Part shown: in pieces, positions 1 through 64,000 of the stretch
Numbering within the stretch: position 1 is the stretch's first letter
Layout: each line of letters begins with the position of its first letter
Assembly (NCBI RefSeq): GCF_002886185.1
Contig: NZ_KZ614146.1
Location: 2,526,930 to 2,590,929 of the forward strand
Origin: Salipaludibacillus neizhouensis
GTDB taxonomy: Bacteria; Bacillota; Bacilli; Bacillales; Salisediminibacteriaceae
Direction of reading: 5' to 3'
DNA length: 64,000 nt
Notes under the pieces: model-generated
Seen by the model: only the letters and a program-made list of their open reading frames with translations
Database searches by the model: none
What the model was told of the DNA's origin: nothing
Made by a program: the position numbers and the translations under genes

Positions 1-507
1 CGCAGGGCGAGTCAATACAATTTTTTTTACATGTCCTTCTTTTAATGCATGAACTGCTAATACCACAGCTAAATAGGTTTTACCTGTTCCAGCGGGCCCA
101 ATCCCAAAAACAATATCATTTTTTCGGATTGCTGATACATAGTGACGCTGACCTAAAGTCTTCGCCAAAATTGGTTTCCCTTTAGATGTCGTTGTTATTT
201 TATCTTCGTACAAGTCAGTCATCTCATCCAATAAGCCACGATTAGATAGCTGAGATGCATAAACAACATCTCTTTCTTGAATGGCGACACCATTTCTAAT
301 CAATTTTAATAGCATCTCTAAAATATCGACAATATGCTTAATCGTTTCTTCATCACCAGAAATAGTTACTTCTTGACCTCTTGTTAATATCGTTGTTGAA
401 AACGTTTCTTCCAGTCGTTGTAAATGTTTATCATTTGGTCCAAACAAAGCTTGTACTTCATTTGCCCCTTGAATGTTTAATTCTATTGTCTTTTTATTCT
501 CCGTCAA
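1..507 (-). CDS. phoH: PhoH-family ATPase, N-terminal part (runs off window)
   Basis: PhoH-like P-loop ATPase/RNA-binding protein of uncertain physiological role. About 169 N-terminal codons are present; the rest lies beyond base 1. Visible: an N-terminal KH-like/PhoH accessory region and a Walker A motif GPAGTGKT near residues 137-144, followed by the LAVVLAVHALK helix and a LTRPA strand typical of PhoH. The start is a TTG at 507 preceded by AAGGAG about 10 bases upstream. It lies 6 bases after the stop of yqfD, so the two are almost certainly co-transcribed, as yqfC-yqfD-phoH is in other Bacilli. Family assignment is secure from the P-loop and synteny. Confidence 0.92.
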   Translation of the reverse strand, partial: MTENKKTIELNIQGANEVQALFGPNDKHLQRLEETFSTTILTRGQEVTISGDEETIKHIVDILEMLLKLIRNGVAIQERDVVYASQLSNRGLLDEMTDLYEDKITTTSKGKPILAKTLGQRHYVSAIRKNDIVFGIGPAGTGKTYLAVVLAVHALKEGHVKKIVLTRPA

Positions 508-513
508 ATTTAC

Positions 514-1701
514 TCAGTCTCCTTGAATGATAGGCTGTCTCACCGCGATATCATCGATGATTTTAAAGTGTATGGATACCTTTACTTTACCACCCTCAAT
601 TGATTGGTGCAAAACTTTTTCATCCATAATTTGCGCGTGATTGGAAAAATTATCAAGTAAACTTTTTTTCCCTTCCTCCATAGCAATTTCCAATGCCTCT
701 TTTTTTAGCAATTCTTTTTCAATATCTTCTATTCCGTATTCATAAGAATACCCATATGAAATGGGAAGAGTTACACCTAGTATCTCCCAATTCTCTCTAA
801 AAATTTCTTTCACTGTTTCCTCTGAATCAGGTTTACCTATCCCCCATATCGGAAATTGGAATCGATCATTACCGATAAAATGTTTTTTTTGAACTTCTCC
901 AGTTAACTCTTCCACAGCGGATAAAAGAGGGACCTCAATGTCAGCTTTGTACCAAAACTCTCCTAGAACTGTTCCTGTAGCTGACACTTGCTTTTCTTCT
1001 CCTTCTTTACCTATATTACCCGAGACTAATATATCACCCTTTTCGACAAGTTCATTCTCACGCACGATCAATTTTCCTTTTTCTACAAAAAAGTCATGAA
1101 CCATCGCTTTTCTAGTTGCTACTAAGTGACCGTTTATCGTAGCTGGTGTTTTTTCAACAATCTCTTTTTCCACTATTTGGAAGTGATAAGATGAGCCTTG
1201 TCTTGTAACCCCTACCCAAGTAATATCTTCTCTTTCATTCATGATATGCGTTTGAATTTGTTCAGGAGGCGGCAAAAATAATGCGATACTTCCCTTTTTA
1301 ACTCCCAGTTCGTCTATCGTTGTCATTACTTCGTGTTCTAACTCCGGAGTAGCTCCATCTATTTCAATTTTCCAAACCATATTAGAAAGCACAATTATAC
1401 AGAGAAAACAACTTAATATACCCATAACCATTCCCTTGCGATTCCATATGCTTGCCCATAAAAAAGGTGCACCTTTCTTTCTCGTAAATGTAACCTTGCA
1501 GGACAAAAGCTTGGCCACTTTTTTGACAGCCCCCAAATCATCTAAATTAACATGGGCTGTGAAAATCTCTTCTGACTCGTATTCAATCCCCCATATCTCT
1601 AAACCAATTTCTTTGCTCAGTCTAATAAATTTCTCAGGAGTGGTCTCTTTGATCCGAATTTTCATGAAACCTTTGTAATTCTTCAGCCAATCATTACGCA
1701 T
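514..1701 (-). CDS. yqfD: Sporulation protein YqfD
   Basis: YqfD-family protein of 395 residues, conserved in endospore formers and required for efficient sporulation in B. subtilis; the molecular function is not established. A cytoplasmic N-terminal domain of about 90 residues is followed by one membrane segment at about residues 91-110, then a long extracytoplasmic domain (signature WVGVTRQGSSYHF around 160-175, then PEQ-, GxG- and VSATG-type segments). The start at 1701 has GAGGAGAAGTAAAT before the ATG. Only 14 bases separate it from yqfC upstream and 6 from phoH downstream, which fits a yqfC-yqfD-phoH operon. The context and the residue pattern make the family assignment firm. Confidence 0.92.
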   Translation of the reverse strand: MRNDWLKNYKGFMKIRIKETTPEKFIRLSKEIGLEIWGIEYESEEIFTAHVNLDDLGAVKKVAKLLSCKVTFTRKKGAPFLWASIWNRKGMVMGILSCFLCIIVLSNMVWKIEIDGATPELEHEVMTTIDELGVKKGSIALFLPPPEQIQTHIMNEREDITWVGVTRQGSSYHFQIVEKEIVEKTPATINGHLVATRKAMVHDFFVEKGKLIVRENELVEKGDILVSGNIGKEGEEKQVSATGTVLGEFWYKADIEVPLLSAVEELTGEVQKKHFIGNDRFQFPIWGIGKPDSEETVKEIFRENWEILGVTLPISYGYSYEYGIEDIEKELLKKEALEIAMEEGKKSLLDNFSNHAQIMDEKVLHQSIEGGKVKVSIHFKIIDDIAVRQPIIQGD

Positions 1702-1715
1702 ATTTACTTCTCCTC

Positions 1716-2006
1716 TCAGTCACGATTTCTATCGAGATAATGGACATCTTTTATTTTTCCTTCAAGTAATATTTCTTCAGCATGGATTTTCTTGATGATG
1801 AACTGTTCACCTCTAATTAAAAGTTCCCCATCCGTTAAAGCTAGCTTTAATTCCTTGTCTGTAAATAACAAGACACCTTGATGGTTCTCAATATAAATAT
1901 GAAGGTTCCCAACCAAAGTGATCCTAGGTAAATCCATCACAACATCGGCAGGTAAATCTAAATAATTTACCATCCACTTTTTTACCCATTTTTGAAATTG
2001 CTTCAT
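1716..2006 (-). CDS. yqfC: Sporulation protein YqfC
   Basis: Small YabP/YqfC-family protein (96 residues), found in spore formers next to yqfD; its role in the mother cell is not worked out. The body MKQFQKWVKKWMVNYLDLP, then DLPRITLVGNLHIYIENHQG is the family pattern (a beta-rich YabP-like domain). A longer frame opens at 2024, but the Shine-Dalgarno GAGGTGG lies just upstream of the ATG at 2006, so 2006 is the start. It is the first gene of the yqfC-yqfD-phoH unit; the stem-loop at 2069-2114 separates it from the floA operon upstream. Confidence 0.9.
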   Translation of the reverse strand: MKQFQKWVKKWMVNYLDLPADVVMDLPRITLVGNLHIYIENHQGVLLFTDKELKLALTDGELLIRGEQFIIKKIHAEEILLEGKIKDVHYLDRNRD

Positions 2007-2068
2007 GTTGAACCACCTCTCCACTAATATGTATGAATTTAATCACTCTACTATCACAAAAAAGAAAA

Positions 2069-2114
2069 GAGACTAGCTGATTTATCACTAAAAGTGATAA
2101 ATCAAACTAGTCTC
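2069..2114 (-). terminator. Rho-independent terminator after the floA operon
   Basis: Long inverted repeat: GAGACTAG and GATTTATCACT pair with AGTGATAAATC and CTAGTCTC around a 3-base loop. On the minus strand it is followed by a T-rich tract. It sits 18 bases after the stop of the yqfB-like gene and ends the yqeZ-floA-yqfB transcript before yqfC. Confidence 0.88.
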
Positions 2115-2132
2115 TCAAGTTTAACTATATAA

Positions 2133-2648
2133 TTATGGACGTCTTCGTCCTTTAGGCTTCCCTAAAATTTCTGCCCAAATGACTCCTTTTACTGCATCGT
2201 TTCCAGAAACTCTGCTAAAGTCGAGTCTGACTTTAGGTGACCTTACATTTCCTGGACGACCTATTGCAGAATCATCCACTTCTCCAGCTCTTTTCATTGC
2301 TTGTTTTTTACGCTCTTGAAGCCTATTATAACGTTCTTGCAGCTCATGACTTGCAGTGCCTATTTCAGCATCTACCTCTGATAGCGATGCACTCCTTGAA
2401 TCTGAGTCATTTGAGTGATCCTCTGCTTGACGTTCTTGGGGATAATTATCCGCTGACCGTTCTTCCTGGCGAAAAATATCTTTCCAATCAACCTCTTGCT
2501 TTCGATTATCAGTTTCTGATTTATGCTGCGACTGTCCTTGTTCCGGAGCATTCTTTTTGGCACTGCCACGAAAAAAGCTAATCAATGCTGCAATGATGAA
2601 AAAGAGAATAAGAGGTGATTCTTGTAATAATTGGAATATGCCTTCCAT
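2133..2648 (-). CDS. Small membrane-anchored protein, yqfB position in the floA operon
   Basis: Protein of 171 residues with one N-terminal hydrophobic segment (about residues 10-24, LILFFIIAALISFF) followed by a highly charged, glutamine/glutamate/arginine-rich body with a predicted coiled coil around ELQERYNRLQERKKQAMKR, and a more ordered C-terminus (RLDFSRVSGNDAVKGVIWAEILGKPKGRRRP). I do not recognise a functional domain. Its place as the third gene after yqeZ and floA matches yqfB of B. subtilis; the C-terminal DAVKG-x-WAEILG-PK motif looks conserved and is probably the functional part. The start has AAGGGAG upstream. It is likely expressed with floA and may work with the flotillin membrane domain; that role is inference. 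Confidence 0.75.
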   Translation of the reverse strand: MEGIFQLLQESPLILFFIIAALISFFRGSAKKNAPEQGQSQHKSETDNRKQEVDWKDIFRQEERSADNYPQERQAEDHSNDSDSRSASLSEVDAEIGTASHELQERYNRLQERKKQAMKRAGEVDDSAIGRPGNVRSPKVRLDFSRVSGNDAVKGVIWAEILGKPKGRRRP

Positions 2649-2700
2649 TAATCTACGCTCCCTTCATAATAGGAACAAAAGGAAGTCCCTCTTTCAATCA

Positions 2701-3708
2701 TTACCGATTGGATCCTGGGTTATTTGTATCATCTTCACTTGAGTCAGTAGCTTTACCGATAGATCCTCTCATATCCGTATCTGCCTTGACATTGTTGAAG
2801 TTCATGTAATCCATTACCCCTAAATTTCCTGAACGGAAAGCTTCCGCCATAGCCCTAGGTACTTCTGCTTCTGCTTCAACAACCTTCGCTCGCATTTCTT
2901 CTACTCTTGCTGTCATTTCTTGCTCAGCTGCAACAGCCATAGCACGACGTTCTTCTGCTTTAGCTTGAGCAATTTTCTTGTCAGCTTCTGCTTGATCCGT
3001 TTGCAATCCTGCTCCAATGTTTTTACCGATATCAATATCAGCAATATCAATTGATAGAATTTCAAACGCTGTACCAGCATCTAAGCCTTTTTTCAATACC
3101 GTCTGAGAAATCATGTCTGGACTTTCCAGCACTGCCGCATGATTTTTAGCGGAACCAATTGTAGATACAATCCCTTCACCAACTCGGGCGATGATTGTTT
3201 CTTCTCCAGCACCCCCGACAAGGCGATCAATGTTAGCACGAACAGTAATTCTAGCTTTGGCTTTCACTTCGATACCATCCATTGCCACACCAGCAATAAA
3301 AGGCGTTTCAATTACTTTCGGATTAACACTCATTTGAACAGCTTCTAGTACATCACGTCCTGCCAGATCAATAGCGGCGGCACGTTCAAATGTCAAATCA
3401 ATATTTGCCCGTTGTGCAGCGATGAGAGCGTTTACGACTCTATCTACGTTACCACCTGCCAAATAATGACCTTCAAGCTTGTTAGTATTGAGTTCTAAAC
3501 CAGCTTTTACAGCTTTAATCAATGGATTAACAACACGATGTGGTATAACCCGACGAAGCCTCATTCCAACTAGTTCGAAAATACCTACCTTAACACCAGC
3601 AGCCCATGCAGAAATCCACAATGCCACTGGAACAAATGTTACAAGTACACCTATTGCAATTATAATAAGACCAATGACAATAAATATACCAATCTCTTCT
3701 AAGTTCAT
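2701..3708 (-). CDS. floA: Flotillin-like protein FloA
   Basis: Bacterial flotillin-type SPFH protein (335 residues) that assembles into membrane microdomains and affects membrane fluidity and signalling complexes. An N-terminal hydrophobic hairpin (about 5-40, [20 protein letters not shown] then [11 protein letters not shown]) is followed by the SPFH domain ([20 protein letters not shown]) and an alanine/glutamate-rich coiled-coil C-terminus ([20 protein letters not shown]). The length fits FloA (YqfA). The start has AAGGAGG seven bases upstream. It lies between yqeZ (NfeD) and yqfB; the NfeD-flotillin pairing is widely conserved. A sigma-W-type promoter upstream of yqeZ probably drives it, linking it to cell-envelope stress. 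Confidence 0.96.
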
Positions 3709-3738
3709 TTGTTTTCCTCCTTTTCCTTTTTCAACCGA

Positions 3739-5082
3739 TTAATCATCAGACCCGAGTCTTTCTTCCCGAACAACTATTCGAGAGCCAACTGCAGATATGA
3801 CCTTGACTTTACTTCCTTGTTCAATATATCCTCCTTCAGAAACCACGTCAAGTCGTTCGTTCTTTATTAACGCAGTTCCTGAAGGTCTAAGGCTTGTTAA
3901 TACTTCGCCTACCTCTCCTACAATCTCACTGCGAGACGTATTAGAAACGTAACCCTGGTCGGTTTTCGTTTGAGCAGTTAAGATGACCTTTTTAAATGGC
4001 CCACGGTATCCAACATATTTAATAAACATAATAGAGGCGATTACTGTAATTATTCCTGCAATTACAACGGATAAAAGGATATACGATGTGGAGTATGAAC
4101 TTAACACCAGACTCCCCACTATTGCACCAATTCCCATAATCCCGAAAATCCCAAAGCTGGGTAAGAAAATTTCAATCAGGAGTAATATTACCCCTATTCC
4201 AAACAAAATTAAAGTTTCCCAACCAGCGAATCCCGCAACTAAATGTCCAAAGAAATACAAAAACAATGAAGTTGCTCCCATAATACCGGGGATTCCAAAG
4301 CCGGGAGAAAATAATTCTAATACTAGTCCTAAGCTTCCTACCGATAAAAGTATCGGGATAACAATAGGATTTGTAACAAATCGGGCAATTTTTTCGGCTA
4401 AACTAACTTCAGCTACCCGTTCTTCAGCATTTTCCATACCTAGGAAAGCAAGAAGTTCTTCTCTATTCTCTAGAACTGCTTCGGCATAGCCAACTTCCAA
4501 AGCCTCTTCGCTAGTTAATGAAAGAAGTTTGCCTTCCGGGGCACCGTAATCAGGTAAATCCACCTGCGGATCGGCCATTGCCAGCGCGTATTTTTCATCT
4601 CTATCGTTTAAACCCGCAGCACTTCGCATTCTTGAGAGCCACGCTGAGTGGGCTTTGCTGCTTGCAGCATTCCCGGAGCCATCAATTACTTGAGCAGCTC
4701 CCATCTCCGTTCCTGGCATCATAACGATCTGATCAGCATTTAGAGAGATATAAGCACCTGCAGACATTGCTTCACCAACAACAAAAGCCGTGGTTGGTGT
4801 CGTTGTATCTCTCACCAGCTTAGCAATATCGCCTGCTGCATCTACCAAACCACCAGGTGTATCTACTTCCAGAACAATATGATCTGCTCCCTCTTCTTCT
4901 GCCTTTTTTATAGAACGGTTTAGAAAAGCTTCCAAGCCTCTTTCTACAGCTTGCTCAACTGGAATATAGTATACTAAATCACCTTCACCTTCACTTTCTG
5001 CCTGGGGTGGGGAGAATATTAATAAGACAAAAGCCAGGACAATCATAGATGAAAAAATCATTAGCCTTATTTTTTTATTCAT
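3739..5082 (-). CDS. yqeZ: NfeD-family membrane serine protease YqeZ
   Basis: Long-form NfeD protein (447 residues). An N-terminal signal anchor (about 5-24) leads to a ClpP-class serine protease domain: VDTPGGLV at about 74-80, then EAMSAGAYIS, with the likely nucleophile Ser near residue 107 and the Lys/His region SSKAHSAW. Four or more membrane segments follow (about 235-350), then a C-terminal OB-fold domain (GEVGEVLTSLRPSGTALI). NfeD proteins pair genetically with stomatin/flotillin proteins, here floA. The start ATG has GGGGG upstream. It is the first gene of yqeZ-floA-yqfB. Neither catalytic region shows damage. Confidence 0.92.
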   Translation of the reverse strand: MNKKIRLMIFSSMIVLAFVLLIFSPPQAESEGEGDLVYYIPVEQAVERGLEAFLNRSIKKAEEEGADHIVLEVDTPGGLVDAAGDIAKLVRDTTTPTTAFVVGEAMSAGAYISLNADQIVMMPGTEMGAAQVIDGSGNAASSKAHSAWLSRMRSAAGLNDRDEKYALAMADPQVDLPDYGAPEGKLLSLTSEEALEVGYAEAVLENREELLAFLGMENAEERVAEVSLAEKIARFVTNPIVIPILLSVGSLGLVLELFSPGFGIPGIMGATSLFLYFFGHLVAGFAGWETLILFGIGVILLLIEIFLPSFGIFGIMGIGAIVGSLVLSSYSTSYILLSVVIAGIITVIASIMFIKYVGYRGPFKKVILTAQTKTDQGYVSNTSRSEIVGEVGEVLTSLRPSGTALIKNERLDVVSEGGYIEQGSKVKVISAVGSRIVVREERLGSDD

Positions 5083-5132
5083 TTTTCTGAACCCCCTTTC
5101 TATTTCTTACTGTTTTCTCCCATAAATTCATT

Positions 5133-5158
5133 TACGGATAAGTCAGTATGAAGTTTCA
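5133..5158 (-). promoter_or_regulatory. Sigma-W-type promoter for yqeZ-floA-yqfB
   Basis: Reading the minus strand, TGAAAC (5158-5153) and CGTA (5136-5133) are separated by exactly 16 bases, the consensus for the ECF factor sigma-W. The element lies about 50 bases upstream of the yqeZ start. The homologous operon in B. subtilis is known to be sigma-W dependent. Confidence 0.8.
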
Positions 5159-5222
5159 CTAATCATACTATTAACAATTACTTCTTTTATTTTACCTTTT
5201 ATTTCAGAAAACATAAAGAAAG

Positions 5223-5264
5223 AGGCTGTCTCCAAAGATACAAAATACCTTTTTGAGACAGCCT
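5223..5264. terminator. Stem-loop, AGGCTGTCTC / GAGACAGCCT
   Basis: Ten-base perfect arms around a 22-base loop. It lies between the divergent-ended yqeY transcript and the yqeZ promoter, where a terminator is not needed for either annotated gene. It resembles the gag-type terminator hairpins seen elsewhere here (41604-41647). It may end a lost or unannotated transcript. Confidence 0.5.
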
Positions 5265-5432
5265 TTAAAACAGTGAGCGTTCCCTCGCTTCCTCATGTAG
5301 CACTTAGAGCAGTAGGTGGAGATGGAGATGCTACAATGTGCAAACGCTTATTTCCTCACCTTACACGTTCATTTGACGTCCCTCACTTTAAATAATCACC
5401 TAGGTCATCAACCAAACAAACTCAGACAAAGT
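5265..5432. other. Unexplained intergenic segment between yqeZ and yqeY
   Basis: No convincing reading frame or known site. A loose inverted pair TGTAGCA (about 5296) and TGCTACA (about 5326) frames a purine-rich stretch. It may be the remnant of a small RNA or gene ending at the 5223-5264 stem-loop. Confidence 0.25.
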
Positions 5433-5463
5433 AAAAACGCCTTGTAGAATTCTACAAGGCGTT
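5433..5463 (-). terminator. Terminator of rpsU-yqeY
   Basis: Palindrome AACGCCTTGTAGAA / TTCTACAAGGCGTT followed on the minus strand by a T-run. It lies 10 bases after the yqeY stop. Confidence 0.9.
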
Positions 5464-5473
5464 CGTTAATTAA

Positions 5474-5917
5474 TTAAGTTAATGATTGTTCCACTTGTTG
5501 TCTAATTTTCGATCCATCTGAACGGCCTTTTACTTTAGGCATAATCGCGCCCATCACTTTACCCATATCTGCTTTAGACTTTGCACCAACTTCTTGAATC
5601 GTATCATTCACTACTAGCTGGAGCTCCTCATCAGAGAGCTGTGACGGCATATATTCAGTCAAAATATCAATATCGACTTTTGTCTTTTGAACGAGATCTT
5701 CTCTATTTGCTTGCTCAAATTCCTGGAGGGATTCATTGCGTTGTTTCATCTCACGATTTAAAATCGTTAAGATTTCATCTTCAGTAAGCTCCTCACCTTT
5801 GTTGATAGATTCGTTCTGAATTGATGCTTTTACAGACCGAATAACCGAAAGGCGTTGCTTATCTTTACTCCGCATGGCATCCTTCATATCTTGATTTAAT
5901 CGATCAAGAAACTTCAA
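5474..5917 (-). CDS. yqeY: GatB/YqeY domain protein
   Basis: Stand-alone GatB/YqeY-type protein (147 residues) related to the tRNA-binding tail of the GatB amidotransferase subunit; its own role is unknown. The helical domain shows [18 protein letters not shown] at the N-terminus, then [14 protein letters not shown] and [20 protein letters not shown], the conserved C-terminal motif with the KGRxDG turn. The start is a TTG at 5917 with GGAGAGGGTG upstream, and the homologous proteins begin at this point. It follows rpsU with a 17-base gap, the standard Firmicute arrangement, and ends at the terminator 5433-5463. Confidence 0.93.
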
Positions 5918-5934
5918 GGAAATACACCCTCTCC

Positions 5935-6108
5935 TTAGAACTTACGATTACGAGCCGCTTCGGACTTCTTCTTTTTCTTAATACTAGGTTTTTCATAGTG
6001 TTTACGCTTTTTAACCTCTGCCATCGTACCTTCTTTAGAAATAGTTTTCTTGAAGCGACGAAGAGCAGTATCTAAAGTTTCATTCTTACGTACACGAGTT
6101 TCTGCCAT
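5935..6108 (-). CDS. rpsU: 30S ribosomal protein S21
   Basis: Small, very basic ribosomal protein of 57 residues: [20 protein letters not shown] start, [14 protein letters not shown] middle and a SEAARNRKF end, the normal bS21 length and pattern. A longer frame opens at 6135, but GGAGGG six bases before the ATG at 6108 fixes the start. It is the first gene of rpsU-yqeY. A consensus promoter is at 6167-6195, and a small hairpin lies in the leader. Confidence 0.97.
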
Positions 6109-6140
6109 TCTGTATCCCTCCCTCCGAGCAACCAATCAAA

Positions 6141-6158
6141 ACATGCCAAATTGCATGT
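6141..6158. other. Hairpin in the rpsU leader
   Basis: ACATGC-CAAATT-GCATGT with a run of seven T on the plus side and TTTTG on the minus side. It lies within the transcribed leader of rpsU between promoter and ribosome-binding site. It could attenuate rpsU or stop plus-strand read-in. No experimental parallel is claimed. Confidence 0.4.
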
Positions 6159-6166
6159 CTTTTTTT

Positions 6167-6195
6167 ATTATATATGAATGGGAAGTTATGGTCAA
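6167..6195 (-). promoter_or_regulatory. Sigma-A promoter for rpsU-yqeY
   Basis: On the minus strand TTGACC (6195-6190), a 17-base spacer and TATAAT (6172-6167). Near-consensus, about 60 bases upstream of the rpsU start. Confidence 0.85.
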
Positions 6196-6343
6196 CTTTA
6201 TTTTTAAAATATCCTACTATTTATACTAATAAAAAGCGAATCTATTACTATAGTGCTTGTTCAAAATCGTTTATAAAAACAATCTGAAATACTTGTCATC
6301 CTTGTCCCACTATAGCCATATAGTTGGAGGAGGAGGTATGTTT

Positions 6344-7273
6344 ATGAGTGAATGGATTACATTATTTGCAATATTCATTTCTTTATTTTTGTTTGGAATG
6401 TTCGTCATGAGGCACGGATTATTGCTTCGTTTCAAAACCAAAATCCCTTACCTGACATATCAATTCATCGATCATCCCATAAAAGGACTATTAACAGGAA
6501 TAATTGCTTCCGCAGCGCTTCAGAGTAGTTCAGCTGTAATGGTTATCACAATAGGTCTTGTCTCCACTAAGATAATCCGTTTCAAGCAATGCATTGGCTT
6601 AATTCTTGGTGCGAACATAGGTACAGTATTCACCCTGGAACTTCTTGCCTTTGAATTATCATATCTTATTATCCCATGCCTTATTATTGGAGCTTTATTA
6701 CTTTTTTCATCGCAAGAAGCAACATTCTCGATGGGGTGTTTCTTTTTTGGGCTAGGTATCATTTTTGTTTCTATGCACGGTTTTGAAACATTGGCCGCAC
6801 CTTTGTCGGCTATCCCAACCGTATATGATTGGTTTATGTGGTCTCAGGAATATACAAGTTTAGGTTTGTTTATCGGTATTATTCTTAGTAGTGTCATTCA
6901 ATCCAGCTCTGCTGTTTCCGCTATGGCAATGAGTTTTTTAGACGAAAATATTCTCTCACTCCCTGCTTCAATTGCAATTGTGTTTGGTGCAAACATCGGC
7001 ACCTGTGCTACAGCTTGGTTAGCTTGTCTAGGAGGTTCAAAGGACGCAAAACTCGCAGCTTATGCTCATATATGGATAAATATAATTGGTGTTTGCTTAT
7101 TTTTTCCGTTTATAGAAACCTTTTCAGAGTTGATAATATTAACAAGCGATAGTAAGAGTCAACACCTTGTTAACGCTGCGTTCCTATTCAATATAATTAG
7201 TGCATTACTAATTTTACCTGTGATTAGTCCTTTCTCAAGATTTATAGAATGGATTCACTATAGGAAAATCTAG
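6344..7273 (+). CDS. Na/Pi cotransporter family protein (YqeW-like)
   Basis: Integral membrane protein of 309 residues from the NptA/YqeW-type sodium-phosphate cotransporter family. It contains the two characteristic inverted QSSS repeats, ALQSSSAVMV (about residue 60) and IQSSSAVSAM (about 185), each in a re-entrant segment, plus paired GANIGT motifs at about 90 and 220 (LGANIGTVFT and FGANIGTCAT). About eight membrane segments. The longer open frame from 6257 is unlikely: GGAGGAGGAGGT directly precedes ATGTTTATG, and only the ATG at 6344 has correct spacing. It is monocistronic, divergent from rpsU, and ends near the bidirectional terminator at 7409-7448. Substrate is inferred from family. 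Confidence 0.85.
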   Translation: MSEWITLFAIFISLFLFGMFVMRHGLLLRFKTKIPYLTYQFIDHPIKGLLTGIIASAALQSSSAVMVITIGLVSTKIIRFKQCIGLILGANIGTVFTLELLAFELSYLIIPCLIIGALLLFSSQEATFSMGCFFFGLGIIFVSMHGFETLAAPLSAIPTVYDWFMWSQEYTSLGLFIGIILSSVIQSSSAVSAMAMSFLDENILSLPASIAIVFGANIGTCATAWLACLGGSKDAKLAAYAHIWINIIGVCLFFPFIETFSELIILTSDSKSQHLVNAAFLFNIISALLILPVISPFSRFIEWIHYRKI

Positions 7274-7408
7274 ATTAGAATACACTTTTTATCTATTAAA
7301 ACTAGAGTCATTTCAAATAAAAATCCAATTTCCAGTCCGCGCCTCGTTTCGAATACCCTCTGAGCTTGAGCTACTCAATCAACAATTAGATTAAACAGAA
7401 CCAAAATC

Positions 7409-7448
7409 AAAAAAGATGACCCTGGCAGAAAACCAAAGTCATCTTTTT
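7409..7448. terminator. Bidirectional terminator between yqeW-like gene and mtaB
   Basis: AAAAAGATGAC pairs with GTCATCTTTTT, with an inner CTGG/CCA pair. T-runs exist on both strands, and both flanking genes converge on it. Confidence 0.88.
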
Positions 7449-7474
7449 CATTTTTAGAACATCACAATAGAAAA

Positions 7475-8809
7475 CTAAACTAATTCTGGTTGTTCATCTT
7501 TTACTACTTTTACGAAAGATCCAATATTGAAAGGATACCCGGGCCGCTCAATTTTCACTTTCACGATCTTGCCAATCATATCTTTTCCTAATGGAACTTT
7601 CACTTTCATGTAGTTATCCGTATAACCAATTAAGTACTCCGGGTTTTCTTTATCCTCTTCTTCAGGAATCATTTCAAGCACTTCACCTTCATGAAGGCTG
7701 GCATACTCTTTTGCTTGCTGATTGGAAAGCTCTATTAGCTGTTGGACACGCTTATGTTTAATGCTGTCCTCAACCTGATTTTCCATTCTGGCAGCAGGCG
7801 TACCTGTTCTCATTGAATAAGGAAAAACATGAAGTTCAGAGTAACCAATTTCACGGATAAAGTCATACGTTTCCTGAAACTCTTCCTCTGTCTCACCTGG
7901 GAAACCTACGATAACATCGGAAGTGACAGCAAGACCAGGAAGTGCTTTTTTCAAGAGATCTACCCTCTCCCTGTAAAAGGAGATTTCATATTTACGTCTC
8001 ATTCTTTTTAATACCGTATCTGAGCCTGACTGCAAAGGCACATGAAGATGTCGTACAATTTTCTTGGACTTATCGATCACGTCAATGACAGCATCAGTAA
8101 TCTGACTCGCTTCAATAGAGGAAATGCGAATTCTTTTCAATCCGGTAATTTTCTCTAAATCCGCCAACAGGTTCGATAAGCTGTAATTCTTCATGTCCTC
8201 TCCATACCCACCTGTATGGATTCCTGTCAAAACAATTTCTTTATAGCCTGCTTCTACTAATTGTTCTGCTTGCTGAAGAACATCCTCTGGTTTTCTAGAG
8301 CGCATTAGTCCTCTTGCCCATGGAATAATACAGAACGTACAAAAGTTATTGCAGCCCTCTTGAATTTTCAGCGAGGCACGAGTTCTGTCAGTAAAAGAAG
8401 GAACATCCAGTTCTTCATAGACTCGTGCTTTCATGATGTTACCTACACCATTAATTGGCTCGCGTTCATTTTTATACTGTTCGATATAGTCTATTAGCTT
8501 ATGACGATCCTGTGTCCCTACTACAATATCAACACCAGGAATAGCCATTACCTCTGCGGGAGATGTTTGAGCGTAACATCCTGTTACGCAGACAACTGCA
8601 TTAGGATTTTTTCTAATCGCACGACGAATAACTTGGCGACTTTTCTTGTCACCAGTATTTGTTACTGTACAAGTATTAATAACATAAACGTCGGAAATAT
8701 GTGTGTATTCTTCTTTTTCATAACCTGCATTTTGAAACAATTGCCAAATTGACTCTGTTTCATAATGATTTACTTTACACCCTAACGTATGAAATGCGAC
8801 CGTTGGCAT
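7475..8809 (-). CDS. mtaB: tRNA t6A37 methylthiotransferase MtaB
   Basis: Radical-SAM methylthiotransferase that converts t6A to ms2t6A at position 37 of ANN-decoding tRNAs. Domains in order: UPF0004 N-terminal domain with its three cluster cysteines (LGCKVNHYE, NTCTVTN, TGCYAQ), radical-SAM domain with CNNFCTFC, and a C-terminal TRAM domain (YTDNYMKVKVPLG). 444 residues from the ATG at 8809; a GTG at 8818 in the same frame sits inside the Shine-Dalgarno GGGGTGA and is rejected. It lies 5 bases after the rsmE stop and is the last gene of the hrcA-grpE-dnaK-dnaJ-prmA-rsmE-mtaB run. Confidence 0.95.
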   Translation of the reverse strand: MPTVAFHTLGCKVNHYETESIWQLFQNAGYEKEEYTHISDVYVINTCTVTNTGDKKSRQVIRRAIRKNPNAVVCVTGCYAQTSPAEVMAIPGVDIVVGTQDRHKLIDYIEQYKNEREPINGVGNIMKARVYEELDVPSFTDRTRASLKIQEGCNNFCTFCIIPWARGLMRSRKPEDVLQQAEQLVEAGYKEIVLTGIHTGGYGEDMKNYSLSNLLADLEKITGLKRIRISSIEASQITDAVIDVIDKSKKIVRHLHVPLQSGSDTVLKRMRRKYEISFYRERVDLLKKALPGLAVTSDVIVGFPGETEEEFQETYDFIREIGYSELHVFPYSMRTGTPAARMENQVEDSIKHKRVQQLIELSNQQAKEYASLHEGEVLEMIPEEEDKENPEYLIGYTDNYMKVKVPLGKDMIGKIVKVKIERPGYPFNIGSFVKVVKDEQPELV

Positions 8810-8814
8810 TATTT

Positions 8815-9567
8815 TCACCCCAGTAATTCAAAATGGTATGATATGGCTGCTAAACCATATAAAGGAGCTGTTTCACTCCGTAAAATTCTTGGACCTAACG
8901 CACAGCTAATAGCCCCTGCTTCTTTCATTTTTTCTATTTCTCGATCAGAAAAACCACCTTCTGGACCAACTACAAGTAAAAGTGAATCTCCAGCTTTAGT
9001 ACGTTGCAGGATTTGACGGAATCGGCTTTTCTCATCGTCCTTAGCATCTTCTTCATAGGCAACAATGACTGATGAAAAGTGATGAAAGGTTTTTAGTAAG
9101 TCGTTTAATAAATGGACTTGATGAACTTTTGGGACATAGTTCCGATGCGACTGTTCGGCAGCTTCTTTTGCAATTTTTTCCCAACGTTCAAGTTTTTTTG
9201 CTTGTTTTTTTGAATCAACTTTAACAATTGAACGGTCGGCTTGAAAAGGAATAAAAGAATGCGCTCCAAGTTCTGTTCCCTTTTGAATCACCAGCTCTAA
9301 CTTATCGCTTTTTGGTAACCCATGAGCAATCGATACTTTCACTGGCATTTCTGCGTCTTTATCCAATTCCTTCACGATTTTTGCTTTCACTAAATCTGCT
9401 GCTGTCTCTGTTAGCTCACACAGGTAACACGAACCTTCCTCATTACAGCAAATTACCGTGTCCTCAGGATTCATCCTCATTACACGGGAAATATGCTTTG
9501 CATCTTCATTCTCTATCATAACATAGTCGTTTTCAAATTGAGATTTGCTCAAAAAATATCGTTGCAT
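8815..9567 (-). CDS. rsmE: 16S rRNA m3U1498 methyltransferase RsmE
   Basis: SPOUT-class methyltransferase of 250 residues that methylates U1498 of 16S rRNA. An N-terminal PUA-like domain (MQRYFLSKSQFENDYVMIEN, HISRVMRMNPED) is followed by the SPOUT knot with the SAM-binding signatures VVGPEGGFSDREIE and LGPRILRSETAPL near the C-terminus. The start has AGGTGAG upstream. Eight bases separate it from prmA, and mtaB begins before a terminator, indicating co-transcription. No anomalies. Confidence 0.96.
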   Translation of the reverse strand: MQRYFLSKSQFENDYVMIENEDAKHISRVMRMNPEDTVICCNEEGSCYLCELTETAADLVKAKIVKELDKDAEMPVKVSIAHGLPKSDKLELVIQKGTELGAHSFIPFQADRSIVKVDSKKQAKKLERWEKIAKEAAEQSHRNYVPKVHQVHLLNDLLKTFHHFSSVIVAYEEDAKDDEKSRFRQILQRTKAGDSLLLVVGPEGGFSDREIEKMKEAGAISCALGPRILRSETAPLYGLAAISYHFELLG

Positions 9568-9575
9568 GCACTCAC

Positions 9576-10517
9576 CTATTCTGGCTTTTTTGCGACAATT
9601 GCAATCCAGTCTTCCATCTCTACGATTTCATCTATTTGAAATCCAGCAGACAGCATAGCCTCTTTTACCATTGCTCTTTTGGTTTGAATAATTCCAGAGG
9701 TAATTAACTTTCCGTTTGGTTCAAGCAGTCTAAAAGCATCTTTCGTCATTTTAACAACTACTTCTGCAAGAATATTTGCTACGATAATATCCGATGAATC
9801 TTTCACTTGATCTAACAAGTTACTTTGCTGAACGGATACGATATCTTGCGTGTTATTAAGTGTGATATTCAATAATGCTGACTCAACAGCAACCTCATCT
9901 AAATCTAAAGCCTCTACTCTCGCAGCTCCTAATTTTGCGGCAGCTATACTTAAAACCCCTGATCCTGTTCCTACATCAACTACCGTTGAACCCTTTTTCA
10001 TATGTTTTTCGAGAGCTTGAATACAAAGAACTGTCGTGGGGTGTGTCCCTGTTCCAAATGCCATTCCCGGATCTAGCTCAATGATCATCTCGTCGTCTTG
10101 AACTGCTTTATAATCTTCCCAAGTCGGTGTTATCGTAATGTGATCGGAAATTTTCACAGGCTTATAATATTTCTTCCAAGCCGTTGCCCAATCTTCTTCA
10201 TTTACTTCACTTACAGTAACTTTATTGTGTCCAATATCAATATTATAAGCAAGAAGTTGGTTAATGGCCTCTTTTATTTCATCGACGGCATCTCCAAGAA
10301 AACTGTTTACGGGAAGATATGCTTTTAGTAAAACTCCTTCTTCAGGATAGTCATCAGGGGAAAGTTCATAAATTTCCCCAAACTTTGTTTCCCAATCACG
10401 TTTTAAGTCCTCTGGATCCTCTATTACAACTCCACTGGCTCCAGCTTCGTGCAGAATATTACTAACCGGATCAACTGCTTCTTGAGAGGTTTGTATGCTT
10501 ATCTCAGACCATTTCAT
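9576..10517 (-). CDS. prmA: Ribosomal protein L11 methyltransferase PrmA
   Basis: Class I SAM-dependent methyltransferase (313 residues) that trimethylates ribosomal protein L11. The N-terminal substrate-recognition domain is followed by LDPGMAFGTGTHPTT, the SAM motif I DVGTGSGVLSIAAAKLGA and the acceptor motif VANILAEV. The start has GAGGAGTTGGTTAG before the ATG. It lies directly downstream of dnaJ, the same order as in B. subtilis. The length and all motifs are standard. Confidence 0.96.
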   Translation of the reverse strand: MKWSEISIQTSQEAVDPVSNILHEAGASGVVIEDPEDLKRDWETKFGEIYELSPDDYPEEGVLLKAYLPVNSFLGDAVDEIKEAINQLLAYNIDIGHNKVTVSEVNEEDWATAWKKYYKPVKISDHITITPTWEDYKAVQDDEMIIELDPGMAFGTGTHPTTVLCIQALEKHMKKGSTVVDVGTGSGVLSIAAAKLGAARVEALDLDEVAVESALLNITLNNTQDIVSVQQSNLLDQVKDSSDIIVANILAEVVVKMTKDAFRLLEPNGKLITSGIIQTKRAMVKEAMLSAGFQIDEIVEMEDWIAIVAKKPE

Positions 10518-10541
10518 CTAACCAACTCCTCGTTTTAATCT

Positions 10542-11663
10542 TTATTCTCCGAAGCTCTTAAAAGTTCTTTTTACTTTTGAAAAGAAGTTATCATTTTGTT
10601 CATCTGGTGCTTCATTTCCGCTAATTTCAGAGAATTCTCTTAATAACTCTTTTTGACGGTCGGTAAGGGTTTTAGGAGTAATGACTTTCATTTGAATGTG
10701 CTGATCACCTTGACCCATACCTCTAACATTCGGCACACCTTTACCACGTAAGCGGAAGTTGGTACCAGTTTGCGTTCCTGCTGGTACTTTTAACTTTATT
10801 TTTCCTTCAAGCGTTGGCACTTCAATTTCATCACCTAACGCGGACTGAACAAAGGTAATTGGCATTTCACAGAAAATATCATCTCCGTCACGTTTAAAGA
10901 ATTCATGTCCTTTTACGTTAAAGACAACGTATAAATCGCCGGCTGGACCTCTGTTCATCCCAGGTTCACCTTGGCCGGATACACGAATTTGTTGTCCTGT
11001 ATCTACCCCTGCTGGTATTTTAATATGAATTTTTTTACGCTTTTTAACTTTACCTTTACCGCCACAAGTACGACACTTATTTTTAATGAATTGACCCGTT
11101 CCGTCACAATGATGACATACTCGACGGTTAACTACTCGACCAAAAGGTGTGTTTTGTTCGACATTTAATTGACCGGCACCACCACAGTGAGAACATGTTT
11201 CCGGAGAGCTTCCTGGTTTAGCACCTGAACCATCACATGTGTCACACTCTTCTTCGCGAGGAATTTCAATGTCCATTTCTTTCCCGAACACTGCTTCTTT
11301 AAAATCAAGGTTCATCGTATACTGCATATCAGCACCTTGTCTAGGAGCATTTGGATCTCTACGGCCTCCGCCTCCGAAGAACATATCAAAAATGTCACTA
11401 AAACCGCCGCCACCGAAATCACCTTGTCCACCGAAACCTTGATTCGGATCTGTGTGACCAAATTGATCATAATGGGCTCGTTTCTGTGGATCACTTAATG
11501 TATCATATGCATCTTTTACTTCTTTAAACTTCTCTTCCGCGTCAGCCTCTTTGTTGACATCCGGATGAAATTTTCTTGCTTGCTTGCGATACGCTTTTTT
11601 TACTTCCGCTTCCGATGCTCCTTGTTCAACTCCAAGGACATCGTAAAAGTCTTTTTTACTCAT
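10542..11663 (-). CDS. dnaJ: Chaperone DnaJ
   Basis: Hsp40 co-chaperone that delivers unfolded substrate to DnaK and stimulates its ATPase. 373 residues: J domain with HPD (KFHPDVNKE), Gly/Phe-rich linker, zinc-finger domain with four CxxCxGxG repeats ([32 protein letters not shown]), and C-terminal substrate domains. A longer frame from a GTG at 11672 is rejected because GGGGAG precedes the ATG at 11663. It is separated from dnaK by the stem-loop at 11761-11805, so it may be expressed by read-through and/or its own promoter. Confidence 0.97.
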
Positions 11664-11760
11664 CAATCTCACTCCCCACTGCTTTTAATACATAACGAAT
11701 ATCTTAACATTCCCAATGTAATCAGGCAAGATTATCTATTATTTACTAACTTGATCATTC

Positions 11761-11805
11761 GTGAAAAAAGTCAAAGCCAAGGAAAACCTGACTTTGACTT
11801 TTCAC
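11761..11805 (-). terminator. Stem-loop between dnaK and dnaJ
   Basis: GTGAAAA and AGTCAAAG pair with CTTTGACT and TTTCAC; inner CC/GG. It lies 11 bases after the dnaK stop on the minus strand. It probably reduces transcription into dnaJ and lowers the DnaJ:DnaK ratio. Confidence 0.7.
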
Positions 11806-11815
11806 TTACTCGGTA

Positions 11816-13693
<1,878 letters not shown>

Positions 13694-14281
13694 TTATGCA
13701 TTAACTTTTACCATTGCTGGTCTAATAATTCTATCTTTCAGTTTGTATCCTGGTTGTAACTCTTCCACGACAATATTTGACTCAAATTCTTCTGATTCTA
13801 CTTGCATCACTGCCTGATGAAAATGAGGATCAAACGGCTGCCCTACTGTCTCAATAGGTACAATCCCCTCTTTTTCAAGAGCTTCTTTTAACTGTCGGTA
13901 TACCATTTCCATCCCTTGTAACAAGCCCTTTGTATCCTCTGATTGAGCATCAACCTGTAATGCTCTTTCAAAGTTATCCATGGCCGGTAAGAGACTTTCT
14001 GCTAAGCTTTGAGATTTATATTTAGCCGCCGATTCTTTTTCCTTATTCATTCGACGTCGGAAATTATCAAAGTCTGCTTGAGTTCTCAATAGACGATTAT
14101 TAGTTTCTTCAAGTTTTTCATTCAACTGGTTAAGCTCATCTGAAGTTTCTTCTTCGTCAGTATCCTCTTGACCCTCTTCGTCGTCTACTAGCTCCGCGTG
14201 AACAGGCTCAATGACTTCGTCTTCAGTGGAACCTTTTGTATCTTGATCGTCGTAAACTTCTTTTCTTTCTTCATTTTCCAT
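13694..14281 (-). CDS. grpE: Nucleotide exchange factor GrpE
   Basis: GrpE, the DnaK nucleotide exchange factor (195 residues). A long acidic N-terminal tail ([20 protein letters not shown]) leads into the paired-helix coiled coil and the [18 protein letters not shown] signature, then the four-helix bundle and the small beta domain ([30 protein letters not shown]). AAGGAGGTGAGAAAC before the ATG at 14281 fixes the start; a GTG nine bases further upstream lies inside that site. The gene lies between hrcA and dnaK. Confidence 0.97.
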
Positions 14282-14355
14282 GTTTCTCACCTCCTTAAAT
14301 CAATAAAATATTTTTATTCAGTATAAAAAAGGAACCCCTCTTTTATACATGAATA

Positions 14356-15393
14356 TTATTCCGATTTTCGATGATTCCATGCCGTCAATAGCTTTGTCAT
14401 ATCTTTAGACAAATAATCCATAATGCTGATGACACGGGGGTACTCCATTCGCGTAGGACCCAAAATACCAACCGTGCCCATATGTTTCCCATCCAGAGAA
14501 TAAGTGGCAGTAATAATTGTACAATCGCTGAATGGTTCAAAATGATTTTCTTCACCTATTTTAATGGTTAACCCATTTTCTGCTGAACGAAACAACTTCG
14601 ATACTAATTTATCTTCTTCAAAAATATCAAGTATGTTACGAACCCGCTCCACATCATGAAACTCAGGTTGACTCAAAATATTAGTTTTACCACCGTAAAA
14701 TACTTTTTCATGTTGGTGCCTTTGGAAAACATCCTGAAGCATGTCGATCATTGACTCGTATTGAGTAATATATTTTTTCAAAACATTCGAGATTTCCAAT
14801 GATAATTTTTCCTGTAGTTGTACCATTGGAATACCTCGAAGTTTCTCATTTAAAATATTAACCACTTTTTCTAGTTCAGAACCGTCTAATTTCCCAGGAA
14901 AATGAACAGTCTGATTTTCTACGTGGCCAGTATCCGTTACGATAATGACAACAGCCTGGGTTTCGGAGATAGGTATAAGCTGCAATTGCCGTAATCTCGA
15001 TTCGAATACTTCTGGACCAATGACAATGGAAGTATAACTGGTTAAGCTTGATAGCACTTTTGCTGACTCTTGAATAACTTGCTCTATTTCATCAAAGCGA
15101 TTCGCTAAAATGGACTGAATATCAGATACTTCATTTTTTGTTAATTTGCTGGGTGATATTAAATGATCGACATAATACCGATATCCCTTTTGTGAAGGAA
15201 TTCTGCCAGCGGAACTATGAGGTTTCTCTAAAAAACCTAATTCCTCTAAATCTGACATCTCATTCCTAATCGTTGCTGGACTAAAAGTTACATCATCTCT
15301 TTTTGATATACTTCTTGATCCCACAGGTTCAGCATTCGTAACATAGTTATCTACGATAGCTTTGAGAATTAGTAACTGACGATCTGTCAACAT
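14356..15393 (-). CDS. hrcA: Heat-shock repressor HrcA
   Basis: Transcriptional repressor of class I heat-shock genes that binds CIRCE; its activity depends on GroEL. 345 residues from MLTDRQLLILKAIV: winged-helix DNA-binding domain (PVGSRSISKRDDVTFSPATI) followed by GAF-like and C-terminal dimerisation segments (GTVGILGPTRMEYPRVI). The longest frame opens at 15414, inside CIRCE; the ATG at 15393 is preceded by GGGGGG and matches HrcA family starts. First gene of the operon, autoregulated through CIRCE at 15408-15434. Confidence 0.96.
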   Translation of the reverse strand: MLTDRQLLILKAIVDNYVTNAEPVGSRSISKRDDVTFSPATIRNEMSDLEELGFLEKPHSSAGRIPSQKGYRYYVDHLISPSKLTKNEVSDIQSILANRFDEIEQVIQESAKVLSSLTSYTSIVIGPEVFESRLRQLQLIPISETQAVVIIVTDTGHVENQTVHFPGKLDGSELEKVVNILNEKLRGIPMVQLQEKLSLEISNVLKKYITQYESMIDMLQDVFQRHQHEKVFYGGKTNILSQPEFHDVERVRNILDIFEEDKLVSKLFRSAENGLTIKIGEENHFEPFSDCTIITATYSLDGKHMGTVGILGPTRMEYPRVISIMDYLSKDMTKLLTAWNHRKSE

Positions 15394-15407
15394 ATACATC
15401 CCCCCTG

Positions 15408-15434
15408 TTAGCACTCTGTGTCTGCGAGTGCTAA
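15408..15434 (-). promoter_or_regulatory. CIRCE operator
   Basis: Perfect TTAGCACTC-N9-GAGTGCTAA, the canonical HrcA operator, placed directly upstream of the hrcA ribosome-binding site. Upstream on the minus strand are TTGACA (near 15475) and an AT-rich TATATTATAG; the spacing between those two is not canonical, so the exact promoter is uncertain. Confidence 0.97.
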
Positions 15435-15507
15435 ATCTATAATATAAGTTACCAAAGATGGATTGAAGTTGTCAACGGGAGAGCGTTATTTCTGTAAACT
15501 TTTTTCT

Positions 15508-16650
15508 TTAATCAGCTAGAAGGAACTTTTCAAATACCTCATTACCAAGCAGTAAACCCTTATCTGTCAAGCGTATGAACTGATTTTTTTCTTCTAAAAG
15601 AGAGTTTGCTTTTAAACTGTCAATAACATCCGGAAAAACATCGTGAATGCCTAAAGAAAATCTTTCGTAAAAGGTTTCACTCGAAATCCCTTCTAATTTG
15701 CGGAGTCCCATAAACATTTGTTCCTCCATCTTTTCTTTTACAGGTACTTCATGTTCTTCTAAATACGGTAACGCATTCTGACGAAGTGCCTTCATATATT
15801 TTGGCAACGGACCATTATTTGCTCGTCTTACACCGTTTACATAGCTATGCGCTCCCGCACCTATACCATAATATTCATCATTGTTCCAATAAGTTAAATT
15901 GTGCTCACTTTTTAATCCATTTTTAGCAAAATTACTAATTTCATATTGCTGGAAATCATTTATTTCTAAAACTTCACGAAGTTTCTCATACATATCTGCT
16001 TCGAGCTCCTGAGGCAGCAATGAAAGTTGACCTTTCCGATGCATTTGATAAAACACCGTTTTCGCTTCAACCTTCAATGAATAAGCACTAATGTGCTCAA
16101 TCGGCAAGTCACATGCTTCTTTCAGAGTTGATTCCCACTGTGCCATTGTTTGATTCGGCAATCCGAACATTAAATCAAGAGAAAGATTGGTAATCCCTGC
16201 CTCACGACTCATGTGGACAGTGCGCTCGATGTCACTTGTTTTATGGTCACGGTTAATCGCCTGCAGTAATTTTGGGTCAAAGGTTTGAGCACCAATACTT
16301 AATCGATTAACCCCTACCTCTTTTAGCATTGCAAGTTTCTCTTTGTCTGCACTGCCGGGGTTTACTTCCACGGTCCATTCAACTGGATCAGCCAACGGAA
16401 AATGCGATTTAATACTAAGTAACAGCCTCTTTAATTGCTCAGTTGATAGAGATGTTGGTGTCCCTCCACCAACATATATCGTTTCAATTTTATCTTGCGA
16501 AGGGAACTTTTCCTGCGTTAACTTCATTTCTTTCTCACAAAGAGCTAAATATTCATCGATTGGTTGATTTTCCAGGAAAAACTTATTGAAATCACAATAA
16601 TGACAAATCTGCTCACAAAATGGTACATGTACATAAATAGAACGTGGCAC
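15508..16650 (-). CDS. hemW: Radical-SAM heme chaperone HemW
   Basis: HemW, a radical-SAM protein formerly annotated as oxygen-independent coproporphyrinogen oxidase and now regarded as a heme chaperone. 380 residues: CEQICHYCDF carries the CxxxCxxC cluster motif, followed by VGGGTPTSLS and RLSIGAQTFD, and the HemN C-terminal domain. The start is a GTG at 16650 with AGGAGG six bases upstream. The longer open frame to 16722 translates part of a structured repeat and should not be used. It lies downstream of lepA, with two structured repeats in between, and upstream of hrcA. Confidence 0.93.
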   Translation of the reverse strand: MPRSIYVHVPFCEQICHYCDFNKFFLENQPIDEYLALCEKEMKLTQEKFPSQDKIETIYVGGGTPTSLSTEQLKRLLLSIKSHFPLADPVEWTVEVNPGSADKEKLAMLKEVGVNRLSIGAQTFDPKLLQAINRDHKTSDIERTVHMSREAGITNLSLDLMFGLPNQTMAQWESTLKEACDLPIEHISAYSLKVEAKTVFYQMHRKGQLSLLPQELEADMYEKLREVLEINDFQQYEISNFAKNGLKSEHNLTYWNNDEYYGIGAGAHSYVNGVRRANNGPLPKYMKALRQNALPYLEEHEVPVKEKMEEQMFMGLRKLEGISSETFYERFSLGIHDVFPDVIDSLKANSLLEEKNQFIRLTDKGLLLGNEVFEKFLLAD

Positions 16651-16662
16651 AAGGATCCTCCT

Positions 16663-16793
16663 ATAAGAAAAACGCAAAGCGTCTTTTATTAAATACAGCG
16701 TGATCTTTAAAGCCACCATCATTTAAGCATCAAGGGCGAACTTCCCTTGATGCTTGTGGCGTAAAGATAGCTGTCAACTTATAAATTCTTATC
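16663..16793 (+). repeat. Structured repeat, copy 1 (short form)
   Basis: About 131 bp starting ATAAGAAAAACGC and ending TTCTTAT, which forms short terminal inverted repeats. 5' hairpin ACGC-AAA-GCGT, then TTTTATTAAATACAGC, a long-range stem (CAGC, ATCTTT and GCCAC pairing with GTGGC, AAAGAT and GCTG), and an inner hairpin AAGCATCAAGGG/CCCTTGATGCTT. It abuts the hemW ribosome-binding site and lies in the lepA-hemW intergenic region. It is antisense to that transcript. Confidence 0.85.
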
Positions 16794-16796
16794 TTG

Positions 16797-16945
16797 TAAA
16801 AAACGGCATAGCCGTCTTTTATTAAATACAGCGTCAGCTTCCGCCGCCCCGAGTAGAACCTATGTATTGCGTGTAGGTGCTACTCGAAAGGTAGGATGGG
16901 TTTCCCTTGATACGTGCGGCGTGAAGGTAGCTGCAATCTCTATAC
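16797..16945 (+). repeat. Structured repeat, copy 2 (long form), in tandem with copy 1
   Basis: 5' hairpin ACGGC-ATA-GCCGT (compare ACGC/GCGT in copy 1), then TTTTATTAAATACAGC, stem CTTC-CGCCGC pairing with GCGGCG-T-GAAG, and the long-form inner hairpin CGAGTAGAACCTAT / GTAGGTGCTACTCG, which has mismatches here. The 3' terminal TTCTTAT is missing. Four bases separate it from copy 1. The remaining sequence to 17037 shows nothing else recognisable. Confidence 0.8.
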
Positions 16946-17037
16946 AAACTGTAAACTATTGCTTAAGCTCTTTAAAGGCGAAGAGGGCGTGCCAAAAGGT
17001 CAATAATGTCCTCCTGATACTCCCCTCATCACTTGAG

Positions 17038-18864
17038 TTATTTTTTTTCATCCATACTCAAGACAGACATAAACGCCTCTTGAGGTATTTCAACGTTTCC
17101 TACACTTTTCATTCGTTTCTTACCTTCTTTTTGTTTCTCCAGTAATTTTCTTTTCCGCGAAATATCGCCGCCATAACATTTTGCCAAGACATTTTTACGC
17201 ATTGCTTTGATCGTGGATCTAGCTACTATTTTTTGACCTATACTAGCTTGAATAGGCACTTCAAAATGTTGTCTCGGGATTAAATCCTTTAACTTTTCAA
17301 CAATTGTTTTACCACGATCGTAAGAGCTGTCTCTATGAACGATAATCGATAAAGCATCTACTGTTTCCCCGTTAAGTAAAATATCCATTTTAACCAAGTT
17401 ACCTTCTTTGTAGTCGATTAACTCATAGTCAAAAGAGGCGTATCCTTTTGTACTTGATTTTAACGTATCAAAGAAATCATATACAATTTCCGATAACGGT
17501 AGTTCATAAATAATATTGACGCGGTTCTCATCAAAATATTTCATATCAATATAATCACCGCGTTTTCGTTGGCAAAGCTCCATGACTGCTCCAACATACT
17601 CATTTGGAACCATGACTTCTGCTTTGACATAAGGTTCCTTCACAACCTCAATTTTTGCAGATTCAGGCATGTTAGACGGATTATCAATTCGAATTTCTTC
17701 TCCGTCTGTTTGCGTTACTTTATAAATAACACTAGGAGCTGTAGTTATAAGATCCATATTGAACTCTCGCTCAATTCTTTCTTGAATAATCTCCATATGA
17801 AGAAGACCTAAAAACCCACAACGAAATCCAAAACCTAACGCTTGGGAGGTTTCCGCTTCAAATTGAAGAGCAGCATCGTTCAATTCTAATTTTTCAAGTG
17901 CATCCCTTAACTCATTATAATTGTTCGTATCAACCGGGTACAATCCACAGAACACCATTGGATTTAATTTACGGTATCCCGGCAATGCTTCGGCGGTAGG
18001 GTTACTTGCCGAGGTTACTGTATCACCAACTCTACTATCGCTGACATTTTTAATACCGGCAATCATAAAGCCTACGTCCCCAACAGTCAATTCTTCCCGA
18101 ACAACCGGTTTAGGATTAAATACGCCAATTTCCTGAACTTCAAACTCTTTCTCTGTTTGCATCATTCGGATTCTTTCACCTGGCTTTACTGTTCCTTCCA
18201 TGATTCTTATATAGACGATAACGCCTCTATAGGGATCATAAAGCGAATCAAATATCATAGCCTTTAACGGTGCCTCAGGATCGCCATCAGGTGCAGGTAC
18301 GTTTTTGACAACCGATTCCAATATCTCTTCAATACCAATTCCACTTTTAGCCGATGCTAACACACAGTCCTCTTTCTGCAACCCTATAACATCTTCCACT
18401 TCCTGCATCACACGCTCTGGTTCAGCACTAGGAAGATCAATTTTATTTATCACAGGAATTATTTCTAATTCATTATCAAGTGCTAAATAAACGTTAGCTA
18501 ATGTCTGTGCTTCAATTCCTTGTGCTGCATCTACAATAAGCAAAGCTCCTTCACAGGCAGCTAAACTCCGGGAGACCTCATAAGCAAAGTCGACATGTCC
18601 CGGTGTATCAATTAAATGGAATATGTATTCTTCCCCGTCATTTGCAGTATAAGTTAACTGAACTGCGTTTAACTTTATGGTAATTCCCCGTTCTCTTTCT
18701 AAATCCATCGCATCCAGCATTTGATCCTTCATCTCACGTTGAGTGAGCGCACTAGTTTTTTCTAATATGCGGTCAGCAAGTGTTGATTTCCCATGATCAA
18801 TGTGGGCAATAATTGAAAAATTCCGGATCTTATCTCTTCTTTTTATACGATCTACAGGTTTCAT
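17038..18864 (-). CDS. lepA: Elongation factor 4 (LepA)
   Basis: Ribosome-associated translational GTPase (608 residues) that acts on the elongating or initiating ribosome. G1 AHIDHGKS, G2 RERGIT, G3 DTPGHVDF, G4 NKIDLP, then EF-G-like domains and the LepA-specific C-terminus ([36 protein letters not shown]). The start at 18864 has TAGGAG upstream; the frame could extend to 18891 but without a ribosome-binding site. It is upstream of hemW on the same strand and downstream of yqxA. Confidence 0.97.
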
Positions 18865-18971
18865 TGCATCATCACTCCTACAAAACTCCATTCCAAAAGA
18901 GGGTTATGTCTCCTCTTTAAATCATACTACTAAGTATTATAGCAATAATAGAAGCAATCCTACAAATACAT

Positions 18972-19376
18972 TTATTCTACTGTTCGAAACAGACCTTGAA
19001 ATACACTCTCGAACATACCCGATGTTCTCTCCCCCATTTCCGAAAAAAGGAGGCTACTTTCTTCCCCTCCATACGTTGAGGATTCGTGCGTTATTTTTTG
19101 ATGGAATTCTTCGTCCCCACCTTCACCATCATACACAACTATCCCATTATCATCTTCCATGTCAATAATATTTGACTCTTTTTCTTTTAGAGTAAATAAA
19201 GGTTCATCTTCCTTTTCAGCATTCGGATTTTGAACATTCTCCACTTCTTCTTCCTCAATTACCTCAAAGTTTGATTGATAAAGAGCCAGTCCTTCATTCT
19301 GATATATAATCCCCAAAATAAAACCAAACATAAGGATAGAAAGCAACATACACATCCTTACGAATAAATGACCCAT
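18972..19376 (-). CDS. yqxA: YqxA family (DUF3679) sporulation-region protein
   Basis: Small protein of about 134 residues with one N-terminal membrane segment (about 6-26, RMCMLLSILMFGFILGIIY) and an acidic, poorly conserved body. Its position between spoIIP and lepA matches yqxA of B. subtilis, and the N-terminal YQNEGL pattern agrees with that family. Function unknown. The start ATG at 19376 lies 8 bases after GAGGAGGG; the GTG just before it is too close. A gap of 15 bases after spoIIP indicates co-transcription in gpr/spoIIP-yqxA. Confidence 0.8.
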   Translation of the reverse strand: MGHLFVRMCMLLSILMFGFILGIIYQNEGLALYQSNFEVIEEEEVENVQNPNAEKEDEPLFTLKEKESNIIDMEDDNGIVVYDGEGGDEEFHQKITHESSTYGGEESSLLFSEMGERTSGMFESVFQGLFRTVE

Positions 19377-19391
19377 CACGGATCCCTCCTC

Positions 19392-20570
19392 TCATTCCTC
19401 GGATTCTTGATTCTCCCAATAATATTCGCTGAATACTTTCGCAAATAATTCAATCGAACGGTATACTTCTTCTAATGAGTTTTCTACCCCTCCAAATTCA
19501 ACAAGCATAGCTTGATTGGACAGGTCCTGATTATAGACACCATTTTTTCCGCCTCCGGTTGTATTTGGTGCAAAAATCCCTCGACTTAATCCATAATGCT
19601 GGTCTTGGAGTCGTTTGTGTAATTCATTTGCTAATGCTTCATTCTCCTGATAATTGGGGTTATTTTCTCCAATTACAAACAAAGTTTTAGCATAAGATTC
19701 GCCATTCATTTCCACTGTTGTCACTTCTTTTGGCTGGGAATCACGGTGCAAGTCAAAATAAAATTGTAGATCGTCATTTTTTTCCGACGCTTCTTGTACT
19801 ATTTCCCGGGACATATCGTAGGATTGACTATAATCCCATTGGCGTGCATTTAATTCCTCACCTATATCCGTAGTATCAACTTCTGCTCCGATTCCGTATT
19901 TTGCAAGCTCCAGTCCTAACCGCTCACCTACCAGTGTAATATTGACACTTTCGTGCAGTGCTTCCTTCGAGTTTTGTAGCTCGGGAAGGTAAGATTCTCT
20001 GTTATGTGTGTGAACAATATGTACAGTGACTGGTAATTCTTCCTTGTTCTCTTCGGAAAATGTTTGTTTCAATTCATCAAGCTCTTCAATTCGCTCGGTC
20101 GATGCTTCTCGTTCTGCTAATAAAACTTCCATCGGTGGTGCAGATTCAATCGGCATATTTGTATAATCAGAACCTTCTCCAGCGGTAAGTATTTTGCCGT
20201 CAAATAGTGAAAATCCCGGTAACTCTCTTCCAAGCAGACTTCGAGGATCATCTGGATCTAAATTTGTTGCTATCTCAAACAAAACAGGTGCCACAGAAGG
20301 TTCTTCATATCCATCCGGCAAGCTTTGCTGTAAATACCTATTTTCTTTTCCCATTACAGACACAAGATCTTCAGCAGAAAAAAGGTGACTCACTTCATGA
20401 ATTGATGCAGAGGTAAGGCTGTAACCCGGACCCAAAGTCGTTAGTGTTGCTGTTAAGAAAAAGATAGTGATAACTCCGAAAATAAAGGATAGCAACTTTT
20501 TATGAGGGCTTGTCCTTTTCGACCCTATAAGCCTTCTGTTATTTTTATTTAAATGTTTAGCTGCCAACAT
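19392..20570 (-). CDS. spoIIP: Stage II sporulation protein P (peptidoglycan amidase/endopeptidase)
   Basis: SpoIIP hydrolyses septal peptidoglycan during engulfment, in complex with SpoIID and SpoIIM. About 392 residues with an N-terminal membrane anchor (about 25-50) and the SpoIIP catalytic domain: VHIVHTHNRESYLPE and DLHRDSQP carry the metal-binding residues, and LVEFGGVENSLEEVYRSIE is near the C-terminus. The ATG at 20570 is preceded by GAGAGGGTGAGA; an in-frame ATG at 20585 would have a ribosome-binding site only a few bases away. It lies between gpr and yqxA as in B. subtilis. Confidence 0.95.
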   Translation of the reverse strand: MLAAKHLNKNNRRLIGSKRTSPHKKLLSFIFGVITIFFLTATLTTLGPGYSLTSASIHEVSHLFSAEDLVSVMGKENRYLQQSLPDGYEEPSVAPVLFEIATNLDPDDPRSLLGRELPGFSLFDGKILTAGEGSDYTNMPIESAPPMEVLLAEREASTERIEELDELKQTFSEENKEELPVTVHIVHTHNRESYLPELQNSKEALHESVNITLVGERLGLELAKYGIGAEVDTTDIGEELNARQWDYSQSYDMSREIVQEASEKNDDLQFYFDLHRDSQPKEVTTVEMNGESYAKTLFVIGENNPNYQENEALANELHKRLQDQHYGLSRGIFAPNTTGGGKNGVYNQDLSNQAMLVEFGGVENSLEEVYRSIELFAKVFSEYYWENQESEE

Positions 20571-20635
20571 TCTCACCCTCTCCATCCCCGTATAACAAAT
20601 CTATATGAAGGAAGAGAGGATATAGAACGTTGAAT

Positions 20636-21760
20636 TTATCGTGTGTATGCTCCTACATTTTTTTGGTCTACATCTCCATGTAAAGCAGCATTTAAACTTT
20701 GAGCAATTAGGTGGGCCATATCTTTTATGAAATCATCTACTTCTTTAGGAGTTACCATAAGATTTTGCCCTAACGGTGACAGAACCTCTGCTATGAGTTG
20801 TCGCTTTTCTTGCTCTTCCAATCCCCCAACTACCCCTAAATAGAGCTCTTTTTCCTTGTCACCTGGTAAGTCCTCATCGGTTAGTTTTCTCTTTTCTCCG
20901 AATGTCATTCCAGCAGGAGCTAACCTTCCTTTTGGTCCTTGAGGATCCCGAATTTCTTTTCCAAAATGCTTTAAAATATAATCAATCGTATCACTAGTGA
21001 TTGAAACAGCATCTACAACAGTAGGTACTCCAATCGCGATAACCGGAATCCCAAGAACTTCTTCGGATAATTCTTTCCGTTTATTACCAACCCCTGAGCC
21101 TGGATGTATCCCTGTATTTGAAACTTGTATGGTTGTATTCACTCTTTCAATAGAACGCGATGCCAGGGCGTCAACAGCAATGATAAAATCGGGTTTCACT
21201 TTTTCAACAACACCCATAATAATATCACTCGTCTCAATTCCAGTAAGTCCCATGACACCTGGGGTCAGTGCACTTACTTCACGAAAACCTTCCTGGACAT
21301 TTTCTGGCTGCAACTGGAATAAATGTTTGGTAATTAACAAATTATCAGTAACCATCGGCCCTAAAGCATCTGGTGTTACATTCCAATTTCCTAATCCTAC
21401 TATTAAACAAGAATCTTCCTTTCCTACCCCTACAGAATCTAAAAAGTGACTAAATTCTCTTGCAAAAACATTTTCCGCTTTGGCTTGAAGTTCAGTATCT
21501 TTTTCCCGTATTCCTTCAATGTAAAGTGTTAAATACTGTCCTGCTTTTTTGCCGATAGCGTCCACTGCACTATCCTCAATGGTTACGTAAGTAATATCAA
21601 TTCCTTCCTCATTTTTCTCAGAAACACTTACTCCCTGTAATGATGATGGAGAGTCTGTGTCCTTTTCTTTTACAATGCCCTCTCTTTGTTTTGCAAGATC
21701 ATGTGCTTCTACAGCCAGGTCGGTTCTGACCTGAAATTTCGTTAAATCCAATTCTTCCAT
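20636..21760 (-). CDS. gpr: Spore germination protease GPR
   Basis: Aspartate-type protease (peptidase family A25) that degrades small acid-soluble spore proteins on germination. It is made as a zymogen: the N-terminal propeptide ([20 protein letters not shown]) is removed autocatalytically, usually just before [12 protein letters not shown], which is present at about 55-66. 374 residues, standard length; [15 protein letters not shown] and [16 protein letters not shown] match the family. GAGGAAG precedes the start. Expression is expected in the forespore; I do not call the promoter. Confidence 0.96.
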
Positions 21761-21815
21761 CTTTCACACTTCCTCTCTTTTCTCCATCTTCACAAACCAT
21801 TGATGGAAAATGTTA

Positions 21816-21844
21816 TTGCATTTTAAAAAAGCTTTTGGTACAAT
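21816..21844 (+). promoter_or_regulatory. Sigma-A promoter of rpsT
   Basis: TTGCAT, 17-base spacer, TACAAT, then about 50 bases of leader to the rpsT start. Strong match. Confidence 0.85.
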
Positions 21845-21897
21845 CCATAGTGTTGCACACAAAACAAAACGTTATTACTGTCTAGGGGGTGAATAAG

Positions 21898-22164
21898 ATG
21901 GCAAACATTAAATCTGCTGTCAAACGTGTCCAAACAAATGAGAAGCGTCGCGCTCAAAATGCTGCATTTAAATCAGACCTTCGTACGGCAATTAAAATTT
22001 TCAATACAAAAGCTGATCAAAAAGATGTAGATGGTTCTAAACAAGCATTCCTATCTGCTACTAAGAAAATTGATAAAGCTGCAAATAAAGGAATCTTCCA
22101 TAAAAACGTAGCGAACCGTCAAAAGTCTCGCTTACAACAGCGTTTAAACGAAATTTCTGCTTAA
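21898..22164 (+). CDS. rpsT: 30S ribosomal protein S20
   Basis: Primary 16S rRNA-binding protein bS20, 88 residues, helical and lysine-rich (MANIKSAVKRVQTNEKRR, DKAANKGIFHKNVANRQKSRL). The GTG nine bases earlier in frame falls in the Shine-Dalgarno GGGGGTGA, so the ATG at 21898 is the start. It is monocistronic with its own promoter and terminator and stands opposite in strand to gpr and holA, as in B. subtilis. Confidence 0.98.
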   Translation: MANIKSAVKRVQTNEKRRAQNAAFKSDLRTAIKIFNTKADQKDVDGSKQAFLSATKKIDKAANKGIFHKNVANRQKSRLQQRLNEISA

Positions 22165-22166
22165 TA

Positions 22167-22211
22167 AAAAAAACCAAGTTACAGGGATTTCCCGAACTTG
22201 GTTTTTTTTAT
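22167..22211. terminator. Bidirectional terminator rpsT / holA
   Basis: AAAAAACCAAGTT pairs with AACTTGGTTTTTTT around a 14-base loop; T-runs on both strands and both genes converge on it. Confidence 0.93.
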
Positions 22212-22214
22212 GGG

Positions 22215-23252
22215 TTATTTTCCGATTCTGATTTTAGTTCCCCTTTGTATCAAGAATAACTCTACCCCTAAAGCATCATTCATTTTTCCTGTTTTAATCC
22301 GAAAATCAAGTTCAGCAAGCTGGTCTAAGTAAGACAGTAATTCTTCATCCTTAAATCTTTGCACTTGCTTTAATGCTAATTTAACAACATACGGATGAAG
22401 TTTAAGCTGGGAGGCGATCATTTTCTCCCCGTAACCCTGCTGTGACAACTGCTTCACCTGATATAATATCCGAAATTGACGAACCATCATTGCAAGTATT
22501 CGTAAAGGTGGTTCTTTTTGTTTAATTAAATCCTTGAATATTTTCAGCGATTGATGAGCTTGACCTTTCACTACGCCATCAACTAAAACAAAAATATCTT
22601 GCTCTAGTGACCGGACTACTAGCGAAGATACATGTTCCTTAAGTACTTCGTTGTTTTCTCCGACATGTAAAGCCAATTTTTTTATTTCAGAAGCCATTTG
22701 CATTAAATTGGCAGCTGTTAATGTTATCAGTTCTTGCTCAGCACCTTCGTTAAACACTACTTTTTCTTCTTTCGCTTTCGATTGAATCCATTGTCGCAAT
22801 TCTTTTTCAACCAGAGGACGGGCCTCCATAACCGTTGCTTGTTTTTTCATTAATTTTACTATTTTTTTTCTGTCATCTAATTTTTCGTAAGGAGCTAGCA
22901 CAATTAATACAGTTTCTGGTGCCGGTTTTTCTATGTAGCTTACTAATTTGGTTAAATCATGTTCGACTTTTTTAGGATCTTTTTGGCCAGAAAAAAAGAT
23001 GGCATCTTTAATTAGTACGACTCTTCTTTCCCCCATAAAAGGGAATGTATATGCTTCTTCCACTGCAATTTCCACAGGATTTTCAGCCATATCGAACTTT
23101 GATAAATTAAAATCCTGCTCTTCTGCAGAGAGCCCTTTTGAAATAATACGATGCAACATGTCTTCAAGTAAGTAAGTTTCCGTTCCGTATAATAAATATA
23201 AAGGAGCTAACTCCCCTTTATTTAATTCTTGCAATACTTTTACATAGGACAA
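22215..23252 (-). CDS. holA: DNA polymerase III subunit delta (HolA)
   Basis: Clamp-loader delta subunit that opens the beta sliding clamp. 345 residues: N-terminal ATPase-like domain lacking a functional P-loop (APLYLLYGTETYLLE, MGERRVVLIKDAIFF), clamp-binding element, and C-terminal collar domain (PPLRILAMMVRQFRIL, LAELDFRIKTGKMNDALGVELFL). The open frame begins at 23276, but AAGGAGGAGGAGG lies inside it, so translation most likely begins at the TTG at 23252. Ends at the shared terminator with rpsT. Confidence 0.93.
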   Translation of the reverse strand: MSYVKVLQELNKGELAPLYLLYGTETYLLEDMLHRIISKGLSAEEQDFNLSKFDMAENPVEIAVEEAYTFPFMGERRVVLIKDAIFFSGQKDPKKVEHDLTKLVSYIEKPAPETVLIVLAPYEKLDDRKKIVKLMKKQATVMEARPLVEKELRQWIQSKAKEEKVVFNEGAEQELITLTAANLMQMASEIKKLALHVGENNEVLKEHVSSLVVRSLEQDIFVLVDGVVKGQAHQSLKIFKDLIKQKEPPLRILAMMVRQFRILYQVKQLSQQGYGEKMIASQLKLHPYVVKLALKQVQRFKDEELLSYLDQLAELDFRIKTGKMNDALGVELFLIQRGTKIRIGK

Positions 23253-23311
23253 GACTTCCTCCTCCTCCTTCACCATCTCAAGTTTACCATAGCTTTAGGA
23301 GAATAGAAAAA

Positions 23312-23338
23312 GGGAAACGCCTGTCTCAGGCGTTTCCC
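23312..23338 (-). terminator. Hairpin GGGAAACGCCTG / CAGGCGTTTCCC
   Basis: Perfect 12-base arms with a TCT loop, followed on the minus strand by a T-rich tract. It ends a minus-strand transcript arriving from above 23340, which implies a transcript over 23341-23523. Confidence 0.85.
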
Positions 23339-23340
23339 AT

Positions 23341-23490
23341 TTATGATAAACGCCACCCTAAAAAAGACCTAGGTTCCTTCCGGGGACGATAATCAATCTT
23401 GTAGTCATATGTTATCCTATGTCTCGTTAATATATAGGTGACAGCACTTAGGAAATAGAGCCAATTTATATTAAATGTACCAGTCTGCAT
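23341..23490 (-). CDS. Possible small protein of unknown function
   Basis: A short frame (49 residues from the ATG at 23490; the open frame reaches 23523) with a hydrophobic segment INWLYFLSAVTYIL and a basic tail YRPRKEPRSFLGWRLS. I do not recognise it. The support is the strong terminator beginning 3 bases after its stop on the same strand. No good ribosome-binding site is seen, so it may instead be an RNA or chance frame. Confidence 0.3.
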   Translation of the reverse strand: MQTGTFNINWLYFLSAVTYILTRHRITYDYKIDYRPRKEPRSFLGWRLS

Positions 23491-23566
23491 GTTCTTTTTA
23501 ATAAATAATTTAGAGGAAATCAATTCACAAAAATTTTTTCTTCTACATGCTTAAGTATGGATTTTT

Positions 23567-23631
23567 CCAGCGAAATGACTTATACTAAAATAAGCATATG
23601 CACCTTGATTTTGGATCACACATTTCGCTGG
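23567..23631. repeat. Inverted repeat CCAGCGAAATG / CATTTCGCTGG upstream of yqzM
   Basis: Eleven-base perfect arms separated by 43 bases; inside are a small CTTAT-N6-ATAAG hairpin and TTGATTTTGGATCA. It lies in the 5' region of yqzM. It could be a leader structure or an operator pair. Not recognised. Confidence 0.5.
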
Positions 23632-23713
23632 TGAAAAGGCGCTCGAGCTAGTCGGTGTAAGAAACAGATTTGTACTTTCTTACCTTTCTAAAAAGCAACA
23701 GGAGGGATGCAAA

Positions 23714-23845
23714 ATGAACGAATTTGAAAAGGATGTTCAATCAAATCGCAATGATGCTATTGATAGCGGTATTGGATTTGTTGTAGTATTTGGTTTTTTT
23801 ATGACCATTTTCGCTATTGCACAAGTAATCGATCTCCTATTTTAA
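23714..23845 (+). CDS. yqzM: YqzM family small membrane protein
   Basis: A 43-residue protein: MNEFEKDVQSNRNDAIDSG followed by a single hydrophobic segment GFVVVFGFFMTIFAIAQVI and a short tail. This is the YqzM pattern seen beside comEC in Bacillus. Function unknown. AGGAGGG precedes the ATG by 6 bases, and a terminator follows at 23861-23900. It lies between holA and comEC and is transcribed opposite to both. Confidence 0.88.
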   Translation: MNEFEKDVQSNRNDAIDSGIGFVVVFGFFMTIFAIAQVIDLLF

Positions 23846-23860
23846 ATGATGGTACTACAT

Positions 23861-23900
23861 AAATAACACGCTTCCTTTAGACTTGGAAGCGTGTTTATTT
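23861..23900 (+). terminator. Terminator of yqzM
   Basis: AATAACACGCTTCC / GGAAGCGTGTTTATT with a 9-base loop and T-rich tail, 15 bases after the yqzM stop. Confidence 0.88.
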
Positions 23901-23904
23901 CTTT

Positions 23905-24031
23905 AATGAAAACGCGTAGCGTCTTTTATTAAATACAGCGTGATCTTTCGCCACCATCACTTAAGTGTCAAGGGTGGGTTTCCCTTTACACTTGTGGCGT
24001 AAAGATAGCTGCTAATTTTATAAATTCTTAT
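23905..24031 (+). repeat. Structured repeat, copy 3 (short form)
   Basis: 5' hairpin ACGC-GTA-GCGT, then TTTTATTAAATACAGC, stem CTTTCGCCAC / GTGGCG-T-AAAG, inner hairpin AAGTGTCAAGGG/CCCTTTACACTT, and TTCTTAT end. It lies 31 bases beyond the comEC stop, in the opposite sense to comEC. It forms a direct-repeat pair with copy 4 around comEC. Confidence 0.85.
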
Positions 24032-24062
24032 TTCTTTTTAAAAAACATTAATTTACAGTTAA

Positions 24063-26360
24063 TCACGGTAGAAATGGCGTTACATTTATAATCCCGTTAT
24101 TTATTTTTATCACAATAGCCCCTTGCTTATCTGTTCGAAATACCTTCGTTTTATGGCTCGCAAATCTTTCCAATACTTCCGCACTAGGGTGACCATGACG
24201 ATTATTTTCACCAGCAGAAATAAAGCCATATGCTGGTTTTAATTGGCTTAGTAAAGCTTCCCCCGAAGAAGTATTGCTTCCATGATGTGAAACTTTCAAG
24301 AGATCTACCGTTATGTCAGGGTAATTCTCAAGTAGCTCTGTTTCTCCATCTTCTTCCAAGTCTCCTTCAAACAACATCGTTCTTCCAGCTAAAACTGCGT
24401 ATACAACGATAGACCTTTCGTTTTCATTTTCCGTATTCTCTGTTCCTGATGGATGAAAAATATAAAATGAGTTTTTCCCAACACTCCAATTCATCCCTTT
24501 TTCGGCCAAAGTAATCTCGACTTTATCATTAAATAAACATTCCAGACTTCCTCTACCTTCTTCTGATATCGGAGTACCTTTAGGATATAACGCCTCCTTA
24601 ATCAAAAATTTTTCAGATACATAACACGTTTCACCGATGTGGTCTAAATGGCCATGAGACATAATAAGTAAATCAATTTCTTTAATTCCTTTAGCCTTTA
24701 AAAAAGGTTCAATAACATAGGCACCAGGTCCTTTAGGGCTTACCGACTCATCTTGTTCTCCCCAGTGTACAACTCCGCCTGTATCGATGAGATAGACCGC
24801 TTCTCGATGGGGTAATTCCACGACAATGGCATCACCTTGTCCTACATCTAACATCGTTACGGTTATATCCTCATTCATATAAGGCATGAGAAACTGAATG
24901 ATAAATGGCAGCAACATGATTGTCCCCCCCAATACCCGTATAAATGTTTGTTTTTTTTCAATAAGAACCATGCCAATAAAAATACTAATATACATACTCC
25001 ATAGCATCCATTCTGGTGGTTTTCCTAAAGCAATAACACTCCATGAGAGAGTTGATACAAAGTCCAATACAAGTTGAATGAGATGGGTACTGATGGAGAG
25101 AAGGTTATAAGTAACTAGAGCTAAAGGAGGAATCACAGCATCTAAGATTACCGTAATAAACGATAGCGGTAAAATCCACATAGAAATAAACGGAATAAAC
25201 ACTAAATTAGCAGGAATAGTTAATACCGAAAAGTCAAAAGAGTGATAAAGAAATAGGGGCATGGAAATAATTTGAGCGGTAACCGTCACTTTAAATAATA
25301 ACGTTATCGGAGAAGTCTCGTTGAATACTTTGCTAGACAGCAATAAACCAAAACTCGTCAAAAAGGACAACTGGAAACCTAAATGATACAAGTAAAATGG
25401 ATCGATAATAAGAAGAACGAGACAGACAAACGAAATCACATCGATTCCCTTGAGATTTATTCGATATCTAGTGATGACTAAAAATAGCATACACATGAAT
25501 GAAGCACGCACGACGGAGGGAGCACCACCAGCAACAAATATGTAAAAAGGAAGAAAAAAGAACACGATTAAGGAAGCTTTTTCTTTCGTTAAACCTATTC
25601 GCAAAAGTATATTGAAAATAAAAGCTGTTACAATCCCCACATGTAAACCAGATACAGCTAGCAAATGCAATACTCCTAATTGTCGAAACTGTTCCAATCT
25701 TTCTTCATTCATGTACGATCTTTCACCAAAAACAAGGGCTGATATCAATGCAGAAGTTTCCAAATCATCTTTTTGGACTATCTTATGCACTGCTTTGCTC
25801 CGACCAGAATCCAACCATTTTAATAAACCTTCCCCTGCGTCACATACAAGGGTATTCTCATTTACTGTCATTCTCCAGTGGATATGTTGTTCGTATAAAT
25901 ATTTTTTATAATTAAAGGTATAGGGGTTTTTAGAGGGAGGAGGAATCTCTAGCTCACCGGTGAAATTGCAGTAGTCATACTTATTGGGGATTGTTTCTAA
26001 ATCATTTTCTTGCCTGTAAGAAAGTAAGATTTTCTCTCCGTTATCTAACAATACTTGGAATGAGTATCCTCCTGATGTTGATTGTTTTACATTGGAGACT
26101 ATCTTGCCTTTGAAATTTGCTTCTTCACCTGTCAGTCTCGTTGACATGGTTTCTAGATGGTAAAGTCCATATAAATAAAATATACTCAAAACCAGTACAG
26201 ATACTACTGCACTTAGAAAGTTTTTTCTTTTCACACCATACACTACAAATGGAAAACAGCCCAACACCAAAAAACCTGCTGACCAAAGATTCCACCCATC
26301 AAACGCTAACAGTAATCCTGAGATCGCAAAAAACATAAAACAATAACTACGAGAAAACAT
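24063..26360 (-). CDS. comEC: DNA internalization competence protein ComEC/Rec2
   Basis: Membrane channel for uptake of single-stranded DNA during transformation. 765 residues: N-terminal membrane segments with a DUF4131/OB-like insertion (about 90-160), the Competence core (GLHVGIVTAFIFNILLRIGL, APSVVRASFMCM), and a C-terminal metallo-beta-lactamase domain (GQGDAIVVELP, MSHGHLDHIGE, VSHHGSNTSSGE). GGGGGGAGCC precedes the ATG at 26360. The longer frame reaching 26453 runs into repeat copy 4 and gives a false N-terminus. Flanked by repeat copies 3 and 4 in the same orientation. It is uncoupled from comEB by a gap of almost 480 bases. Confidence 0.94.
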   Translation of the reverse strand: MFSRSYCFMFFAISGLLLAFDGWNLWSAGFLVLGCFPFVVYGVKRKNFLSAVVSVLVLSIFYLYGLYHLETMSTRLTGEEANFKGKIVSNVKQSTSGGYSFQVLLDNGEKILLSYRQENDLETIPNKYDYCNFTGELEIPPPSKNPYTFNYKKYLYEQHIHWRMTVNENTLVCDAGEGLLKWLDSGRSKAVHKIVQKDDLETSALISALVFGERSYMNEERLEQFRQLGVLHLLAVSGLHVGIVTAFIFNILLRIGLTKEKASLIVFFFLPFYIFVAGGAPSVVRASFMCMLFLVITRYRINLKGIDVISFVCLVLLIIDPFYLYHLGFQLSFLTSFGLLLSSKVFNETSPITLLFKVTVTAQIISMPLFLYHSFDFSVLTIPANLVFIPFISMWILPLSFITVILDAVIPPLALVTYNLLSISTHLIQLVLDFVSTLSWSVIALGKPPEWMLWSMYISIFIGMVLIEKKQTFIRVLGGTIMLLPFIIQFLMPYMNEDITVTMLDVGQGDAIVVELPHREAVYLIDTGGVVHWGEQDESVSPKGPGAYVIEPFLKAKGIKEIDLLIMSHGHLDHIGETCYVSEKFLIKEALYPKGTPISEEGRGSLECLFNDKVEITLAEKGMNWSVGKNSFYIFHPSGTENTENENERSIVVYAVLAGRTMLFEGDLEEDGETELLENYPDITVDLLKVSHHGSNTSSGEALLSQLKPAYGFISAGENNRHGHPSAEVLERFASHKTKVFRTDKQGAIVIKINNGIINVTPFLP

Positions 26361-26384
26361 GGCTCCCCCCTTGTGCTGAACGCA

Positions 26385-26513
26385 ATAAGAAAAACGCAAA
26401 GCGTCTTTTATTAAATACAGCGTCAGCTTCCGCCGCCATCTCTTAAGTATCAAGGGTGGTTTCTCCTTGATACTTGCGGCGAGAAGGTAGCTCCTAATTT
26501 TATAAATTCTTAT
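26385..26513 (+). repeat. Structured repeat, copy 4 (short form)
   Basis: ATAAGAAAAACGC start, 5' hairpin ACGC-AAA-GCGT, TTTTATTAAATACAGC, stem CTTC-CGCCGC / GCGGCG-A-GAAG, inner hairpin AAGTATCAAGG/CCTTGATACTT, TTCTTAT end. It lies 25 bases upstream of comEC, antisense to it, within the comEB-comEC interval. Confidence 0.85.
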
Positions 26514-26781
26514 CTCTTAAAGTTAAAACTGCATAGCAGTATCATGCAAAAACTTAGAGTCTTTAATAGCTATTTTGTTGCGTCTGCCTAGAAGAGCGAG
26601 TTTGAGCACCTCTGTCTAAAGTAAAAGGACAATCTCTAAAAATAATAGAACTATAAGTAGCTTCGAGTTTTATAATATAGATAAGTAAAAATAGGGATTT
26701 TTAAAAACAATGCTGGGGGGATTAGTAAAAGTTGGAAACTGTTGCAGAGGACTTGCGTCATTAGATCATTATAAAGAAGAT
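26514..26781. other. Intergenic region between repeat copy 4 and the comEB terminator
   Basis: About 270 bases with no convincing frame. A GGGGGG at about 26713 resembles a ribosome-binding site but no credible frame follows. I see nothing else. Confidence 0.3.
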
Positions 26782-26822
26782 TGCCTCATGCACAAACTTG
26801 GTATAAATTATGAGACAACCTC
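26782..26822 (-). terminator. Probable terminator after comEB
   Basis: On the minus strand TTGTCTCAT pairs with ATGAGGCAA (one G-U) around a 19-base loop, followed by TCTTCTTTAT. If it works, comEC needs its own promoter here rather than read-through from comEA-comEB. Confidence 0.55.
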
Positions 26823-26838
26823 ATTTAAATAAATTAAC

Positions 26839-27408
26839 TTAAGGAGTTGCTGTAAAAAGTTTATTTGCCTGATCTTTCAATTTTTCAACTTCTGTTGATT
26901 CTACACCATTTTCTTCTAGTTTATTTAATAGATTTGCCGCGAACGTTAATTTCTCCTTTGAATTAACATCCAGAATCATTTCCTCCAGCTCGACCTGTTC
27001 CACTTCCACACCACTCTGTTCAAACATTTCAAGAGCAAATGGATGATTCTTATACTCTTTTGCGTAAATAACTTTTTTAATTCCAGCTTGAATCAAAGAC
27101 TTACAGCAATTCAAACAAGGGAAATGCGTGACATATATTTCCGCACCCTCGGTGGGAACTCCAAACTTCGCACATTGCAAAATTGCATTAATTTCAGCAT
27201 GAACTGTGCGGGCACAATGATCATCGATTAGATAGCAACCATCATCAATACAGTGTTTTCCACCCGATATAGACCCATTATATCCGCCAGCGATCATACG
27301 CTTATCTCTAACAATTGTAGCTCCTACCATCAATCTCGTACACGTACTTCTAAGGGCTAACAAATGACTTTGCGCCATAAAATACTGATCCCATGAAATT
27401 CGATCCAT
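26839..27408 (-). CDS. comEB: ComE operon protein 2 (dCMP deaminase-like)
   Basis: Zinc-dependent deoxycytidylate deaminase family protein (189 residues) encoded in the late competence operon; in B. subtilis it is not essential for DNA uptake. Zinc-binding motifs HAEINAI (about residue 71) and PCLNC (about 98-102) are intact, with an additional CIDDGC / DDHCART segment typical of dCMP deaminases. AGGAGG before the start. The C-terminus has a coiled tail absent from minimal enzymes. Order comEA-comEB-comEC is conserved, but here a terminator-like hairpin separates it from comEC. Confidence 0.93.
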   Translation of the reverse strand: MDRISWDQYFMAQSHLLALRSTCTRLMVGATIVRDKRMIAGGYNGSISGGKHCIDDGCYLIDDHCARTVHAEINAILQCAKFGVPTEGAEIYVTHFPCLNCCKSLIQAGIKKVIYAKEYKNHPFALEMFEQSGVEVEQVELEEMILDVNSKEKLTFAANLLNKLEENGVESTEVEKLKDQANKLFTATP

Positions 27409-27515
27409 TTTATGTATTCCTCCTAATTACTCTTCATTCTCTATCCAGTTTAGACAAAGCCTGTCCCTCACGTCAATCAAAATAAAAAGGTGCACATTTC
27501 CATTAAAGAAAATAA

Positions 27516-28142
27516 TTACCTAACTATGAGAAATTCTTTTATTGACTCCAGTGTTTTCTCGCCTATGCCAGGTACCTCAACTAAATCTTCAACATTTTGA
27601 AAGGGTCCATTCTCGTCACGATAGGCAACTATAGCTTCTGCTTTTGAGGGACCAATGCCCGGAAGCTCCGTCAACTCTGTATCTGTTGCCTGATTCAAAA
27701 GTATCCCTTCATTCGAAGGACTTTCACTCACGCCAGATATGTCGCTTATTTCCGCTTCTTCCCCTTCTTTTGGAACCACGATCACCATTTCATCATAGCA
27801 CCTCTCTGCCAGATTTATCGCTTCTTTAAGAGCTTCTCCTGTGAATCCTCCAGCCTGTTCAATAACATCATGAACTCTTTCACCATCTTTAACTGTATAC
27901 ACACCTGGATTTGTGACTTCTCCTTTAACATCAACTACATAAAAGGAAGGTTCGACTTCTGCTTCCTCTTCACTATTATCCTCGGGACTCTCTTCTTCCC
28001 ATGGAAGTGATGAAACTTCTGTCTCTTCGTCCTCCGTTGAAAAAGAAGAAACACCGAAACCAATCAAACCGCCAACAGCCACTAATATCGTTACACCCAA
28101 CACAATGAACTTTTGCTGAACGTTATTTTTAGTGAAATTCAT
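27516..28142 (-). CDS. comEA: Competence DNA receptor ComEA
   Basis: Membrane-anchored double-stranded-DNA receptor of the uptake machinery. 208 residues: membrane anchor (about 13-31, FIVLGVTILVAVGGLIG), acidic linker, SLBB-like domain (FYVVDVKGEVTNPGVYTVKDG), and C-terminal tandem helix-hairpin-helix domain (LTELPGIGPSKAEAIVAYR, LVEVPGIGEKTLE). The start is the ATG at 28142 with AAGGAG eight bases upstream; a longer frame to 28217 lacks this. It is divergent from comER. Confidence 0.95.
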   Translation of the reverse strand: MNFTKNNVQQKFIVLGVTILVAVGGLIGFGVSSFSTEDEETEVSSLPWEEESPEDNSEEEAEVEPSFYVVDVKGEVTNPGVYTVKDGERVHDVIEQAGGFTGEALKEAINLAERCYDEMVIVVPKEGEEAEISDISGVSESPSNEGILLNQATDTELTELPGIGPSKAEAIVAYRDENGPFQNVEDLVEVPGIGEKTLESIKEFLIVR

Positions 28143-28292
28143 TATTTTATGCTCCTTTTCTACTTGCTTTAGTTTTGACACGAACCCCTTTCCTTTATCA
28201 ACAACTCGTCTAATCATTCACTAACATTAAAAAATCATAGGAAGCTTATTCGTTTCATAAGTATAAGAATTAGTTTATTAGGAGTGAAGTAT

Positions 28293-29138
28293 ATGAAAAA
28301 TATCGGCTTCATCGGTACAGGAAGTATGGGGAGTTTGATCATAGAAGCATTTATTAAGGCAAAGTATATTCCTCAAAAAAATGTACACATGTTAAATCGT
28401 ACTATGGAGAAGCCATTAAAATTGCAGGAAAAGTATAAGAAAACCACGATACATCAAAATGTTAATGAGTTGCTTAGGGACTGTGAGTGGATTTTTTTAT
28501 GTGTGAAGCCTCATGAGATGGTTGCTGTCCTAGAATCTATGAAAGAAAATATTACCACCAATCATATTATTATAACGATCACAAGTCCTCTTCAAGTGGA
28601 AGAATCAGAAAGGATTTTACAGCCTTCTTCTATCCCTGTTGTGCGTTTCATCCCAAGCATTGTTAATCTTTCCTTAGATGGGCCTTCCTTAGTGACATTT
28701 GGCTCTCAGTGCACCAAGAAGCATCGGAAAGAACTTTGGGAAATGTTTTCTTCTATCTCCAGACCTCAGCTGATCACTCCACCTATCACAAGAGTAGCGT
28801 CTGACATTGCCAGTTGTGGACCAGCATTTCTAAGCTTTCTCTTAATGAAAATGATAAAAGGAGCTACAGACGAAACTGAAATTGATGAAGAAACGGCTCT
28901 AAAAATAATGGAACGGATGATTATCGGTTATGGTGAAACTCTTCGACAACAACATTTTGATTTAGAAACCTTAAAGAAAAGAGTTACAGTGCCGGGTGGT
29001 GTGACTGGAGTTGGATTAAAAGTACTTGAGGATGAAGTAGGAATGATGTTTCACCATTTATTTCGAGAAACAGAAAAAAAATATCGCGAAGACCGCCGAA
29101 AAATTGTTGAGCAGATAAAAGATAGGGAGGAACCATGA
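28293..29138 (+). CDS. comER: Late competence protein ComER (pyrroline-5-carboxylate reductase family)
   Basis: NAD(P)-binding protein related to ProC, 281 residues, transcribed divergently from comEA as in B. subtilis. Rossmann motif MKNIGFIGTGSMGSLI at the N-terminus and the ProC-type C-terminal motif VTVPGGVTGVGLKVLE. In other Bacilli it has been linked to sporulation/biofilm control rather than proline synthesis. AGGAGTG precedes the ATG at 28293; the frame could start nine bases earlier but in the Shine-Dalgarno. The catalytic activity is uncertain. Confidence 0.88.
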   Translation: MKNIGFIGTGSMGSLIIEAFIKAKYIPQKNVHMLNRTMEKPLKLQEKYKKTTIHQNVNELLRDCEWIFLCVKPHEMVAVLESMKENITTNHIIITITSPLQVEESERILQPSSIPVVRFIPSIVNLSLDGPSLVTFGSQCTKKHRKELWEMFSSISRPQLITPPITRVASDIASCGPAFLSFLLMKMIKGATDETEIDEETALKIMERMIIGYGETLRQQHFDLETLKKRVTVPGGVTGVGLKVLEDEVGMMFHHLFRETEKKYREDRRKIVEQIKDREEP

Positions 29139-29204
29139 GTTAATCGTTAAAAAGAAGTTTTGACTATGTTATTGAATGAAATGAGGAAGTTTTGAGTAGT
29201 TAAA

Positions 29205-29230
29205 GGCAGTGCCCCTGATTCGGGGCAGCC
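29205..29230. other. GC-rich hairpin between comER and yqeM
   Basis: TGCCCC/GGGGCA with an extra GGC/GCC pair outside. It is placed between two converging genes and could act as a terminator, though neither strand has a strong T-run. Confidence 0.4.
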
Positions 29231-29277
29231 TATGCTTATCTATTCTTTAGTATATAAGAATAAACAATTTTTGAAAA

Positions 29278-30009
29278 CTATTTTTTTACAGCTTTGAAAA
29301 AGATACGGTCTTTCTCTTCTAAATCCGTACTTTCACCAAAATCACTTGAAATTTCAATCTCTTGAAACCCAGCTTCTTCCAACCATTGCTTATATTCTTG
29401 CAGTTGAAAAGTTCTTTGATACTGAGTTTCATCAATACGTTCGTATGAACCATCTTGTTTTTTCAGAAAAAAAGTAAGCTCGTGTTCGATACTCAACGTT
29501 TCTTCTCCTTGTTCACAAAACCACATATAGGAAATATCTTCCCCATTTTCTCCGTAAAGCTGATTTGAAAAAATGTATTCCATTTTATATTCTGAATGAA
29601 CATCAAACAAAAATACCCCATCAGACTTCAAAGCTGAATAAGCTTGTTGGAAGGTTTGTTTGACGTCCTTTGAATCAAGAAGGTAATTCAAACCATCGCA
29701 AAAAAGCGTAATGCCATCGAGCTGTTCAAATCCGCTAAAAGATCTCATATCTTGAAGTATAAAAGGAATATTTAATCGTTGCTCTCTTTTTTTATCGTCA
29801 GCAATTGTCAACATGTCTTGAGACAAATCTACCCCAAACATGGTAAATCCTTGCTTTGCAAGCATACATGTAAACGTTCCAGTTCCGCATGCCAGATCTA
29901 AAATACTCCCTTTATCAGGGAAATTAGTTGTTGCAAATGACAGCCATGACTTGTAGGGCGCGTCTTCCATTAAACTATCATACAAGGAAGCGAAGTGATC
30001 GTGTTTCAT
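29278..30009 (-). CDS. yqeM: Class I SAM-dependent methyltransferase YqeM
   Basis: Putative methyltransferase of 243 residues, substrate unknown. Motif I LDLACGTGTFTCMLA, motif II VDLSQDMLTIAD, and a post-II segment DGLNYLLDSKDV match the YqeM family. AAGGAGG is six bases before the ATG. It is the distal gene of the yqeG-yqeH-aroE-yqeI-nadD-yqeK-rsfS-yqeM cluster. No truncation. Confidence 0.9.
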   Translation of the reverse strand: MKHDHFASLYDSLMEDAPYKSWLSFATTNFPDKGSILDLACGTGTFTCMLAKQGFTMFGVDLSQDMLTIADDKKREQRLNIPFILQDMRSFSGFEQLDGITLFCDGLNYLLDSKDVKQTFQQAYSALKSDGVFLFDVHSEYKMEYIFSNQLYGENGEDISYMWFCEQGEETLSIEHELTFFLKKQDGSYERIDETQYQRTFQLQEYKQWLEEAGFQEIEISSDFGESTDLEEKDRIFFKAVKK

Positions 30010-30027
30010 GTAATCGTCCTCCTTGTA

Positions 30028-30384
30028 CTATCTATTCAGAATTTCTTCTACGTCGATTATACGTGCGTCTCCCCATAACTTTTCGAGGTTATAGTAAGAA
30101 CGCTCTTCCTTATGAAAGACATGAACGATCACATCATTTAAATCAATTAGGATCCATCTAGCCTTATCTGCTCCTTCTAACCTTTTAAGTTCAAAGCCCG
30201 CTGCCACTGCAGATTTTTTTATTTCGTTAGCAATCGCGGCTACTTGTGTTTCTGAATTACCATGGCAAATCACAAAATAATCCGCTATTAGGGAAACTCC
30301 TTGCATATCTAATGTAGTTATTTCATGCGCTAGTTTATCATCCGCTGCTCTAACAGCTATATCCAGTTTCTCATTCGAATTCAT
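30028..30384 (-). CDS. rsfS: Ribosomal silencing factor RsfS
   Basis: RsfS (Iojap/YqeL, 118 residues) binds ribosomal protein L14 and blocks 30S-50S joining during slow growth. The family signature ADYFVICHGNSETQVAAIAN (about 34-53) and GADKARWILIDLNDVIVHVF are intact. GGAGGT stands 12 bases upstream, slightly far. It is followed by yqeM after 18 bases and preceded by yqeK after about 100 bases. Confidence 0.95.
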   Translation of the reverse strand: MNSNEKLDIAVRAADDKLAHEITTLDMQGVSLIADYFVICHGNSETQVAAIANEIKKSAVAAGFELKRLEGADKARWILIDLNDVIVHVFHKEERSYYNLEKLWGDARIIDVEEILNR

Positions 30385-30483
30385 ATATTATTGACAACCT
30401 CCATTTTTAATAAAAAAAACATATTTTAACATTTTCCTCTTACCAGCTTTAAAATTAATTAAACGAGTTACCTTTACTATAAC

Positions 30484-31044
30484 CTATCTTAAAACAAAAT
30501 CATTATATGCTGCAAAAGTATCCGGATATATCGGCAACTGTTTATTGCTTAAATATTGAATCGTATTTCCCAGTGCAGTCAGACAAGCCAGATCAAGATT
30601 TTCATCGGAAATTTTTCTTACTTCTTCCGCTTGTCGAAATGTTCTGCCTGGTTCTATATAATCCGCCAAAAACACAATTTTTTCTTCCAGTGACATACTT
30701 ACTTTTCCCGTCGTATGAGATCGAATACATGATAGGATTGTCTCATCCGTGATGAAAAGTTCTTCTTCAATAAATACAGCTCCTACAAATGAGTGAAGTA
30801 TCTCATCGCCATAGTCTAACATGGCATTGGGGAGTTTATCGCACGTTTGCACTTTACGCCTCATCTCAATAATTGGACGGTGCTTTGCATAATCGTGAAG
30901 AATTGCAGCTAATCTAATTTTTTCTAGATTGCCACCATAAATGCCAACTAATCTTGTTGCTTCCTCCGTAACTCGCACAGTATGCTCATAACGTATAGGT
31001 TTCAAGGCCTTTTGAACCGTTTCAAATGCAGTAACCTCATTCAT
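30484..31044 (-). CDS. yqeK: HD-domain hydrolase YqeK (symmetrical Ap4A hydrolase)
   Basis: HD-domain phosphohydrolase (186 residues) of the YqeK family, shown in other Firmicutes to split diadenosine tetraphosphate symmetrically. HD motif LAAILHDYAKHRP with upstream His (RYEHTVRVTEEATRL) and the later SHTTGKVSMSLEEKIVFLADYIEPGR motif. It overlaps the 3' end of nadD by 8 bases, so translation is likely coupled. AAGGAG before the start. Confidence 0.92.
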   Translation of the reverse strand: MNEVTAFETVQKALKPIRYEHTVRVTEEATRLVGIYGGNLEKIRLAAILHDYAKHRPIIEMRRKVQTCDKLPNAMLDYGDEILHSFVGAVFIEEELFITDETILSCIRSHTTGKVSMSLEEKIVFLADYIEPGRTFRQAEEVRKISDENLDLACLTALGNTIQYLSNKQLPIYPDTFAAYNDFVLR

Positions 31045-31612
31045 ATAAACGATTCTCCTTTATAAATTGGTATACCTCATTTAGAAGCAAAAACTTGTTC
31101 TCCTTGTTCGATCTTATACTTTTCCGAATATAACTAGACGATAATTCAACTGTCACTTCCTCTAGTAAAAGCACTTCTTTTGGGACACTAACACGAGGAA
31201 CTTGAAAACCTGGTCTAACTATAACTATAAATGGCAACATCGCTTGTAATTCTTCGCTTTTATGCCAAGAATGGAAATTTTTCAAGCTGTCTCCACCCAT
31301 TATGAACGAAAATTGCATATTCGGATAGTCCTCTAGAAGATCTTGAACCGTATCGGCTGTATATGAAAGACCTTTTCGTTGCATTTCGATGAGGCAAAGT
31401 TTATAAGAATCATGAGTGTTAACCATCAGTGTCACTAAATCAATACGTTGCTTCTCCGTGGTTTTGGAAGAGACTTTTTTATGGGGAGGAACATAATTCG
31501 GCATCCACCATATCTCATCCAACTCTCCTTTTATTCTTGCTTCCTCGGCCATAATTAGATGCCCGAGATGCGGAGGATCAAATGTTCCACCAAAAATACC
31601 TACTTTTTTCAT
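31037..31612 (-). CDS. nadD: Nicotinate-nucleotide adenylyltransferase NadD
   Basis: Adenylates nicotinate mononucleotide in NAD synthesis. 191 residues: GIFGGTFDPPHLGHLIMAEE with the nucleotidyltransferase HxGH motif, MPNYVPPHKK, FIMGGDSL and the C-terminal SSSYIRKSIR. GGAG precedes the ATG. It lies between yqeI and yqeK; the stop overlaps the yqeK start. Confidence 0.96.
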   Translation of the reverse strand: MKKVGIFGGTFDPPHLGHLIMAEEARIKGELDEIWWMPNYVPPHKKVSSKTTEKQRIDLVTLMVNTHDSYKLCLIEMQRKGLSYTADTVQDLLEDYPNMQFSFIMGGDSLKNFHSWHKSEELQAMLPFIVIVRPGFQVPRVSVPKEVLLLEEVTVELSSSYIRKSIRSNKENKFLLLNEVYQFIKENRLYE

Positions 31613-31626
31613 GTTGCTCCTCCCTA

Positions 31627-31920
31627 TTAATTCGGAAGTTCAATCGATTTTTGTTCTTTAGATTCCTTGTAGAAAATCAATGTATTCCCGATAATTTGAA
31701 CGACTTCCGCTTTCGCTCCACGCCTGATTTCTTCTGCGACAACTTCTTTATCTTCTTCGCAGTTTTGTAAAATACTTACTTTAATGAGTTCCCTTGCTTC
31801 TAATGCATCATCTGCCTGTTTAATAAGGTTTTCATTCACTCCGCCTTTTCCAACTTGTAATATTGGCTTTAAGTGATGAGCCTCTCCTCGTAAAAAGCGT
31901 TTTTGTTTTCCAGTTAGCAT
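31627..31920 (-). CDS. yqeI: Ribosome assembly RNA-binding protein YqeI/YhbY
   Basis: CRM-domain RNA-binding protein, 97 residues, associated with 50S assembly. MLTGKQKRFLRGEAHHLKPI, then the GxxG loop QVGKGGVNENL. AGGAGG eight bases before the ATG at 31920; a longer frame overlapping aroE is not supported. It starts immediately after the aroE stop and precedes nadD by 14 bases. Confidence 0.94.
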   Translation of the reverse strand: MLTGKQKRFLRGEAHHLKPILQVGKGGVNENLIKQADDALEARELIKVSILQNCEEDKEVVAEEIRRGAKAEVVQIIGNTLIFYKESKEQKSIELPN

Positions 31921-31922
31921 AA

Positions 31923-32756
31923 TTATCCTCCTAATTCTTTCATAACTACATCTTTCATTATTTCCCGTGGAGCTTCCTGTCCTGTCCAATACTTAAATGA
32001 TAGTGCACCTTGATTAACAAACATGTCTAAACCGTTAAGAATCTTTGCACCTTTTTTTTCCGCCTCCAGTAAAAATCTTGTCTGGAAAGGAGTATATATA
32101 AGATCGCTGACAATTACATTTTTACCTAGCATCTCTAGTGATAAAGGCATGGTATCTATGTCAGGCGTCATTCCAATCGAAGTTGTATTAATTATAATAT
32201 CAAATTCTGTTAATTTGGCCTGTGCCATTCCAATTGGCATAGCTGCTGAACTTGTGTACTTTCCACAGTCCTGTGCCAGACTTTCCGCTTTAGATAACGT
32301 CCGGTTTGTTATAACCAATTCCTTTACACCATAAGAAGCCATCGTTATAGCTACACCTTTTGCTGCACCACCTGCACCTATTATTAATACACGAGAGGAG
32401 GCAATCGTTTTTTCTGAAATTGGCTGCAAAGACTGCATATAGCCTTCTCCATCTGTATTATAACCTACAAGCTTACCATCCTCCTGAACAATCGTATTAA
32501 CAGCTCCTATTTTCTCTGCTAAAGGATCAATCTCATCAAGAAAATTCATAATTTCCACCTTGTGTGGGAGCGTGACATTTAAGCCCTTCACTCCCAAGCC
32601 TCTCATTCCCTGAACTGCTTGTTCTAGATACTGTTTAGGAACATGAAACGCATGATATGCTGCATCTAAATGACAATATTTAAAAGCTGCTTCTTGCATG
32701 ACCGGAGATAAACTATGCGAAATTGGATCGCCTATCACACCATATACTTGTTTCAT
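31923..32756 (-). CDS. aroE: Shikimate dehydrogenase AroE
   Basis: NADPH-dependent reduction of 3-dehydroshikimate in aromatic amino acid synthesis. 277 residues: SHSLSPVMQEAAF, the catalytic Lys region NVTLPHK, NTDGEGYMQSL, GAGGAAKGVAI and the C-terminal GLDMFVNQGALSF, all standard. Part of the yqeG-yqeH-aroE-yqeI cluster. Confidence 0.96.
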   Translation of the reverse strand: MKQVYGVIGDPISHSLSPVMQEAAFKYCHLDAAYHAFHVPKQYLEQAVQGMRGLGVKGLNVTLPHKVEIMNFLDEIDPLAEKIGAVNTIVQEDGKLVGYNTDGEGYMQSLQPISEKTIASSRVLIIGAGGAAKGVAITMASYGVKELVITNRTLSKAESLAQDCGKYTSSAAMPIGMAQAKLTEFDIIINTTSIGMTPDIDTMPLSLEMLGKNVIVSDLIYTPFQTRFLLEAEKKGAKILNGLDMFVNQGALSFKYWTGQEAPREIMKDVVMKELGG

Positions 32757-32788
32757 TCTCCATCACTTCCCCTATTAGCTAATTAAAA

Positions 32789-33907
32789 TTAAAATATTGA
32801 AGGTCTTACACTTACCGTGACTCCTTTAGGTGCATAAGATTTTACAATACTACCTGAACCACTAACAGTCACCCAGCCCAATCCAGAAAAAACAAGGTCG
32901 TATTTCCCCTCTTTTATTTTCCATTCTTTCTCTGTCATTTCAGGAAAAGCAGCTATATTCTCTTTTTTAGGCGGTGTTAATAGCTCCCCTAAATGATTAG
33001 AATACAATTCATCAGCTTTTCCCGTTTTAGTACGATGAATATGAAGATCATTGGATACATAAACAATAAACGATTGAGGTTCTCCATTATTAAAGTCCAC
33101 TCTTGCCAATCCACCTAAGAATAATGTTTGACCCGAAGTAAGTTGAAATATTTTTGGTTTCACTTCTTTTTTCGGTGTAATTATCTTAAGCTCTTCTTTA
33201 TCTACAAGGTGAGCCATCTGATGATGATTAATAATTCCAGGTGTATCAAAAAGATTAGAACCGTCGTCTAGAGGAACATCGATCATGTCCAATGTCGTTC
33301 CGGGAATGTTTGACGTTGTGATTAACATCTCATCTTCTGCTCCAAACTCCTTTAACAACTTATTAATAAATGTTGATTTTCCAACATTGGTGGAACCAAC
33401 GATATATACATCTTTTTTACCACGATGTTCATCGATTAAATTTGCAACATCCATCAATGCTTCACCTGTGTGCGCACTCATTAAGTGCACATCTGTAGCC
33501 GTCAAACCATATTCTTTTGCTGTCCGTTTCATCCATTGAATGACCTTCTGCCTTTTTACGGATTTAGGAAGCAAGTCCACCTTATTACCAACAAGGAGAA
33601 CTTTATTTTTTCCTACAAATCGATGTAAACCTGGCAACCAACTTCCATCAAAATCAAATATATCAACAATTTTAACGATAAGGGCTTCTTTTGTTCCAAT
33701 TTCATTTAGAATTTTTAAGAAGTCGTCATCTTTTAAAGAGACATCTTGAACCTCATTGTAATGTTTTAACCGATAACATCGCTGACATATAATAACATCT
33801 CGTTCCATTGCTGAAGATGGTGTGTACCCTAGTCCATCTTTACTCTCCGTTTGAATTTTCACTCCACAACCCGAACAAATTACTTCTTCTCTTCCGATTT
33901 CTCCCAT
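32789..33907 (-). CDS. yqeH: Ribosome biogenesis GTPase YqeH
   Basis: Circularly permuted GTPase needed for 30S assembly, 372 residues. N-terminal zinc finger (CSGCG, CQRCYR), then the permuted motifs: G4 NKVDLLP before G1 GSTNVGKSTFIN, then DTPGI. The C-terminal domain is the YqeH-specific RNA-binding part. The start at 33907 has AAGGGG upstream and overlaps the end of yqeG by 28 bases, so the two are translationally coupled. Confidence 0.96.
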   Translation of the reverse strand: MGEIGREEVICSGCGVKIQTESKDGLGYTPSSAMERDVIICQRCYRLKHYNEVQDVSLKDDDFLKILNEIGTKEALIVKIVDIFDFDGSWLPGLHRFVGKNKVLLVGNKVDLLPKSVKRQKVIQWMKRTAKEYGLTATDVHLMSAHTGEALMDVANLIDEHRGKKDVYIVGSTNVGKSTFINKLLKEFGAEDEMLITTSNIPGTTLDMIDVPLDDGSNLFDTPGIINHHQMAHLVDKEELKIITPKKEVKPKIFQLTSGQTLFLGGLARVDFNNGEPQSFIVYVSNDLHIHRTKTGKADELYSNHLGELLTPPKKENIAAFPEMTEKEWKIKEGKYDLVFSGLGWVTVSGSGSIVKSYAPKGVTVSVRPSIF

Positions 33908-34410
33908 TCTATTAACCCCTTCTTTTTCATTGATTGGAAAACTATTCGCTCAATCCGACGATTGAATTTAGTAAAAAAACCATCGTTTTTAGCTACTGGC
34001 ACGACGAGTATCGTTTGAAACCCACTTCTGTTGCCACCTAAAATATCTGTTAACAGCTGATCACCGATCACAACTGTTTCTTCTCTTTTTACATTCATGA
34101 GTTTGCATGCAGTTTTAAACGCACGGCTCAACGGCTTCTTTGCACTGTGTATAAATGAAATTTTATGAGGGTCCGCAAAATACTTTACTCTCTTTTCATT
34201 ATTATTAGATACAATCACAACTTGAAACCCTAGTTCTCTTAAATTTTCAAACCAAGCAATTAATTCTTCTGTAGCATCTGGACGATCCCATTCAACTAGG
34301 GTATTATCAAGGTCTGTTATTATTGCCTTGATACCTTTTTCTTTGAGTTCGGTAATCGATATATCAAACACAGATTGAACATATTGGTCTGGAATAAATT
34401 GTTTTAGCAC
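33880..34410 (-). CDS. yqeG: YqeG-family HAD (subclass IIIA) phosphatase
   Basis: HAD-superfamily phosphatase of about 176 residues, substrate unproven. Motif I DLDNTLVEWD with both Asp, motif II VVSNNN, motif IV VIGDQLLTDILGGNRSG. The start is probably the GTG at 34410 with GGGGGAAG upstream, matching the family's N-terminus (LKQFIPDQYV); a longer frame to 34443 is possible. First gene of the cluster, with a 28-base overlap into yqeH. Confidence 0.93.
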   Translation of the reverse strand: MLKQFIPDQYVQSVFDISITELKEKGIKAIITDLDNTLVEWDRPDATEELIAWFENLRELGFQVVIVSNNNEKRVKYFADPHKISFIHSAKKPLSRAFKTACKLMNVKREETVVIGDQLLTDILGGNRSGFQTILVVPVAKNDGFFTKFNRRIERIVFQSMKKKGLIEWEKSEEKK

Positions 34411-34580
34411 AAACTTCCCCCATTTCGCGTTCAGAAATTGCATTTTCCTCTATTAGAAAATATTTCATCTCTTTATATTACCTGTAATCGATCATTGATT
34501 TCAAATATAACTAGAAATTTTAAAAATAAATTGCAACTATTACAAAAATCTTTCGACAAAATTTTACATTTATGCTTATC

Positions 34581-34680
34581 TGTGGATAAGTTTTTGCACA
34601 GGAACAAAAGAGATGTACCTTTTATTTAGAGTCTTTATAAACAACATATCCACAAAGATATCCACCGATTTTGTGGATAA
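34581..34680 (+). promoter_or_regulatory. DnaA-box cluster upstream of sda
   Basis: Two perfect DnaA boxes TGTGGATAA (34581-34589 and 34672-34680), one ATATCCACA (34646-34654, one mismatch) and one ATATCCACC (34658-34666, two mismatches). In B. subtilis sda transcription is controlled by DnaA through such boxes, so the arrangement supports the same replication checkpoint here. Confidence 0.85.
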
Positions 34681-34688
34681 TGTCTCGT

Positions 34689-34717
34689 TTGAGTACCACT
34701 GACATTCGTGGTAATAT
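34689..34717 (+). promoter_or_regulatory. Promoter of sda
   Basis: TTGAGT, exactly 17 bases, TAATAT. The last DnaA box ends 8 bases before the -35 hexamer, placing DnaA for direct contact with RNA polymerase. Confidence 0.75.
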
Positions 34718-34785
34718 CAACTAAACTCACTAAGAAAGACACTTTCTAAAGAGTGAACGTTTTGAATAAAAGGAGGATAATTTTC

Positions 34786-34941
34786 ATGAGAAGATATGGA
34801 GCGATGCAAAATTTGTCCGATGAACTTCTTGTTGAAACATACTATAAAGCTCGAGAATTAAACCTATCTGACGATTTCCTGTACTTAGTACTTAAAGAAA
34901 TGGAACTGCGTGCTATTTATGATAAGAAAATTGATCTATAG
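34786..34941 (+). CDS. sda: Sporulation kinase inhibitor Sda
   Basis: Checkpoint protein of 51 residues that binds KinA-type kinases and stops the Spo0A phosphorelay when replication is disturbed. MRRYGAMQNLSDELLVETYY, then KARELNLSDDFLYLVLKEME; the helical hairpin LSDELL-N-DDFLYLVLKE-E matches Sda. AAGGAGG precedes the ATG at 34786; the frame from 34753 is not needed. DnaA boxes and a promoter lie upstream. A shorter paralogue is at 55167-55292. Confidence 0.93.
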   Translation: MRRYGAMQNLSDELLVETYYKARELNLSDDFLYLVLKEMELRAIYDKKIDL

Positions 34942-34946
34942 AAAAA

Positions 34947-34994
34947 AATAGGACAAGTACCAATAACTTAAGCAGCTATTTCTCTTGTCCTATT
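34947..34994 (-). terminator. Stem-loop ending the small minus-strand gene
   Basis: ATAGGACAAG / CTTGTCCTAT, 10-base arms with a long loop. The T-run is on the minus strand, so it terminates 34990-35205; it overlaps that gene's stop codon. It also closes the sda transcript structurally. Confidence 0.8.
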
Positions 34995-35205
34995 CCTGAC
35001 GCCTTGTAATAACCCGGATATATTCCCTGGGTTCAAACTTTATTGGTATTAATCGTTCTTCATCTAATTGAAACCCCTCATACTGATCCTCATTTTCACG
35101 ATATTTCATCATGTCATTCATTGTATTTATATGGAGAACACCTCCAACAGAAAATATAAAACTAAATATTATCAAAGATATCAATACTTTTCTTTTTAAT
35201 CTCAA
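34990..35205 (-). CDS. Small membrane or secreted protein, unknown
   Basis: About 71 residues: basic N-terminus (MRLKRKV), a hydrophobic segment LISLIIFSFIFSVGGVL, then an acidic, soluble tail ending FEPREYIRVITRRQE. It looks like a single-pass anchored or exported small protein. The start is a TTG at 35205 or 35208 after AAAGGAGGTG. It is monocistronic, convergent with sda, and has a clear terminator. I do not recognise the family; the position next to sda suggests looking for a sporulation role. Confidence 0.65.
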   Translation of the reverse strand: MRLKRKVLISLIIFSFIFSVGGVLHINTMNDMMKYRENEDQYEGFQLDEERLIPIKFEPREYIRVITRRQE

Positions 35206-35797
35206 CAAGGTCACCTCCTTTTATTATAAGGGTGAGCCTGTTTTTTTTATTTATACAATGAAACAGAAAATTTTTGAGAAGAATACTCTTTAACTAAATT
35301 AAAGATGCTATGTAAGAGGATTGGCTTGTTTTCAGGGGAACTTGTTTGGAATAAGTACCGTTTTCTATCCTCCTCAATCTAATCGCTCCGCGGGGGGGCG
35401 GGTCAGCCTTCGGATCTTTTTTCACAGGAGTCTTGCCGGATTAGCAATGATTGGGGCCCCCGCAAGGACGAGCGTTACTTCACGAGTATGCATCGAGTTT
35501 TATAAACTTTTATAAAAACAAACTGCTTAAAAACAACATTTAGTCATAACAAATCGTAATTTTAAAAAAGATTTTAAAAAAAGATTTCATTTGTTTTAAC
35601 TGTGTTTCTACATATTTAACATTATTTATAAAGTCCACGCATGTTAAAGTAATAAAGGATGCAAGGACATTCGATTTATATTATACTTTTATTTGCGCGA
35701 AAAAGAGTAATTCCCTGCGACCCATTTAATAAAAGTGGTAAAATAACTGGTAAAATGAAAACCCATGAATCAATTGTTCAATAAGGAGGTAAATAAC
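35206..35797. other. Intergenic region with a degenerate GC-rich repeat
   Basis: No gene supported. At about 35378-35466 a GC-rich island (CTCCGCGGGGGGGCGGGTCAG, with GGAGTCTTGCC and GGGGCCCCCGC) stands out from its AT-rich surroundings; TAATC/GATTA and GCGGGGG/CCCCCGC are complementary. It resembles a decayed copy of the GC-rich intergenic repeats common in Bacillaceae genomes. The rest, to the mrpA ribosome-binding site, is AT-rich and presumably contains the mrp promoter, which I cannot place with confidence. Confidence 0.45.
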
Positions 35798-38236
35798 TTG
35801 TCAATGCTTCATTTTGTTGCTTTAGCACCTTTTATAGTAGCGATAATCATTCCGTTTCTATACAAAAAATTCCGTCATATACATACAGGCTGGTTTGTTT
35901 TGCCAGTCCCTTTACTACTATTTATCTACTTAATTCAATATCTCCCTTTGGGTGGAGAGGCCATGGAAATAGTAGAAAACACTGTTGCTTGGGTGCCCTC
36001 TTTAGGCATAAACTATACTGTCTATTTAGATGGTTTAAGCCTTTTATTTGCCTTGCTGATCACTGGAATAGGGGCTTTAGTTGTTCTCTACTCCATTTAT
36101 TACATCGCAAATAAAAGAGACGAACCACTTAACAACTTTTACGTATTTTTGTTAATGTTTATGGGAGCTATGCTAGGAGTAGTCTTATCCGATAACTTAA
36201 TGGTTCTTTATGTATTTTGGGAGATCACAAGCCTTTCTTCCTCTTTGTTAATTGCCTATTGGTATCATAAAGAGAAATCACGTTATGGGGCCTTAAAGTC
36301 TATGTTAATAACTGTTGCAGGTGGATTCGCTATGCTTGCCGGTTTTGCATTGCTTTATGTAATGACTGGAGCTCTCGGCTCTGCAACTTTTAGTATTCGT
36401 GAAATCATTTCATACGCGGATGTTTTAAAAGACAGTCCTTTATTTTTACCCGCAATGCTATTAATTTTACTTGGAGCTTTTACAAAATCAGCTCAATTCC
36501 CTTTCCATATATGGTTGCCTGACGCTATGGAAGCACCTACGCCTGTTAGTGCTTATTTACACTCTGCAACCATGGTTAAAGCAGGAATTTATTTGGTAGC
36601 TCGCTTTACCCCTTTATTTGGCGGGGAGGCTGAGTGGTTCTGGATCGTAACCGGGGTCGGATTATTTACCATGCTATGGGGATCCGTATCCGCAATTAGA
36701 CAAAAGGATTTAAAAAGTATTCTTGCCTTTTCAACCATTAGTCAGCTAGGTTTAATCATGAGTTTGCTTGGCCTAGGGTCTGCAGCTTTGTATTTTGATA
36801 TTCCTAATGCCGGATCGGTCTACTCGGTCGCCATTCTTGCGGCAATATTCCACCTTGTTAACCATGCAACTTTTAAGGGCAGCCTATTTATGGTAGTAGG
36901 GATTGTGGACCATGAAACAGGTACACGTGACATTCGTAAACTTGGTGGACTTATGGCTCTAATGCCTATTACATTTACCATTTCACTCATAGGGATCGCT
37001 TCAATGGCTGGATTACCTCCTTTTAACGGTTTCTTGAGCAAGGAAATGTTTTTTACCGGCACGCTGCAAAGTATGACGCTTGATATTTTTAACGTTCAAA
37101 CACTTGGTTTTATTTTCCCGGTTGTTGCTTGGATTGCAAGTGTATTTACGTTTATCTACAGCATGATTTTGTTCTTTAAAACATTTACTGGAAAATACCA
37201 GCCTGAAAAACTGGATAAAGAGGCTCACGAGGCTCCAATGGGCTTATTAATCCCGCCAATTATCCTAGCTTCTTTAGTTGTAATCTTTGGTTTCTTTCCG
37301 AATTTATTGGCCTACACGATCATTGATCCTGCGATGCAATCCATTCTGCCAGGACTCCTCACAGAAGGAGAACAATTTGACGTAAAAATATACCATTGGC
37401 ATGGACTTAATCCCGAATTGTTTATGACGATAGCTGTTGTTGCTTTCGGTACACTTATTTATTTGAATTTAGACCGCTGGAAAGAAACTACTTTCTTCAT
37501 GAGAGAAAGAGATCCACTTAACGCATTTTACGATAACGGATTAGACGGGTTGGTCACGGGATCTCAAAAAGTTACAAAGTTACAAATGACCGGCTTACTA
37601 AGAGATTACATTCTTTACATGTTAGTTTTTATTATTGGTATGATCACCTGGACCTTTATAAAATTCAATGCTTTTCAATACGACTTTGCAAATCTGACTT
37701 TGGTGCCTCCATATTTATGGATTGTAATACTAGTAATTATTGCAGCATCCATTTCTTTACCATTCATCTCCCATCGGATATCTTCCATCTTAGTCCTTGG
37801 TGTGATTGGTTTTCTTGTAGCACTGCTATTTGTGATTTTTAGAGCTCCCGATTTAGCATTGACACAATTACTGATTGAAACAGTGATGGTTGTACTCTTT
37901 TTATTGGCTTATATTTATTTACCTGAGCTGAAAAAAATAGATGTGAAACCGAGATTTAATATATTTAATTTAGTCGTTTCTATCGGTATGGGACTGGTTG
38001 TTATTGTCACGGGAATAAGCGTCCATGCAATGAGAAATGATCTCGACATCACGTCCATTTCTGAATATTTCATTGAAAACTCAAAAGCTTTAGGTGGCGG
38101 CTATAATATGGTCAATGTCATCCTTGTCGATTTCCGTGGTATGGATACATTACTTGAAGTGTTGGTATTATCTATTGCAGCATTAGGTGTTGTAACGATG
38201 ATTAAATTGAAAATGAAAGGAGGAGAGGATATATGA
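35798..38236 (+). CDS. mrpA: Na+/H+ antiporter subunit MrpA
   Basis: Largest subunit of the Mrp multisubunit cation/proton antiporter, homologous to complex I NuoL. About 812 residues with some 20 membrane segments: Proton_antipo_M core (FWEITSLSSSLLIAYWYH, FPFHIWLPDAMEAPTPVSAYLHSATMVKAG), then the C-terminal MrpA-specific half with an MbhD/MrpB-like segment (FRAPDLALTQLLIET). AAGGAGG lies upstream; the start is likely TTG at 35798 (ATG at 35804 is the alternative), not the ATG at 35765. First gene of mrpABCDEFG. The Mrp complex supports Na+ and pH homeostasis and suggests a saline or alkaline habitat. Confidence 0.95.
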   Translation: MSMLHFVALAPFIVAIIIPFLYKKFRHIHTGWFVLPVPLLLFIYLIQYLPLGGEAMEIVENTVAWVPSLGINYTVYLDGLSLLFALLITGIGALVVLYSIYYIANKRDEPLNNFYVFLLMFMGAMLGVVLSDNLMVLYVFWEITSLSSSLLIAYWYHKEKSRYGALKSMLITVAGGFAMLAGFALLYVMTGALGSATFSIREIISYADVLKDSPLFLPAMLLILLGAFTKSAQFPFHIWLPDAMEAPTPVSAYLHSATMVKAGIYLVARFTPLFGGEAEWFWIVTGVGLFTMLWGSVSAIRQKDLKSILAFSTISQLGLIMSLLGLGSAALYFDIPNAGSVYSVAILAAIFHLVNHATFKGSLFMVVGIVDHETGTRDIRKLGGLMALMPITFTISLIGIASMAGLPPFNGFLSKEMFFTGTLQSMTLDIFNVQTLGFIFPVVAWIASVFTFIYSMILFFKTFTGKYQPEKLDKEAHEAPMGLLIPPIILASLVVIFGFFPNLLAYTIIDPAMQSILPGLLTEGEQFDVKIYHWHGLNPELFMTIAVVAFGTLIYLNLDRWKETTFFMRERDPLNAFYDNGLDGLVTGSQKVTKLQMTGLLRDYILYMLVFIIGMITWTFIKFNAFQYDFANLTLVPPYLWIVILVIIAASISLPFISHRISSILVLGVIGFLVALLFVIFRAPDLALTQLLIETVMVVLFLLAYIYLPELKKIDVKPRFNIFNLVVSIGMGLVVIVTGISVHAMRNDLDITSISEYFIENSKALGGGYNMVNVILVDFRGMDTLLEVLVLSIAALGVVTMIKLKMKGGEDI

Positions 38237-38658
38237 AGACAAATTACCTCATGCTCCATACCATTACTCGTATCGTTACTTTTATCATCCTTTCCTTCTC
38301 GATTTATTTATTTTTTGCAGGACATAATAGTCCAGGTGGAGGATTTATCGGTGGATTAATGATGGCTTCAGGGCTTATTCTTCTCTACTTAAGTTTCGAT
38401 TTAAAGACTATTAAACGAGTTTTACCATTTGATTATTCAACGCTTATTGCAACGGGATTGTTAATCGCTTTGTTAACTGGCTTCAATGGTCTATTGTTTG
38501 GAGATCCTTTTCTTACTCAATATTTCGATTACTTTGAATTACCTATACTAGGTGAGGTTGAATTAACAACCGCTCTTCCTTTTGACCTTGGAGTTTTTAT
38601 CGTTGTCGTTGCAATCACTCTATTAATAATTTTAACCATTGCAGAGGATGATTCATAA
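38233..38658 (+). CDS. mrpB: Na+/H+ antiporter subunit MrpB
   Basis: Membrane subunit of 141 residues with four hydrophobic segments, matching the MnhB family (SPGGGFIGGLMMASGLILLY). It overlaps mrpA by ATGA and mrpC by TAATG, so translation is coupled. Required for the assembled Mrp complex. Confidence 0.95.
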   Translation: MKTNYLMLHTITRIVTFIILSFSIYLFFAGHNSPGGGFIGGLMMASGLILLYLSFDLKTIKRVLPFDYSTLIATGLLIALLTGFNGLLFGDPFLTQYFDYFELPILGEVELTTALPFDLGVFIVVVAITLLIILTIAEDDS

Positions 38659-38996
38659 TGGAAATATTAATGATCGTCACAGCTGGCATCATCATTTCTG
38701 TGAGCACGTATTTATTGCTAACGAGAAGTATATTAAGGGTAGTATTTGGGATTGTCCTTTTGTCACATGGGGTCCATCTATTAATATTAACAATGGCTGG
38801 TTTAATGGGAGGGTCTCCGCCGCTTTTAACAGAAGATGCTTCTTCCTATACTGATCCACTTCCTCAAGCATTAATTTTAACTGCTATCGTTATTAGCTTT
38901 GGAGTTACTGCATTTGTATTAGTACTTGGATATCGAACGTATAAAGAACACAAAACCGATGATTTAGATCAATTAAGGGGTAATGGCGATGAATAA
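38658..38996 (+). CDS. mrpC: Na+/H+ antiporter subunit MrpC
   Basis: NuoK-like subunit of 112 residues with three membrane segments (STYLLLTRSILRVVFGIVLL, GVHLLILTMAG, PQALILTAIVISFG). Its last codons overlap the start of mrpD. Together with MrpA and MrpD it forms the complex I-like module. Confidence 0.95.
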   Translation: MEILMIVTAGIIISVSTYLLLTRSILRVVFGIVLLSHGVHLLILTMAGLMGGSPPLLTEDASSYTDPLPQALILTAIVISFGVTAFVLVLGYRTYKEHKTDDLDQLRGNGDE

Positions 38997-40476
38997 TATT
39001 GTTGTATTACTTCCAGTCCTAATACCTTTTGTGGCAGGCGTAATTCTTATATTCTTCAAGAATTTCTCGACGATTCAACGTACAATCAGTGGTCTTGCTG
39101 CATTTATACTATTATTCAGTTCTGTTTTCCTCACGTATCACGTTTATCAGGACGGAATATTAACATTGGAGGCTGGAAATTGGTCCGCACCATTCGGTAT
39201 CATTTTTGTTGCCGATTTGTTTGCTGGATTGATGACTATCCTAAGCGGAATTGTTGGAGTAGCTTGTCTCTTTTTTGCTTATAAAACCATTCATAAGGAT
39301 AGAGAAAAGTTTTATTTCTATCCGTTTTATTTTTTCTTATTAACCGGGGTTAATGGTGCCTTTTTGACGGGCGATATATTTAACCTGTTTGTCTTTTTTG
39401 AAGTTATGCTGATTTCGTCTTACATATTAATTGTAATGGGCGGAACAAAGTACCAGCTTAGAGAATCTTTCAAGTATGTAGTAATTAATATTTTCGCTTC
39501 TGCTTTATTTCTAATTGCTCTTGCATTTCTGTATTCGTTAACAGGTACTTTGAATTTTGCACATCTCGCACAACGAATTGCTGAGGCTGAACAAACCGGT
39601 GTCTTCAATGTTGTAGCGATTCTATTACTAATCGTATTTGCGATGAAAGCAGCTTTGTTTCCATTGTATTTTTGGTTGCCTAATTCCTATTATGGACCTC
39701 CTACAGCAATTGCAGCTATCTTCGGCGGACTTTTAACAAAAGTAGGTGTATATGCGATTTTCCGAGTGTTTACACTCGTATTTATACACAATATTGATTT
39801 TACACATTCGGTAATTTTATTTTTGGCTGGAGCTACTATGTTTGTAGGAATATTAGGTGCTGTCGCCAAGTTCGATTTCAGACATATCCTGTCTTACCAA
39901 ATTATCAGTCATGTTGGGTATATGATTATGGGACTAGCGTTGTTTACGCCATATGCGATAGCGGGTGCCATATTTTATATAGCACATGATATGATTGTCA
40001 AAACATCGTTATTTCTTTATGCAGGCGTCACACAGAAAATAACAGGAACAACGGATCTAACAAAAATGGGTGGTTTATTAAGAACATATCCCCTGTTAGG
40101 CTGGCTATTTTTCATTTCAGCTATAGCACTTGCAGGTATTCCCCCACTAAGTGGATTTTTCGGAAAGTTTGCGATGATCGTAGCCGGTTTAGATCAAGGT
40201 CAGTATATTATCGTTTTTATTAGTTTACTTGTAGGATTATTAACGCTGTACTCTATGATCAGAATATTTATCTATGTTTTCTGGGGAGAACCTAAAATAG
40301 AGAATGACAAAGATAATCCTGTGAAAATAATGCCTTTACTACTCCCTATTATTCCTTTAGCAGCTTTGACGATTGCAATGGGAGTATTTGCAGAACCGAT
40401 CTTCTCATTCTCTATGGAAATAGCAGAACAGTTACTGGACCCATCACAATACATTGAATCTGTGTTTAAGGAGTAG
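38989..40476 (+). CDS. mrpD: Na+/H+ antiporter subunit MrpD
   Basis: NuoM/N-like antiporter subunit, about 495 residues, fourteen membrane segments. FFEVMLISSYILIVMGG contains the conserved Glu, and KAALFPLYFWLPNSYYGPPT and LAGIPPLSGFFGKFAM are family signatures. An ATG at 38983 lies too close to AAGGGG; the ATG at 38989 fits. Overlaps mrpC. Confidence 0.95.
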   Translation: MNNIVVLLPVLIPFVAGVILIFFKNFSTIQRTISGLAAFILLFSSVFLTYHVYQDGILTLEAGNWSAPFGIIFVADLFAGLMTILSGIVGVACLFFAYKTIHKDREKFYFYPFYFFLLTGVNGAFLTGDIFNLFVFFEVMLISSYILIVMGGTKYQLRESFKYVVINIFASALFLIALAFLYSLTGTLNFAHLAQRIAEAEQTGVFNVVAILLLIVFAMKAALFPLYFWLPNSYYGPPTAIAAIFGGLLTKVGVYAIFRVFTLVFIHNIDFTHSVILFLAGATMFVGILGAVAKFDFRHILSYQIISHVGYMIMGLALFTPYAIAGAIFYIAHDMIVKTSLFLYAGVTQKITGTTDLTKMGGLLRTYPLLGWLFFISAIALAGIPPLSGFFGKFAMIVAGLDQGQYIIVFISLLVGLLTLYSMIRIFIYVFWGEPKIENDKDNPVKIMPLLLPIIPLAALTIAMGVFAEPIFSFSMEIAEQLLDPSQYIESVFKE

Positions 40477-40481
40477 GTATT

Positions 40482-40958
40482 ATGGCGTTTCAAATTTTAC
40501 TTAATATGTTGATAGCAGTAATTTGGATGCTATTGAAAAACAATTTCAGCCCCGTTGAATTTATGTTGGGTTATATTGTCGGGTTGGTCCTATTGTTTTT
40601 CTTGAGAAGGTTTTTAAAGTTTGATTTTTACTTCCGGCGGATTTATGCCCTTTTCAAACTGATTATTCTCTTTTCGTATAAATTGATAATGTCTAATTAC
40701 GATGTTATTAAAATCATTCTCAGTCCCAAACTGAACATCGAACCAGGAATTATTGCGGTGCCAACAAAACTTAAAACAGATTGGGAAGTAACCTTGTTGG
40801 CAAATCTTATATCGTTAACACCTGGAACGCTTTCGATGTATTTTTCAGAGGATGGAAGAACGATTTTTATACACTCCATTCATGTGCCTGATAAAGAGGC
40901 GGCAATCAAAGAAATACACGATTCGTTTGAAAAGGCTATTCTGGAGGTGACCAACTAA
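40482..40958 (+). CDS. mrpE: Na+/H+ antiporter subunit MrpE
   Basis: MnhE-type subunit, 158 residues: two to three N-terminal membrane segments followed by a cytoplasmic domain with SLTPGTLSMYFSEDGRTIFI and HSIHVPDKE. It starts 5 bases after mrpD and its stop overlaps the start of mrpF. Confidence 0.94.
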   Translation: MAFQILLNMLIAVIWMLLKNNFSPVEFMLGYIVGLVLLFFLRRFLKFDFYFRRIYALFKLIILFSYKLIMSNYDVIKIILSPKLNIEPGIIAVPTKLKTDWEVTLLANLISLTPGTLSMYFSEDGRTIFIHSIHVPDKEAAIKEIHDSFEKAILEVTN

Positions 40959-41239
40959 TGCTTTATACCGTCAGCCATATTACATTAGTATTAATGTCGC
41001 TTTCAATTGCTATTTGTCTTTACAGAGTTTTTATTGGACCTACAATCGCCGACAGGATAGTAGCCCTAGATACTACAGGTATTAACTTAATAGGGTTTAT
41101 TGGAATCATCATGATTCTGCAGGATACAGTTGCTTATTCAGAAGCAATCCTAGTTATTGCAATATTAGCCTTTATTGGTACGATTGCATTTTCCAAATTT
41201 TTGGAAGGAGGAGTTGTCATTGATCGAAATCATCATTAG
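40958..41239 (+). CDS. mrpF: Na+/H+ antiporter subunit MrpF
   Basis: Small MnhF subunit, 93 residues, three membrane segments; RVFIGPTIADRIVALDT is the family signature. It overlaps mrpG by 20 bases. Confidence 0.94.
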   Translation: MLYTVSHITLVLMSLSIAICLYRVFIGPTIADRIVALDTTGINLIGFIGIIMILQDTVAYSEAILVIAILAFIGTIAFSKFLEGGVVIDRNHH

Positions 41240-41597
41240 CATCCTTCTTCTCATTGGTGGAGGGCTTACCTTCATCGGGTCCATTGGCATTCTTCGTTTT
41301 CCAGATGTTTATGGCAGGTTACACGCTGCAACTAAAAGTGCTACTTTAGGTGTTATCAGTATTATGTTCGCAACGTTTTTTTACTTTTGGTTCATACATG
41401 ATATTTTTGTCGGCAAGCTTCTCTTAACCATTTTATTCGTGTTTCTTACTGCTCCCGTTGCAGCATTTATGGTTTCTAAGGCAGCATATAATACCGGAAT
41501 TAAAATGTCGGACAAAAATAGTCAAGACGATTTAGCGATAGCAATGAGGGAACATGAGAAGAAAAATAAGCAAGAAAAATCAAATAGTGATGTTTAA
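41220..41597 (+). CDS. mrpG: Na+/H+ antiporter subunit MrpG
   Basis: MnhG subunit, about 125 residues, three membrane segments; GGGLTFIGSIGILRFPDVYG and RLHAATKSATLG match the family. The start is a TTG at 41220 with AAGGAGGAG upstream, overlapping mrpF; the open frame from 41175 would duplicate mrpF sequence. Last gene of the operon, followed by a bidirectional terminator. Confidence 0.93.
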   Translation: MIEIIISILLLIGGGLTFIGSIGILRFPDVYGRLHAATKSATLGVISIMFATFFYFWFIHDIFVGKLLLTILFVFLTAPVAAFMVSKAAYNTGIKMSDKNSQDDLAIAMREHEKKNKQEKSNSDV

Positions 41598-41603
41598 AAA
41601 TAC

Positions 41604-41647
41604 AGAGGGTGCCTCAAAAAGTCATAATTGACCTTGAGACACCCTCT
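41604..41647. terminator. Bidirectional terminator mrpG / psd
   Basis: AGAGGGTG-CTCAA pairs with TTGAG-CACCCTCT, followed by TTTTAAT on the plus strand and TATTTTTAAA on the minus. Both genes converge on it. Confidence 0.88.
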
Positions 41648-41668
41648 TTTAATATTTTTTCATTGTTT

Positions 41669-42454
41669 TTACTCTTTCCATCTGCCAATTGATTGCCCGT
41701 GTTCGATAACAACATCCACTTGCTTGACTTCCTCGTTTATCACGATCGTATCTGGCTCGAATAACAGAACAATACTTGATCCAAATGAAAAATAAGCTAC
41801 CTCTTCTCCCCTATCAAGTGTTTTTCCTACATGGGTAGGATGAATACTGTTCACATTCAATGCTCCTACCTTTACCATCGCCATCCGTTTATCCTGATGA
41901 GTTAGCTCGGTGATTAATCGATAATTGGAAGCAAGGGGTTCTTTGCCATAAAATTTCCCCATCTCATTCACGGGCTCTGAGTATTTCCCTAGTGCCCATC
42001 TTTTGACGACTTTTCCCGAAAAAGGACTATGTATTCGATGATAATCTTTCGGGGATAAATAAAATACAAAGTAATCCCCATGTTCATATCTGTTAATCGC
42101 CGACTGAATACCTAACATGGTTTTAAGTGAATATGCCTTTCCTTTAACATGAAAAGACAAATCCTCCCCTATTTTCCCTGACTCCGTTAAAACTCCATCA
42201 ACCGGGCTAACAATCTCGTTTTCATTTTCAGGTAATGCACGAACCCCAGCTTTCAGTTCACGGGTGAAAAATTCGCCAAGTGTAGGGTAATCAGTGACTT
42301 CCCTTGCGAGTTCTCCAAGATTTACACCGTATACTTTTGCAAATGATGAGACAAATGGTTTACTTAATTTTGTACTTACAAAACCCTTTAATAGCCTTGA
42401 ATAGACTGGGTTGTTTGTTAATTCCAGCATTAATTTATACATTTCTTTTTTCAT
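41669..42454 (-). CDS. psd: Phosphatidylserine decarboxylase proenzyme
   Basis: Makes phosphatidylethanolamine at the membrane; a self-cleaving pyruvoyl enzyme. 261 residues. The processing site is in YFSFGSSIVLLFEP near the C-terminus, where the second Gly-Ser gives the pyruvoyl group. Catalytic DGVLTESG and HRIHSPFSGKV motifs present. GAGGAG precedes the ATG at 42454; a longer frame to 42484 exists but lacks a site. Monocistronic. Confidence 0.92.
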   Translation of the reverse strand: MKKEMYKLMLELTNNPVYSRLLKGFVSTKLSKPFVSSFAKVYGVNLGELAREVTDYPTLGEFFTRELKAGVRALPENENEIVSPVDGVLTESGKIGEDLSFHVKGKAYSLKTMLGIQSAINRYEHGDYFVFYLSPKDYHRIHSPFSGKVVKRWALGKYSEPVNEMGKFYGKEPLASNYRLITELTHQDKRMAMVKVGALNVNSIHPTHVGKTLDRGEEVAYFSFGSSIVLLFEPDTIVINEEVKQVDVVIEHGQSIGRWKE

Positions 42455-42605
42455 AATTAAGACTCCTCTATTTGTGTTCAGCATTTTAATGCTATACTTA
42501 CCTTTCCTTTATGTTAACAATTTTAACATTTTCCATCCTTGTGATAGGTATTTTCCCGTATAAAAATATAATTTAATATAGTTGTCTTCCATCGGGGAGA
42601 CTTTT

Positions 42606-42648
42606 TTAAGAAAAACACAAAGCGTATTTTATTAAATACAGTGTGTCT
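42606..42648 (+). repeat. Structured repeat, fragment (5' module only)
   Basis: TTAAGAAAAACACAAAGCG, then TATTTTATTAAATACAG: the 5' module with its hairpin damaged (ACAC against GCGT). The 3' half of the family is not recognisable, though TTTTACTA/TAGTAAAA just after forms a local hairpin. It lies upstream of the DHH-CBS fusion gene. Confidence 0.65.
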
Positions 42649-42741
42649 TTTACTAATACAAGATTTGGTAGTAAAATTAAGGTAAGAATTTCTTCCTTAG
42701 CTTCTCATATTAATATTTACTCTTTTTTGGAGGACAAAAAT

Positions 42742-45318
42742 ATGCAAATTATTCTTTCCCATTCTAATTTAGATTTTGACGGTTTAGCTTCGATGATAGC
42801 TGCCCAAAAACTATACCCGCAGGCTGAGATAATTTTGCCCTCGAAAATAGGGCCGGAAGTATCTCACTTCCTAGCTATATATAAAGATACATTCCCGTAC
42901 AAACAAACTCAACAAATTGAATGGAAGCATGTTAAAACGGTTATTCTCGTAGACACTAATGATCTTGACCGGACGGGGCAATCTGAGTTATTGCCAACAC
43001 AAACAGAATTGATTATTTATGATCATCATCCTCGTACGAGTGAGACACCTGAACATAAAGAAACGATTATAGAACATGTTGGTGCTACAGTTACACTATT
43101 AATAGAACTACTCATTCAAACTGATGTTCTAATTACACCCTTTGAAGCTACTGTTTTTTCAATGGGTCTGTATACGGATACCGGTTCCTTTTCATATGGG
43201 CATACAAATGCAAGAGATTTCAAAGCTGCTGCATGGCTGTTGGAAAATGGCGCGAACCTTCAAGTAGTGGAACAGTTTTCCGATGCTCCATTGAAAGAAC
43301 CACAACAGATACTTTTTAAAAGCTTATTAAAAAATAGTGAATTAATTTCGATAGATGGCTTGGATATTGTACTTGCTTCATTTCAGCAAAAAAATTACAC
43401 TGGTCATCTTTCGAAAATTACGCGTAAATTAATCGAGGTAACTGGAGCAGATGCAGTATTTTCTGTCGTGCAGATGGGAGAAAAAACGTTTGTTACGTAC
43501 CGGGCTGCTTCAGAGAGGATAAATGCGCTGCCTCTCATGCAATCTCTTAACGGAGGTGGGCATAAGAAAGCTGCTTCTGCACTAATCAAAAATCAACCGG
43601 TTACATTGATAGTAGAGAGGATTCGAAAAAAACTTCCCTCTCTCGTTTCTCCAGCCTTAATGGCAAAACATATGATGTCGTCCCCAGTGAGAGTCGTTGC
43701 TCCTGATACAACCATTGAAACGACTTCTAAAATGTTATATAGATATGGTCATACTGGCTTTCCCGTTGTGGATAACGAAAAGATCCAGGGTATTATTTCG
43801 CGAAGAGATGTAGATAAAGCTTTACACCATAAATTGGGACACGCTCCTGTGAAAGGATTTATGAGCCATGAGCCTATCACCATAACAATTCATGACACCA
43901 TTGACCGTATTCAGGAAATCATGATTGATAAACATGTCGGCCGACTACCGGTAATACATGAGAATACTTTAGTAGGTATTGTTTCGAGGTCAAATATCAT
44001 TCAAGCTATGCACGGTGAAAAAACAGGTAGTACCATGTTGCCATCTAGCTTTCCCCACCCAACAAAACGGCAAGTGACACAAACAATGAGAAAAAAATTC
44101 CCGAGTTCGATTTATCAGTTATTAGTAAGTATAGGCGACCAAGCCGCAAAACTTTCCATGGCACCGTATCTAATAGGTGGAATGGTTCGTGATCTTTTGC
44201 TTGATAAAGATAATAAAGACATGGATATTGTTGTGGAAGGTAATGGGATCCAACTTGCCCTTCACTTGCAAGCAACTTATGGAGGTTCAGTAAGGCAGCA
44301 TGAAGAATTTAAAACAGCAACTTGGAAACATCCTTCTGGTTTCCTTATAGATTTAACAAGTGCCAGGACTGAATATTATGATTTTCCGGCGGCACTTCCA
44401 AAAGTAGAAATGTCAACCATTAAAGAGGATCTATTTCGACGGGATTTTTCTATTAATGCCATGGCTATATCCCTCAATTACGAAAGTTTTGGTGAGCTGC
44501 TGGATTATTTTCACGGATATGAAGATCTTATATCAGGGAAAATTCGTGTGCTTTATAATTTAAGTTTCGTAGAAGATCCTACCAGAATTTTAAGATCGCT
44601 TCGTTTTGAAAGCCGTTTTGATTTTCGCATGGACACTCAAACAGAAAAACTAGCTCACCAATCTGCTAATAATATTCTCTCTGTATCAAAACAAAGATTA
44701 GCGAATGAACTATGTCGACTTTTTTACGAAGGAAACGCCTCTCACGGCGTGAATCGACTTTATGAACTAGAACTTCACACCTATTTAGTCACGAATCCAA
44801 TCAAACATGAGATTGCTGCAAATCGAATACGCGAGCTAGAGGATTACCACAGGGATCTACATCAAAAAGGACTTGCCATTTCTAGGTCTGTCTGGATAGG
44901 CTACATGGCGGCATTGACATATGGAGACTCTAAAGACATACGGGAATTAGAAGACTATTGTTTATCGAAAGAAGATCAAACTGTGTTAAATAAAATCGAG
45001 GAGTTAATACACCATCTAAACCAAGACCTTGTGAACGCCCCTATAGCAACATTTCACGAACACTTTTCTACTTATTCATTGGAATCACTTTTAGGCTTTC
45101 TAGCATTCATTCACCAAGACGCTAAAAAATCATTTATTGATTATTTAATCAAAAGAGAGAGATTACAACGAAAAATAACTGGAAATGATCTCAAAGAATT
45201 GGGATTAACTCCAAGTCCTTTATTTAAAGAATTACTTTATAAGGCCGAAGTATTTCAGTTACAATCATCCACTATTACGAAAAGAGAAATTCTCGAGAAA
45301 CTCACTGGACAGTATTAG
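42742..45318 (+). CDS. DHH-CBS-poly(A) polymerase fusion (probable A-adding tRNA nucleotidyltransferase)
   Basis: Three-part protein, 858 residues. (1) N-terminal DHH phosphoesterase: DFDGLASM, VDTNDLDRTG, YDHHPRT, with the DHHA1 motif LNGGGHKKAASA near residue 300. (2) Two CBS domains (about 315-440; MMSSPVRVVAPDTTIETT, LPVIHENTLVGIVSRSNII). (3) Class II nucleotidyltransferase: LIGGMVRDLLL, DMDIVVEG, RRDFSINAMAISL, EDPTRILRSLRFESRF. This architecture is known for A-adding enzymes that complete the CCA end in bacteria with separate CC- and A-adding activities. GGAGG precedes the ATG at 42742; a frame from 42643 overlaps the repeat. Which bases it adds is inference. Confidence 0.85.
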   Translation: MQIILSHSNLDFDGLASMIAAQKLYPQAEIILPSKIGPEVSHFLAIYKDTFPYKQTQQIEWKHVKTVILVDTNDLDRTGQSELLPTQTELIIYDHHPRTSETPEHKETIIEHVGATVTLLIELLIQTDVLITPFEATVFSMGLYTDTGSFSYGHTNARDFKAAAWLLENGANLQVVEQFSDAPLKEPQQILFKSLLKNSELISIDGLDIVLASFQQKNYTGHLSKITRKLIEVTGADAVFSVVQMGEKTFVTYRAASERINALPLMQSLNGGGHKKAASALIKNQPVTLIVERIRKKLPSLVSPALMAKHMMSSPVRVVAPDTTIETTSKMLYRYGHTGFPVVDNEKIQGIISRRDVDKALHHKLGHAPVKGFMSHEPITITIHDTIDRIQEIMIDKHVGRLPVIHENTLVGIVSRSNIIQAMHGEKTGSTMLPSSFPHPTKRQVTQTMRKKFPSSIYQLLVSIGDQAAKLSMAPYLIGGMVRDLLLDKDNKDMDIVVEGNGIQLALHLQATYGGSVRQHEEFKTATWKHPSGFLIDLTSARTEYYDFPAALPKVEMSTIKEDLFRRDFSINAMAISLNYESFGELLDYFHGYEDLISGKIRVLYNLSFVEDPTRILRSLRFESRFDFRMDTQTEKLAHQSANNILSVSKQRLANELCRLFYEGNASHGVNRLYELELHTYLVTNPIKHEIAANRIRELEDYHRDLHQKGLAISRSVWIGYMAALTYGDSKDIRELEDYCLSKEDQTVLNKIEELIHHLNQDLVNAPIATFHEHFSTYSLESLLGFLAFIHQDAKKSFIDYLIKRERLQRKITGNDLKELGLTPSPLFKELLYKAEVFQLQSSTITKREILEKLTGQY

Positions 45319-45398
45319 TAATGACATTTGAAATCGAGTTTTTAAGACACATTTTTACAGTGGTATTCCAAATATTTGTCTTTTTAAAGGGATTATCC

Positions 45399-45427
45399 TT
45401 GCTATCACTTTTAAGCTCTTTTATAAT
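45399..45427 (+). promoter_or_regulatory. Sigma-A promoter of the peroxiredoxin gene
   Basis: TTGCTA, 17 bases, TATAAT, about 115 bases upstream of the start codon. Confidence 0.8.
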
Positions 45428-45448
45428 AGCAATTGAGTCCGAAAAGTT

Positions 45449-45522
45449 AGTGAATCATTTCACTTAAATGACACTATTTCATTTTAAGGAATACAATTGG
45501 ACTTAAATGACAATCATTATTT
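45449..45522 (+). promoter_or_regulatory. Candidate operators in the peroxiredoxin leader
   Basis: A perfect palindrome AGTGAA-TCAT-TTCACT at 45449-45464 starts about 20 bases after the -10 hexamer; a TGACAATCATTATTT at 45508-45522 matches 11 of 14 defined positions of a PerR-type box. Either could mediate peroxide or metal control. Both are weak calls. Confidence 0.4.
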
Positions 45523-45543
45523 ATAAAAGGAGAGATTTATAAC

Positions 45544-46089
45544 ATGGCTGAAAAACGTATGGTAGGAAAACAAGCACCAAGATTTGAAATGGATGCGGTT
45601 ATGCCTAATAAAGAATTTGCGAAGGTTTCTTTAGAAGAAAATATGAAAAATGATCAATGGACAGTTTTATTTTTCTATCCAATGGACTTCACATTTGTTT
45701 GTCCAACAGAAATCACTTCTCTTAGTGACCGATTTGATGAATTTGAAGATTTAGATGCAGAAGTTATAGGAGTTTCAACCGACACTGTCCACACACATAA
45801 GGCTTGGATTAATACTCATCGTGATGATAATGGTCTTGGTGATCTGAAATATCCACTTGCGGCAGATACTAATCACCAAATTTCTCGTGAGTATGGTGTA
45901 CTTATTGAAGACGAAGGTGTTGCTTTGCGAGGTCTTTTCATCATTAGTCCTGAAGGCGAATTAATGTATGCAGTTGTAAATCACAACAATATCGGTCGTG
46001 ATGTTGATGAAACATTACGTGTATTACAAGCACTTCAAACAGGTGGATTATGCCCTGCCAACTGGAAGCCAGGACAAGCTACGCTGTAA
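45544..46089 (+). CDS. 2-Cys peroxiredoxin (AhpC/TSA family)
   Basis: Thiol peroxidase of 181 residues reducing H2O2 and organic peroxides. Peroxidatic Cys in DFTFVCPTEITSLSD (near residue 53), resolving Cys in GLCPANWKPG near the C-terminus, so a typical 2-Cys enzyme. AAGGAGAG precedes the ATG. A gene with a CxxC motif follows, likely a redox partner or at least co-expressed. No ahpF is seen nearby. Confidence 0.93.
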   Translation: MAEKRMVGKQAPRFEMDAVMPNKEFAKVSLEENMKNDQWTVLFFYPMDFTFVCPTEITSLSDRFDEFEDLDAEVIGVSTDTVHTHKAWINTHRDDNGLGDLKYPLAADTNHQISREYGVLIEDEGVALRGLFIISPEGELMYAVVNHNNIGRDVDETLRVLQALQTGGLCPANWKPGQATL

Positions 46090-46165
46090 GTTATCAAACG
46101 ATTGATGCGTCAGATAATATTATTGATGTACCATCTAAGAAAATGTGTTTTAAGGAGTGTTTTTG

Positions 46166-46618
46166 ATGAAGTTGCGAGCACAAATGCCTGATCTTAATGG
46201 GGCAACTGCGTGGCTAAACGGAGAAGTTTCTAAAGAGGATCTTGTGGGTGACAAGCCTACATTAATTCATTTTTGGTCTGTAAGCTGCGGATTATGTAAA
46301 GAAGCAATGCCAGATGTAAATGAATTTCGTGATGAATACAGCGATAAACTAAACGTTATTGCGGTTCACATGCCACGATCTGAAAAGGATCTTGATATGG
46401 CAGTCATTGAAGAAACTGCTAAAGAACACGATATCAGTCAGTCGGTTTTTGTTGACAATGAACACAAACTTACGGATGCTTTTGAAAATCAATATGTACC
46501 TGCCTACTATGTGTTTGATGAAGAAGGTCAACTTCGTCATTTCCAAGCAGGTGGTGGAGGCATGAAAATGCTTCGTAAAAGAGTGAATAGAGTTTTAGGT
46601 ATTGAAATAAAAAAGTAA
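46166..46618 (+). CDS. Thioredoxin-fold protein (TlpA/ResA-like)
   Basis: Thioredoxin-fold protein of 150 residues with active site CGLC in HFWSVSCGLCKEAMPDV (about residues 43-46) and a cis-Pro region VPAYYVFDEEGQ. No signal peptide is seen, so it is probably cytoplasmic. AAGGAG before the ATG at 46166. 76 bases after the peroxiredoxin; shared terminator at 46643-46673. It probably recycles the peroxiredoxin, by inference from the pairing. Confidence 0.8.
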   Translation: MKLRAQMPDLNGATAWLNGEVSKEDLVGDKPTLIHFWSVSCGLCKEAMPDVNEFRDEYSDKLNVIAVHMPRSEKDLDMAVIEETAKEHDISQSVFVDNEHKLTDAFENQYVPAYYVFDEEGQLRHFQAGGGGMKMLRKRVNRVLGIEIKK

Positions 46619-46642
46619 AAATACCCGTGATACGGTGTAAGT

Positions 46643-46673
46643 AAAGGCACTTCAGTTGAAGTGCCTTTTTTTC
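46643..46673. terminator. Terminator AAAGGCACTTC / GAAGTGCCTTT
   Basis: Perfect 11-base arms, AGTT loop and seven T on the plus strand, 25 bases after the thioredoxin-like gene; may also serve the convergent HD-GYP gene. Confidence 0.9.
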
Positions 46674-46691
46674 TGACGCTGAAAGGAATTT

Positions 46692-47771
46692 TTACACTAA
46701 AGAAGGTGCAATAAAAATTTCCTGAATATGAAGGTCCCTCTTTTTGCGTAAATCAATAAATTCTTCCCCTACTTTCAATAGCGGACGCCGTATTTCTTCT
46801 TTAAATAATTGAACAATACGTCCTTTAGTACCATTATCCAATAATACATCGTTGCCTATATAGCCATATAAAATGTGTTCGACAAAAGGAATCACAATTT
46901 CACTGTTAAAGCGCCCTTTGAAAACTTCAAGAAGCAACTCATCAAGAGCTTCAAGAGGACCGTGTTTTTCTTTATAAATGCGGTCTGATGAGATTGCATC
47001 ATATACATCAGCAACCGCAATAATTTGCGATAAAAAAGGGATTTGATCACCTTTCAATCCATATGGATAACCACTTCCATCGAGCCTTTCATGATGACAC
47101 AATGCCCCATATTCAATCTCTTCATTCTCTCCTGGCATCATAGCTATCATTTCTTTCCCATAAATGGTGTGTTGCTTTACCTCATCAAATTCATTTTTAG
47201 ACAGTTTCGATTCTTTATTTAGAATTTGCGGGGAGACTTTCATTTTTCCAAGATCGTGCAGAAAACCTATTCTGCCAAGTTGAAGAATGTCATCAATAGG
47301 AAGCAACAATATTTTTCCGATGGTTGCTGAAAGTAGACCTACATTTAAAGAATGTCTATATGTATATTCATCATGCCCTTTAATATGGCGAAGTTCTAAA
47401 AATATATTAGGTCCCTTTAAAACACTTTCTAGCAAAGGAGTAAAAGGTTTCATAAAGTCTTGTAAACTAGGTACCTCTCGAGATATTGCAAGTTGAAATA
47501 ATCGTTTAACTTCTACGACACTTTCTTTATATATGATCGATATATTCTCTCTATGTTTAAATATGTCCTCTACTTGGTTTGATAGAGGTTCTTGGGGCAT
47601 ATCCATTAAAAAAATATCCTCTATGAGATGATTTTGTAAAATAGAAAGGTGCCAGTTCGTTAACACCATCCCTTGTTTTAACAGGAAATGTCCAGAATCT
47701 GATATAACATCATTAGCTAAAGTACGGCCAATAACCGATTGATCCCAATGCTCACTTTTAACTTTTATCAT
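46692..47771 (-). CDS. HD-GYP domain protein (putative c-di-GMP phosphodiesterase)
   Basis: 359 residues. N-terminal 120 residues of unknown type, then an HD-GYP domain: HSLNVGLLSATIG, LGRIGFLHDLGKMKVSPQIL, HHERLDGSGYP with the GYP-type motif intact. C-terminal beta-rich segment (YIGNDVLLDNGTKGRIVQLF). HD-GYP proteins hydrolyse cyclic di-GMP or related dinucleotides. GAGGTG precedes the ATG. Monocistronic. Which nucleotide it degrades is not known. Confidence 0.88.
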   Translation of the reverse strand: MIKVKSEHWDQSVIGRTLANDVISDSGHFLLKQGMVLTNWHLSILQNHLIEDIFLMDMPQEPLSNQVEDIFKHRENISIIYKESVVEVKRLFQLAISREVPSLQDFMKPFTPLLESVLKGPNIFLELRHIKGHDEYTYRHSLNVGLLSATIGKILLLPIDDILQLGRIGFLHDLGKMKVSPQILNKESKLSKNEFDEVKQHTIYGKEMIAMMPGENEEIEYGALCHHERLDGSGYPYGLKGDQIPFLSQIIAVADVYDAISSDRIYKEKHGPLEALDELLLEVFKGRFNSEIVIPFVEHILYGYIGNDVLLDNGTKGRIVQLFKEEIRRPLLKVGEEFIDLRKKRDLHIQEIFIAPSLV

Positions 47772-47984
47772 TAAATTACACCTCTATCCTTTTTTTCTTT
47801 GGAATTTATTTCTAGAATATCATATACTAGAACAAAAGTCTCACTTTTTAGTGTTTGTTAATATTTTTTGTGAAAAAGGCCTATCGCTAATTAGCTAAAA
47901 TCTAAAGGACATTTTTTTGCTTTTGCAGTCCTCATTGTGATACGTTTATTTCACATAAATTAGTTAGATGAAAGGATGAATGAA

Positions 47985-48692
47985 ATGAGTGTACATATTG
48001 ATGCAAAACAAGGAGAAATAGCTGAATCCATTCTTTTACCTGGAGATCCTCTTCGCGCAAAATTCATCGCTGAAAACTTCCTCGAGGACGTAACTTGTTA
48101 TAACGAGGTTCGCGGCATGTTAGGTTACACTGGAACATATAAAGGTAAACGAGTTTCTGTACAAGGGACTGGAATGGGCGTACCTTCTATTTCTATTTAT
48201 GTTCACGAGTTAATTAATAGTTATGGTGTAAAAAATCTTATTCGAGTTGGTACTTGTGGTGCCCTTCAGAAGGATGTAAAAGTTCGTGATGTTATTTTAG
48301 CGATGAGCGCTACGACAAATTCTGGCGTAAATCGTCATCACTTCAATGGCATAGATTTTGCTCCTACCGCTAATTTTGAGTTGTTGAAGAAAGCTTATGA
48401 TGGAGCAAAAGAACACAATTTGAACGTAAATGTCGGCAGTGTTTTCACAAGTGATGTATTTTATAATGATGATAAAGACCTAGTCAAAACTCTTGCTGAT
48501 CACCAAGTACTAGCTGTGGAAATGGAAACTTCCGCCCTATATACAATTGCTGCAAGATTTGGAGTACAAGCTTTATCCGTATTAACAGTTAGTGATCACC
48601 TAATAACCGGGGAAGAAACCAGTTCCCAAGAACGCCAGGAAACATTTAATGAGATGGTCGAAGTTGCTCTTGCGGCAGCTGTTAGTGAATAA
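47985..48692 (+). CDS. deoD: Purine-nucleoside phosphorylase DeoD-type
   Basis: Phosphorolysis of purine (deoxy)nucleosides in salvage. 235 residues: [17 protein letters not shown], phosphate-binding [13 protein letters not shown], and the base/ribose-binding VEMETSALY. Length and motifs match hexameric DeoD. AAAGGATG precedes the ATG at 47985. Structured repeat copy 6 begins 6 bases after its stop and a terminator follows. Confidence 0.96.
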
Positions 48693-48698
48693 ACCATC

Positions 48699-48859
48699 AT
48701 AAAAGAAAAACGGCAGAGCCGACTTTTATTATATACAGCGTTATCTTTCGCCACCCCGAGTAGCACCTACGAAGTGCGTGTAGGTGCTACTTGAAAGGAG
48801 GGTGATTTTCCCTTGACACGCGTGGCGTAAAGATAGCTGCTAATTTTATTAATTCTTAT
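48699..48859 (+). repeat. Structured repeat, copy 6 (long form)
   Basis: 5' hairpin CGGC-AGA-GCCG, TTTTATTATATACAGC, stem CTTTCGCCAC / GTGGCG-T-AAAG, long inner hairpin GAGTAGCACCTAC / GTAGGTGCTAC, 3' TTCTTAT. It begins 6 bases after deoD and is in the same sense, so it would be transcribed as the 3' UTR of deoD. Confidence 0.85.
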
Positions 48860-48864
48860 CTCTT

Positions 48865-48903
48865 AAAAAAGCCGCATTCCTTCAATAAAAGGAATGCGGC
48901 TTT
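48865..48903 (+). terminator. Terminator after deoD
   Basis: AAAGCCGCATTCC / GGAATGCGGCTTT with a 10-base loop, immediately after repeat copy 6. The repeat is therefore inside the deoD transcript. Confidence 0.88.
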
Positions 48904-48988
48904 CTTAGTTTCTGGACCTGTGATTGTAGGTGGAGTCTGTCAAAAACATTTCGTACGCTGAAACGAGTTCCATTCAACACGTCTCGGA

Positions 48989-49154
48989 TTCATTTGAGCA
49001 CGTGCCACACTCATTTCCAAGCATCTCTCGTACATTTGAGCACACAACACGTTCATTTCCACTCTTCATCTTTATTTGAGAACGTTTCACACTCATTTCC
49101 ACGCCTCTCGCGCTCATTTGAGCACACAACACGTTCATTTCCACTCCTAATCCA
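48989..49154. repeat. Tandem array, eight units of 20-21 bp
   Basis: Eight direct units, each opening N-(T/A)-CATTT or close to it, alternate between type A (CATTTGAGCACACAACACG-like) and type B (TCATTTCCACTCCTC-like), giving a 42-bp super-period (CATTTGAG at 48991, 49033, 49073 degenerate, 49115; TCATTTCC at 49011, 49053, 49093, 49135). A ninth degenerate unit may begin at 48968. It lies 10 bases from the lplJ stop. Minus-strand frames through it give repetitive GVEMNV-type peptides, which I regard as non-genic. Confidence 0.8.
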
Positions 49155-49164
49155 GTCATCTCTA

Positions 49165-50151
49165 TTAATAAATCAACTCGACAAATCCTTCTCGGGAGAT
49201 TTTACCGAAATAATAGGTCATATCTAAATCAGATAAAGCCTTTTGAATCGCATTTTTTTCGTACTTCACACTTGTTAGTTTTTCTTGTACATCTGTAACA
49301 TCACCGATTCCAAAAAAATCTCCATATATTTTACAATCTGTAATTTGACCTTTAGAGACATTAATACGAATATCGATTGTACCAGCATCGAATCTTTGGG
49401 AACGTTGGAGATCAAACTTCGGAGATTTACCATAGTTCCAATCCCAGTTTTTATACCGACGTTGAGAGATTTCTTCGATGCCTTTCCAATCTTCTTCTGT
49501 TAAACGGTAAGTTTCTACATCGCCACTTTCAAAGATATAATCTAATAAGATTTTTTTCAGTTGGTCCACTGTTAATTTATCCTCTAAAAATTCATTGATG
49601 TTTGCGACTCTGCTTCGGACTGATTTAATTCCTTTAGATCTCATTTTTTCTTCGTTTACATTTAATGAATCCACGATATTTTCAACATTGACATCCAACA
49701 TGAGCGTACCGTGACTGAACATCTTTCCTTTTGTCGTATATTGTGCATTCCCGGAAATTTTTCGCTCGCCGACATGGATATCATTACGTCCACTGAGCTT
49801 TGCATCGATTCCTAGTTCTTGCAATGCATCTATAACTGGCTGGGTGAATTTTTGATAATTTGAAAAACTGTCCCCATCATCCTTCGTTAAAAAACTAAAG
49901 CTTAGGTTTCCCAGGTCCTGATAAACCGCCCCTCCGCCTGAAAGTCTTCGAACGACGTGGATATTATGTTCGTCAATATATTTTTTGTTGATCTCTTCTA
50001 ATGTATTTTGATTTTTACCAATGATAATACAAGGTTCATTCACGTAAAAAAGTAAATAGGAATCATCAATTGGTAAATTTCGAAGAGCATACTCTTCGAT
50101 CGCTAAGTTAACTGTAGGATCGTTTACTTGCTCATTATCAATAAATTTCAT
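49165..50151 (-). CDS. lplJ: Lipoate--protein ligase
   Basis: Scavenges exogenous lipoate and attaches it to lipoyl domains of 2-oxoacid dehydrogenases and GcvH. 328 residues: catalytic RRLSGGGAVYQDLGNLSFSF, GRNDIHVGERKISGNAQY, and the C-terminal lipoate ligase domain. AGGAGG before the ATG. Monocistronic, with repeat copy 7 upstream. Confidence 0.92.
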   Translation of the reverse strand: MKFIDNEQVNDPTVNLAIEEYALRNLPIDDSYLLFYVNEPCIIIGKNQNTLEEINKKYIDEHNIHVVRRLSGGGAVYQDLGNLSFSFLTKDDGDSFSNYQKFTQPVIDALQELGIDAKLSGRNDIHVGERKISGNAQYTTKGKMFSHGTLMLDVNVENIVDSLNVNEEKMRSKGIKSVRSRVANINEFLEDKLTVDQLKKILLDYIFESGDVETYRLTEEDWKGIEEISQRRYKNWDWNYGKSPKFDLQRSQRFDAGTIDIRINVSKGQITDCKIYGDFFGIGDVTDVQEKLTSVKYEKNAIQKALSDLDMTYYFGKISREGFVELIY

Positions 50152-50213
50152 TCGAATTGCCTCCTAATTCTCGTTTATACGTCATTATCATATCATATAT
50201 ACCCTTGAAATCT

Positions 50214-50370
50214 TAAGAAAAACGCAAAGCGTGTTTTATTAAATACAGCTTGATCTTTAAAGCCACCCCGAGTAGCACCTACGTAGTGCGTGTAGGTGCT
50301 ACTCGAAAAGAGGCGAACTTCCCTTGATGCGTGTGGCATAAAGATAGCTGTCAACTTATAATTTCTTCTC
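50214..50370 (+). repeat. Structured repeat, copy 7 (long form)
   Basis: 5' hairpin ACGC-AAA-GCGT, TTTTATTAAATACAGC, stem CTTTAAAGCCAC / GTGGCAT-AAAG, long inner hairpin CGAGTAGCACCTAC / GTAGGTGCTACTCG perfect, 3' end altered to TTTCTTCT. It lies between the mhqO terminator and lplJ, antisense to both genes. Confidence 0.85.
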
Positions 50371-50376
50371 TAAAAA

Positions 50377-50407
50377 AAAGACACGCGGATTATCCTCCTC
50401 GTGTCTT
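50377..50407 (-). terminator. Terminator of mhqO-like gene
   Basis: On the minus strand GACACG pairs with CGTGTC around a 17-base loop, followed by eight T. 15 bases after the stop. Confidence 0.75.
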
Positions 50408-50421
50408 CCTATTTGGCATCG

Positions 50422-51399
50422 TTATTCCTTGACGAACTCTTTGGTACTTCTAATCGTATCAATTGGCCGAACCGATTTTTCAATTTGCTCACGTTTCGGC
50501 TCTAACATTGGTGGTAAGGATAATTTTTCACCAAGCGTTTCATAGGATTCATCTCCCATAAATCCTGGTCCGTCTGTTGCAAGTTCAAATAATATTTGCG
50601 GTGCTACTCTCGTGTACATTGACTCAAAAAAGTGACGATTGACATAACCGGATGTCTGCAATCCTATGCTGTGAAGTCGCTCAATCCACTCGTCTAAAAC
50701 GGATCTGTCTTCTACCCGGAATGCTGCATGGTGAACGGTACCAAACCCTTGTCTGGCTTGTGGAAGAATCTTGTTATGTTCTACCACAACCTGTGCACCA
50801 TTTCCCCCTTCTCCCACTTCAAACAATGAGTAAGAACCTTCTTTACTAACTTCTCTAAATAAGAAAGCTTTTTCTAATATTTCTTTAAAAGAATCAACAT
50901 CTGCAAGACGAATATGAATAGGCCCTAGCCCAGTAATCGCATATTCTAATGGGATTGGTCCTTTTTGCCATGGAGTTCCCGCAGCTACTCCAGTGTCTTT
51001 TTCATCAGAAACCAATTCGTATTGCTGATCATCAAAGTCAATAAAAGCAAGCCTCTTAGTTCCAAACAGTTCTTTAATTCCAGCATGCTTTATTTTTAAG
51101 CGGTCAAAACGTTTGACCCAATATTCCAACGCTGCATCATTCGGAACTCGAAAAGCTGATTTTGAAATTTCATTAGTACCATGGACTCCTTTGGGGATGC
51201 CCGGGAAATCAAAAAATGTCATATCTGTTCCTGCGTTTCCCTTGTCATCTGCAAAAAATAAATGATACGTCTGAATGTCATCTTGGTTAACTGTTTTTTT
51301 GACTAAACGCATCCCTAAAACATACGTAAAAAACTCATAGTTCTTTTCCGCACTACTAGTAATAGCTGTTACATGGTGCATCCCTTTTAATTCATTCAT
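50422..51399 (-). CDS. Ring-cleaving dioxygenase (MhqO type)
   Basis: Glyoxalase/extradiol dioxygenase superfamily, 325 residues, two vicinal-oxygen-chelate domains: GMHHVTAITSSAEKNYEFF at the N-terminus and FGTVHHAAFRVED in the second half, each supplying metal-binding His; the Glu ligand is probably in YTRVAPQILFELATDG. MhqO-type enzymes respond to quinones and catechols. GGAGG precedes the ATG at 51399. A candidate MhqR operator lies about 240 bases upstream, which supports the assignment. Confidence 0.82.
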   Translation of the reverse strand: MNELKGMHHVTAITSSAEKNYEFFTYVLGMRLVKKTVNQDDIQTYHLFFADDKGNAGTDMTFFDFPGIPKGVHGTNEISKSAFRVPNDAALEYWVKRFDRLKIKHAGIKELFGTKRLAFIDFDDQQYELVSDEKDTGVAAGTPWQKGPIPLEYAITGLGPIHIRLADVDSFKEILEKAFLFREVSKEGSYSLFEVGEGGNGAQVVVEHNKILPQARQGFGTVHHAAFRVEDRSVLDEWIERLHSIGLQTSGYVNRHFFESMYTRVAPQILFELATDGPGFMGDESYETLGEKLSLPPMLEPKREQIEKSVRPIDTIRSTKEFVKE

Positions 51400-51639
51400 T
51401 AATAATTCCTCCATTTATACATTACTAAGAGTTTTACACAAATCTAAATTTCTATGTGTTCCTTCTATGATAACATGCCACGCACTTTTATAAAGCAAGT
51501 TACTTAAAGTAATGAGTTATTCTTTTTACCACAAATTAATATATTATTAATTCAAGGTAAATGTCATGAAAATTCACAAGTAAAAAAGTTTTACTTGACA
51601 TGTTTACTATAATATTTTAATCAAATAGCAAGAGTTTTT

Positions 51640-51657
51640 TATCTTTAATTCGAGATA
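51640..51657 (-). promoter_or_regulatory. Candidate MhqR operator
   Basis: TATCTTTAATTCGAGATA, an 18-bp inverted repeat that differs at two positions from the published MhqR palindrome (TATCTCGAATTCGAGATA as I recall). It lies in the roughly 400-base gap upstream of mhqO. The distance of about 240 bases from the start codon is larger than expected; a TTGCTA-like element next to it may be the promoter. Confidence 0.5.
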
Positions 51658-51800
51658 ATTATATAATAACTGTTTTTCTATGTCAACAATATTGAAATTT
51701 GAAATAATTTCATACACTTCTATTCTACTTTTGCTAAAATAAACGTTAGGAAATGAAAAAAGGTCTCTGCCACTAAGCAAAAACCTTGTTTTCTATCTGA

Positions 51801-53288
51801 TTAATCCTCTGCAACGCTCTTTCGTTCCCCTAACAGCTTTTTAAGTTCTTTTTTACTCTTTCTTGAAACAAGGATATATAAAATGTCATTTTCATAGATG
51901 ACAGTTTCTCCATAAGGGGTTACCAGTTCTCCCTTACGAATAATTGCATTTATCAACACATCATTCGGAAACTCTATTTCAGTTAAGTTTTGACCAACGA
52001 TTTTTGTTTCTTCGTTCACCACGTACTCGACAATTTCAGCATTGGCCTGACCTATCGAAACTAGTTCTAGAGAATGAAGAGGTGTTACTTTCTTTGGTCC
52101 TGTTAATCCTAATTTATTTGCAAACACTGAAATGGTTGAACCTTGAATTAAAGCAGATGTTAATACAACGAAAAAGACAACGTTGAAAAATAGTTGGGCA
52201 TTCTCTACTCCGGCAATCATAGGAAATGTCGCTAAAACAATCGGGACTGCCCCTCGAAGACCCGCCCAAGACAATAGCGTTTTTTCTTTCCAAGTGTAGC
52301 CAAAACCAATAGTTGATAAGAGAACGGCCAAAGGTCTTGCAATTAGAATTAAAATAAAAGATAAAAGTAATCCATTTAGGATGATCGCTCCTGTGAAAAG
52401 CTGACCTGGAAACACCAATAACCCTAAGATGATAAACATTAAAATTTGCATCATCCAAGCAAATCCTTCATTAAATCGGAAAATAGTGTGTCGATACGTT
52501 AAATCTGAATTTCCAATAAGCATCGCTGCTACATAAACAGCTAATAACCCGCTGCCACCCACGCTTGCAGTAAGGCTATACGTTAATAGGGCAAATCCCA
52601 TCGCTATTATAGGGTATAAACCGCCAGAATCAAGGTTGATCCGATTAATAATCCACGACGCAATCCACCCCATACCTAATCCTAGTAATAAACCAAATCC
52701 CATTTGTAAAAAAAAGGCACCAACTATATGCCATATTCCTTTTTGGTCCATTATTATCAATTCTATGAAGGCCAGTGTTAGAAACATCGCCATCGGATCG
52801 TTAGTTCCTGATTCAGCCTCGAGAGTAGCCCCGATGCGAGACTTTATATTTTGTTCCTTTAATGCCGCAAAAACTGCAGCAGCATCTGTTGATCCTACTA
52901 TAGCTCCAAATAAAAGCCCTTCAAGCCACGTGACATCCAACACAAATGTTGCAGCTATAGCCACTATGAAAGTGGTAATTAAAACCCCCACAGTTGCTAA
53001 CACTAACGAAGGCGCAGCAATCGGTTTAATTGTGGTCCATTTTGTCGAAAGACCACCTTCAAAAAGAATAATGACAAGTGCAATAATACCAATTAATTGC
53101 GCATGTGATGCATTATCAAAATAAATGAGACCTAATCCATCACTTCCAGCAATCATCCCAAGCAAAATAAATAATATTAGCGCTGGGACACCGAAGCGTG
53201 ATGAAAGCTTGGTTGTGATCACACCCATTATTAGAAAAGAAGCAAGGATTAGGATAAAGTAATCCGCACTTAACATGTTTTGAACCAT
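51801..53288 (-). CDS. CPA1-type K+(Na+)/H+ antiporter with RCK-C domain
   Basis: Monovalent cation/proton antiporter of the NhaP2/CvrA type, 495 residues. About 12 membrane segments with the conserved GSTDAAAVFAAL and ESGTNDPMAMFLT motifs, followed by a cytoplasmic TrkA-C (RCK-C) domain from about residue 400 (AEIVEYVVNEETKIVGQNLTE, YENDILYILVSRKSKKE) that could bind a regulatory nucleotide. GGAGGGAGACAGG before the ATG. Monocistronic. Ion selectivity cannot be read from sequence. Confidence 0.9.
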   Translation of the reverse strand: MVQNMLSADYFILILASFLIMGVITTKLSSRFGVPALILFILLGMIAGSDGLGLIYFDNASHAQLIGIIALVIILFEGGLSTKWTTIKPIAAPSLVLATVGVLITTFIVAIAATFVLDVTWLEGLLFGAIVGSTDAAAVFAALKEQNIKSRIGATLEAESGTNDPMAMFLTLAFIELIIMDQKGIWHIVGAFFLQMGFGLLLGLGMGWIASWIINRINLDSGGLYPIIAMGFALLTYSLTASVGGSGLLAVYVAAMLIGNSDLTYRHTIFRFNEGFAWMMQILMFIILGLLVFPGQLFTGAIILNGLLLSFILILIARPLAVLLSTIGFGYTWKEKTLLSWAGLRGAVPIVLATFPMIAGVENAQLFFNVVFFVVLTSALIQGSTISVFANKLGLTGPKKVTPLHSLELVSIGQANAEIVEYVVNEETKIVGQNLTEIEFPNDVLINAIIRKGELVTPYGETVIYENDILYILVSRKSKKELKKLLGERKSVAED

Positions 53289-53537
53289 CCTGTCTCCCTC
53301 CGCCTTTTAATAATTTCTGTCTTTACGATACTATCTTCTCTTTTTTATCATATCACGTAACTACCCCATATAATAAATGATACACCCTCTCTGAAATTGC
53401 ATTTATAGCACCCGAATGCAACTTTGTATATGAGTAGGAGTGCTTTGGACAATCCGTAAATCAGAAAAAAGATGCGCCAAAAGTCTAATGACTTTGACAC
53501 ACCTAGAATCAATATAGATAGGAAATAACGATCACTC

Positions 53538-53912
53538 TTACTCTTCTCTTTTTAAAGCTGCTCGTTGGTGACGATAAAACTCATGGAATAACTTCATTAA
53601 CGATCGTTTCTCAATTCGAGATACATAGCTTCTTGAGATTCCTAATTCTTTAGCTATTTCTTTCTGCGTTCTTTCTTTTTGTTTATCTAAACCAAATCTT
53701 CCTACGATGACCTCTTTTTCTCTGCCATCAAGAATATGAATATACTCATATATTTGTTTTTTCTCCATTTTTAACTGGATTTGCTCCGCCAAATCATCCG
53801 TGTCGGCCTGCAAAACATCAATTAAACTAATCTCATTTCCCTCTTTGTCCTGTCCGATCGGGTCATGAAGAGAAACATCCTTACGTACTTTCTTTAATGC
53901 TCTCAGATGCAT
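53538..53912 (-). pseudogene. Orphan C-terminal half of sigma-K (spoIIIC-like)
   Basis: 124 codons beginning [20 protein letters not shown] and ending [11 protein letters not shown]. It is about 94% identical in protein to the C-terminal half of the intact SigK at 59218-59940 (region 2.4 to 4) but differs at many synonymous sites. It lacks the N-terminal ~112 codons (promelted pro-sequence, regions 1.2-2.3). The breakpoint coincides with the position where the skin element interrupts sigK in B. subtilis, and a palindrome sits there. No ribosome-binding site. It may be a degraded copy or the true 3' exon of a split gene. Confidence 0.85.
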
Positions 53913-53931
53913 TAGAATTTCTATTCTAATG
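53910..53931. repeat. Palindrome at the sigma-K breakpoint
   Basis: CATTAGAAT-N4-ATTCTAATG, 9-base perfect arms. One arm encodes the residues Ile-Leu-Met of the sigma-K fragment, the other lies outside. Homology to full-length sigK stops within a few bases here. It resembles a crossover site for a site-specific recombinase. Confidence 0.55.
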
Positions 53932-54209
53932 TCAGAAGGGGGCCATCAAAAAGCTTGTCTATTTAATCATAATAACTTAGAGATAAATTATCAAATGCTT
54001 TTTGTTACCATATCAAAGTGTGGGAAATGAAGAATAACTTACCTGTTATTCTTCTAACTCAAATTAAAGCATCAGTTTGCTAGACCATTCGTTGCTTTTG
54101 AGAAGTTATTATTTACGAAGTAATTTCTATTATGTAAGTTAATCCTCAGCCATAAACAAAGAGAAGTAAACTTTTATTAAATTAATACCATGATCATAAG
54201 TTAGACAGT
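53932..54209. other. Non-coding decayed segment
   Basis: No gene supported. It contains a perfect hairpin GAAGAATAAC-N6-GTTATTCTTC at 54029-54054. Nothing else is recognised. Confidence 0.3.
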
Positions 54210-54470
54210 TTAAACTTCTTCATCGTCATTTCCTTCGTCGGAACCCTCATCAGATTCTTCTTCAGTTGCTTCTTCTGGCAATACTTTAATTGTGTTGAGC
54301 AGTCCTGAACTTCTATTATATTAATAAGTGTCTCGTCAATTGTACTCTCCGTAGCGACTACTTCTTCTGCTCTACCATCTACTTTTTTTGAGAATAGCGT
54401 TTAGTTGGTTGGTGGAAGCGTTCATACGGTTATTCAAAGAATTAAGCATTCCTTCATAGTCATCGTGTTT
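54210..54470 (-). pseudogene. Decayed gene with acidic C-terminal tail
   Basis: Reading the minus strand, coding-like pieces NNRMNASTNQLNAILKK, VDGRAEEVVATESTIDETLI and SSGLLNTIKVLPEEATEEES (then DEGSDEGNDDEEV and stop) lie in different frames separated by frameshifts. It does not match anything I can name. The acidic end resembles tails of phage or mobile-element proteins but that is not evidence of origin. Confidence 0.45.
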
Positions 54471-54484
54471 ATTCCGAAATTTAG

Positions 54485-54800
54485 AAGGAAGCTAATACAC
54501 GGAAAATTGAGAGAGATATAGGAGCAATTTTAAGAAGGTTGTGTGAGATCAAAAATGTAGAAATTATAGAAGCTCATACAATGCCAGATCATATTCACAT
54601 GTTTAGTAAGAATCCCCCCCAAAAAATGTCGGTTTAAATGGGAAAAGTTCGTTAATAATCCATGATAGACATGTAAATATAAAATACAGTCATGGAAACA
54701 GGACTTTTTGGGCAAAAGGATATTACGTGAGTACAGTATGATTGAATCAAAAAACGGTACCGAAATACATTCGAGGGCATTATTTCTCATCATCATTATT
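54485..54800 (+). pseudogene. IS200/IS605 transposase (TnpA) fossil
   Basis: The plus strand encodes ERDIGAILRRLCEIKNVEII then EAHTMPDHIHMF, which carries the HUH metal-binding HIH of Y1 transposases. After a frameshift at a C-run, SSLIIHDRHVNIKY-, GNRTFWAKGYYVSTV- and QKTVPKYIRG-type pieces follow with stops. This is a degraded tnpA of the IS200 type. Flanking IS ends were not identified. Confidence 0.8.
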
Positions 54801-55166
54801 AACCTTCCCGTTAGCACCATAGGAACTCCGACAGCTTGTTGTGCTAAGTCTCCCCGTTAGTAAAAAGTTATAAAAAATTGTAACCTATCCCCTTTCTCTT
54901 TATACTTCCTTGCCGTTAAGACCCAAGAAAAGAACCTTGATAGATGTCAAAATCATGTAAAGTTCACCAACTTGTCACATCTGCTCAAAGTAAGCACTAT
55001 ATTGCCATTCAAATTAATGATATATTTGAATAGATATGATTCTTATTACCTATAAACTCAGCAGAACAAGTGTTAATAGTGACAAATATCACCGACTTAA
55101 CCAGTCCTAAAGTATTATAATATGGGTGACAAAATTTAAATTTACGAAGGCGAGGCTTAATTTACA
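54801..55166. other. Non-coding region before the second sda
   Basis: AT-rich. A TATAAT at 55116-55121 could be the -10 of the small sda-like gene; no good -35 is visible. No DnaA-box consensus is seen, unlike the sda at 34786. Nothing else stands out. Confidence 0.35.
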
Positions 55167-55292
55167 ATGACAATATTAAGTAATCAAACATTAATTGACT
55201 CCTATGAAAAAGCTCTACAACTGCAATTATCAAAAGAATTTATTGAATTATTACTTGAAGAACTCTACAAAAGAGAAATATTACATACATAA
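55167..55292 (+). CDS. Second Sda-like phosphorelay inhibitor
   Basis: A 41-residue frame: MTILSNQTLIDSYEKALQ, then LQLSKEFIELLLEELYKREILHT. It aligns with Sda through LS-x-x-x-LI-x-SY-x-KA and F-I-E-L-L-x-x-E-L, the helical hairpin that contacts the kinase DHp domain. A weak Shine-Dalgarno (AAGGCGAGG) lies 12 bases upstream. It sits in a block of decayed sporulation-control genes, between IS200 debris and a frameshifted spo0E-like gene. It appears intact. Whether it is expressed is unknown. Confidence 0.7.
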   Translation: MTILSNQTLIDSYEKALQLQLSKEFIELLLEELYKREILHT

Positions 55293-55930
55293 AATTAAAT
55301 ACATTACAGAATCTCTCTCTAACACTTAAAGTTTTCAGTGAAATCCCTTAATTTATTTCCTTAAAGTTCATACAATTAAAGGATTCTCCCCGTTTGTTTA
55401 AGTGAGTCATTTCACAATATCACTATATCTCTACTTTCATTTAAATATATATCCAAACCCCTTTAATTATATTTGACACTTCACATACTAAATCGCAGTG
55501 GACTCACATAGCTTCTAATAATTATTGAATACCTTGTGAAAAGAGGTTTGAGTTTCTATGTGATTTCTCTTAGAAAAGCTCAAATCATTTGATATAACAA
55601 TTCAAAACGCATGAGATTTCAATGTGAAATCCCATGCGTTTTGAATTGTGAATGGCTTGTTTGTACCTCTGAAGTAAACCCGTTAATCTATTATGCGTTT
55701 TTTTTCTGATTTGTTCCAATCTCCTTCGTTTATTTAAACCTCTCTTCATAATGTCTGTTTAAACATAATTCTGACATTTCCTTCGTACTATGGACGTCAA
55801 AAGTTTCTCTTGAAACTTTTGACATAATGATAGAAGTTTCGTCGAATTACTTAACAATTCTTTAGATCTACTATAAGATAATCTTTGTCGGTTTTTTAGA
55901 TCGTTAATTTCATACCTTTAGGAGGAAGTC
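55293..55930. other. Hairpin-rich intergenic region
   Basis: No gene. Three clear inverted repeats: TTTGAG-TTTCTA / TAGAAA-CTCAAA at about 55548-55588; a very strong one at 55597-55649 (25-base arms with one mismatch and an ATG loop); and a perfect 12-base one at 55796-55823 (GTCAAAAGTTTC / GAAACTTTTGAC). A TTAACA-17-TAAGAT promoter at 55851-55879 precedes the spo0E-like gene, with a CGTCGAA (one change from a Spo0A box) at 55840-55846. Confidence 0.6.
55597..55649. repeat. Long perfect-type hairpin
   Basis: ACAATTCAAAACGCATG-a-GATTTCA pairs with TGAAATC-c-CATGCGTTTTGAATTGT around ATG. Neither strand has a terminal T-run, so a simple terminator is unlikely. It may end the sda-like transcript or be the relic of a mobile element. 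Confidence 0.7.
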
Positions 55931-56085
55931 ATGGCAACTCAAGAGAAACCTATGGATAAGTTAGAATATAAAATCAGTTACTACGTAGCCGCATGATAAA
56001 TACTGGTCATTTAAGGGGCCTCACTCACCCACATACTTTTAAATGGAGCCAAGAACTTGATATTTACTTGAATAAATACGATTAA
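55931..56085 (+). pseudogene. Spo0E-like aspartyl-phosphate phosphatase, frameshifted
   Basis: Frame one reads MATQEKPMDKLEYKISYYVAA and stops at 55996; a one-base shift continues as RMINTGHLRGLTHPHTFKWS then QELDIYLNKYD to 56085. The joined sequence has the Spo0E pattern (LE-x-KI, RMI, GL-x-HP-x-T, SQ-x-LD, LNKY). AGGAGG four bases before the ATG and a promoter upstream. Spo0E-family phosphatases dephosphorylate Spo0A-P. The frameshift would inactivate it unless the second ATG at 55993 starts a short form. Confidence 0.7.
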
Positions 56086-56249
56086 ATAAAATCACTAAGC
56101 TAGCTAATTCTACTTTTTTCAACTCCACATTATGAACCAAATACAACACAAAATTTTAATGGATCTCCATCTCTCTTTTTTTAAATGTAAGAGCAGCAAC
56201 AGTTTACTTCTTTAAACCTATCCCTTATTGCAAGAGGAAGATAGAAAGG

Positions 56250-57284
56250 CTATTTGGAGAAACGGATATTAAATGTCGTTCCTTCAGGACTCGATGTATA
56301 ATCGATTTTGGCATTATTTCTCTTGGCAATGGAAAAACAAATGGGTATTCCTAAACCTGTTCCTTTGTCTTTAGTTGTAACAAAAGGAATTGTAATATCC
56401 TCTATAATGTCAGAGGGTATTCCTTTCCCTTCATCCATAATGGATAAAACTATCTTATTCTTCTCTTCATACGTCATAATTTGAACTTTTTTTCCTGCAT
56501 TCATGGCATCTAAGGAGTTATTAATTAAGTTCAAAAGAAGCTGTCGAATTTCATTTTTGTCAATAAGTAAGTCTGCGATATTACTCAAATGTAAGTCAAC
56601 TGATTTACCTTCTTTTAGAGCTCTTGTTTCTAGCAAGGGGAGGATGGATTTTATTAATTCATTTAAATTATACTCCTCCAATTTTTCAGGTTTATCCTTC
56701 GCTATATCAAGAAATTCAGTAAGGATATCGTTCACACGGTTGACCTCATAAATCATCAAATCAAATATAGGTTTGTGTTTTTTAAGTTCTTCGTTTTCAG
56801 CCATCAACTGCAAAAACCCTTTAACAGTCGTCATTGGATTCCTTACTTCATGGGCAACACCTGCTGCCATTACTCCGATAAGATTTAATTTTTCATAGCG
56901 TTGCTTTTGCTTTTCGCGTTCTTTCCGATCTGTGATGTCACTAAAAGTGACAAATATCCCGTTTATATTAGGAAACAGTTTTACTTCGAACCAAAATTTT
57001 GAATATTCAGATATCATCTCAAATACTTGGGGTTTTTGTTCTTCATATGCTTTATGGTAAATAGTGTCTATTTCTGTATCTATGTATTTAGGGTTAACAT
57101 CACAAACTTTTGTCCCAATAAGTTCTTCTTTTGTCCTTTCAAAAAATAGTTCTTTTAAATACGGTTCTGCTGCCTTATTAATAAATACAAATTCATAATC
57201 GGAATTTAAAAAATAACAAGCTTCAGACATATTTTTTAATACTTCGATCATATCTAATTTATTTTCAAGCGACTTTAACGGCAT
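56250..57284 (-). CDS. PAS-domain sensor histidine kinase (sporulation-kinase type)
   Basis: Cytoplasmic kinase, 344 residues: PAS domain (about 10-115, CYFLNSDYEFVFINKAAEPY), DHp with the phosphorylated His in GVAHEVRNPMTTVKGFLQL, and an HATPase domain (N box LLLNLINNSLDAMNAG, G1 DEGKGIP, G2 GTGLGIP). Single PAS and no membrane segment; resembles KinE/KinA relatives that phosphorylate Spo0F. AAAGGAGAG before the ATG. It appears intact. No adjacent response regulator, as is usual for phosphorelay kinases. Placement next to sda-like and spo0E-like genes supports a phosphorelay role. Confidence 0.85.
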   Translation of the reverse strand: MPLKSLENKLDMIEVLKNMSEACYFLNSDYEFVFINKAAEPYLKELFFERTKEELIGTKVCDVNPKYIDTEIDTIYHKAYEEQKPQVFEMISEYSKFWFEVKLFPNINGIFVTFSDITDRKEREKQKQRYEKLNLIGVMAAGVAHEVRNPMTTVKGFLQLMAENEELKKHKPIFDLMIYEVNRVNDILTEFLDIAKDKPEKLEEYNLNELIKSILPLLETRALKEGKSVDLHLSNIADLLIDKNEIRQLLLNLINNSLDAMNAGKKVQIMTYEEKNKIVLSIMDEGKGIPSDIIEDITIPFVTTKDKGTGLGIPICFSIAKRNNAKIDYTSSPEGTTFNIRFSK

Positions 57285-57420
57285 TTACTTTACTCTCCTT
57301 TTAAAATAAATTCTCTTATCTATACATTATCACAAAAAATACGATATCCCTTCATAATCAATCAATTACCTTCACAATCAATCAATTCTTGAAGAATAGC
57401 TTCATTTAGATGGTAACATG

Positions 57421-57463
57421 AAAAAAAAGCGCTCCTTCTTAATGAAGAAACACGCCCTTTTGT
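57421..57463 (-). terminator. Terminator after the broken kinase
   Basis: On the minus strand GCG-TTTCTT pairs with AAGAA-GCGC around CATT, followed by eight T. It lies between the two kinases, so each has its own transcript. A 20-bp tandem duplication (TTCA-AATCAATCAATT twice) lies just beside it at 57351-57390. Confidence 0.7.
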
Positions 57464-57544
57464 TTATGTGTAATTATTTACTTAACTCTTCCTAAGGTAC
57501 TGATACAAACCCTACCAGTAATAGTAACATATATAAATTCAATA

Positions 57545-58799
57545 CTAGCTGAGTACGGGAATCGATATCGTGACCTGGGTTCCCACCCCGACTTTACTTT
57601 GGATGGTTACTTCCCCTTGATGTTGTTCGATAATTTTATATCAGCATTAAACCTAGTCCAAATCCCTTTTCTTTATTTGAGTAGTATGGCTCTCCTAACT
57701 TCGGAAGACGATCTTCTTGAATGCCCATTCCTTGATCATTGACATTCACTTCGATCCTATCGTCTTTCGATGTAATGTCAATATACAGATTCCTTCCCAT
57801 CTTTGTCGCTTCAATCCCATTCTCGATAACATTAAAAAATGCTTGTTTAAGCAAACCCTCTTCACACCAAATGAAAGGCACCTCATCATAATCTAATTCA
57901 ATATAGACATTATTTGTGATTGTTTGTGTCTTTAGTGATTGAATAACTTCTTGAAGTAAACGAGTTATGTCCGTCATTTTATAAGACTGTAGCTTAGTCC
58001 TGCCAAGTAAAGAGAATGCATCTACAAACGTTTCGATATTATTTACCTCATCTGTCATAATATCAAGGAAACGACCGTAATCCCCCAGTCCATCAGAAGT
58101 TCTTATTAATTGCGTTAGTCCTTTCAATGATTGCAATGGATTCCTAATTTCATGTGCTACACCAGCTGCAATCTGCCCCACAGCAAGTAGTTTTTCACTT
58201 CTTAAAAGCGATTTTTCAGCTTCTTTTTGCACTGTAATATCCCTTAGATGAACGGCCCAATTGCAGATTTCACCATATACATCCTTTATTGGTGTGATGG
58301 AGAGCATCATATGATATGCCTTTTCATCATTTGTAACTCGAATCGTTTCTAAAGTGGATAAATTAGAGTCAGAATTTGCATCAGAGTTATATTGAGCAGT
58401 AACAACACGACGGTAGTAATCACTCATTTGATTTATCAAATGGGGTGGCATGGAAGGGCAACGAAGAATATGAAACCCCTCAAGATTTTCTTTCCTCCAC
58501 CCTATCAATCGAGAAAAGGCGGGATTTGCTATTACGATAGTAGCATTCATATCTAATAAAAGAATGGGATCTCGATTCGTTTCAATGAAAGATTCGGACA
58601 ATTCTTTGTTGATTTGTTCCAACTCCACTTTTCTTTGTTTCGTTATATCCTTTACATACACAGAGATATTAATAATTTGACCTTCTATTTCGTTGGGTAC
58701 CATCATCACTTGAAGCTCAACTTTGTGCCCTTTTTTATAGTTAACCCCTAATTCAAACTCATGAGTTTCACCTTCAAACAGTACAACGATACTGCGCAT
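57545..58799 (-). pseudogene. Multi-PAS sporulation-type histidine kinase, truncated and frameshifted
   Basis: 387 codons, then a stop at about 57636. It begins inside a PAS domain (FELGVNYKKGHKVELQVMMV), so the N-terminus is missing, continues with a second PAS (NRDPILLLDMNATIVIANPA), DHp GVAHEIRNPLQSLKG and ATPase (NVIENGIEAT, FGLGLMLI). After the stop, the next frame continues KIIEQHQGEVTIQSKVGVG then TQVTISIPVLS, the normal end of a kinase, so a one-base indel has broken it. Damaged at both ends, so probably non-functional. Confidence 0.8.
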
Positions 58800-58886
58800 T
58801 CAAACAACATCTATTTGTACTAACTTTGTGAAAAAATGTACTTAAAGTAACGGGATAGTGTTAGTTCAATTACCTTTAATTTCAAA

Positions 58887-58926
58887 GAAGCCCAAATATG
58901 CATTATTTTATGCATATTTGGGCTTC
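58887..58926. terminator. Perfect hairpin GAAGCCCAAATATGCAT
   Basis: 17-base arms with a 6-base TATTTT loop, followed by TTATTTTATT on the plus strand. Probably a terminator for an as yet undetected transcript, or for sigK in reverse. Confidence 0.55.
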
Positions 58927-58957
58927 TTATTTTATTCAGGAGTGCTTTTTATTTCAT

Positions 58958-59040
58958 TGGTAAATGTACTGGCGATGTGTGGTAAATCTCTTGGCGTTCA
59001 TTGGTAAAAAAGATGGCAAGGGTGGTAAAATCTTGTGTCC
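58958..59040. repeat. Short tandem repeats, TGGTAAA unit, period 22
   Basis: TGGTAAA at 58958, 58980, 59002 and 59023 (spacings 22, 22, 21); the first three units also share TGGC at the twelfth or thirteenth position. The period equals two helical turns. It resembles iterons or protein-binding arrays but no partner is identified. Confidence 0.65.
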
Positions 59041-59166
59041 GTATTCAATATATGGAAGTTTCATAATCGAGTTATTTGAAATACGTACAATTATGGTTTG
59101 TAGAACTAAAATTGTTAGGGGCTAAGTATAATAGTATTGATCATTATCACCGTGAAATTTCAATCG

Positions 59167-59213
59167 AAAAGGATGGTAAGATATCGATAACCGATATCTT
59201 ACCATCCTTTTTA
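59167..59213 (-). terminator. Terminator of sigK
   Basis: AAAAGGATGGTAAGATATCG pairs with CGATATCTTACCATCCTTTT around ATAAC; T-runs on both strands. It ends 4 bases from the sigK stop. Confidence 0.88.
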
Positions 59214-59217
59214 TTTT

Positions 59218-59940
59218 CTAATCTGCTTCCCTCTTTAAACCCGCTCGTTGGTGGCGATAAAATTCGTGGAATAGCTTCATTAATGATCTTTTCTCAATCC
59301 GTGATACATAGCTTCTAGAAATCCCTAAATCTTTAGCAATTTCCTTTTGGGTTTTTTCTTTTTGTTTGTCTAAGCCAAACCTGCCTACAATAACTTCTTT
59401 TTCTCTTCCATCCAGAATATGAATATAATCATAGATTTGCTTTTTTTCCATTTTTAACTGTATTTGATCGACTAAATCAGCAGTATCTGCTTGGAGAACA
59501 TCGATTAAGCTAATTTCATTGCCCTCTTTATCCTGGCCAATTGGGTCGTGCAAAGAAACGTCTTTACGAACTTTCTTTAACGCACGGAGATGCATAAGAA
59601 TTTCATTCTCAATACATCTCGCTGCATATGTTGCCAACTTTGTTCCTTTTCCAGAGGAATAACTTTCTATTGCTTTGATGAGACCTATGGTTCCGATTGA
59701 AATAAGATCTTCTGTATCTTCTTTCGTGTTCTCAAACTTTTTGACGATGTGCGCCACTAACCGGAGATTATGTTCAATGAGTAAATTTCTTGCTTCTGCG
59801 TCGCCTTCCTTCATTAGTTCAATGTATTTCTTTTCATCTTGTTCCTTTAAAGGCTGAGGAAACGCATTGTTCTTAACAAAGGAAACAAAGACAAGCAATT
59901 CTTTCACAAACTGAGTAACTGCCATTATAATACTGGACAT
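59218..59940 (-). CDS. sigK: RNA polymerase sporulation sigma factor pro-sigma-K (uninterrupted)
   Basis: Mother-cell sigma factor controlling late sporulation and coat genes, 240 residues. A hydrophobic pro-sequence (about 1-20, [15 protein letters not shown]) removed by SpoIVFB, then region 2 ([67 protein letters not shown]) and regions 3-4 ([46 protein letters not shown]). The start ATG has AGGAGG upstream. Unlike B. subtilis, no skin element interrupts it. The downstream orphan half at 53538 shows a second copy existed. Confidence 0.96.
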
Positions 59941-60009
59941 GCCCCCACATCCCTCCTAAGCGGTCATATCCTATGTATATGCCCAGGAAGGTTTGGCTGT
60001 GTCTGTCTT

Positions 60010-60167
60010 ATAAGAAAAACGGCATAGCCGTCTTTTATTAAATACAGCGTCAGCTTCCACCGCACCGAGTAGCACCTACGTAGTGCGTGTAGGTGCTACT
60101 CGAAAGGAGGGTGGGTTTTCCTTGATACTTGCGGTGTGAAGGTAGCTGCCAATTTTATAAATGCTAA
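60010..60167 (+). repeat. Structured repeat, copy 8 (long form)
   Basis: ATAAGAAAAACGGC start, 5' hairpin ACGGC-ATA-GCCGT, TTTTATTAAATACAGC, stem CTTC-CACCGC / GCGGTG-T-GAAG (a compensated pair relative to copy 2), long inner hairpin CGAGTAGCACCTAC / GTAGGTGCTACTCG, 3' TTTATAAATGCTAAT. It lies between carbonic anhydrase and sigK. Confidence 0.85.
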
Positions 60168-60225
60168 TAAAAATGCTTAAATAACATTTCATTCCTACTA
60201 TGAAATGAAACTGTTAGCAGCTCTA

Positions 60226-60798
60226 TTACTCTTTAGACGAATTAAAACCGTCTACTATGAGCTCTAACTTACCTGTTCCTGGATCAATAACCAACCCGTG
60301 AACTGGAATATCTGAAGAAATTAATGGATGATTTTTAATTCTATCAACACTGTTTTTTACGCTCTCTTCGACACTGTCAAAGCCAGTAAGCCATGATTTT
60401 AAATCAATACCTGCATGAGTCAGCATTTCTACCGTTTCATCGGTAATCCCGTGCTTCTTAGACTTTTCCAGAAGCGAAGATGCATGAAGATTGGCCATTC
60501 CACAGTCATGGTGGCCAACTACATATACCTCTTCAGCCTCTAATTCATAAACTGCTATAATAATACTTCTCATAATACTTCCAAACGGGTGTGATACCAT
60601 TGCTCCGGCATTTTTGATAATTTTTACATCACCATTTTTAACATTCATAGCCTTCGGTAATAACTCTTGTAACCGCGTATCCATACAAGACAATATAACC
60701 ATTTTCTTATCAGGAAATTTTGTAGTTTCATATTGTTCATATTCTTTGTTTTCAACAAACTGTTGGTTATGTTCCAGAATTTTCGATAAATATGTCAT
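60226..60798 (-). CDS. Beta-class carbonic anhydrase
   Basis: Reversible CO2 hydration, zinc enzyme of 190 residues. Zinc ligands in CMDTRL (Cys, Asp) and VVGHHDCGMAN (His, Cys). Type II beta-CA-like length. GAGGAGG precedes the ATG. Monocistronic with no special context; it supplies bicarbonate for carboxylases. Confidence 0.92.
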   Translation of the reverse strand: MTYLSKILEHNQQFVENKEYEQYETTKFPDKKMVILSCMDTRLQELLPKAMNVKNGDVKIIKNAGAMVSHPFGSIMRSIIIAVYELEAEEVYVVGHHDCGMANLHASSLLEKSKKHGITDETVEMLTHAGIDLKSWLTGFDSVEESVKNSVDRIKNHPLISSDIPVHGLVIDPGTGKLELIVDGFNSSKE

Positions 60799-61083
60799 AA
60801 TAGCTAAATTCCTCCTCGAATTTGTAACAATATAGATTTTTCTTACTATTATAGTCTATGCGTACATAAAGGTCACTTTATATGTACTTATTATTTCACT
60901 CATTTTACTAAAAAAACCACGCTTAGACAACAGGAACAAGATAGATTCCTTAAATAGAGAGTCTCCCTCCATTAAATGAACTCTGATCGCTCGCTGCCGA
61001 CTTTTATTGAACACCCCTCCTTTTTTAGAAGCGAACTCTAAAGAAAGTTCAATTGCTACGACGTGAGTTTACCTGTACTAATA
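60799..61083. other. Divergent intergenic region carbonic anhydrase / aldo-keto reductase
   Basis: No gene or repeat recognised apart from the promoter at its end. Confidence 0.4.
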
Positions 61084-61092
61084 TGGTATAAT
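61084..61092 (+). promoter_or_regulatory. Extended -10 promoter of the aldo-keto reductase
   Basis: TGG-TATAAT, an extended -10 element with no good -35; about 40 bases upstream of the start. Confidence 0.55.
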
Positions 61093-61129
61093 CTTTCATG
61101 AAACTAAATGAACACAGAGGAGCGATTCC

Positions 61130-61954
61130 ATGAATTTTATAACGCTAAATAATCAATTAAAAATGCCACAACTAGGGTTTGGTGTTTGGCAAGTAGACGA
61201 TGAAGCTGCAACCCCTGCTGTTGAGAAAGCGATCGAAGTTGGCTATCGTTCCATTGATACTGCGATGATCTATAAAAATGAGCGTGGCGTAGGCGAAGCA
61301 ATTCGTTTAGCAAATGTACCACGGGAAGAATTGTTTATTACCTCTAAAGTCTGGAATGGAGACCAGGGTTATGAAAATACGCTGAAAGCTTTTGATGAAA
61401 GCTTGGAGCGTCTTGGATTAGAATACTTAGACTTGTATCTCATTCACTGGCCTACACCAGAGTATGACGACTATGTAGATACTTACAAAGCAATGGAGAA
61501 ACTTTATAAAGACGGAAAAGTGAAAGCTATAGGCGTTTGTAATTTTGATATCGAGCATTTACAGAGACTTCTAGATGAGTGTGACGTGACACCAGCAGTA
61601 AACCAGGTAGAATGCCACCCATACCTAGCTCAAAATGAATTAAAAACATTCTGTAAAAAACATGATATCTATTTAGAAGCTTGGAGTCCCTTGATGCAAG
61701 GCGGCGAAGTGTTAAATCACCCGATTGTTCAAGGAATAGCAAGAGATCACGATAAAACAGGGGCACAGGTAATTATTCGTTGGCATTTGCAAAACGATTC
61801 GATCGTCATTCCAAAGTCTGTGACACCATCGCGTATTAAAGAAAACTTTGACGTGTTTGGTTTTGAGCTTTCCGATGACGAGATGGAGATAATCAATAAC
61901 TTAGATCGTGGTGTACGAAATGGTCCAAATCCTAGTGAGATGAACGTAAGATAA
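61130..61954 (+). CDS. Aldo/keto reductase (AKR5 type)
   Basis: NADPH-dependent oxidoreductase, 274 residues, TIM barrel. LGFGVWQVDD, the catalytic Asp-Tyr in SIDTAMIYKNERGVGEAI, Lys in ITSKVWNGD, His in LIHWPTP, and the cofactor segment IVIPKSVTPSRIKENF. Resembles YvgN-type methylglyoxal/aldehyde reductases. GAGGAG precedes the ATG. Own promoter and terminator. Confidence 0.92.
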   Translation: MNFITLNNQLKMPQLGFGVWQVDDEAATPAVEKAIEVGYRSIDTAMIYKNERGVGEAIRLANVPREELFITSKVWNGDQGYENTLKAFDESLERLGLEYLDLYLIHWPTPEYDDYVDTYKAMEKLYKDGKVKAIGVCNFDIEHLQRLLDECDVTPAVNQVECHPYLAQNELKTFCKKHDIYLEAWSPLMQGGEVLNHPIVQGIARDHDKTGAQVIIRWHLQNDSIVIPKSVTPSRIKENFDVFGFELSDDEMEIINNLDRGVRNGPNPSEMNVR

Positions 61955-61961
61955 CGAGCAG

Positions 61962-62007
61962 AAGGTGGTGCCCCATAAAATTAACGTTAATATTATGGGG
62001 CAACCTT
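61962..62007 (+). terminator. Terminator after aldo-keto reductase
   Basis: AAGGTGGTGCCCCATAA pairs with TTATGGGGCA-ACCTT, loop about 16 bases, followed by TTCTTTTT. Confidence 0.85.
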
Positions 62008-62075
62008 TTCTTTTTCATGAAAACAATTTCACACTTTTTCTATTAGAAAAATAGTTTATTTTTTCTAGTTTTCTA

Positions 62076-62104
62076 TTGACGGTTCCCAGTATTTAATTTA
62101 CACT
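62076..62104 (+). promoter_or_regulatory. Promoter of the cysP-cysH leader
   Basis: TTGACG, 17-base spacer, TACACT. It lies about 275 bases upstream of cysP, leaving a long leader. Confidence 0.75.
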
Positions 62105-62110
62105 CTAAAT

Positions 62111-62295
62111 ATTCAAAAAAATATATTTTTTATCAAAAATGAAAAGAACTCTGCATAGTTAATACCTTGGTAAACCAATGATTTGACTGCAATGTCACGG
62201 TACCATTAGCTCTCGTTCTGAAGTATAAGAGATCGATGGAACTTAGAAGTCTCTGGAATAGTCGTCCTCTTTTCAGGAAGAGGTATTTTTATTAT
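62111..62295 (+). promoter_or_regulatory. Leader with transcription-attenuator hairpin
   Basis: Between the promoter and cysP is a leader ending in CCTCTT-TTCAGG-AAGAGG (62266-62283) and TATTTTTATT, a rho-independent terminator placed before the gene. Upstream are ACCTTGGTAAACCAATG and GATCGATGGAAC with GTCGTCC, which faintly recall T-box leaders, but the T-box core is not convincing and no S-box core is visible. It probably controls cysP-cysH in response to a sulfur-related signal. Confidence 0.5.
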
Positions 62296-62378
62296 CATTA
62301 AAACCAAGTAAATCGATATGTTTTATAATATTGATGGTGATTGTCATACTTCATTAGGGTATTAGGGGGGTGTTGGAC

Positions 62379-63461
62379 ATGATATTATCCTATCTTGCTA
62401 TCATTGTTGCACTATTTTTCGCAATGAATATCGGTGCAAGTGGAGCAGCAGCCACAATGGGACCAGCATATGGCAGTGGTGCAATTTCAAGAAAAAAAAG
62501 CGCATTATTGCTTGCTGGTTTCGGAGCATTTCTTGGTGCTGTTGTTGGTGGTGGCGAAGTTGTAAAAACCGTTGGAGAAGGTATCATTCCGTCTGACATT
62601 TTTTCTATCGAAGTAGCTGTTGTCATACTGATTGCTTCGTGTTTAACACTGTTTTTGGCGAATGTTATCGGTATCCCACTCTCTACTAGTGAAGTGACAA
62701 TTGGCGCGATTATTGGCGTCGGTGTCGCCTTCCAAGCACTCTATGTTTCCAATATTCTATTCATTTTATCGTTTTGGCTCATCATTCCTGTCATCGCTTT
62801 TGCTTTATGTTTCATTTTCGGAAAAGTGATAATCAGTGTTGAAAAAAGATGGCCCCAATTGAAAGGAACAGGAAAGTGGAAAAAAATTCTTACCATTGTT
62901 TTAATACTAACAGCATTTATAGAAGCATTTTCCGCTGGAATGAACAATGTCGCTAATGCAATTGGACCTTTAGTTGGTGCAGGATTAATGCAGAGCTCTT
63001 CCGGAATTTGGCTTGGCGGTCTTTTTATTGCTATTGGAGCCATTCTATTGGGTGGAAAAGTTTTAGAGACCAACGGGAAAAAAATTACTTCCTTCTCTCT
63101 TCTTCAGGGTACTGCGGTATCTGGAACTGGTGGAGTATTAGTCATTATTGCATCATTATTTGGAATTCCCGTTCCATTAACACAAGTTACTACTTCAGGA
63201 ATTATTGGTATTGGCTGTTCGGAGAATGGCTTTCAAATTTGGCAAAAGGATGTCATTAAAAAAATAATTAAAGTTTGGGTTGTTTCTCCTGTTTTATCCC
63301 TTGTTGTTTCATTCAGCTTGATACATGTTTTTTTACAACCAAATCCATACATTGTTGTCATCGTATCAGCGATCATTATTGCAACGATTGGAACATTGAG
63401 TTTATATCGATCTGTGAAACTGGAAAGACGAACACTTGAAAATGAGCGAAGTATTTCTTAA
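62379..63461 (+). CDS. cysP: PiT-family anion permease, probable sulfate permease CysP
   Basis: Inorganic phosphate transporter-type protein of 360 residues with about ten membrane segments. Family repeats GANDAAAT-equivalent ASGAAATMGPAYGSGAISRK near the N-terminus and GMNNVANAIGPLVGAG in the middle. PiT-family CysP in Bacillus imports sulfate, and this gene is followed by cysH, so sulfate is the likely substrate. The ATG at 62379 lies 8 bases after GGGGGG; the frame may start earlier with GTG. Its stop codon lies inside structured repeat copy 9. Confidence 0.82.
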   Translation: MILSYLAIIVALFFAMNIGASGAAATMGPAYGSGAISRKKSALLLAGFGAFLGAVVGGGEVVKTVGEGIIPSDIFSIEVAVVILIASCLTLFLANVIGIPLSTSEVTIGAIIGVGVAFQALYVSNILFILSFWLIIPVIAFALCFIFGKVIISVEKRWPQLKGTGKWKKILTIVLILTAFIEAFSAGMNNVANAIGPLVGAGLMQSSSGIWLGGLFIAIGAILLGGKVLETNGKKITSFSLLQGTAVSGTGGVLVIIASLFGIPVPLTQVTTSGIIGIGCSENGFQIWQKDVIKKIIKVWVVSPVLSLVVSFSLIHVFLQPNPYIVVIVSAIIIATIGTLSLYRSVKLERRTLENERSIS

Positions 63462-63614
63462 GAAAAACGCGTAGCGTCTTTTATTAAGAAAAACGGCAGA
63501 GCCGTCATTTTTTAAACACAGCATGGGCTTCCCCGCCATATTGTATCAAGGGGTGAATCACCTTACTCTTGATACAATATGGCGTGAAGGTAGCTCTTAA
63601 ACGTTAACTTTCTT
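63458..63614 (+). repeat. Structured repeat, copy 9, nested 5' modules
   Basis: A partial 5' module (TTAAGAAAAACGC-GTA-GCGTC, TTTTATT) is followed directly by a second start (AAGAAAAACGGC-AGA-GCCGTC) and the rest: TTTTTTAAACACAGC, stem CTTCCCCGCCAT / ATGGCG-T-GAAG, inner hairpin ATTGTATCAAG / CTTGATACAAT, TTCTTA end. One element has apparently inserted at the TTTTATT site of another. The first TAA of TTAAGAA is the cysP stop codon. Confidence 0.85.
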
Positions 63615-63638
63615 AAAGAAAAAGGAGGCTTTCACATA

Positions 63639-64000
63639 ATGGACAACAAAGTAAATGAAGCCGATTATTTTACATTTACCGAGAAAAATTATGATTTTTT
63701 CAATCAAAAATTGCAGGATTTAGGGTCACAGGATGTCATTAAATGGGCGTTTGATTTTTTCGGAGACAAATTAGTTTATGCCTGTAGTTTCGGGGCTGAG
63801 GGTATTGTACTTATTGATATGATAAGTAAGGTTAAAAAGGATGCCAGAATCGTCTTCTTAGATACTCATGTGCATTTTCAAGAAACCTACGATGTCATCA
63901 ATCAAATAAAAGAAAAATATCCTGAACTCCAAATTGACATGGTCCAACCGGAATTGACGCTCGATCAACAAGCGGAAAAATACGGCGAAAAACTATGGGA
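63639..64000 (+). CDS. cysH: Phosphoadenylyl-sulfate reductase CysH (partial)
   Basis: Thioredoxin-dependent PAPS/APS reductase that makes sulfite in assimilatory sulfate reduction. About 120 N-terminal codons shown; the frame continues past the window. LVYACSFGAEGIVLIDMIS and RIVFLDTHVHFQETYDVI are the PP-loop and substrate segments. AAAGGAGG nine or ten bases before the ATG. It is co-transcribed with cysP across repeat copy 9. Confidence 0.9.
   Translation, partial: MDNKVNEADYFTFTEKNYDFFNQKLQDLGSQDVIKWAFDFFGDKLVYACSFGAEGIVLIDMISKVKKDARIVFLDTHVHFQETYDVINQIKEKYPELQIDMVQPELTLDQQAEKYGEKLW

Follow-up and report, generated by a model that had tools for sequence, protein, structure and literature searches.

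Structured repeats in the window

The window, a 64,000-nucleotide stretch of the Salipaludibacillus neizhouensis genome (G000), carries eight copies and one fragment of a structured repeat of 130–165 nt, all on the plus strand and each found where the first-pass annotation had placed it. The repeat takes a short form (~130 nt) and a long form (~160 nt), and only the long form has an extra palindrome. A short-form copy with perfect 7-bp terminal repeats (16663..16792, +) is the first of a tandem pair with a long-form copy whose 3' end is decayed (16797..16957, +), and two further short-form copies lie at 23904..24035 (+) and 26385..26517 (+). The fragment (42606..42650, +) comprises only the 5' end, the hairpin and the core block, and its full-length score is weak. 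The long-form copy at 48699..48863 (+) is followed by an A-tract and the hairpin of a terminator facing lplA, and is absent at seven congener loci (one per congener); the next, between lplA and a glyoxalase-domain gene (50214..50373, +), is also followed by an A-tract and a terminator-like hairpin, and another long-form copy lies at 60010..60172 (+). A copy had been assigned to 63458; it exists, but the full copy, a divergent short form, starts at 63485 (63485..63620, +), and 63458..63484 (+) is a remnant of a second copy, just its 5' end and mini-hairpin, abutting the full one.

With up to three mismatches the core matched 13 times in the window against 2.65 expected, a number reached by 0 of 100 shuffles. 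Profile (nhmmer) and covariance models jointly recovered all window copies. Search R2 reported seven of the eight copies and the fragment; the copy at 16663, found by the other searches, was absent there, probably owing to its 2-base overlap with the tandem neighbour. Three short copies folded more stably than their dinucleotide shuffles, with z of -6.5 (16663), -4.7 (23905) and -4.0 (26385). The copies bear both the ATAAGAA/TTCTTAT terminal repeat and the compensatory changes listed in the earlier annotation.

The analysis of paired changes took in 110 of the 124 complete copies that are distinct in G000, together with the full set of 27 from a genome of another genus (G011). Stem cells were paired in 93.8% of cases, and the proposal that structure is under selection stands in part: cells changed on both sides were far above the controls (159 versus 46.5 shuffled and 11–25 slid), whereas 8 pairs showed a double change, no more than the 7–11 of slid versions, most double changes on inspection separating two or three subfamilies, and the counts ignore relatedness. 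Paired changes are present in the inner stems. The terminal stem, formed by TAAGAAAA with TTTTATTA (the block described as invariant), is complementary without them: in its helix 1 of five pairs, 94.5% of cells are paired and no pair has changed on both sides. Because helix 1 lacks double changes, it is complementarity that suggests the terminal stem and its supposed guide. The guide-like stretch of the right end is complementary at 7 of 8 bases by inspection, and the left end has a complementary stretch without a small hairpin.

Number of copies and distribution among relatives

This non-coding repeat occupies about 200 places in G000, where the core pattern occurs 218 times and its reversed control once; G011 has 50 copies. 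Among 35 genomes of the family, 31 gave no match, the seven congeners included. Within the order (397 genomes, R1) and the class (398 genomes, R2), G000 alone matched, although copies elsewhere could be missed because seven candidates were scored per genome under strict filters. R1 likewise found none in 42 of the 80 loci searched for wider spread. A phage or plasmid origin was sought with one short copy (blastn 'distant' mode, E 0.01) and gave no match. Rfam gave no match at gathering over the whole window, and nothing relevant in permissive scans of 16600–27000 and of four copy-bearing loci. No published report of the repeat was found among titles and the opening parts of abstracts, most subscription papers being out of reach.

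Orientation with respect to replication

With the origin of G011 placed from DnaA and its terminus taken as the antipode, 49 of the 50 copies there point towards the origin, as do 139 of 163 placed copies in G000. The G000 count was drawn from 184 places (a sample of the copies, uniting the 150 model matches listed with the first 100 of 218 pattern matches), of which 21 on contigs C3 (5 plus, 11 minus) and C4 (5 plus, 0 minus) were left out, having no placement relative to the origin; the boundary at 1.7 Mb on contig C1 was chosen by inspection, not from an independent terminus. Among fetched loci, 36 of 38 places in G011 and 136 of 166 in G000 conformed. The loci fetched for gene context covered 80 of the 126 copies remaining in G000 and, in G011, 37 of 50; the rule held in 51 of 64 convergent gene pairs and in 18 of 24 cases where both genes run against the repeat. 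GC skew of the reader strand was negative in 88% of the 136 conforming copies in G000 and 92% of the 36 in G011. The other 24 of the 163 in G000 break the rule; those of them in fetched loci have the opposite skew and therefore look like real exceptions.

Orientation genome-wide is thus not random, and there is strong support for the suggestion that insertion is strand-biased and tied to replication, convergent gene pairs included. As the copies point towards the origin, it is their reverse-complement strand that forms part of the lagging-strand template, the orientation expected of IS200/IS605-type transposition, and the copies could serve as a sequence-only marker of fork direction.

The conserved structure and the extreme orientation bias would also suit a functional RNA or chromosomal signal whose orientation is held by selection and not by insertion bias. 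We regard this as very improbable: the repeat has no match in the 31 family genomes named above, it occurs as tandem copies and fragments, and its wobble cells are similar in number (GT/TG 75, AC/CA 54), with no clear strand preference that would tell an RNA from a single-stranded DNA.

Target site and ends

Read as the reverse complement, the host sequence TTTTYTTA, often the T-tract of a terminator, is followed by the element, whose own end, TTTTTCTTA, resembles the target. On the 3' side, 40% of 111 copies had a strong stem, scored by a home-made rule; the frequency was 2% for the 5' side (n=183) and 2% for random places (n=300). For an A-tract the three figures were 70%, 14% and 4%. Genes were called as simple ORFs of at least 90 aa.

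Insertion after terminators on the lagging-strand template is a pair of preferences also described for group IIC introns, in the accessible text of PMC8919778. By analogy, a reverse-complement transcript, with its own small hairpin and U-tract, could be reverse-transcribed into the lagging strand after a terminator. G000 has nine RVT_1 matches, and the one locus examined (L322) holds a group II intron of ~1.8 kb; in addition, two untemplated-looking bases at the junction (below) would suit a reverse transcriptase. G011, however, has 50 copies but no RVT_1 match, nor a PF07282 (TnpB) match, at E 0.001. The Rfam scans yielded no intron match in the element, and introns would not be expected to carry a copy of the target at one end, leaving such an RNA-mediated route unlikely.

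The target motif is one-sided. The element's own end and the target end differ at 2.81 of 9 bases, against 2.82 when shuffled (n=105); TTTTTCTTA and the host TTTTYTTA vary independently and therefore do not represent a target-site duplication. A two-base duplication was also rejected as a general rule, the two bases at the left junction equalling those beyond the other end in 12 of 77 non-tandem copies where 5.9 were expected. The 3' flank was TAAGAAAAA, the element's own start, in 13 of 105 copies, as in the tandem copies seen. Apparent conservation of the ends is raised because boundary counts kept only end motifs with at most two mismatches.

A single nearly exact empty site was identified (locus L028 versus L241), with host flanks kept; a second (L284 versus L247) lacks TTTTYTTA. 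Since inheritance of the junction bases by subtype tail was uninformative (n=54), pair distances were used. In 81 pairs of G000 copies that are 92–95% alike, the two bases at the left junction agreed in 36% and 43%, four flank positions in 20–36% and nine neighbouring internal positions in 73–99%; in 12 closer pairs the two bases agreed in 67% and 25%. They are less variable in G011. Joining by IS200/IS605 enzymes should be exact, and these two bases, hardly inherited in G000, do not fit simple HUH chemistry.

Irregular junction bases would be natural if a lagging-strand polymerase, stalled at a terminator hairpin after TTTTYTTA, switched to TTTTTCTTA of an element elsewhere, copied that element and returned, all without a dedicated transposase. 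Insertion on the side of the hairpin first met by the nascent lagging strand, the homology of end and target, the flanks kept at the empty site and the lack of a transposase with matching ends in 33 Y1 loci agree with such template switching. Many hybrids and partial copies would be expected from it, but 35 of 230 nhmmer matches are partial, no more than decay might give, and the conserved paired interior is left unexplained; we consider it quite unlikely.

A tyrosine recombinase acting on a folded strand, like an integron integrase on attC, would use the inverted arms TTCTTA/TAAGAA, which enclose a few variable bases. Joining the ends into the circle that they imply places these arms as inverted repeats around NNAGA, and the variable bases may resemble the coupling bases of Tn916-type elements. 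The target, however, conserves one arm only, and neither end shows the GTT/AAC core bases of attC, so that this appears a most improbable route.

Candidate enzymes

Two open RAYT-like frames plus remnants (seven Y1 matches) were found in G000, and four Y1 matches in G011. The two RAYT-like proteins scored 78.1 and 67.1 bits, below the NCBIfam cut-off of 80, and Y1 matches also occur in 22 of the 31 genomes without the repeat. R1 found no Y1 gene with the repeat's ends in 33 Y1 loci (some overlapping, and a part of all Y1 matches), where nhmmer gave matches to the ends only with E above 2. Of the earlier proposal of an IS200/IS605-type element, the strand-biased insertion is retained; membership stays a proposal, no transposase gene with these ends having been found in the loci searched.

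No full repeat end lies beside the RAYTs examined, so a repeat flanking its RAYT gene, as for REP/REPIN, was not seen. In locus L031 a 15-base stretch resembling the 3' end, with two mismatches, lies 99 bases downstream of the RAYT frame; lacking a 5' end and any report by R1 or nhmmer, it was rejected as a partner end and is counted as a decayed remnant or chance. The long-form arms GTAGCACCTAC/GTAGGTGCTAC also form an array beside the RAYT in locus L033, and this palindrome is missing from the short forms, among them every one of the 27 complete copies examined in G011. An autonomous copy split by a gene was also sought, and no pair of half-copies 0–2.5 kb apart was found in the fetched loci.

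A proposed mobile repeat inserted at the replication fork

Any explanation must accommodate the observed copy number, orientation, terminator enrichment at one end, ends without target-site duplication and lack of a match in seven congeners. The best candidate, to which we give roughly even odds, is a non-autonomous mobile repeat inserted as single-stranded DNA at the lagging-strand template by a Y1 HUH enzyme in trans, its logic being most like that of IS200/IS605 or REP/RAYT elements moved in trans. Taken separately, transfer by single-stranded DNA is probable, and a Y1 HUH protein as the moving enzyme has about an equal chance of being right or wrong.

In this scheme, the reverse complement of the reader's strand would move as single-stranded DNA and be inserted at the fork, into the lagging-strand template, immediately 3' of a TTTTYTTA that often comes from the T-tract behind a terminator hairpin. 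At its 3' end the element has TTTTTCTTA, which mimics the target and is complementary to a guide-like block inside the element, TAATAAAA (TTTTATTA on the reader's strand), and the left end, AGATAAGAA, is complementary to the target itself; we infer that such complementary stretches act as guides. The folded strand would most likely be recognised by an enzyme of the Y1 (tyrosine HUH) class, akin to those of IS200/IS605 or to RAYTs, supplied in trans.

More doubtfully, the structured element might need no dedicated transposase and spread as nascent lagging strands, stalled at terminator hairpins, are captured, or might depend on an undescribed strand-transfer enzyme; if so, each genome would record fork direction in its intergenic spaces. 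Insertion as single-stranded DNA with a Y1 enzyme in trans makes sharp predictions of the strand, the site and the end. Were the repeat moved by a RAYT, this would be a Gram-positive RAYT with a non-REP substrate; should no RAYT move it, spread at stalled lagging strands independently of a transposase could be put to the test.

Comparison with known systems

IS200/IS605 elements (IS608, ISDra2) are described, in the accessible text of PMC6006769, as using the lagging-strand template and a short one-sided target without target duplication, with a right end that resembles the target and, below the ends, a hairpin that has a complementary stretch at the base. The strand, target and right-end features of the family and its miniature derivatives, as far as that text gives them, are shared by the repeat, and its right end may also have such a hairpin and stretch. 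The repeat differs in its long internal stem, two irregular junction bases, frequent use of a terminator T-tract as target and the lack of a tnpA with its ends among the loci searched; in contrast to IS608, its left guide has no small hairpin above it.

REP/REPIN elements also form many structured intergenic copies (PMC3116915, accessible text); RAYT-like genes are present in G000 and G011, and the long form shares its arms with the array beside the RAYT in L033. The repeat is, however, not a REP doublet, has no full end beside the RAYTs examined and lacks the palindrome in its short forms. The bcr1–bcr3 repeats are likewise structured (bcr1, 147–167 nt; PMC2267715), intergenic and MITE-like, with a TTTAT motif (PMC6542083, PMC3446304), but in the accessible text of PMC6542083 they are confined to the B. 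cereus group; the repeat is set apart from them by description, not by sequence.

With group IIC introns, as characterised in the text cited above, the repeat shares insertion after terminators and on the lagging-strand template, but it is about one-tenth the length of the intron in L322, has no intron match or domains, and occurs in G011 without an RVT_1 match. A tiny non-coding element thus unites a group IIC-like choice of target, terminator plus lagging-strand template, with an end that mimics that target.

Structure of the repeat

Alignments and model searches recovered the eight copies (16663, 16797, 23905, 26385, 48699, 50214, 60010 and 63458) and one fragment (42606) reported in the first-pass annotation, all on the plus strand of the window. 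In the orientation of that annotation, the repeat comprises an end, TAAGAAAA, a mini-hairpin (ACGC/GCGT or ACGGC/GCCGT; ACCGC/GCGGT in a second genus), the block TTTTATTA, a long stem (CAGC/GCTG, followed by CTTT/AAAG or CTTC/GAAG, then by GCCAC/GTGGC and variants) and, closing its anatomy, an inner hairpin and the tail TATAAATTCTTATCT. As TTTTATTA is complementary to the terminal TAAGAAAA with one mismatch, one C being bulged alongside, this block, previously described as invariant, may form one side of a stem at the terminus. The 124 distinct complete copies taken from the host genome comprised a long form (> 145 nt; 86 copies), which carries the palindrome CGAGTAGCACCTAC...GTAGGTGCTACTCG, and a short form (38 copies). 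All 27 complete copies taken from G011, a genome of another genus in the host's family, were of the short form; the palindrome was absent from the G011 copies examined.

The proposed covariation of the stems stood in part. Among 137 distinct copies, 93.8% of cells were paired and 159 were changed on both sides, versus 46.5 in shuffled and 11–25 in slid versions, with a covariation score of 0.130 (0.079 shuffled; at most 0.085 slid). However, only eight pairs had any double change, no excess over slid versions (7–11); double changes sat in the mini-hairpin and inner stems, with none in helix 1 (the outermost terminal stem, five pairs), and many such cells were common to subfamily members by descent. 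Wobble-type cells (GT/TG, 75; AC/CA, 54) had no strong strand preference, which fits single-stranded DNA at least as well as RNA.

Copy number and distribution

The window spans C1:2526930–2590929 of the host genome (5.5 Mb, 11 contigs). Allowing no more than one mismatch, the core occurred 106 times forward and 112 times in reverse across this genome (0 and 1 for a reversed-pattern control), and R1, the search model of the repeat, gave at least 150 full copies. Near-identical copies were scarce, with 12 of 1723 pairs of similar length ≥ 95% alike. Across 35 genomes of the family, many copies were found in the host and G011 (50 matches) and one each in G013 and G022; the repeat was not found in the other 31, including all seven congeners. 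The family looks old and patchily distributed, to judge by the divergence of G011 elements from those of the host at many positions, paired ones included. The nearest relatives of the host lipoate ligase, among the matches listed, were Evansella (75%) and Alkalicoccus (72%) proteins.

Orientation and target sites

The suggestion of strand-biased, replication-linked insertion was strongly supported. With the G011 origin set by DnaA at C1:2.953 Mb, copies were plus between the antipode (0.72 Mb) and the origin and minus elsewhere in 49/50 cases (binomial P = 9e-14). In the host, where the best DnaA match placed the origin at C2:0.42 Mb and a 1.7 Mb boundary on C1 was picked by inspection, 139/163 conformed to an origin-pointing orientation: 61 plus and 6 minus above 1.7 Mb and 13 plus and 46 minus below it on C1; 4 plus and 0 minus below 0.42 Mb and 5 plus and 28 minus above it on C2. 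Counting partial copies in fetched loci, 36/38 (G011) and 136/166 (host) conformed. The annotated strand is directed at the origin, which puts its reverse complement on the template of the lagging strand. The bias is not explained by the direction of genes, since it held in convergent gene pairs (conforming to non-conforming, 38:12 in the host and 13:1 in G011) and among copies opposed to both neighbouring genes (17:6 and 1:0). Non-conforming copies have the opposite GC skew (mean +0.05, n = 30, host; +0.10, n = 2, G011) and so appear to be genuine exceptions, not inversions that escaped notice.

Read as the reverse complement, the left junction consists of host TTTTYTTA, two variable bases and AGATAAGAA, and TTTTTCTTA forms the element's terminal bases (consensus from 130 and 88 ends in the host, 28 and 21 in G011). 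Beyond the T-tract, 40% of 111 copies had a strong stem; the figure was 2% for the opposite side (n = 183) and 2% for random places (n = 300). T-tract frequencies were 70%, 14% and 4% respectively. A terminator is therefore a frequent, though not the sole, target. The target-side gene ended toward the element in 156/200 cases with a gene called. That the element enters the lagging-strand template, frequently next to a terminator, is well supported.

Target-site duplication was ruled out, the two 9-mers differing by 2.81 mismatches (2.82 shuffled, n = 105). The 3' flank was TAAGAAAAA in 13/105, as where a tandem neighbour begins. At the MTAN–lplA site (window copy 48699), one locus from each of the seven congeners had both genes and a terminator-like hairpin and lacked the element; a tandem array (42/82-bp unit, TTCATTTGAGCACGTAACACACTCATTTCCA) lies between this copy and lplA at 48989–49146. 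Locus L028, a paralogous stretch, provides a near-exact empty-site counterpart to L241, with the TATTA/TAAGAAAAAAGG flanks kept save two extra bases. In a second empty-site case, L284, the element entered another interspersed repeat (about 100 bp, CGCTCTAGGCGGACGCTTTCCGCGGGCAATGCTTCAGCC; also in L001, L013, L247, L261, L272 and L274), outside the target motif. The two bases preceding AGATAAGAA at host left junctions are hardly inherited; they equalled those beyond the other end in 12/77 non-tandem copies (5.9 expected).

Candidate mechanisms and known systems

The element would have moved by single-strand insertion. The published logic of IS200/IS605 elements has a guide at the hairpin foot, a target flanking the left end and a right end that finishes in similar bases (PMC6006769), and the repeat's ends agree with this in part. 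Y1 proteins, candidate single-strand transposases, occur in both the host and G011 and are RAYT-like, yet the two tested fall under the NCBIfam cut-off. No Y1 gene with these ends was found among 33 Y1 loci searched, 22 of the 31 repeat-free genomes had Y1 matches, and the supposed guide stem had no paired changes among the 137 distinct copies. Given this partial match of the ends, with the Y1 loci, repeat-free Y1 genomes, guide stem and junction bases counting against it, we regard single-strand insertion as probable and the full HUH reading as evenly balanced. TnpB had no match in G011. A degenerate Y1 (IS200-type) remnant, in two pieces with stops, lies at 54494–54774 (plus strand) of the window, and a similar one at C1:2996012–2996301 of the host. 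In L095, L098, L099 and L219, the frame directly after the RAYT gene resembles, by eye, a putative single-strand DNA-binding protein.

An open RAYT-like gene in locus L033 has its own GTAG-tagged palindrome array beside it (host C2, about 736.7–737.2 kb; L033 609–1039; 91-bp unit, 4.7 copies). Further tandem arrays lie in L058 (1064–1467), L267 and L270 (1361–1775), array units being 91 or 122 bp with the palindrome GTAGGTGCTAC...GTAGCACCTAC. The L033 array is REP-like, and the arm of its palindrome is that of the long form's palindrome, which ties the L033 RAYT to the long form only.

Group IIC introns likewise insert into the lagging-strand template by terminators (PMC8919778), a target choice like the repeat's; Rfam scans of the window, its parts and copy-bearing loci gave no intron match in the element, and RVT_1 (reverse transcriptase) had no match in G011. 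The host itself has a group II intron with maturase, D1–D4 and catalytic-core matches in L322 (C2:535048 region), and a reverse-transcriptase search of its genome gave three matches with 474-aa frames.

The family had gone unrecognised in the first-pass annotation, and no Rfam match to a described RNA family was found over the window, no phage or plasmid match for the one copy searched and no report of this repeat in the literature searched. Among published kinds, the nearest are REPIN/RAYT systems, derivatives of IS200/IS605, group IIC introns as regards target choice, and the bcr1–bcr3 repeats, bcr1 being likened by description rather than by sequence.
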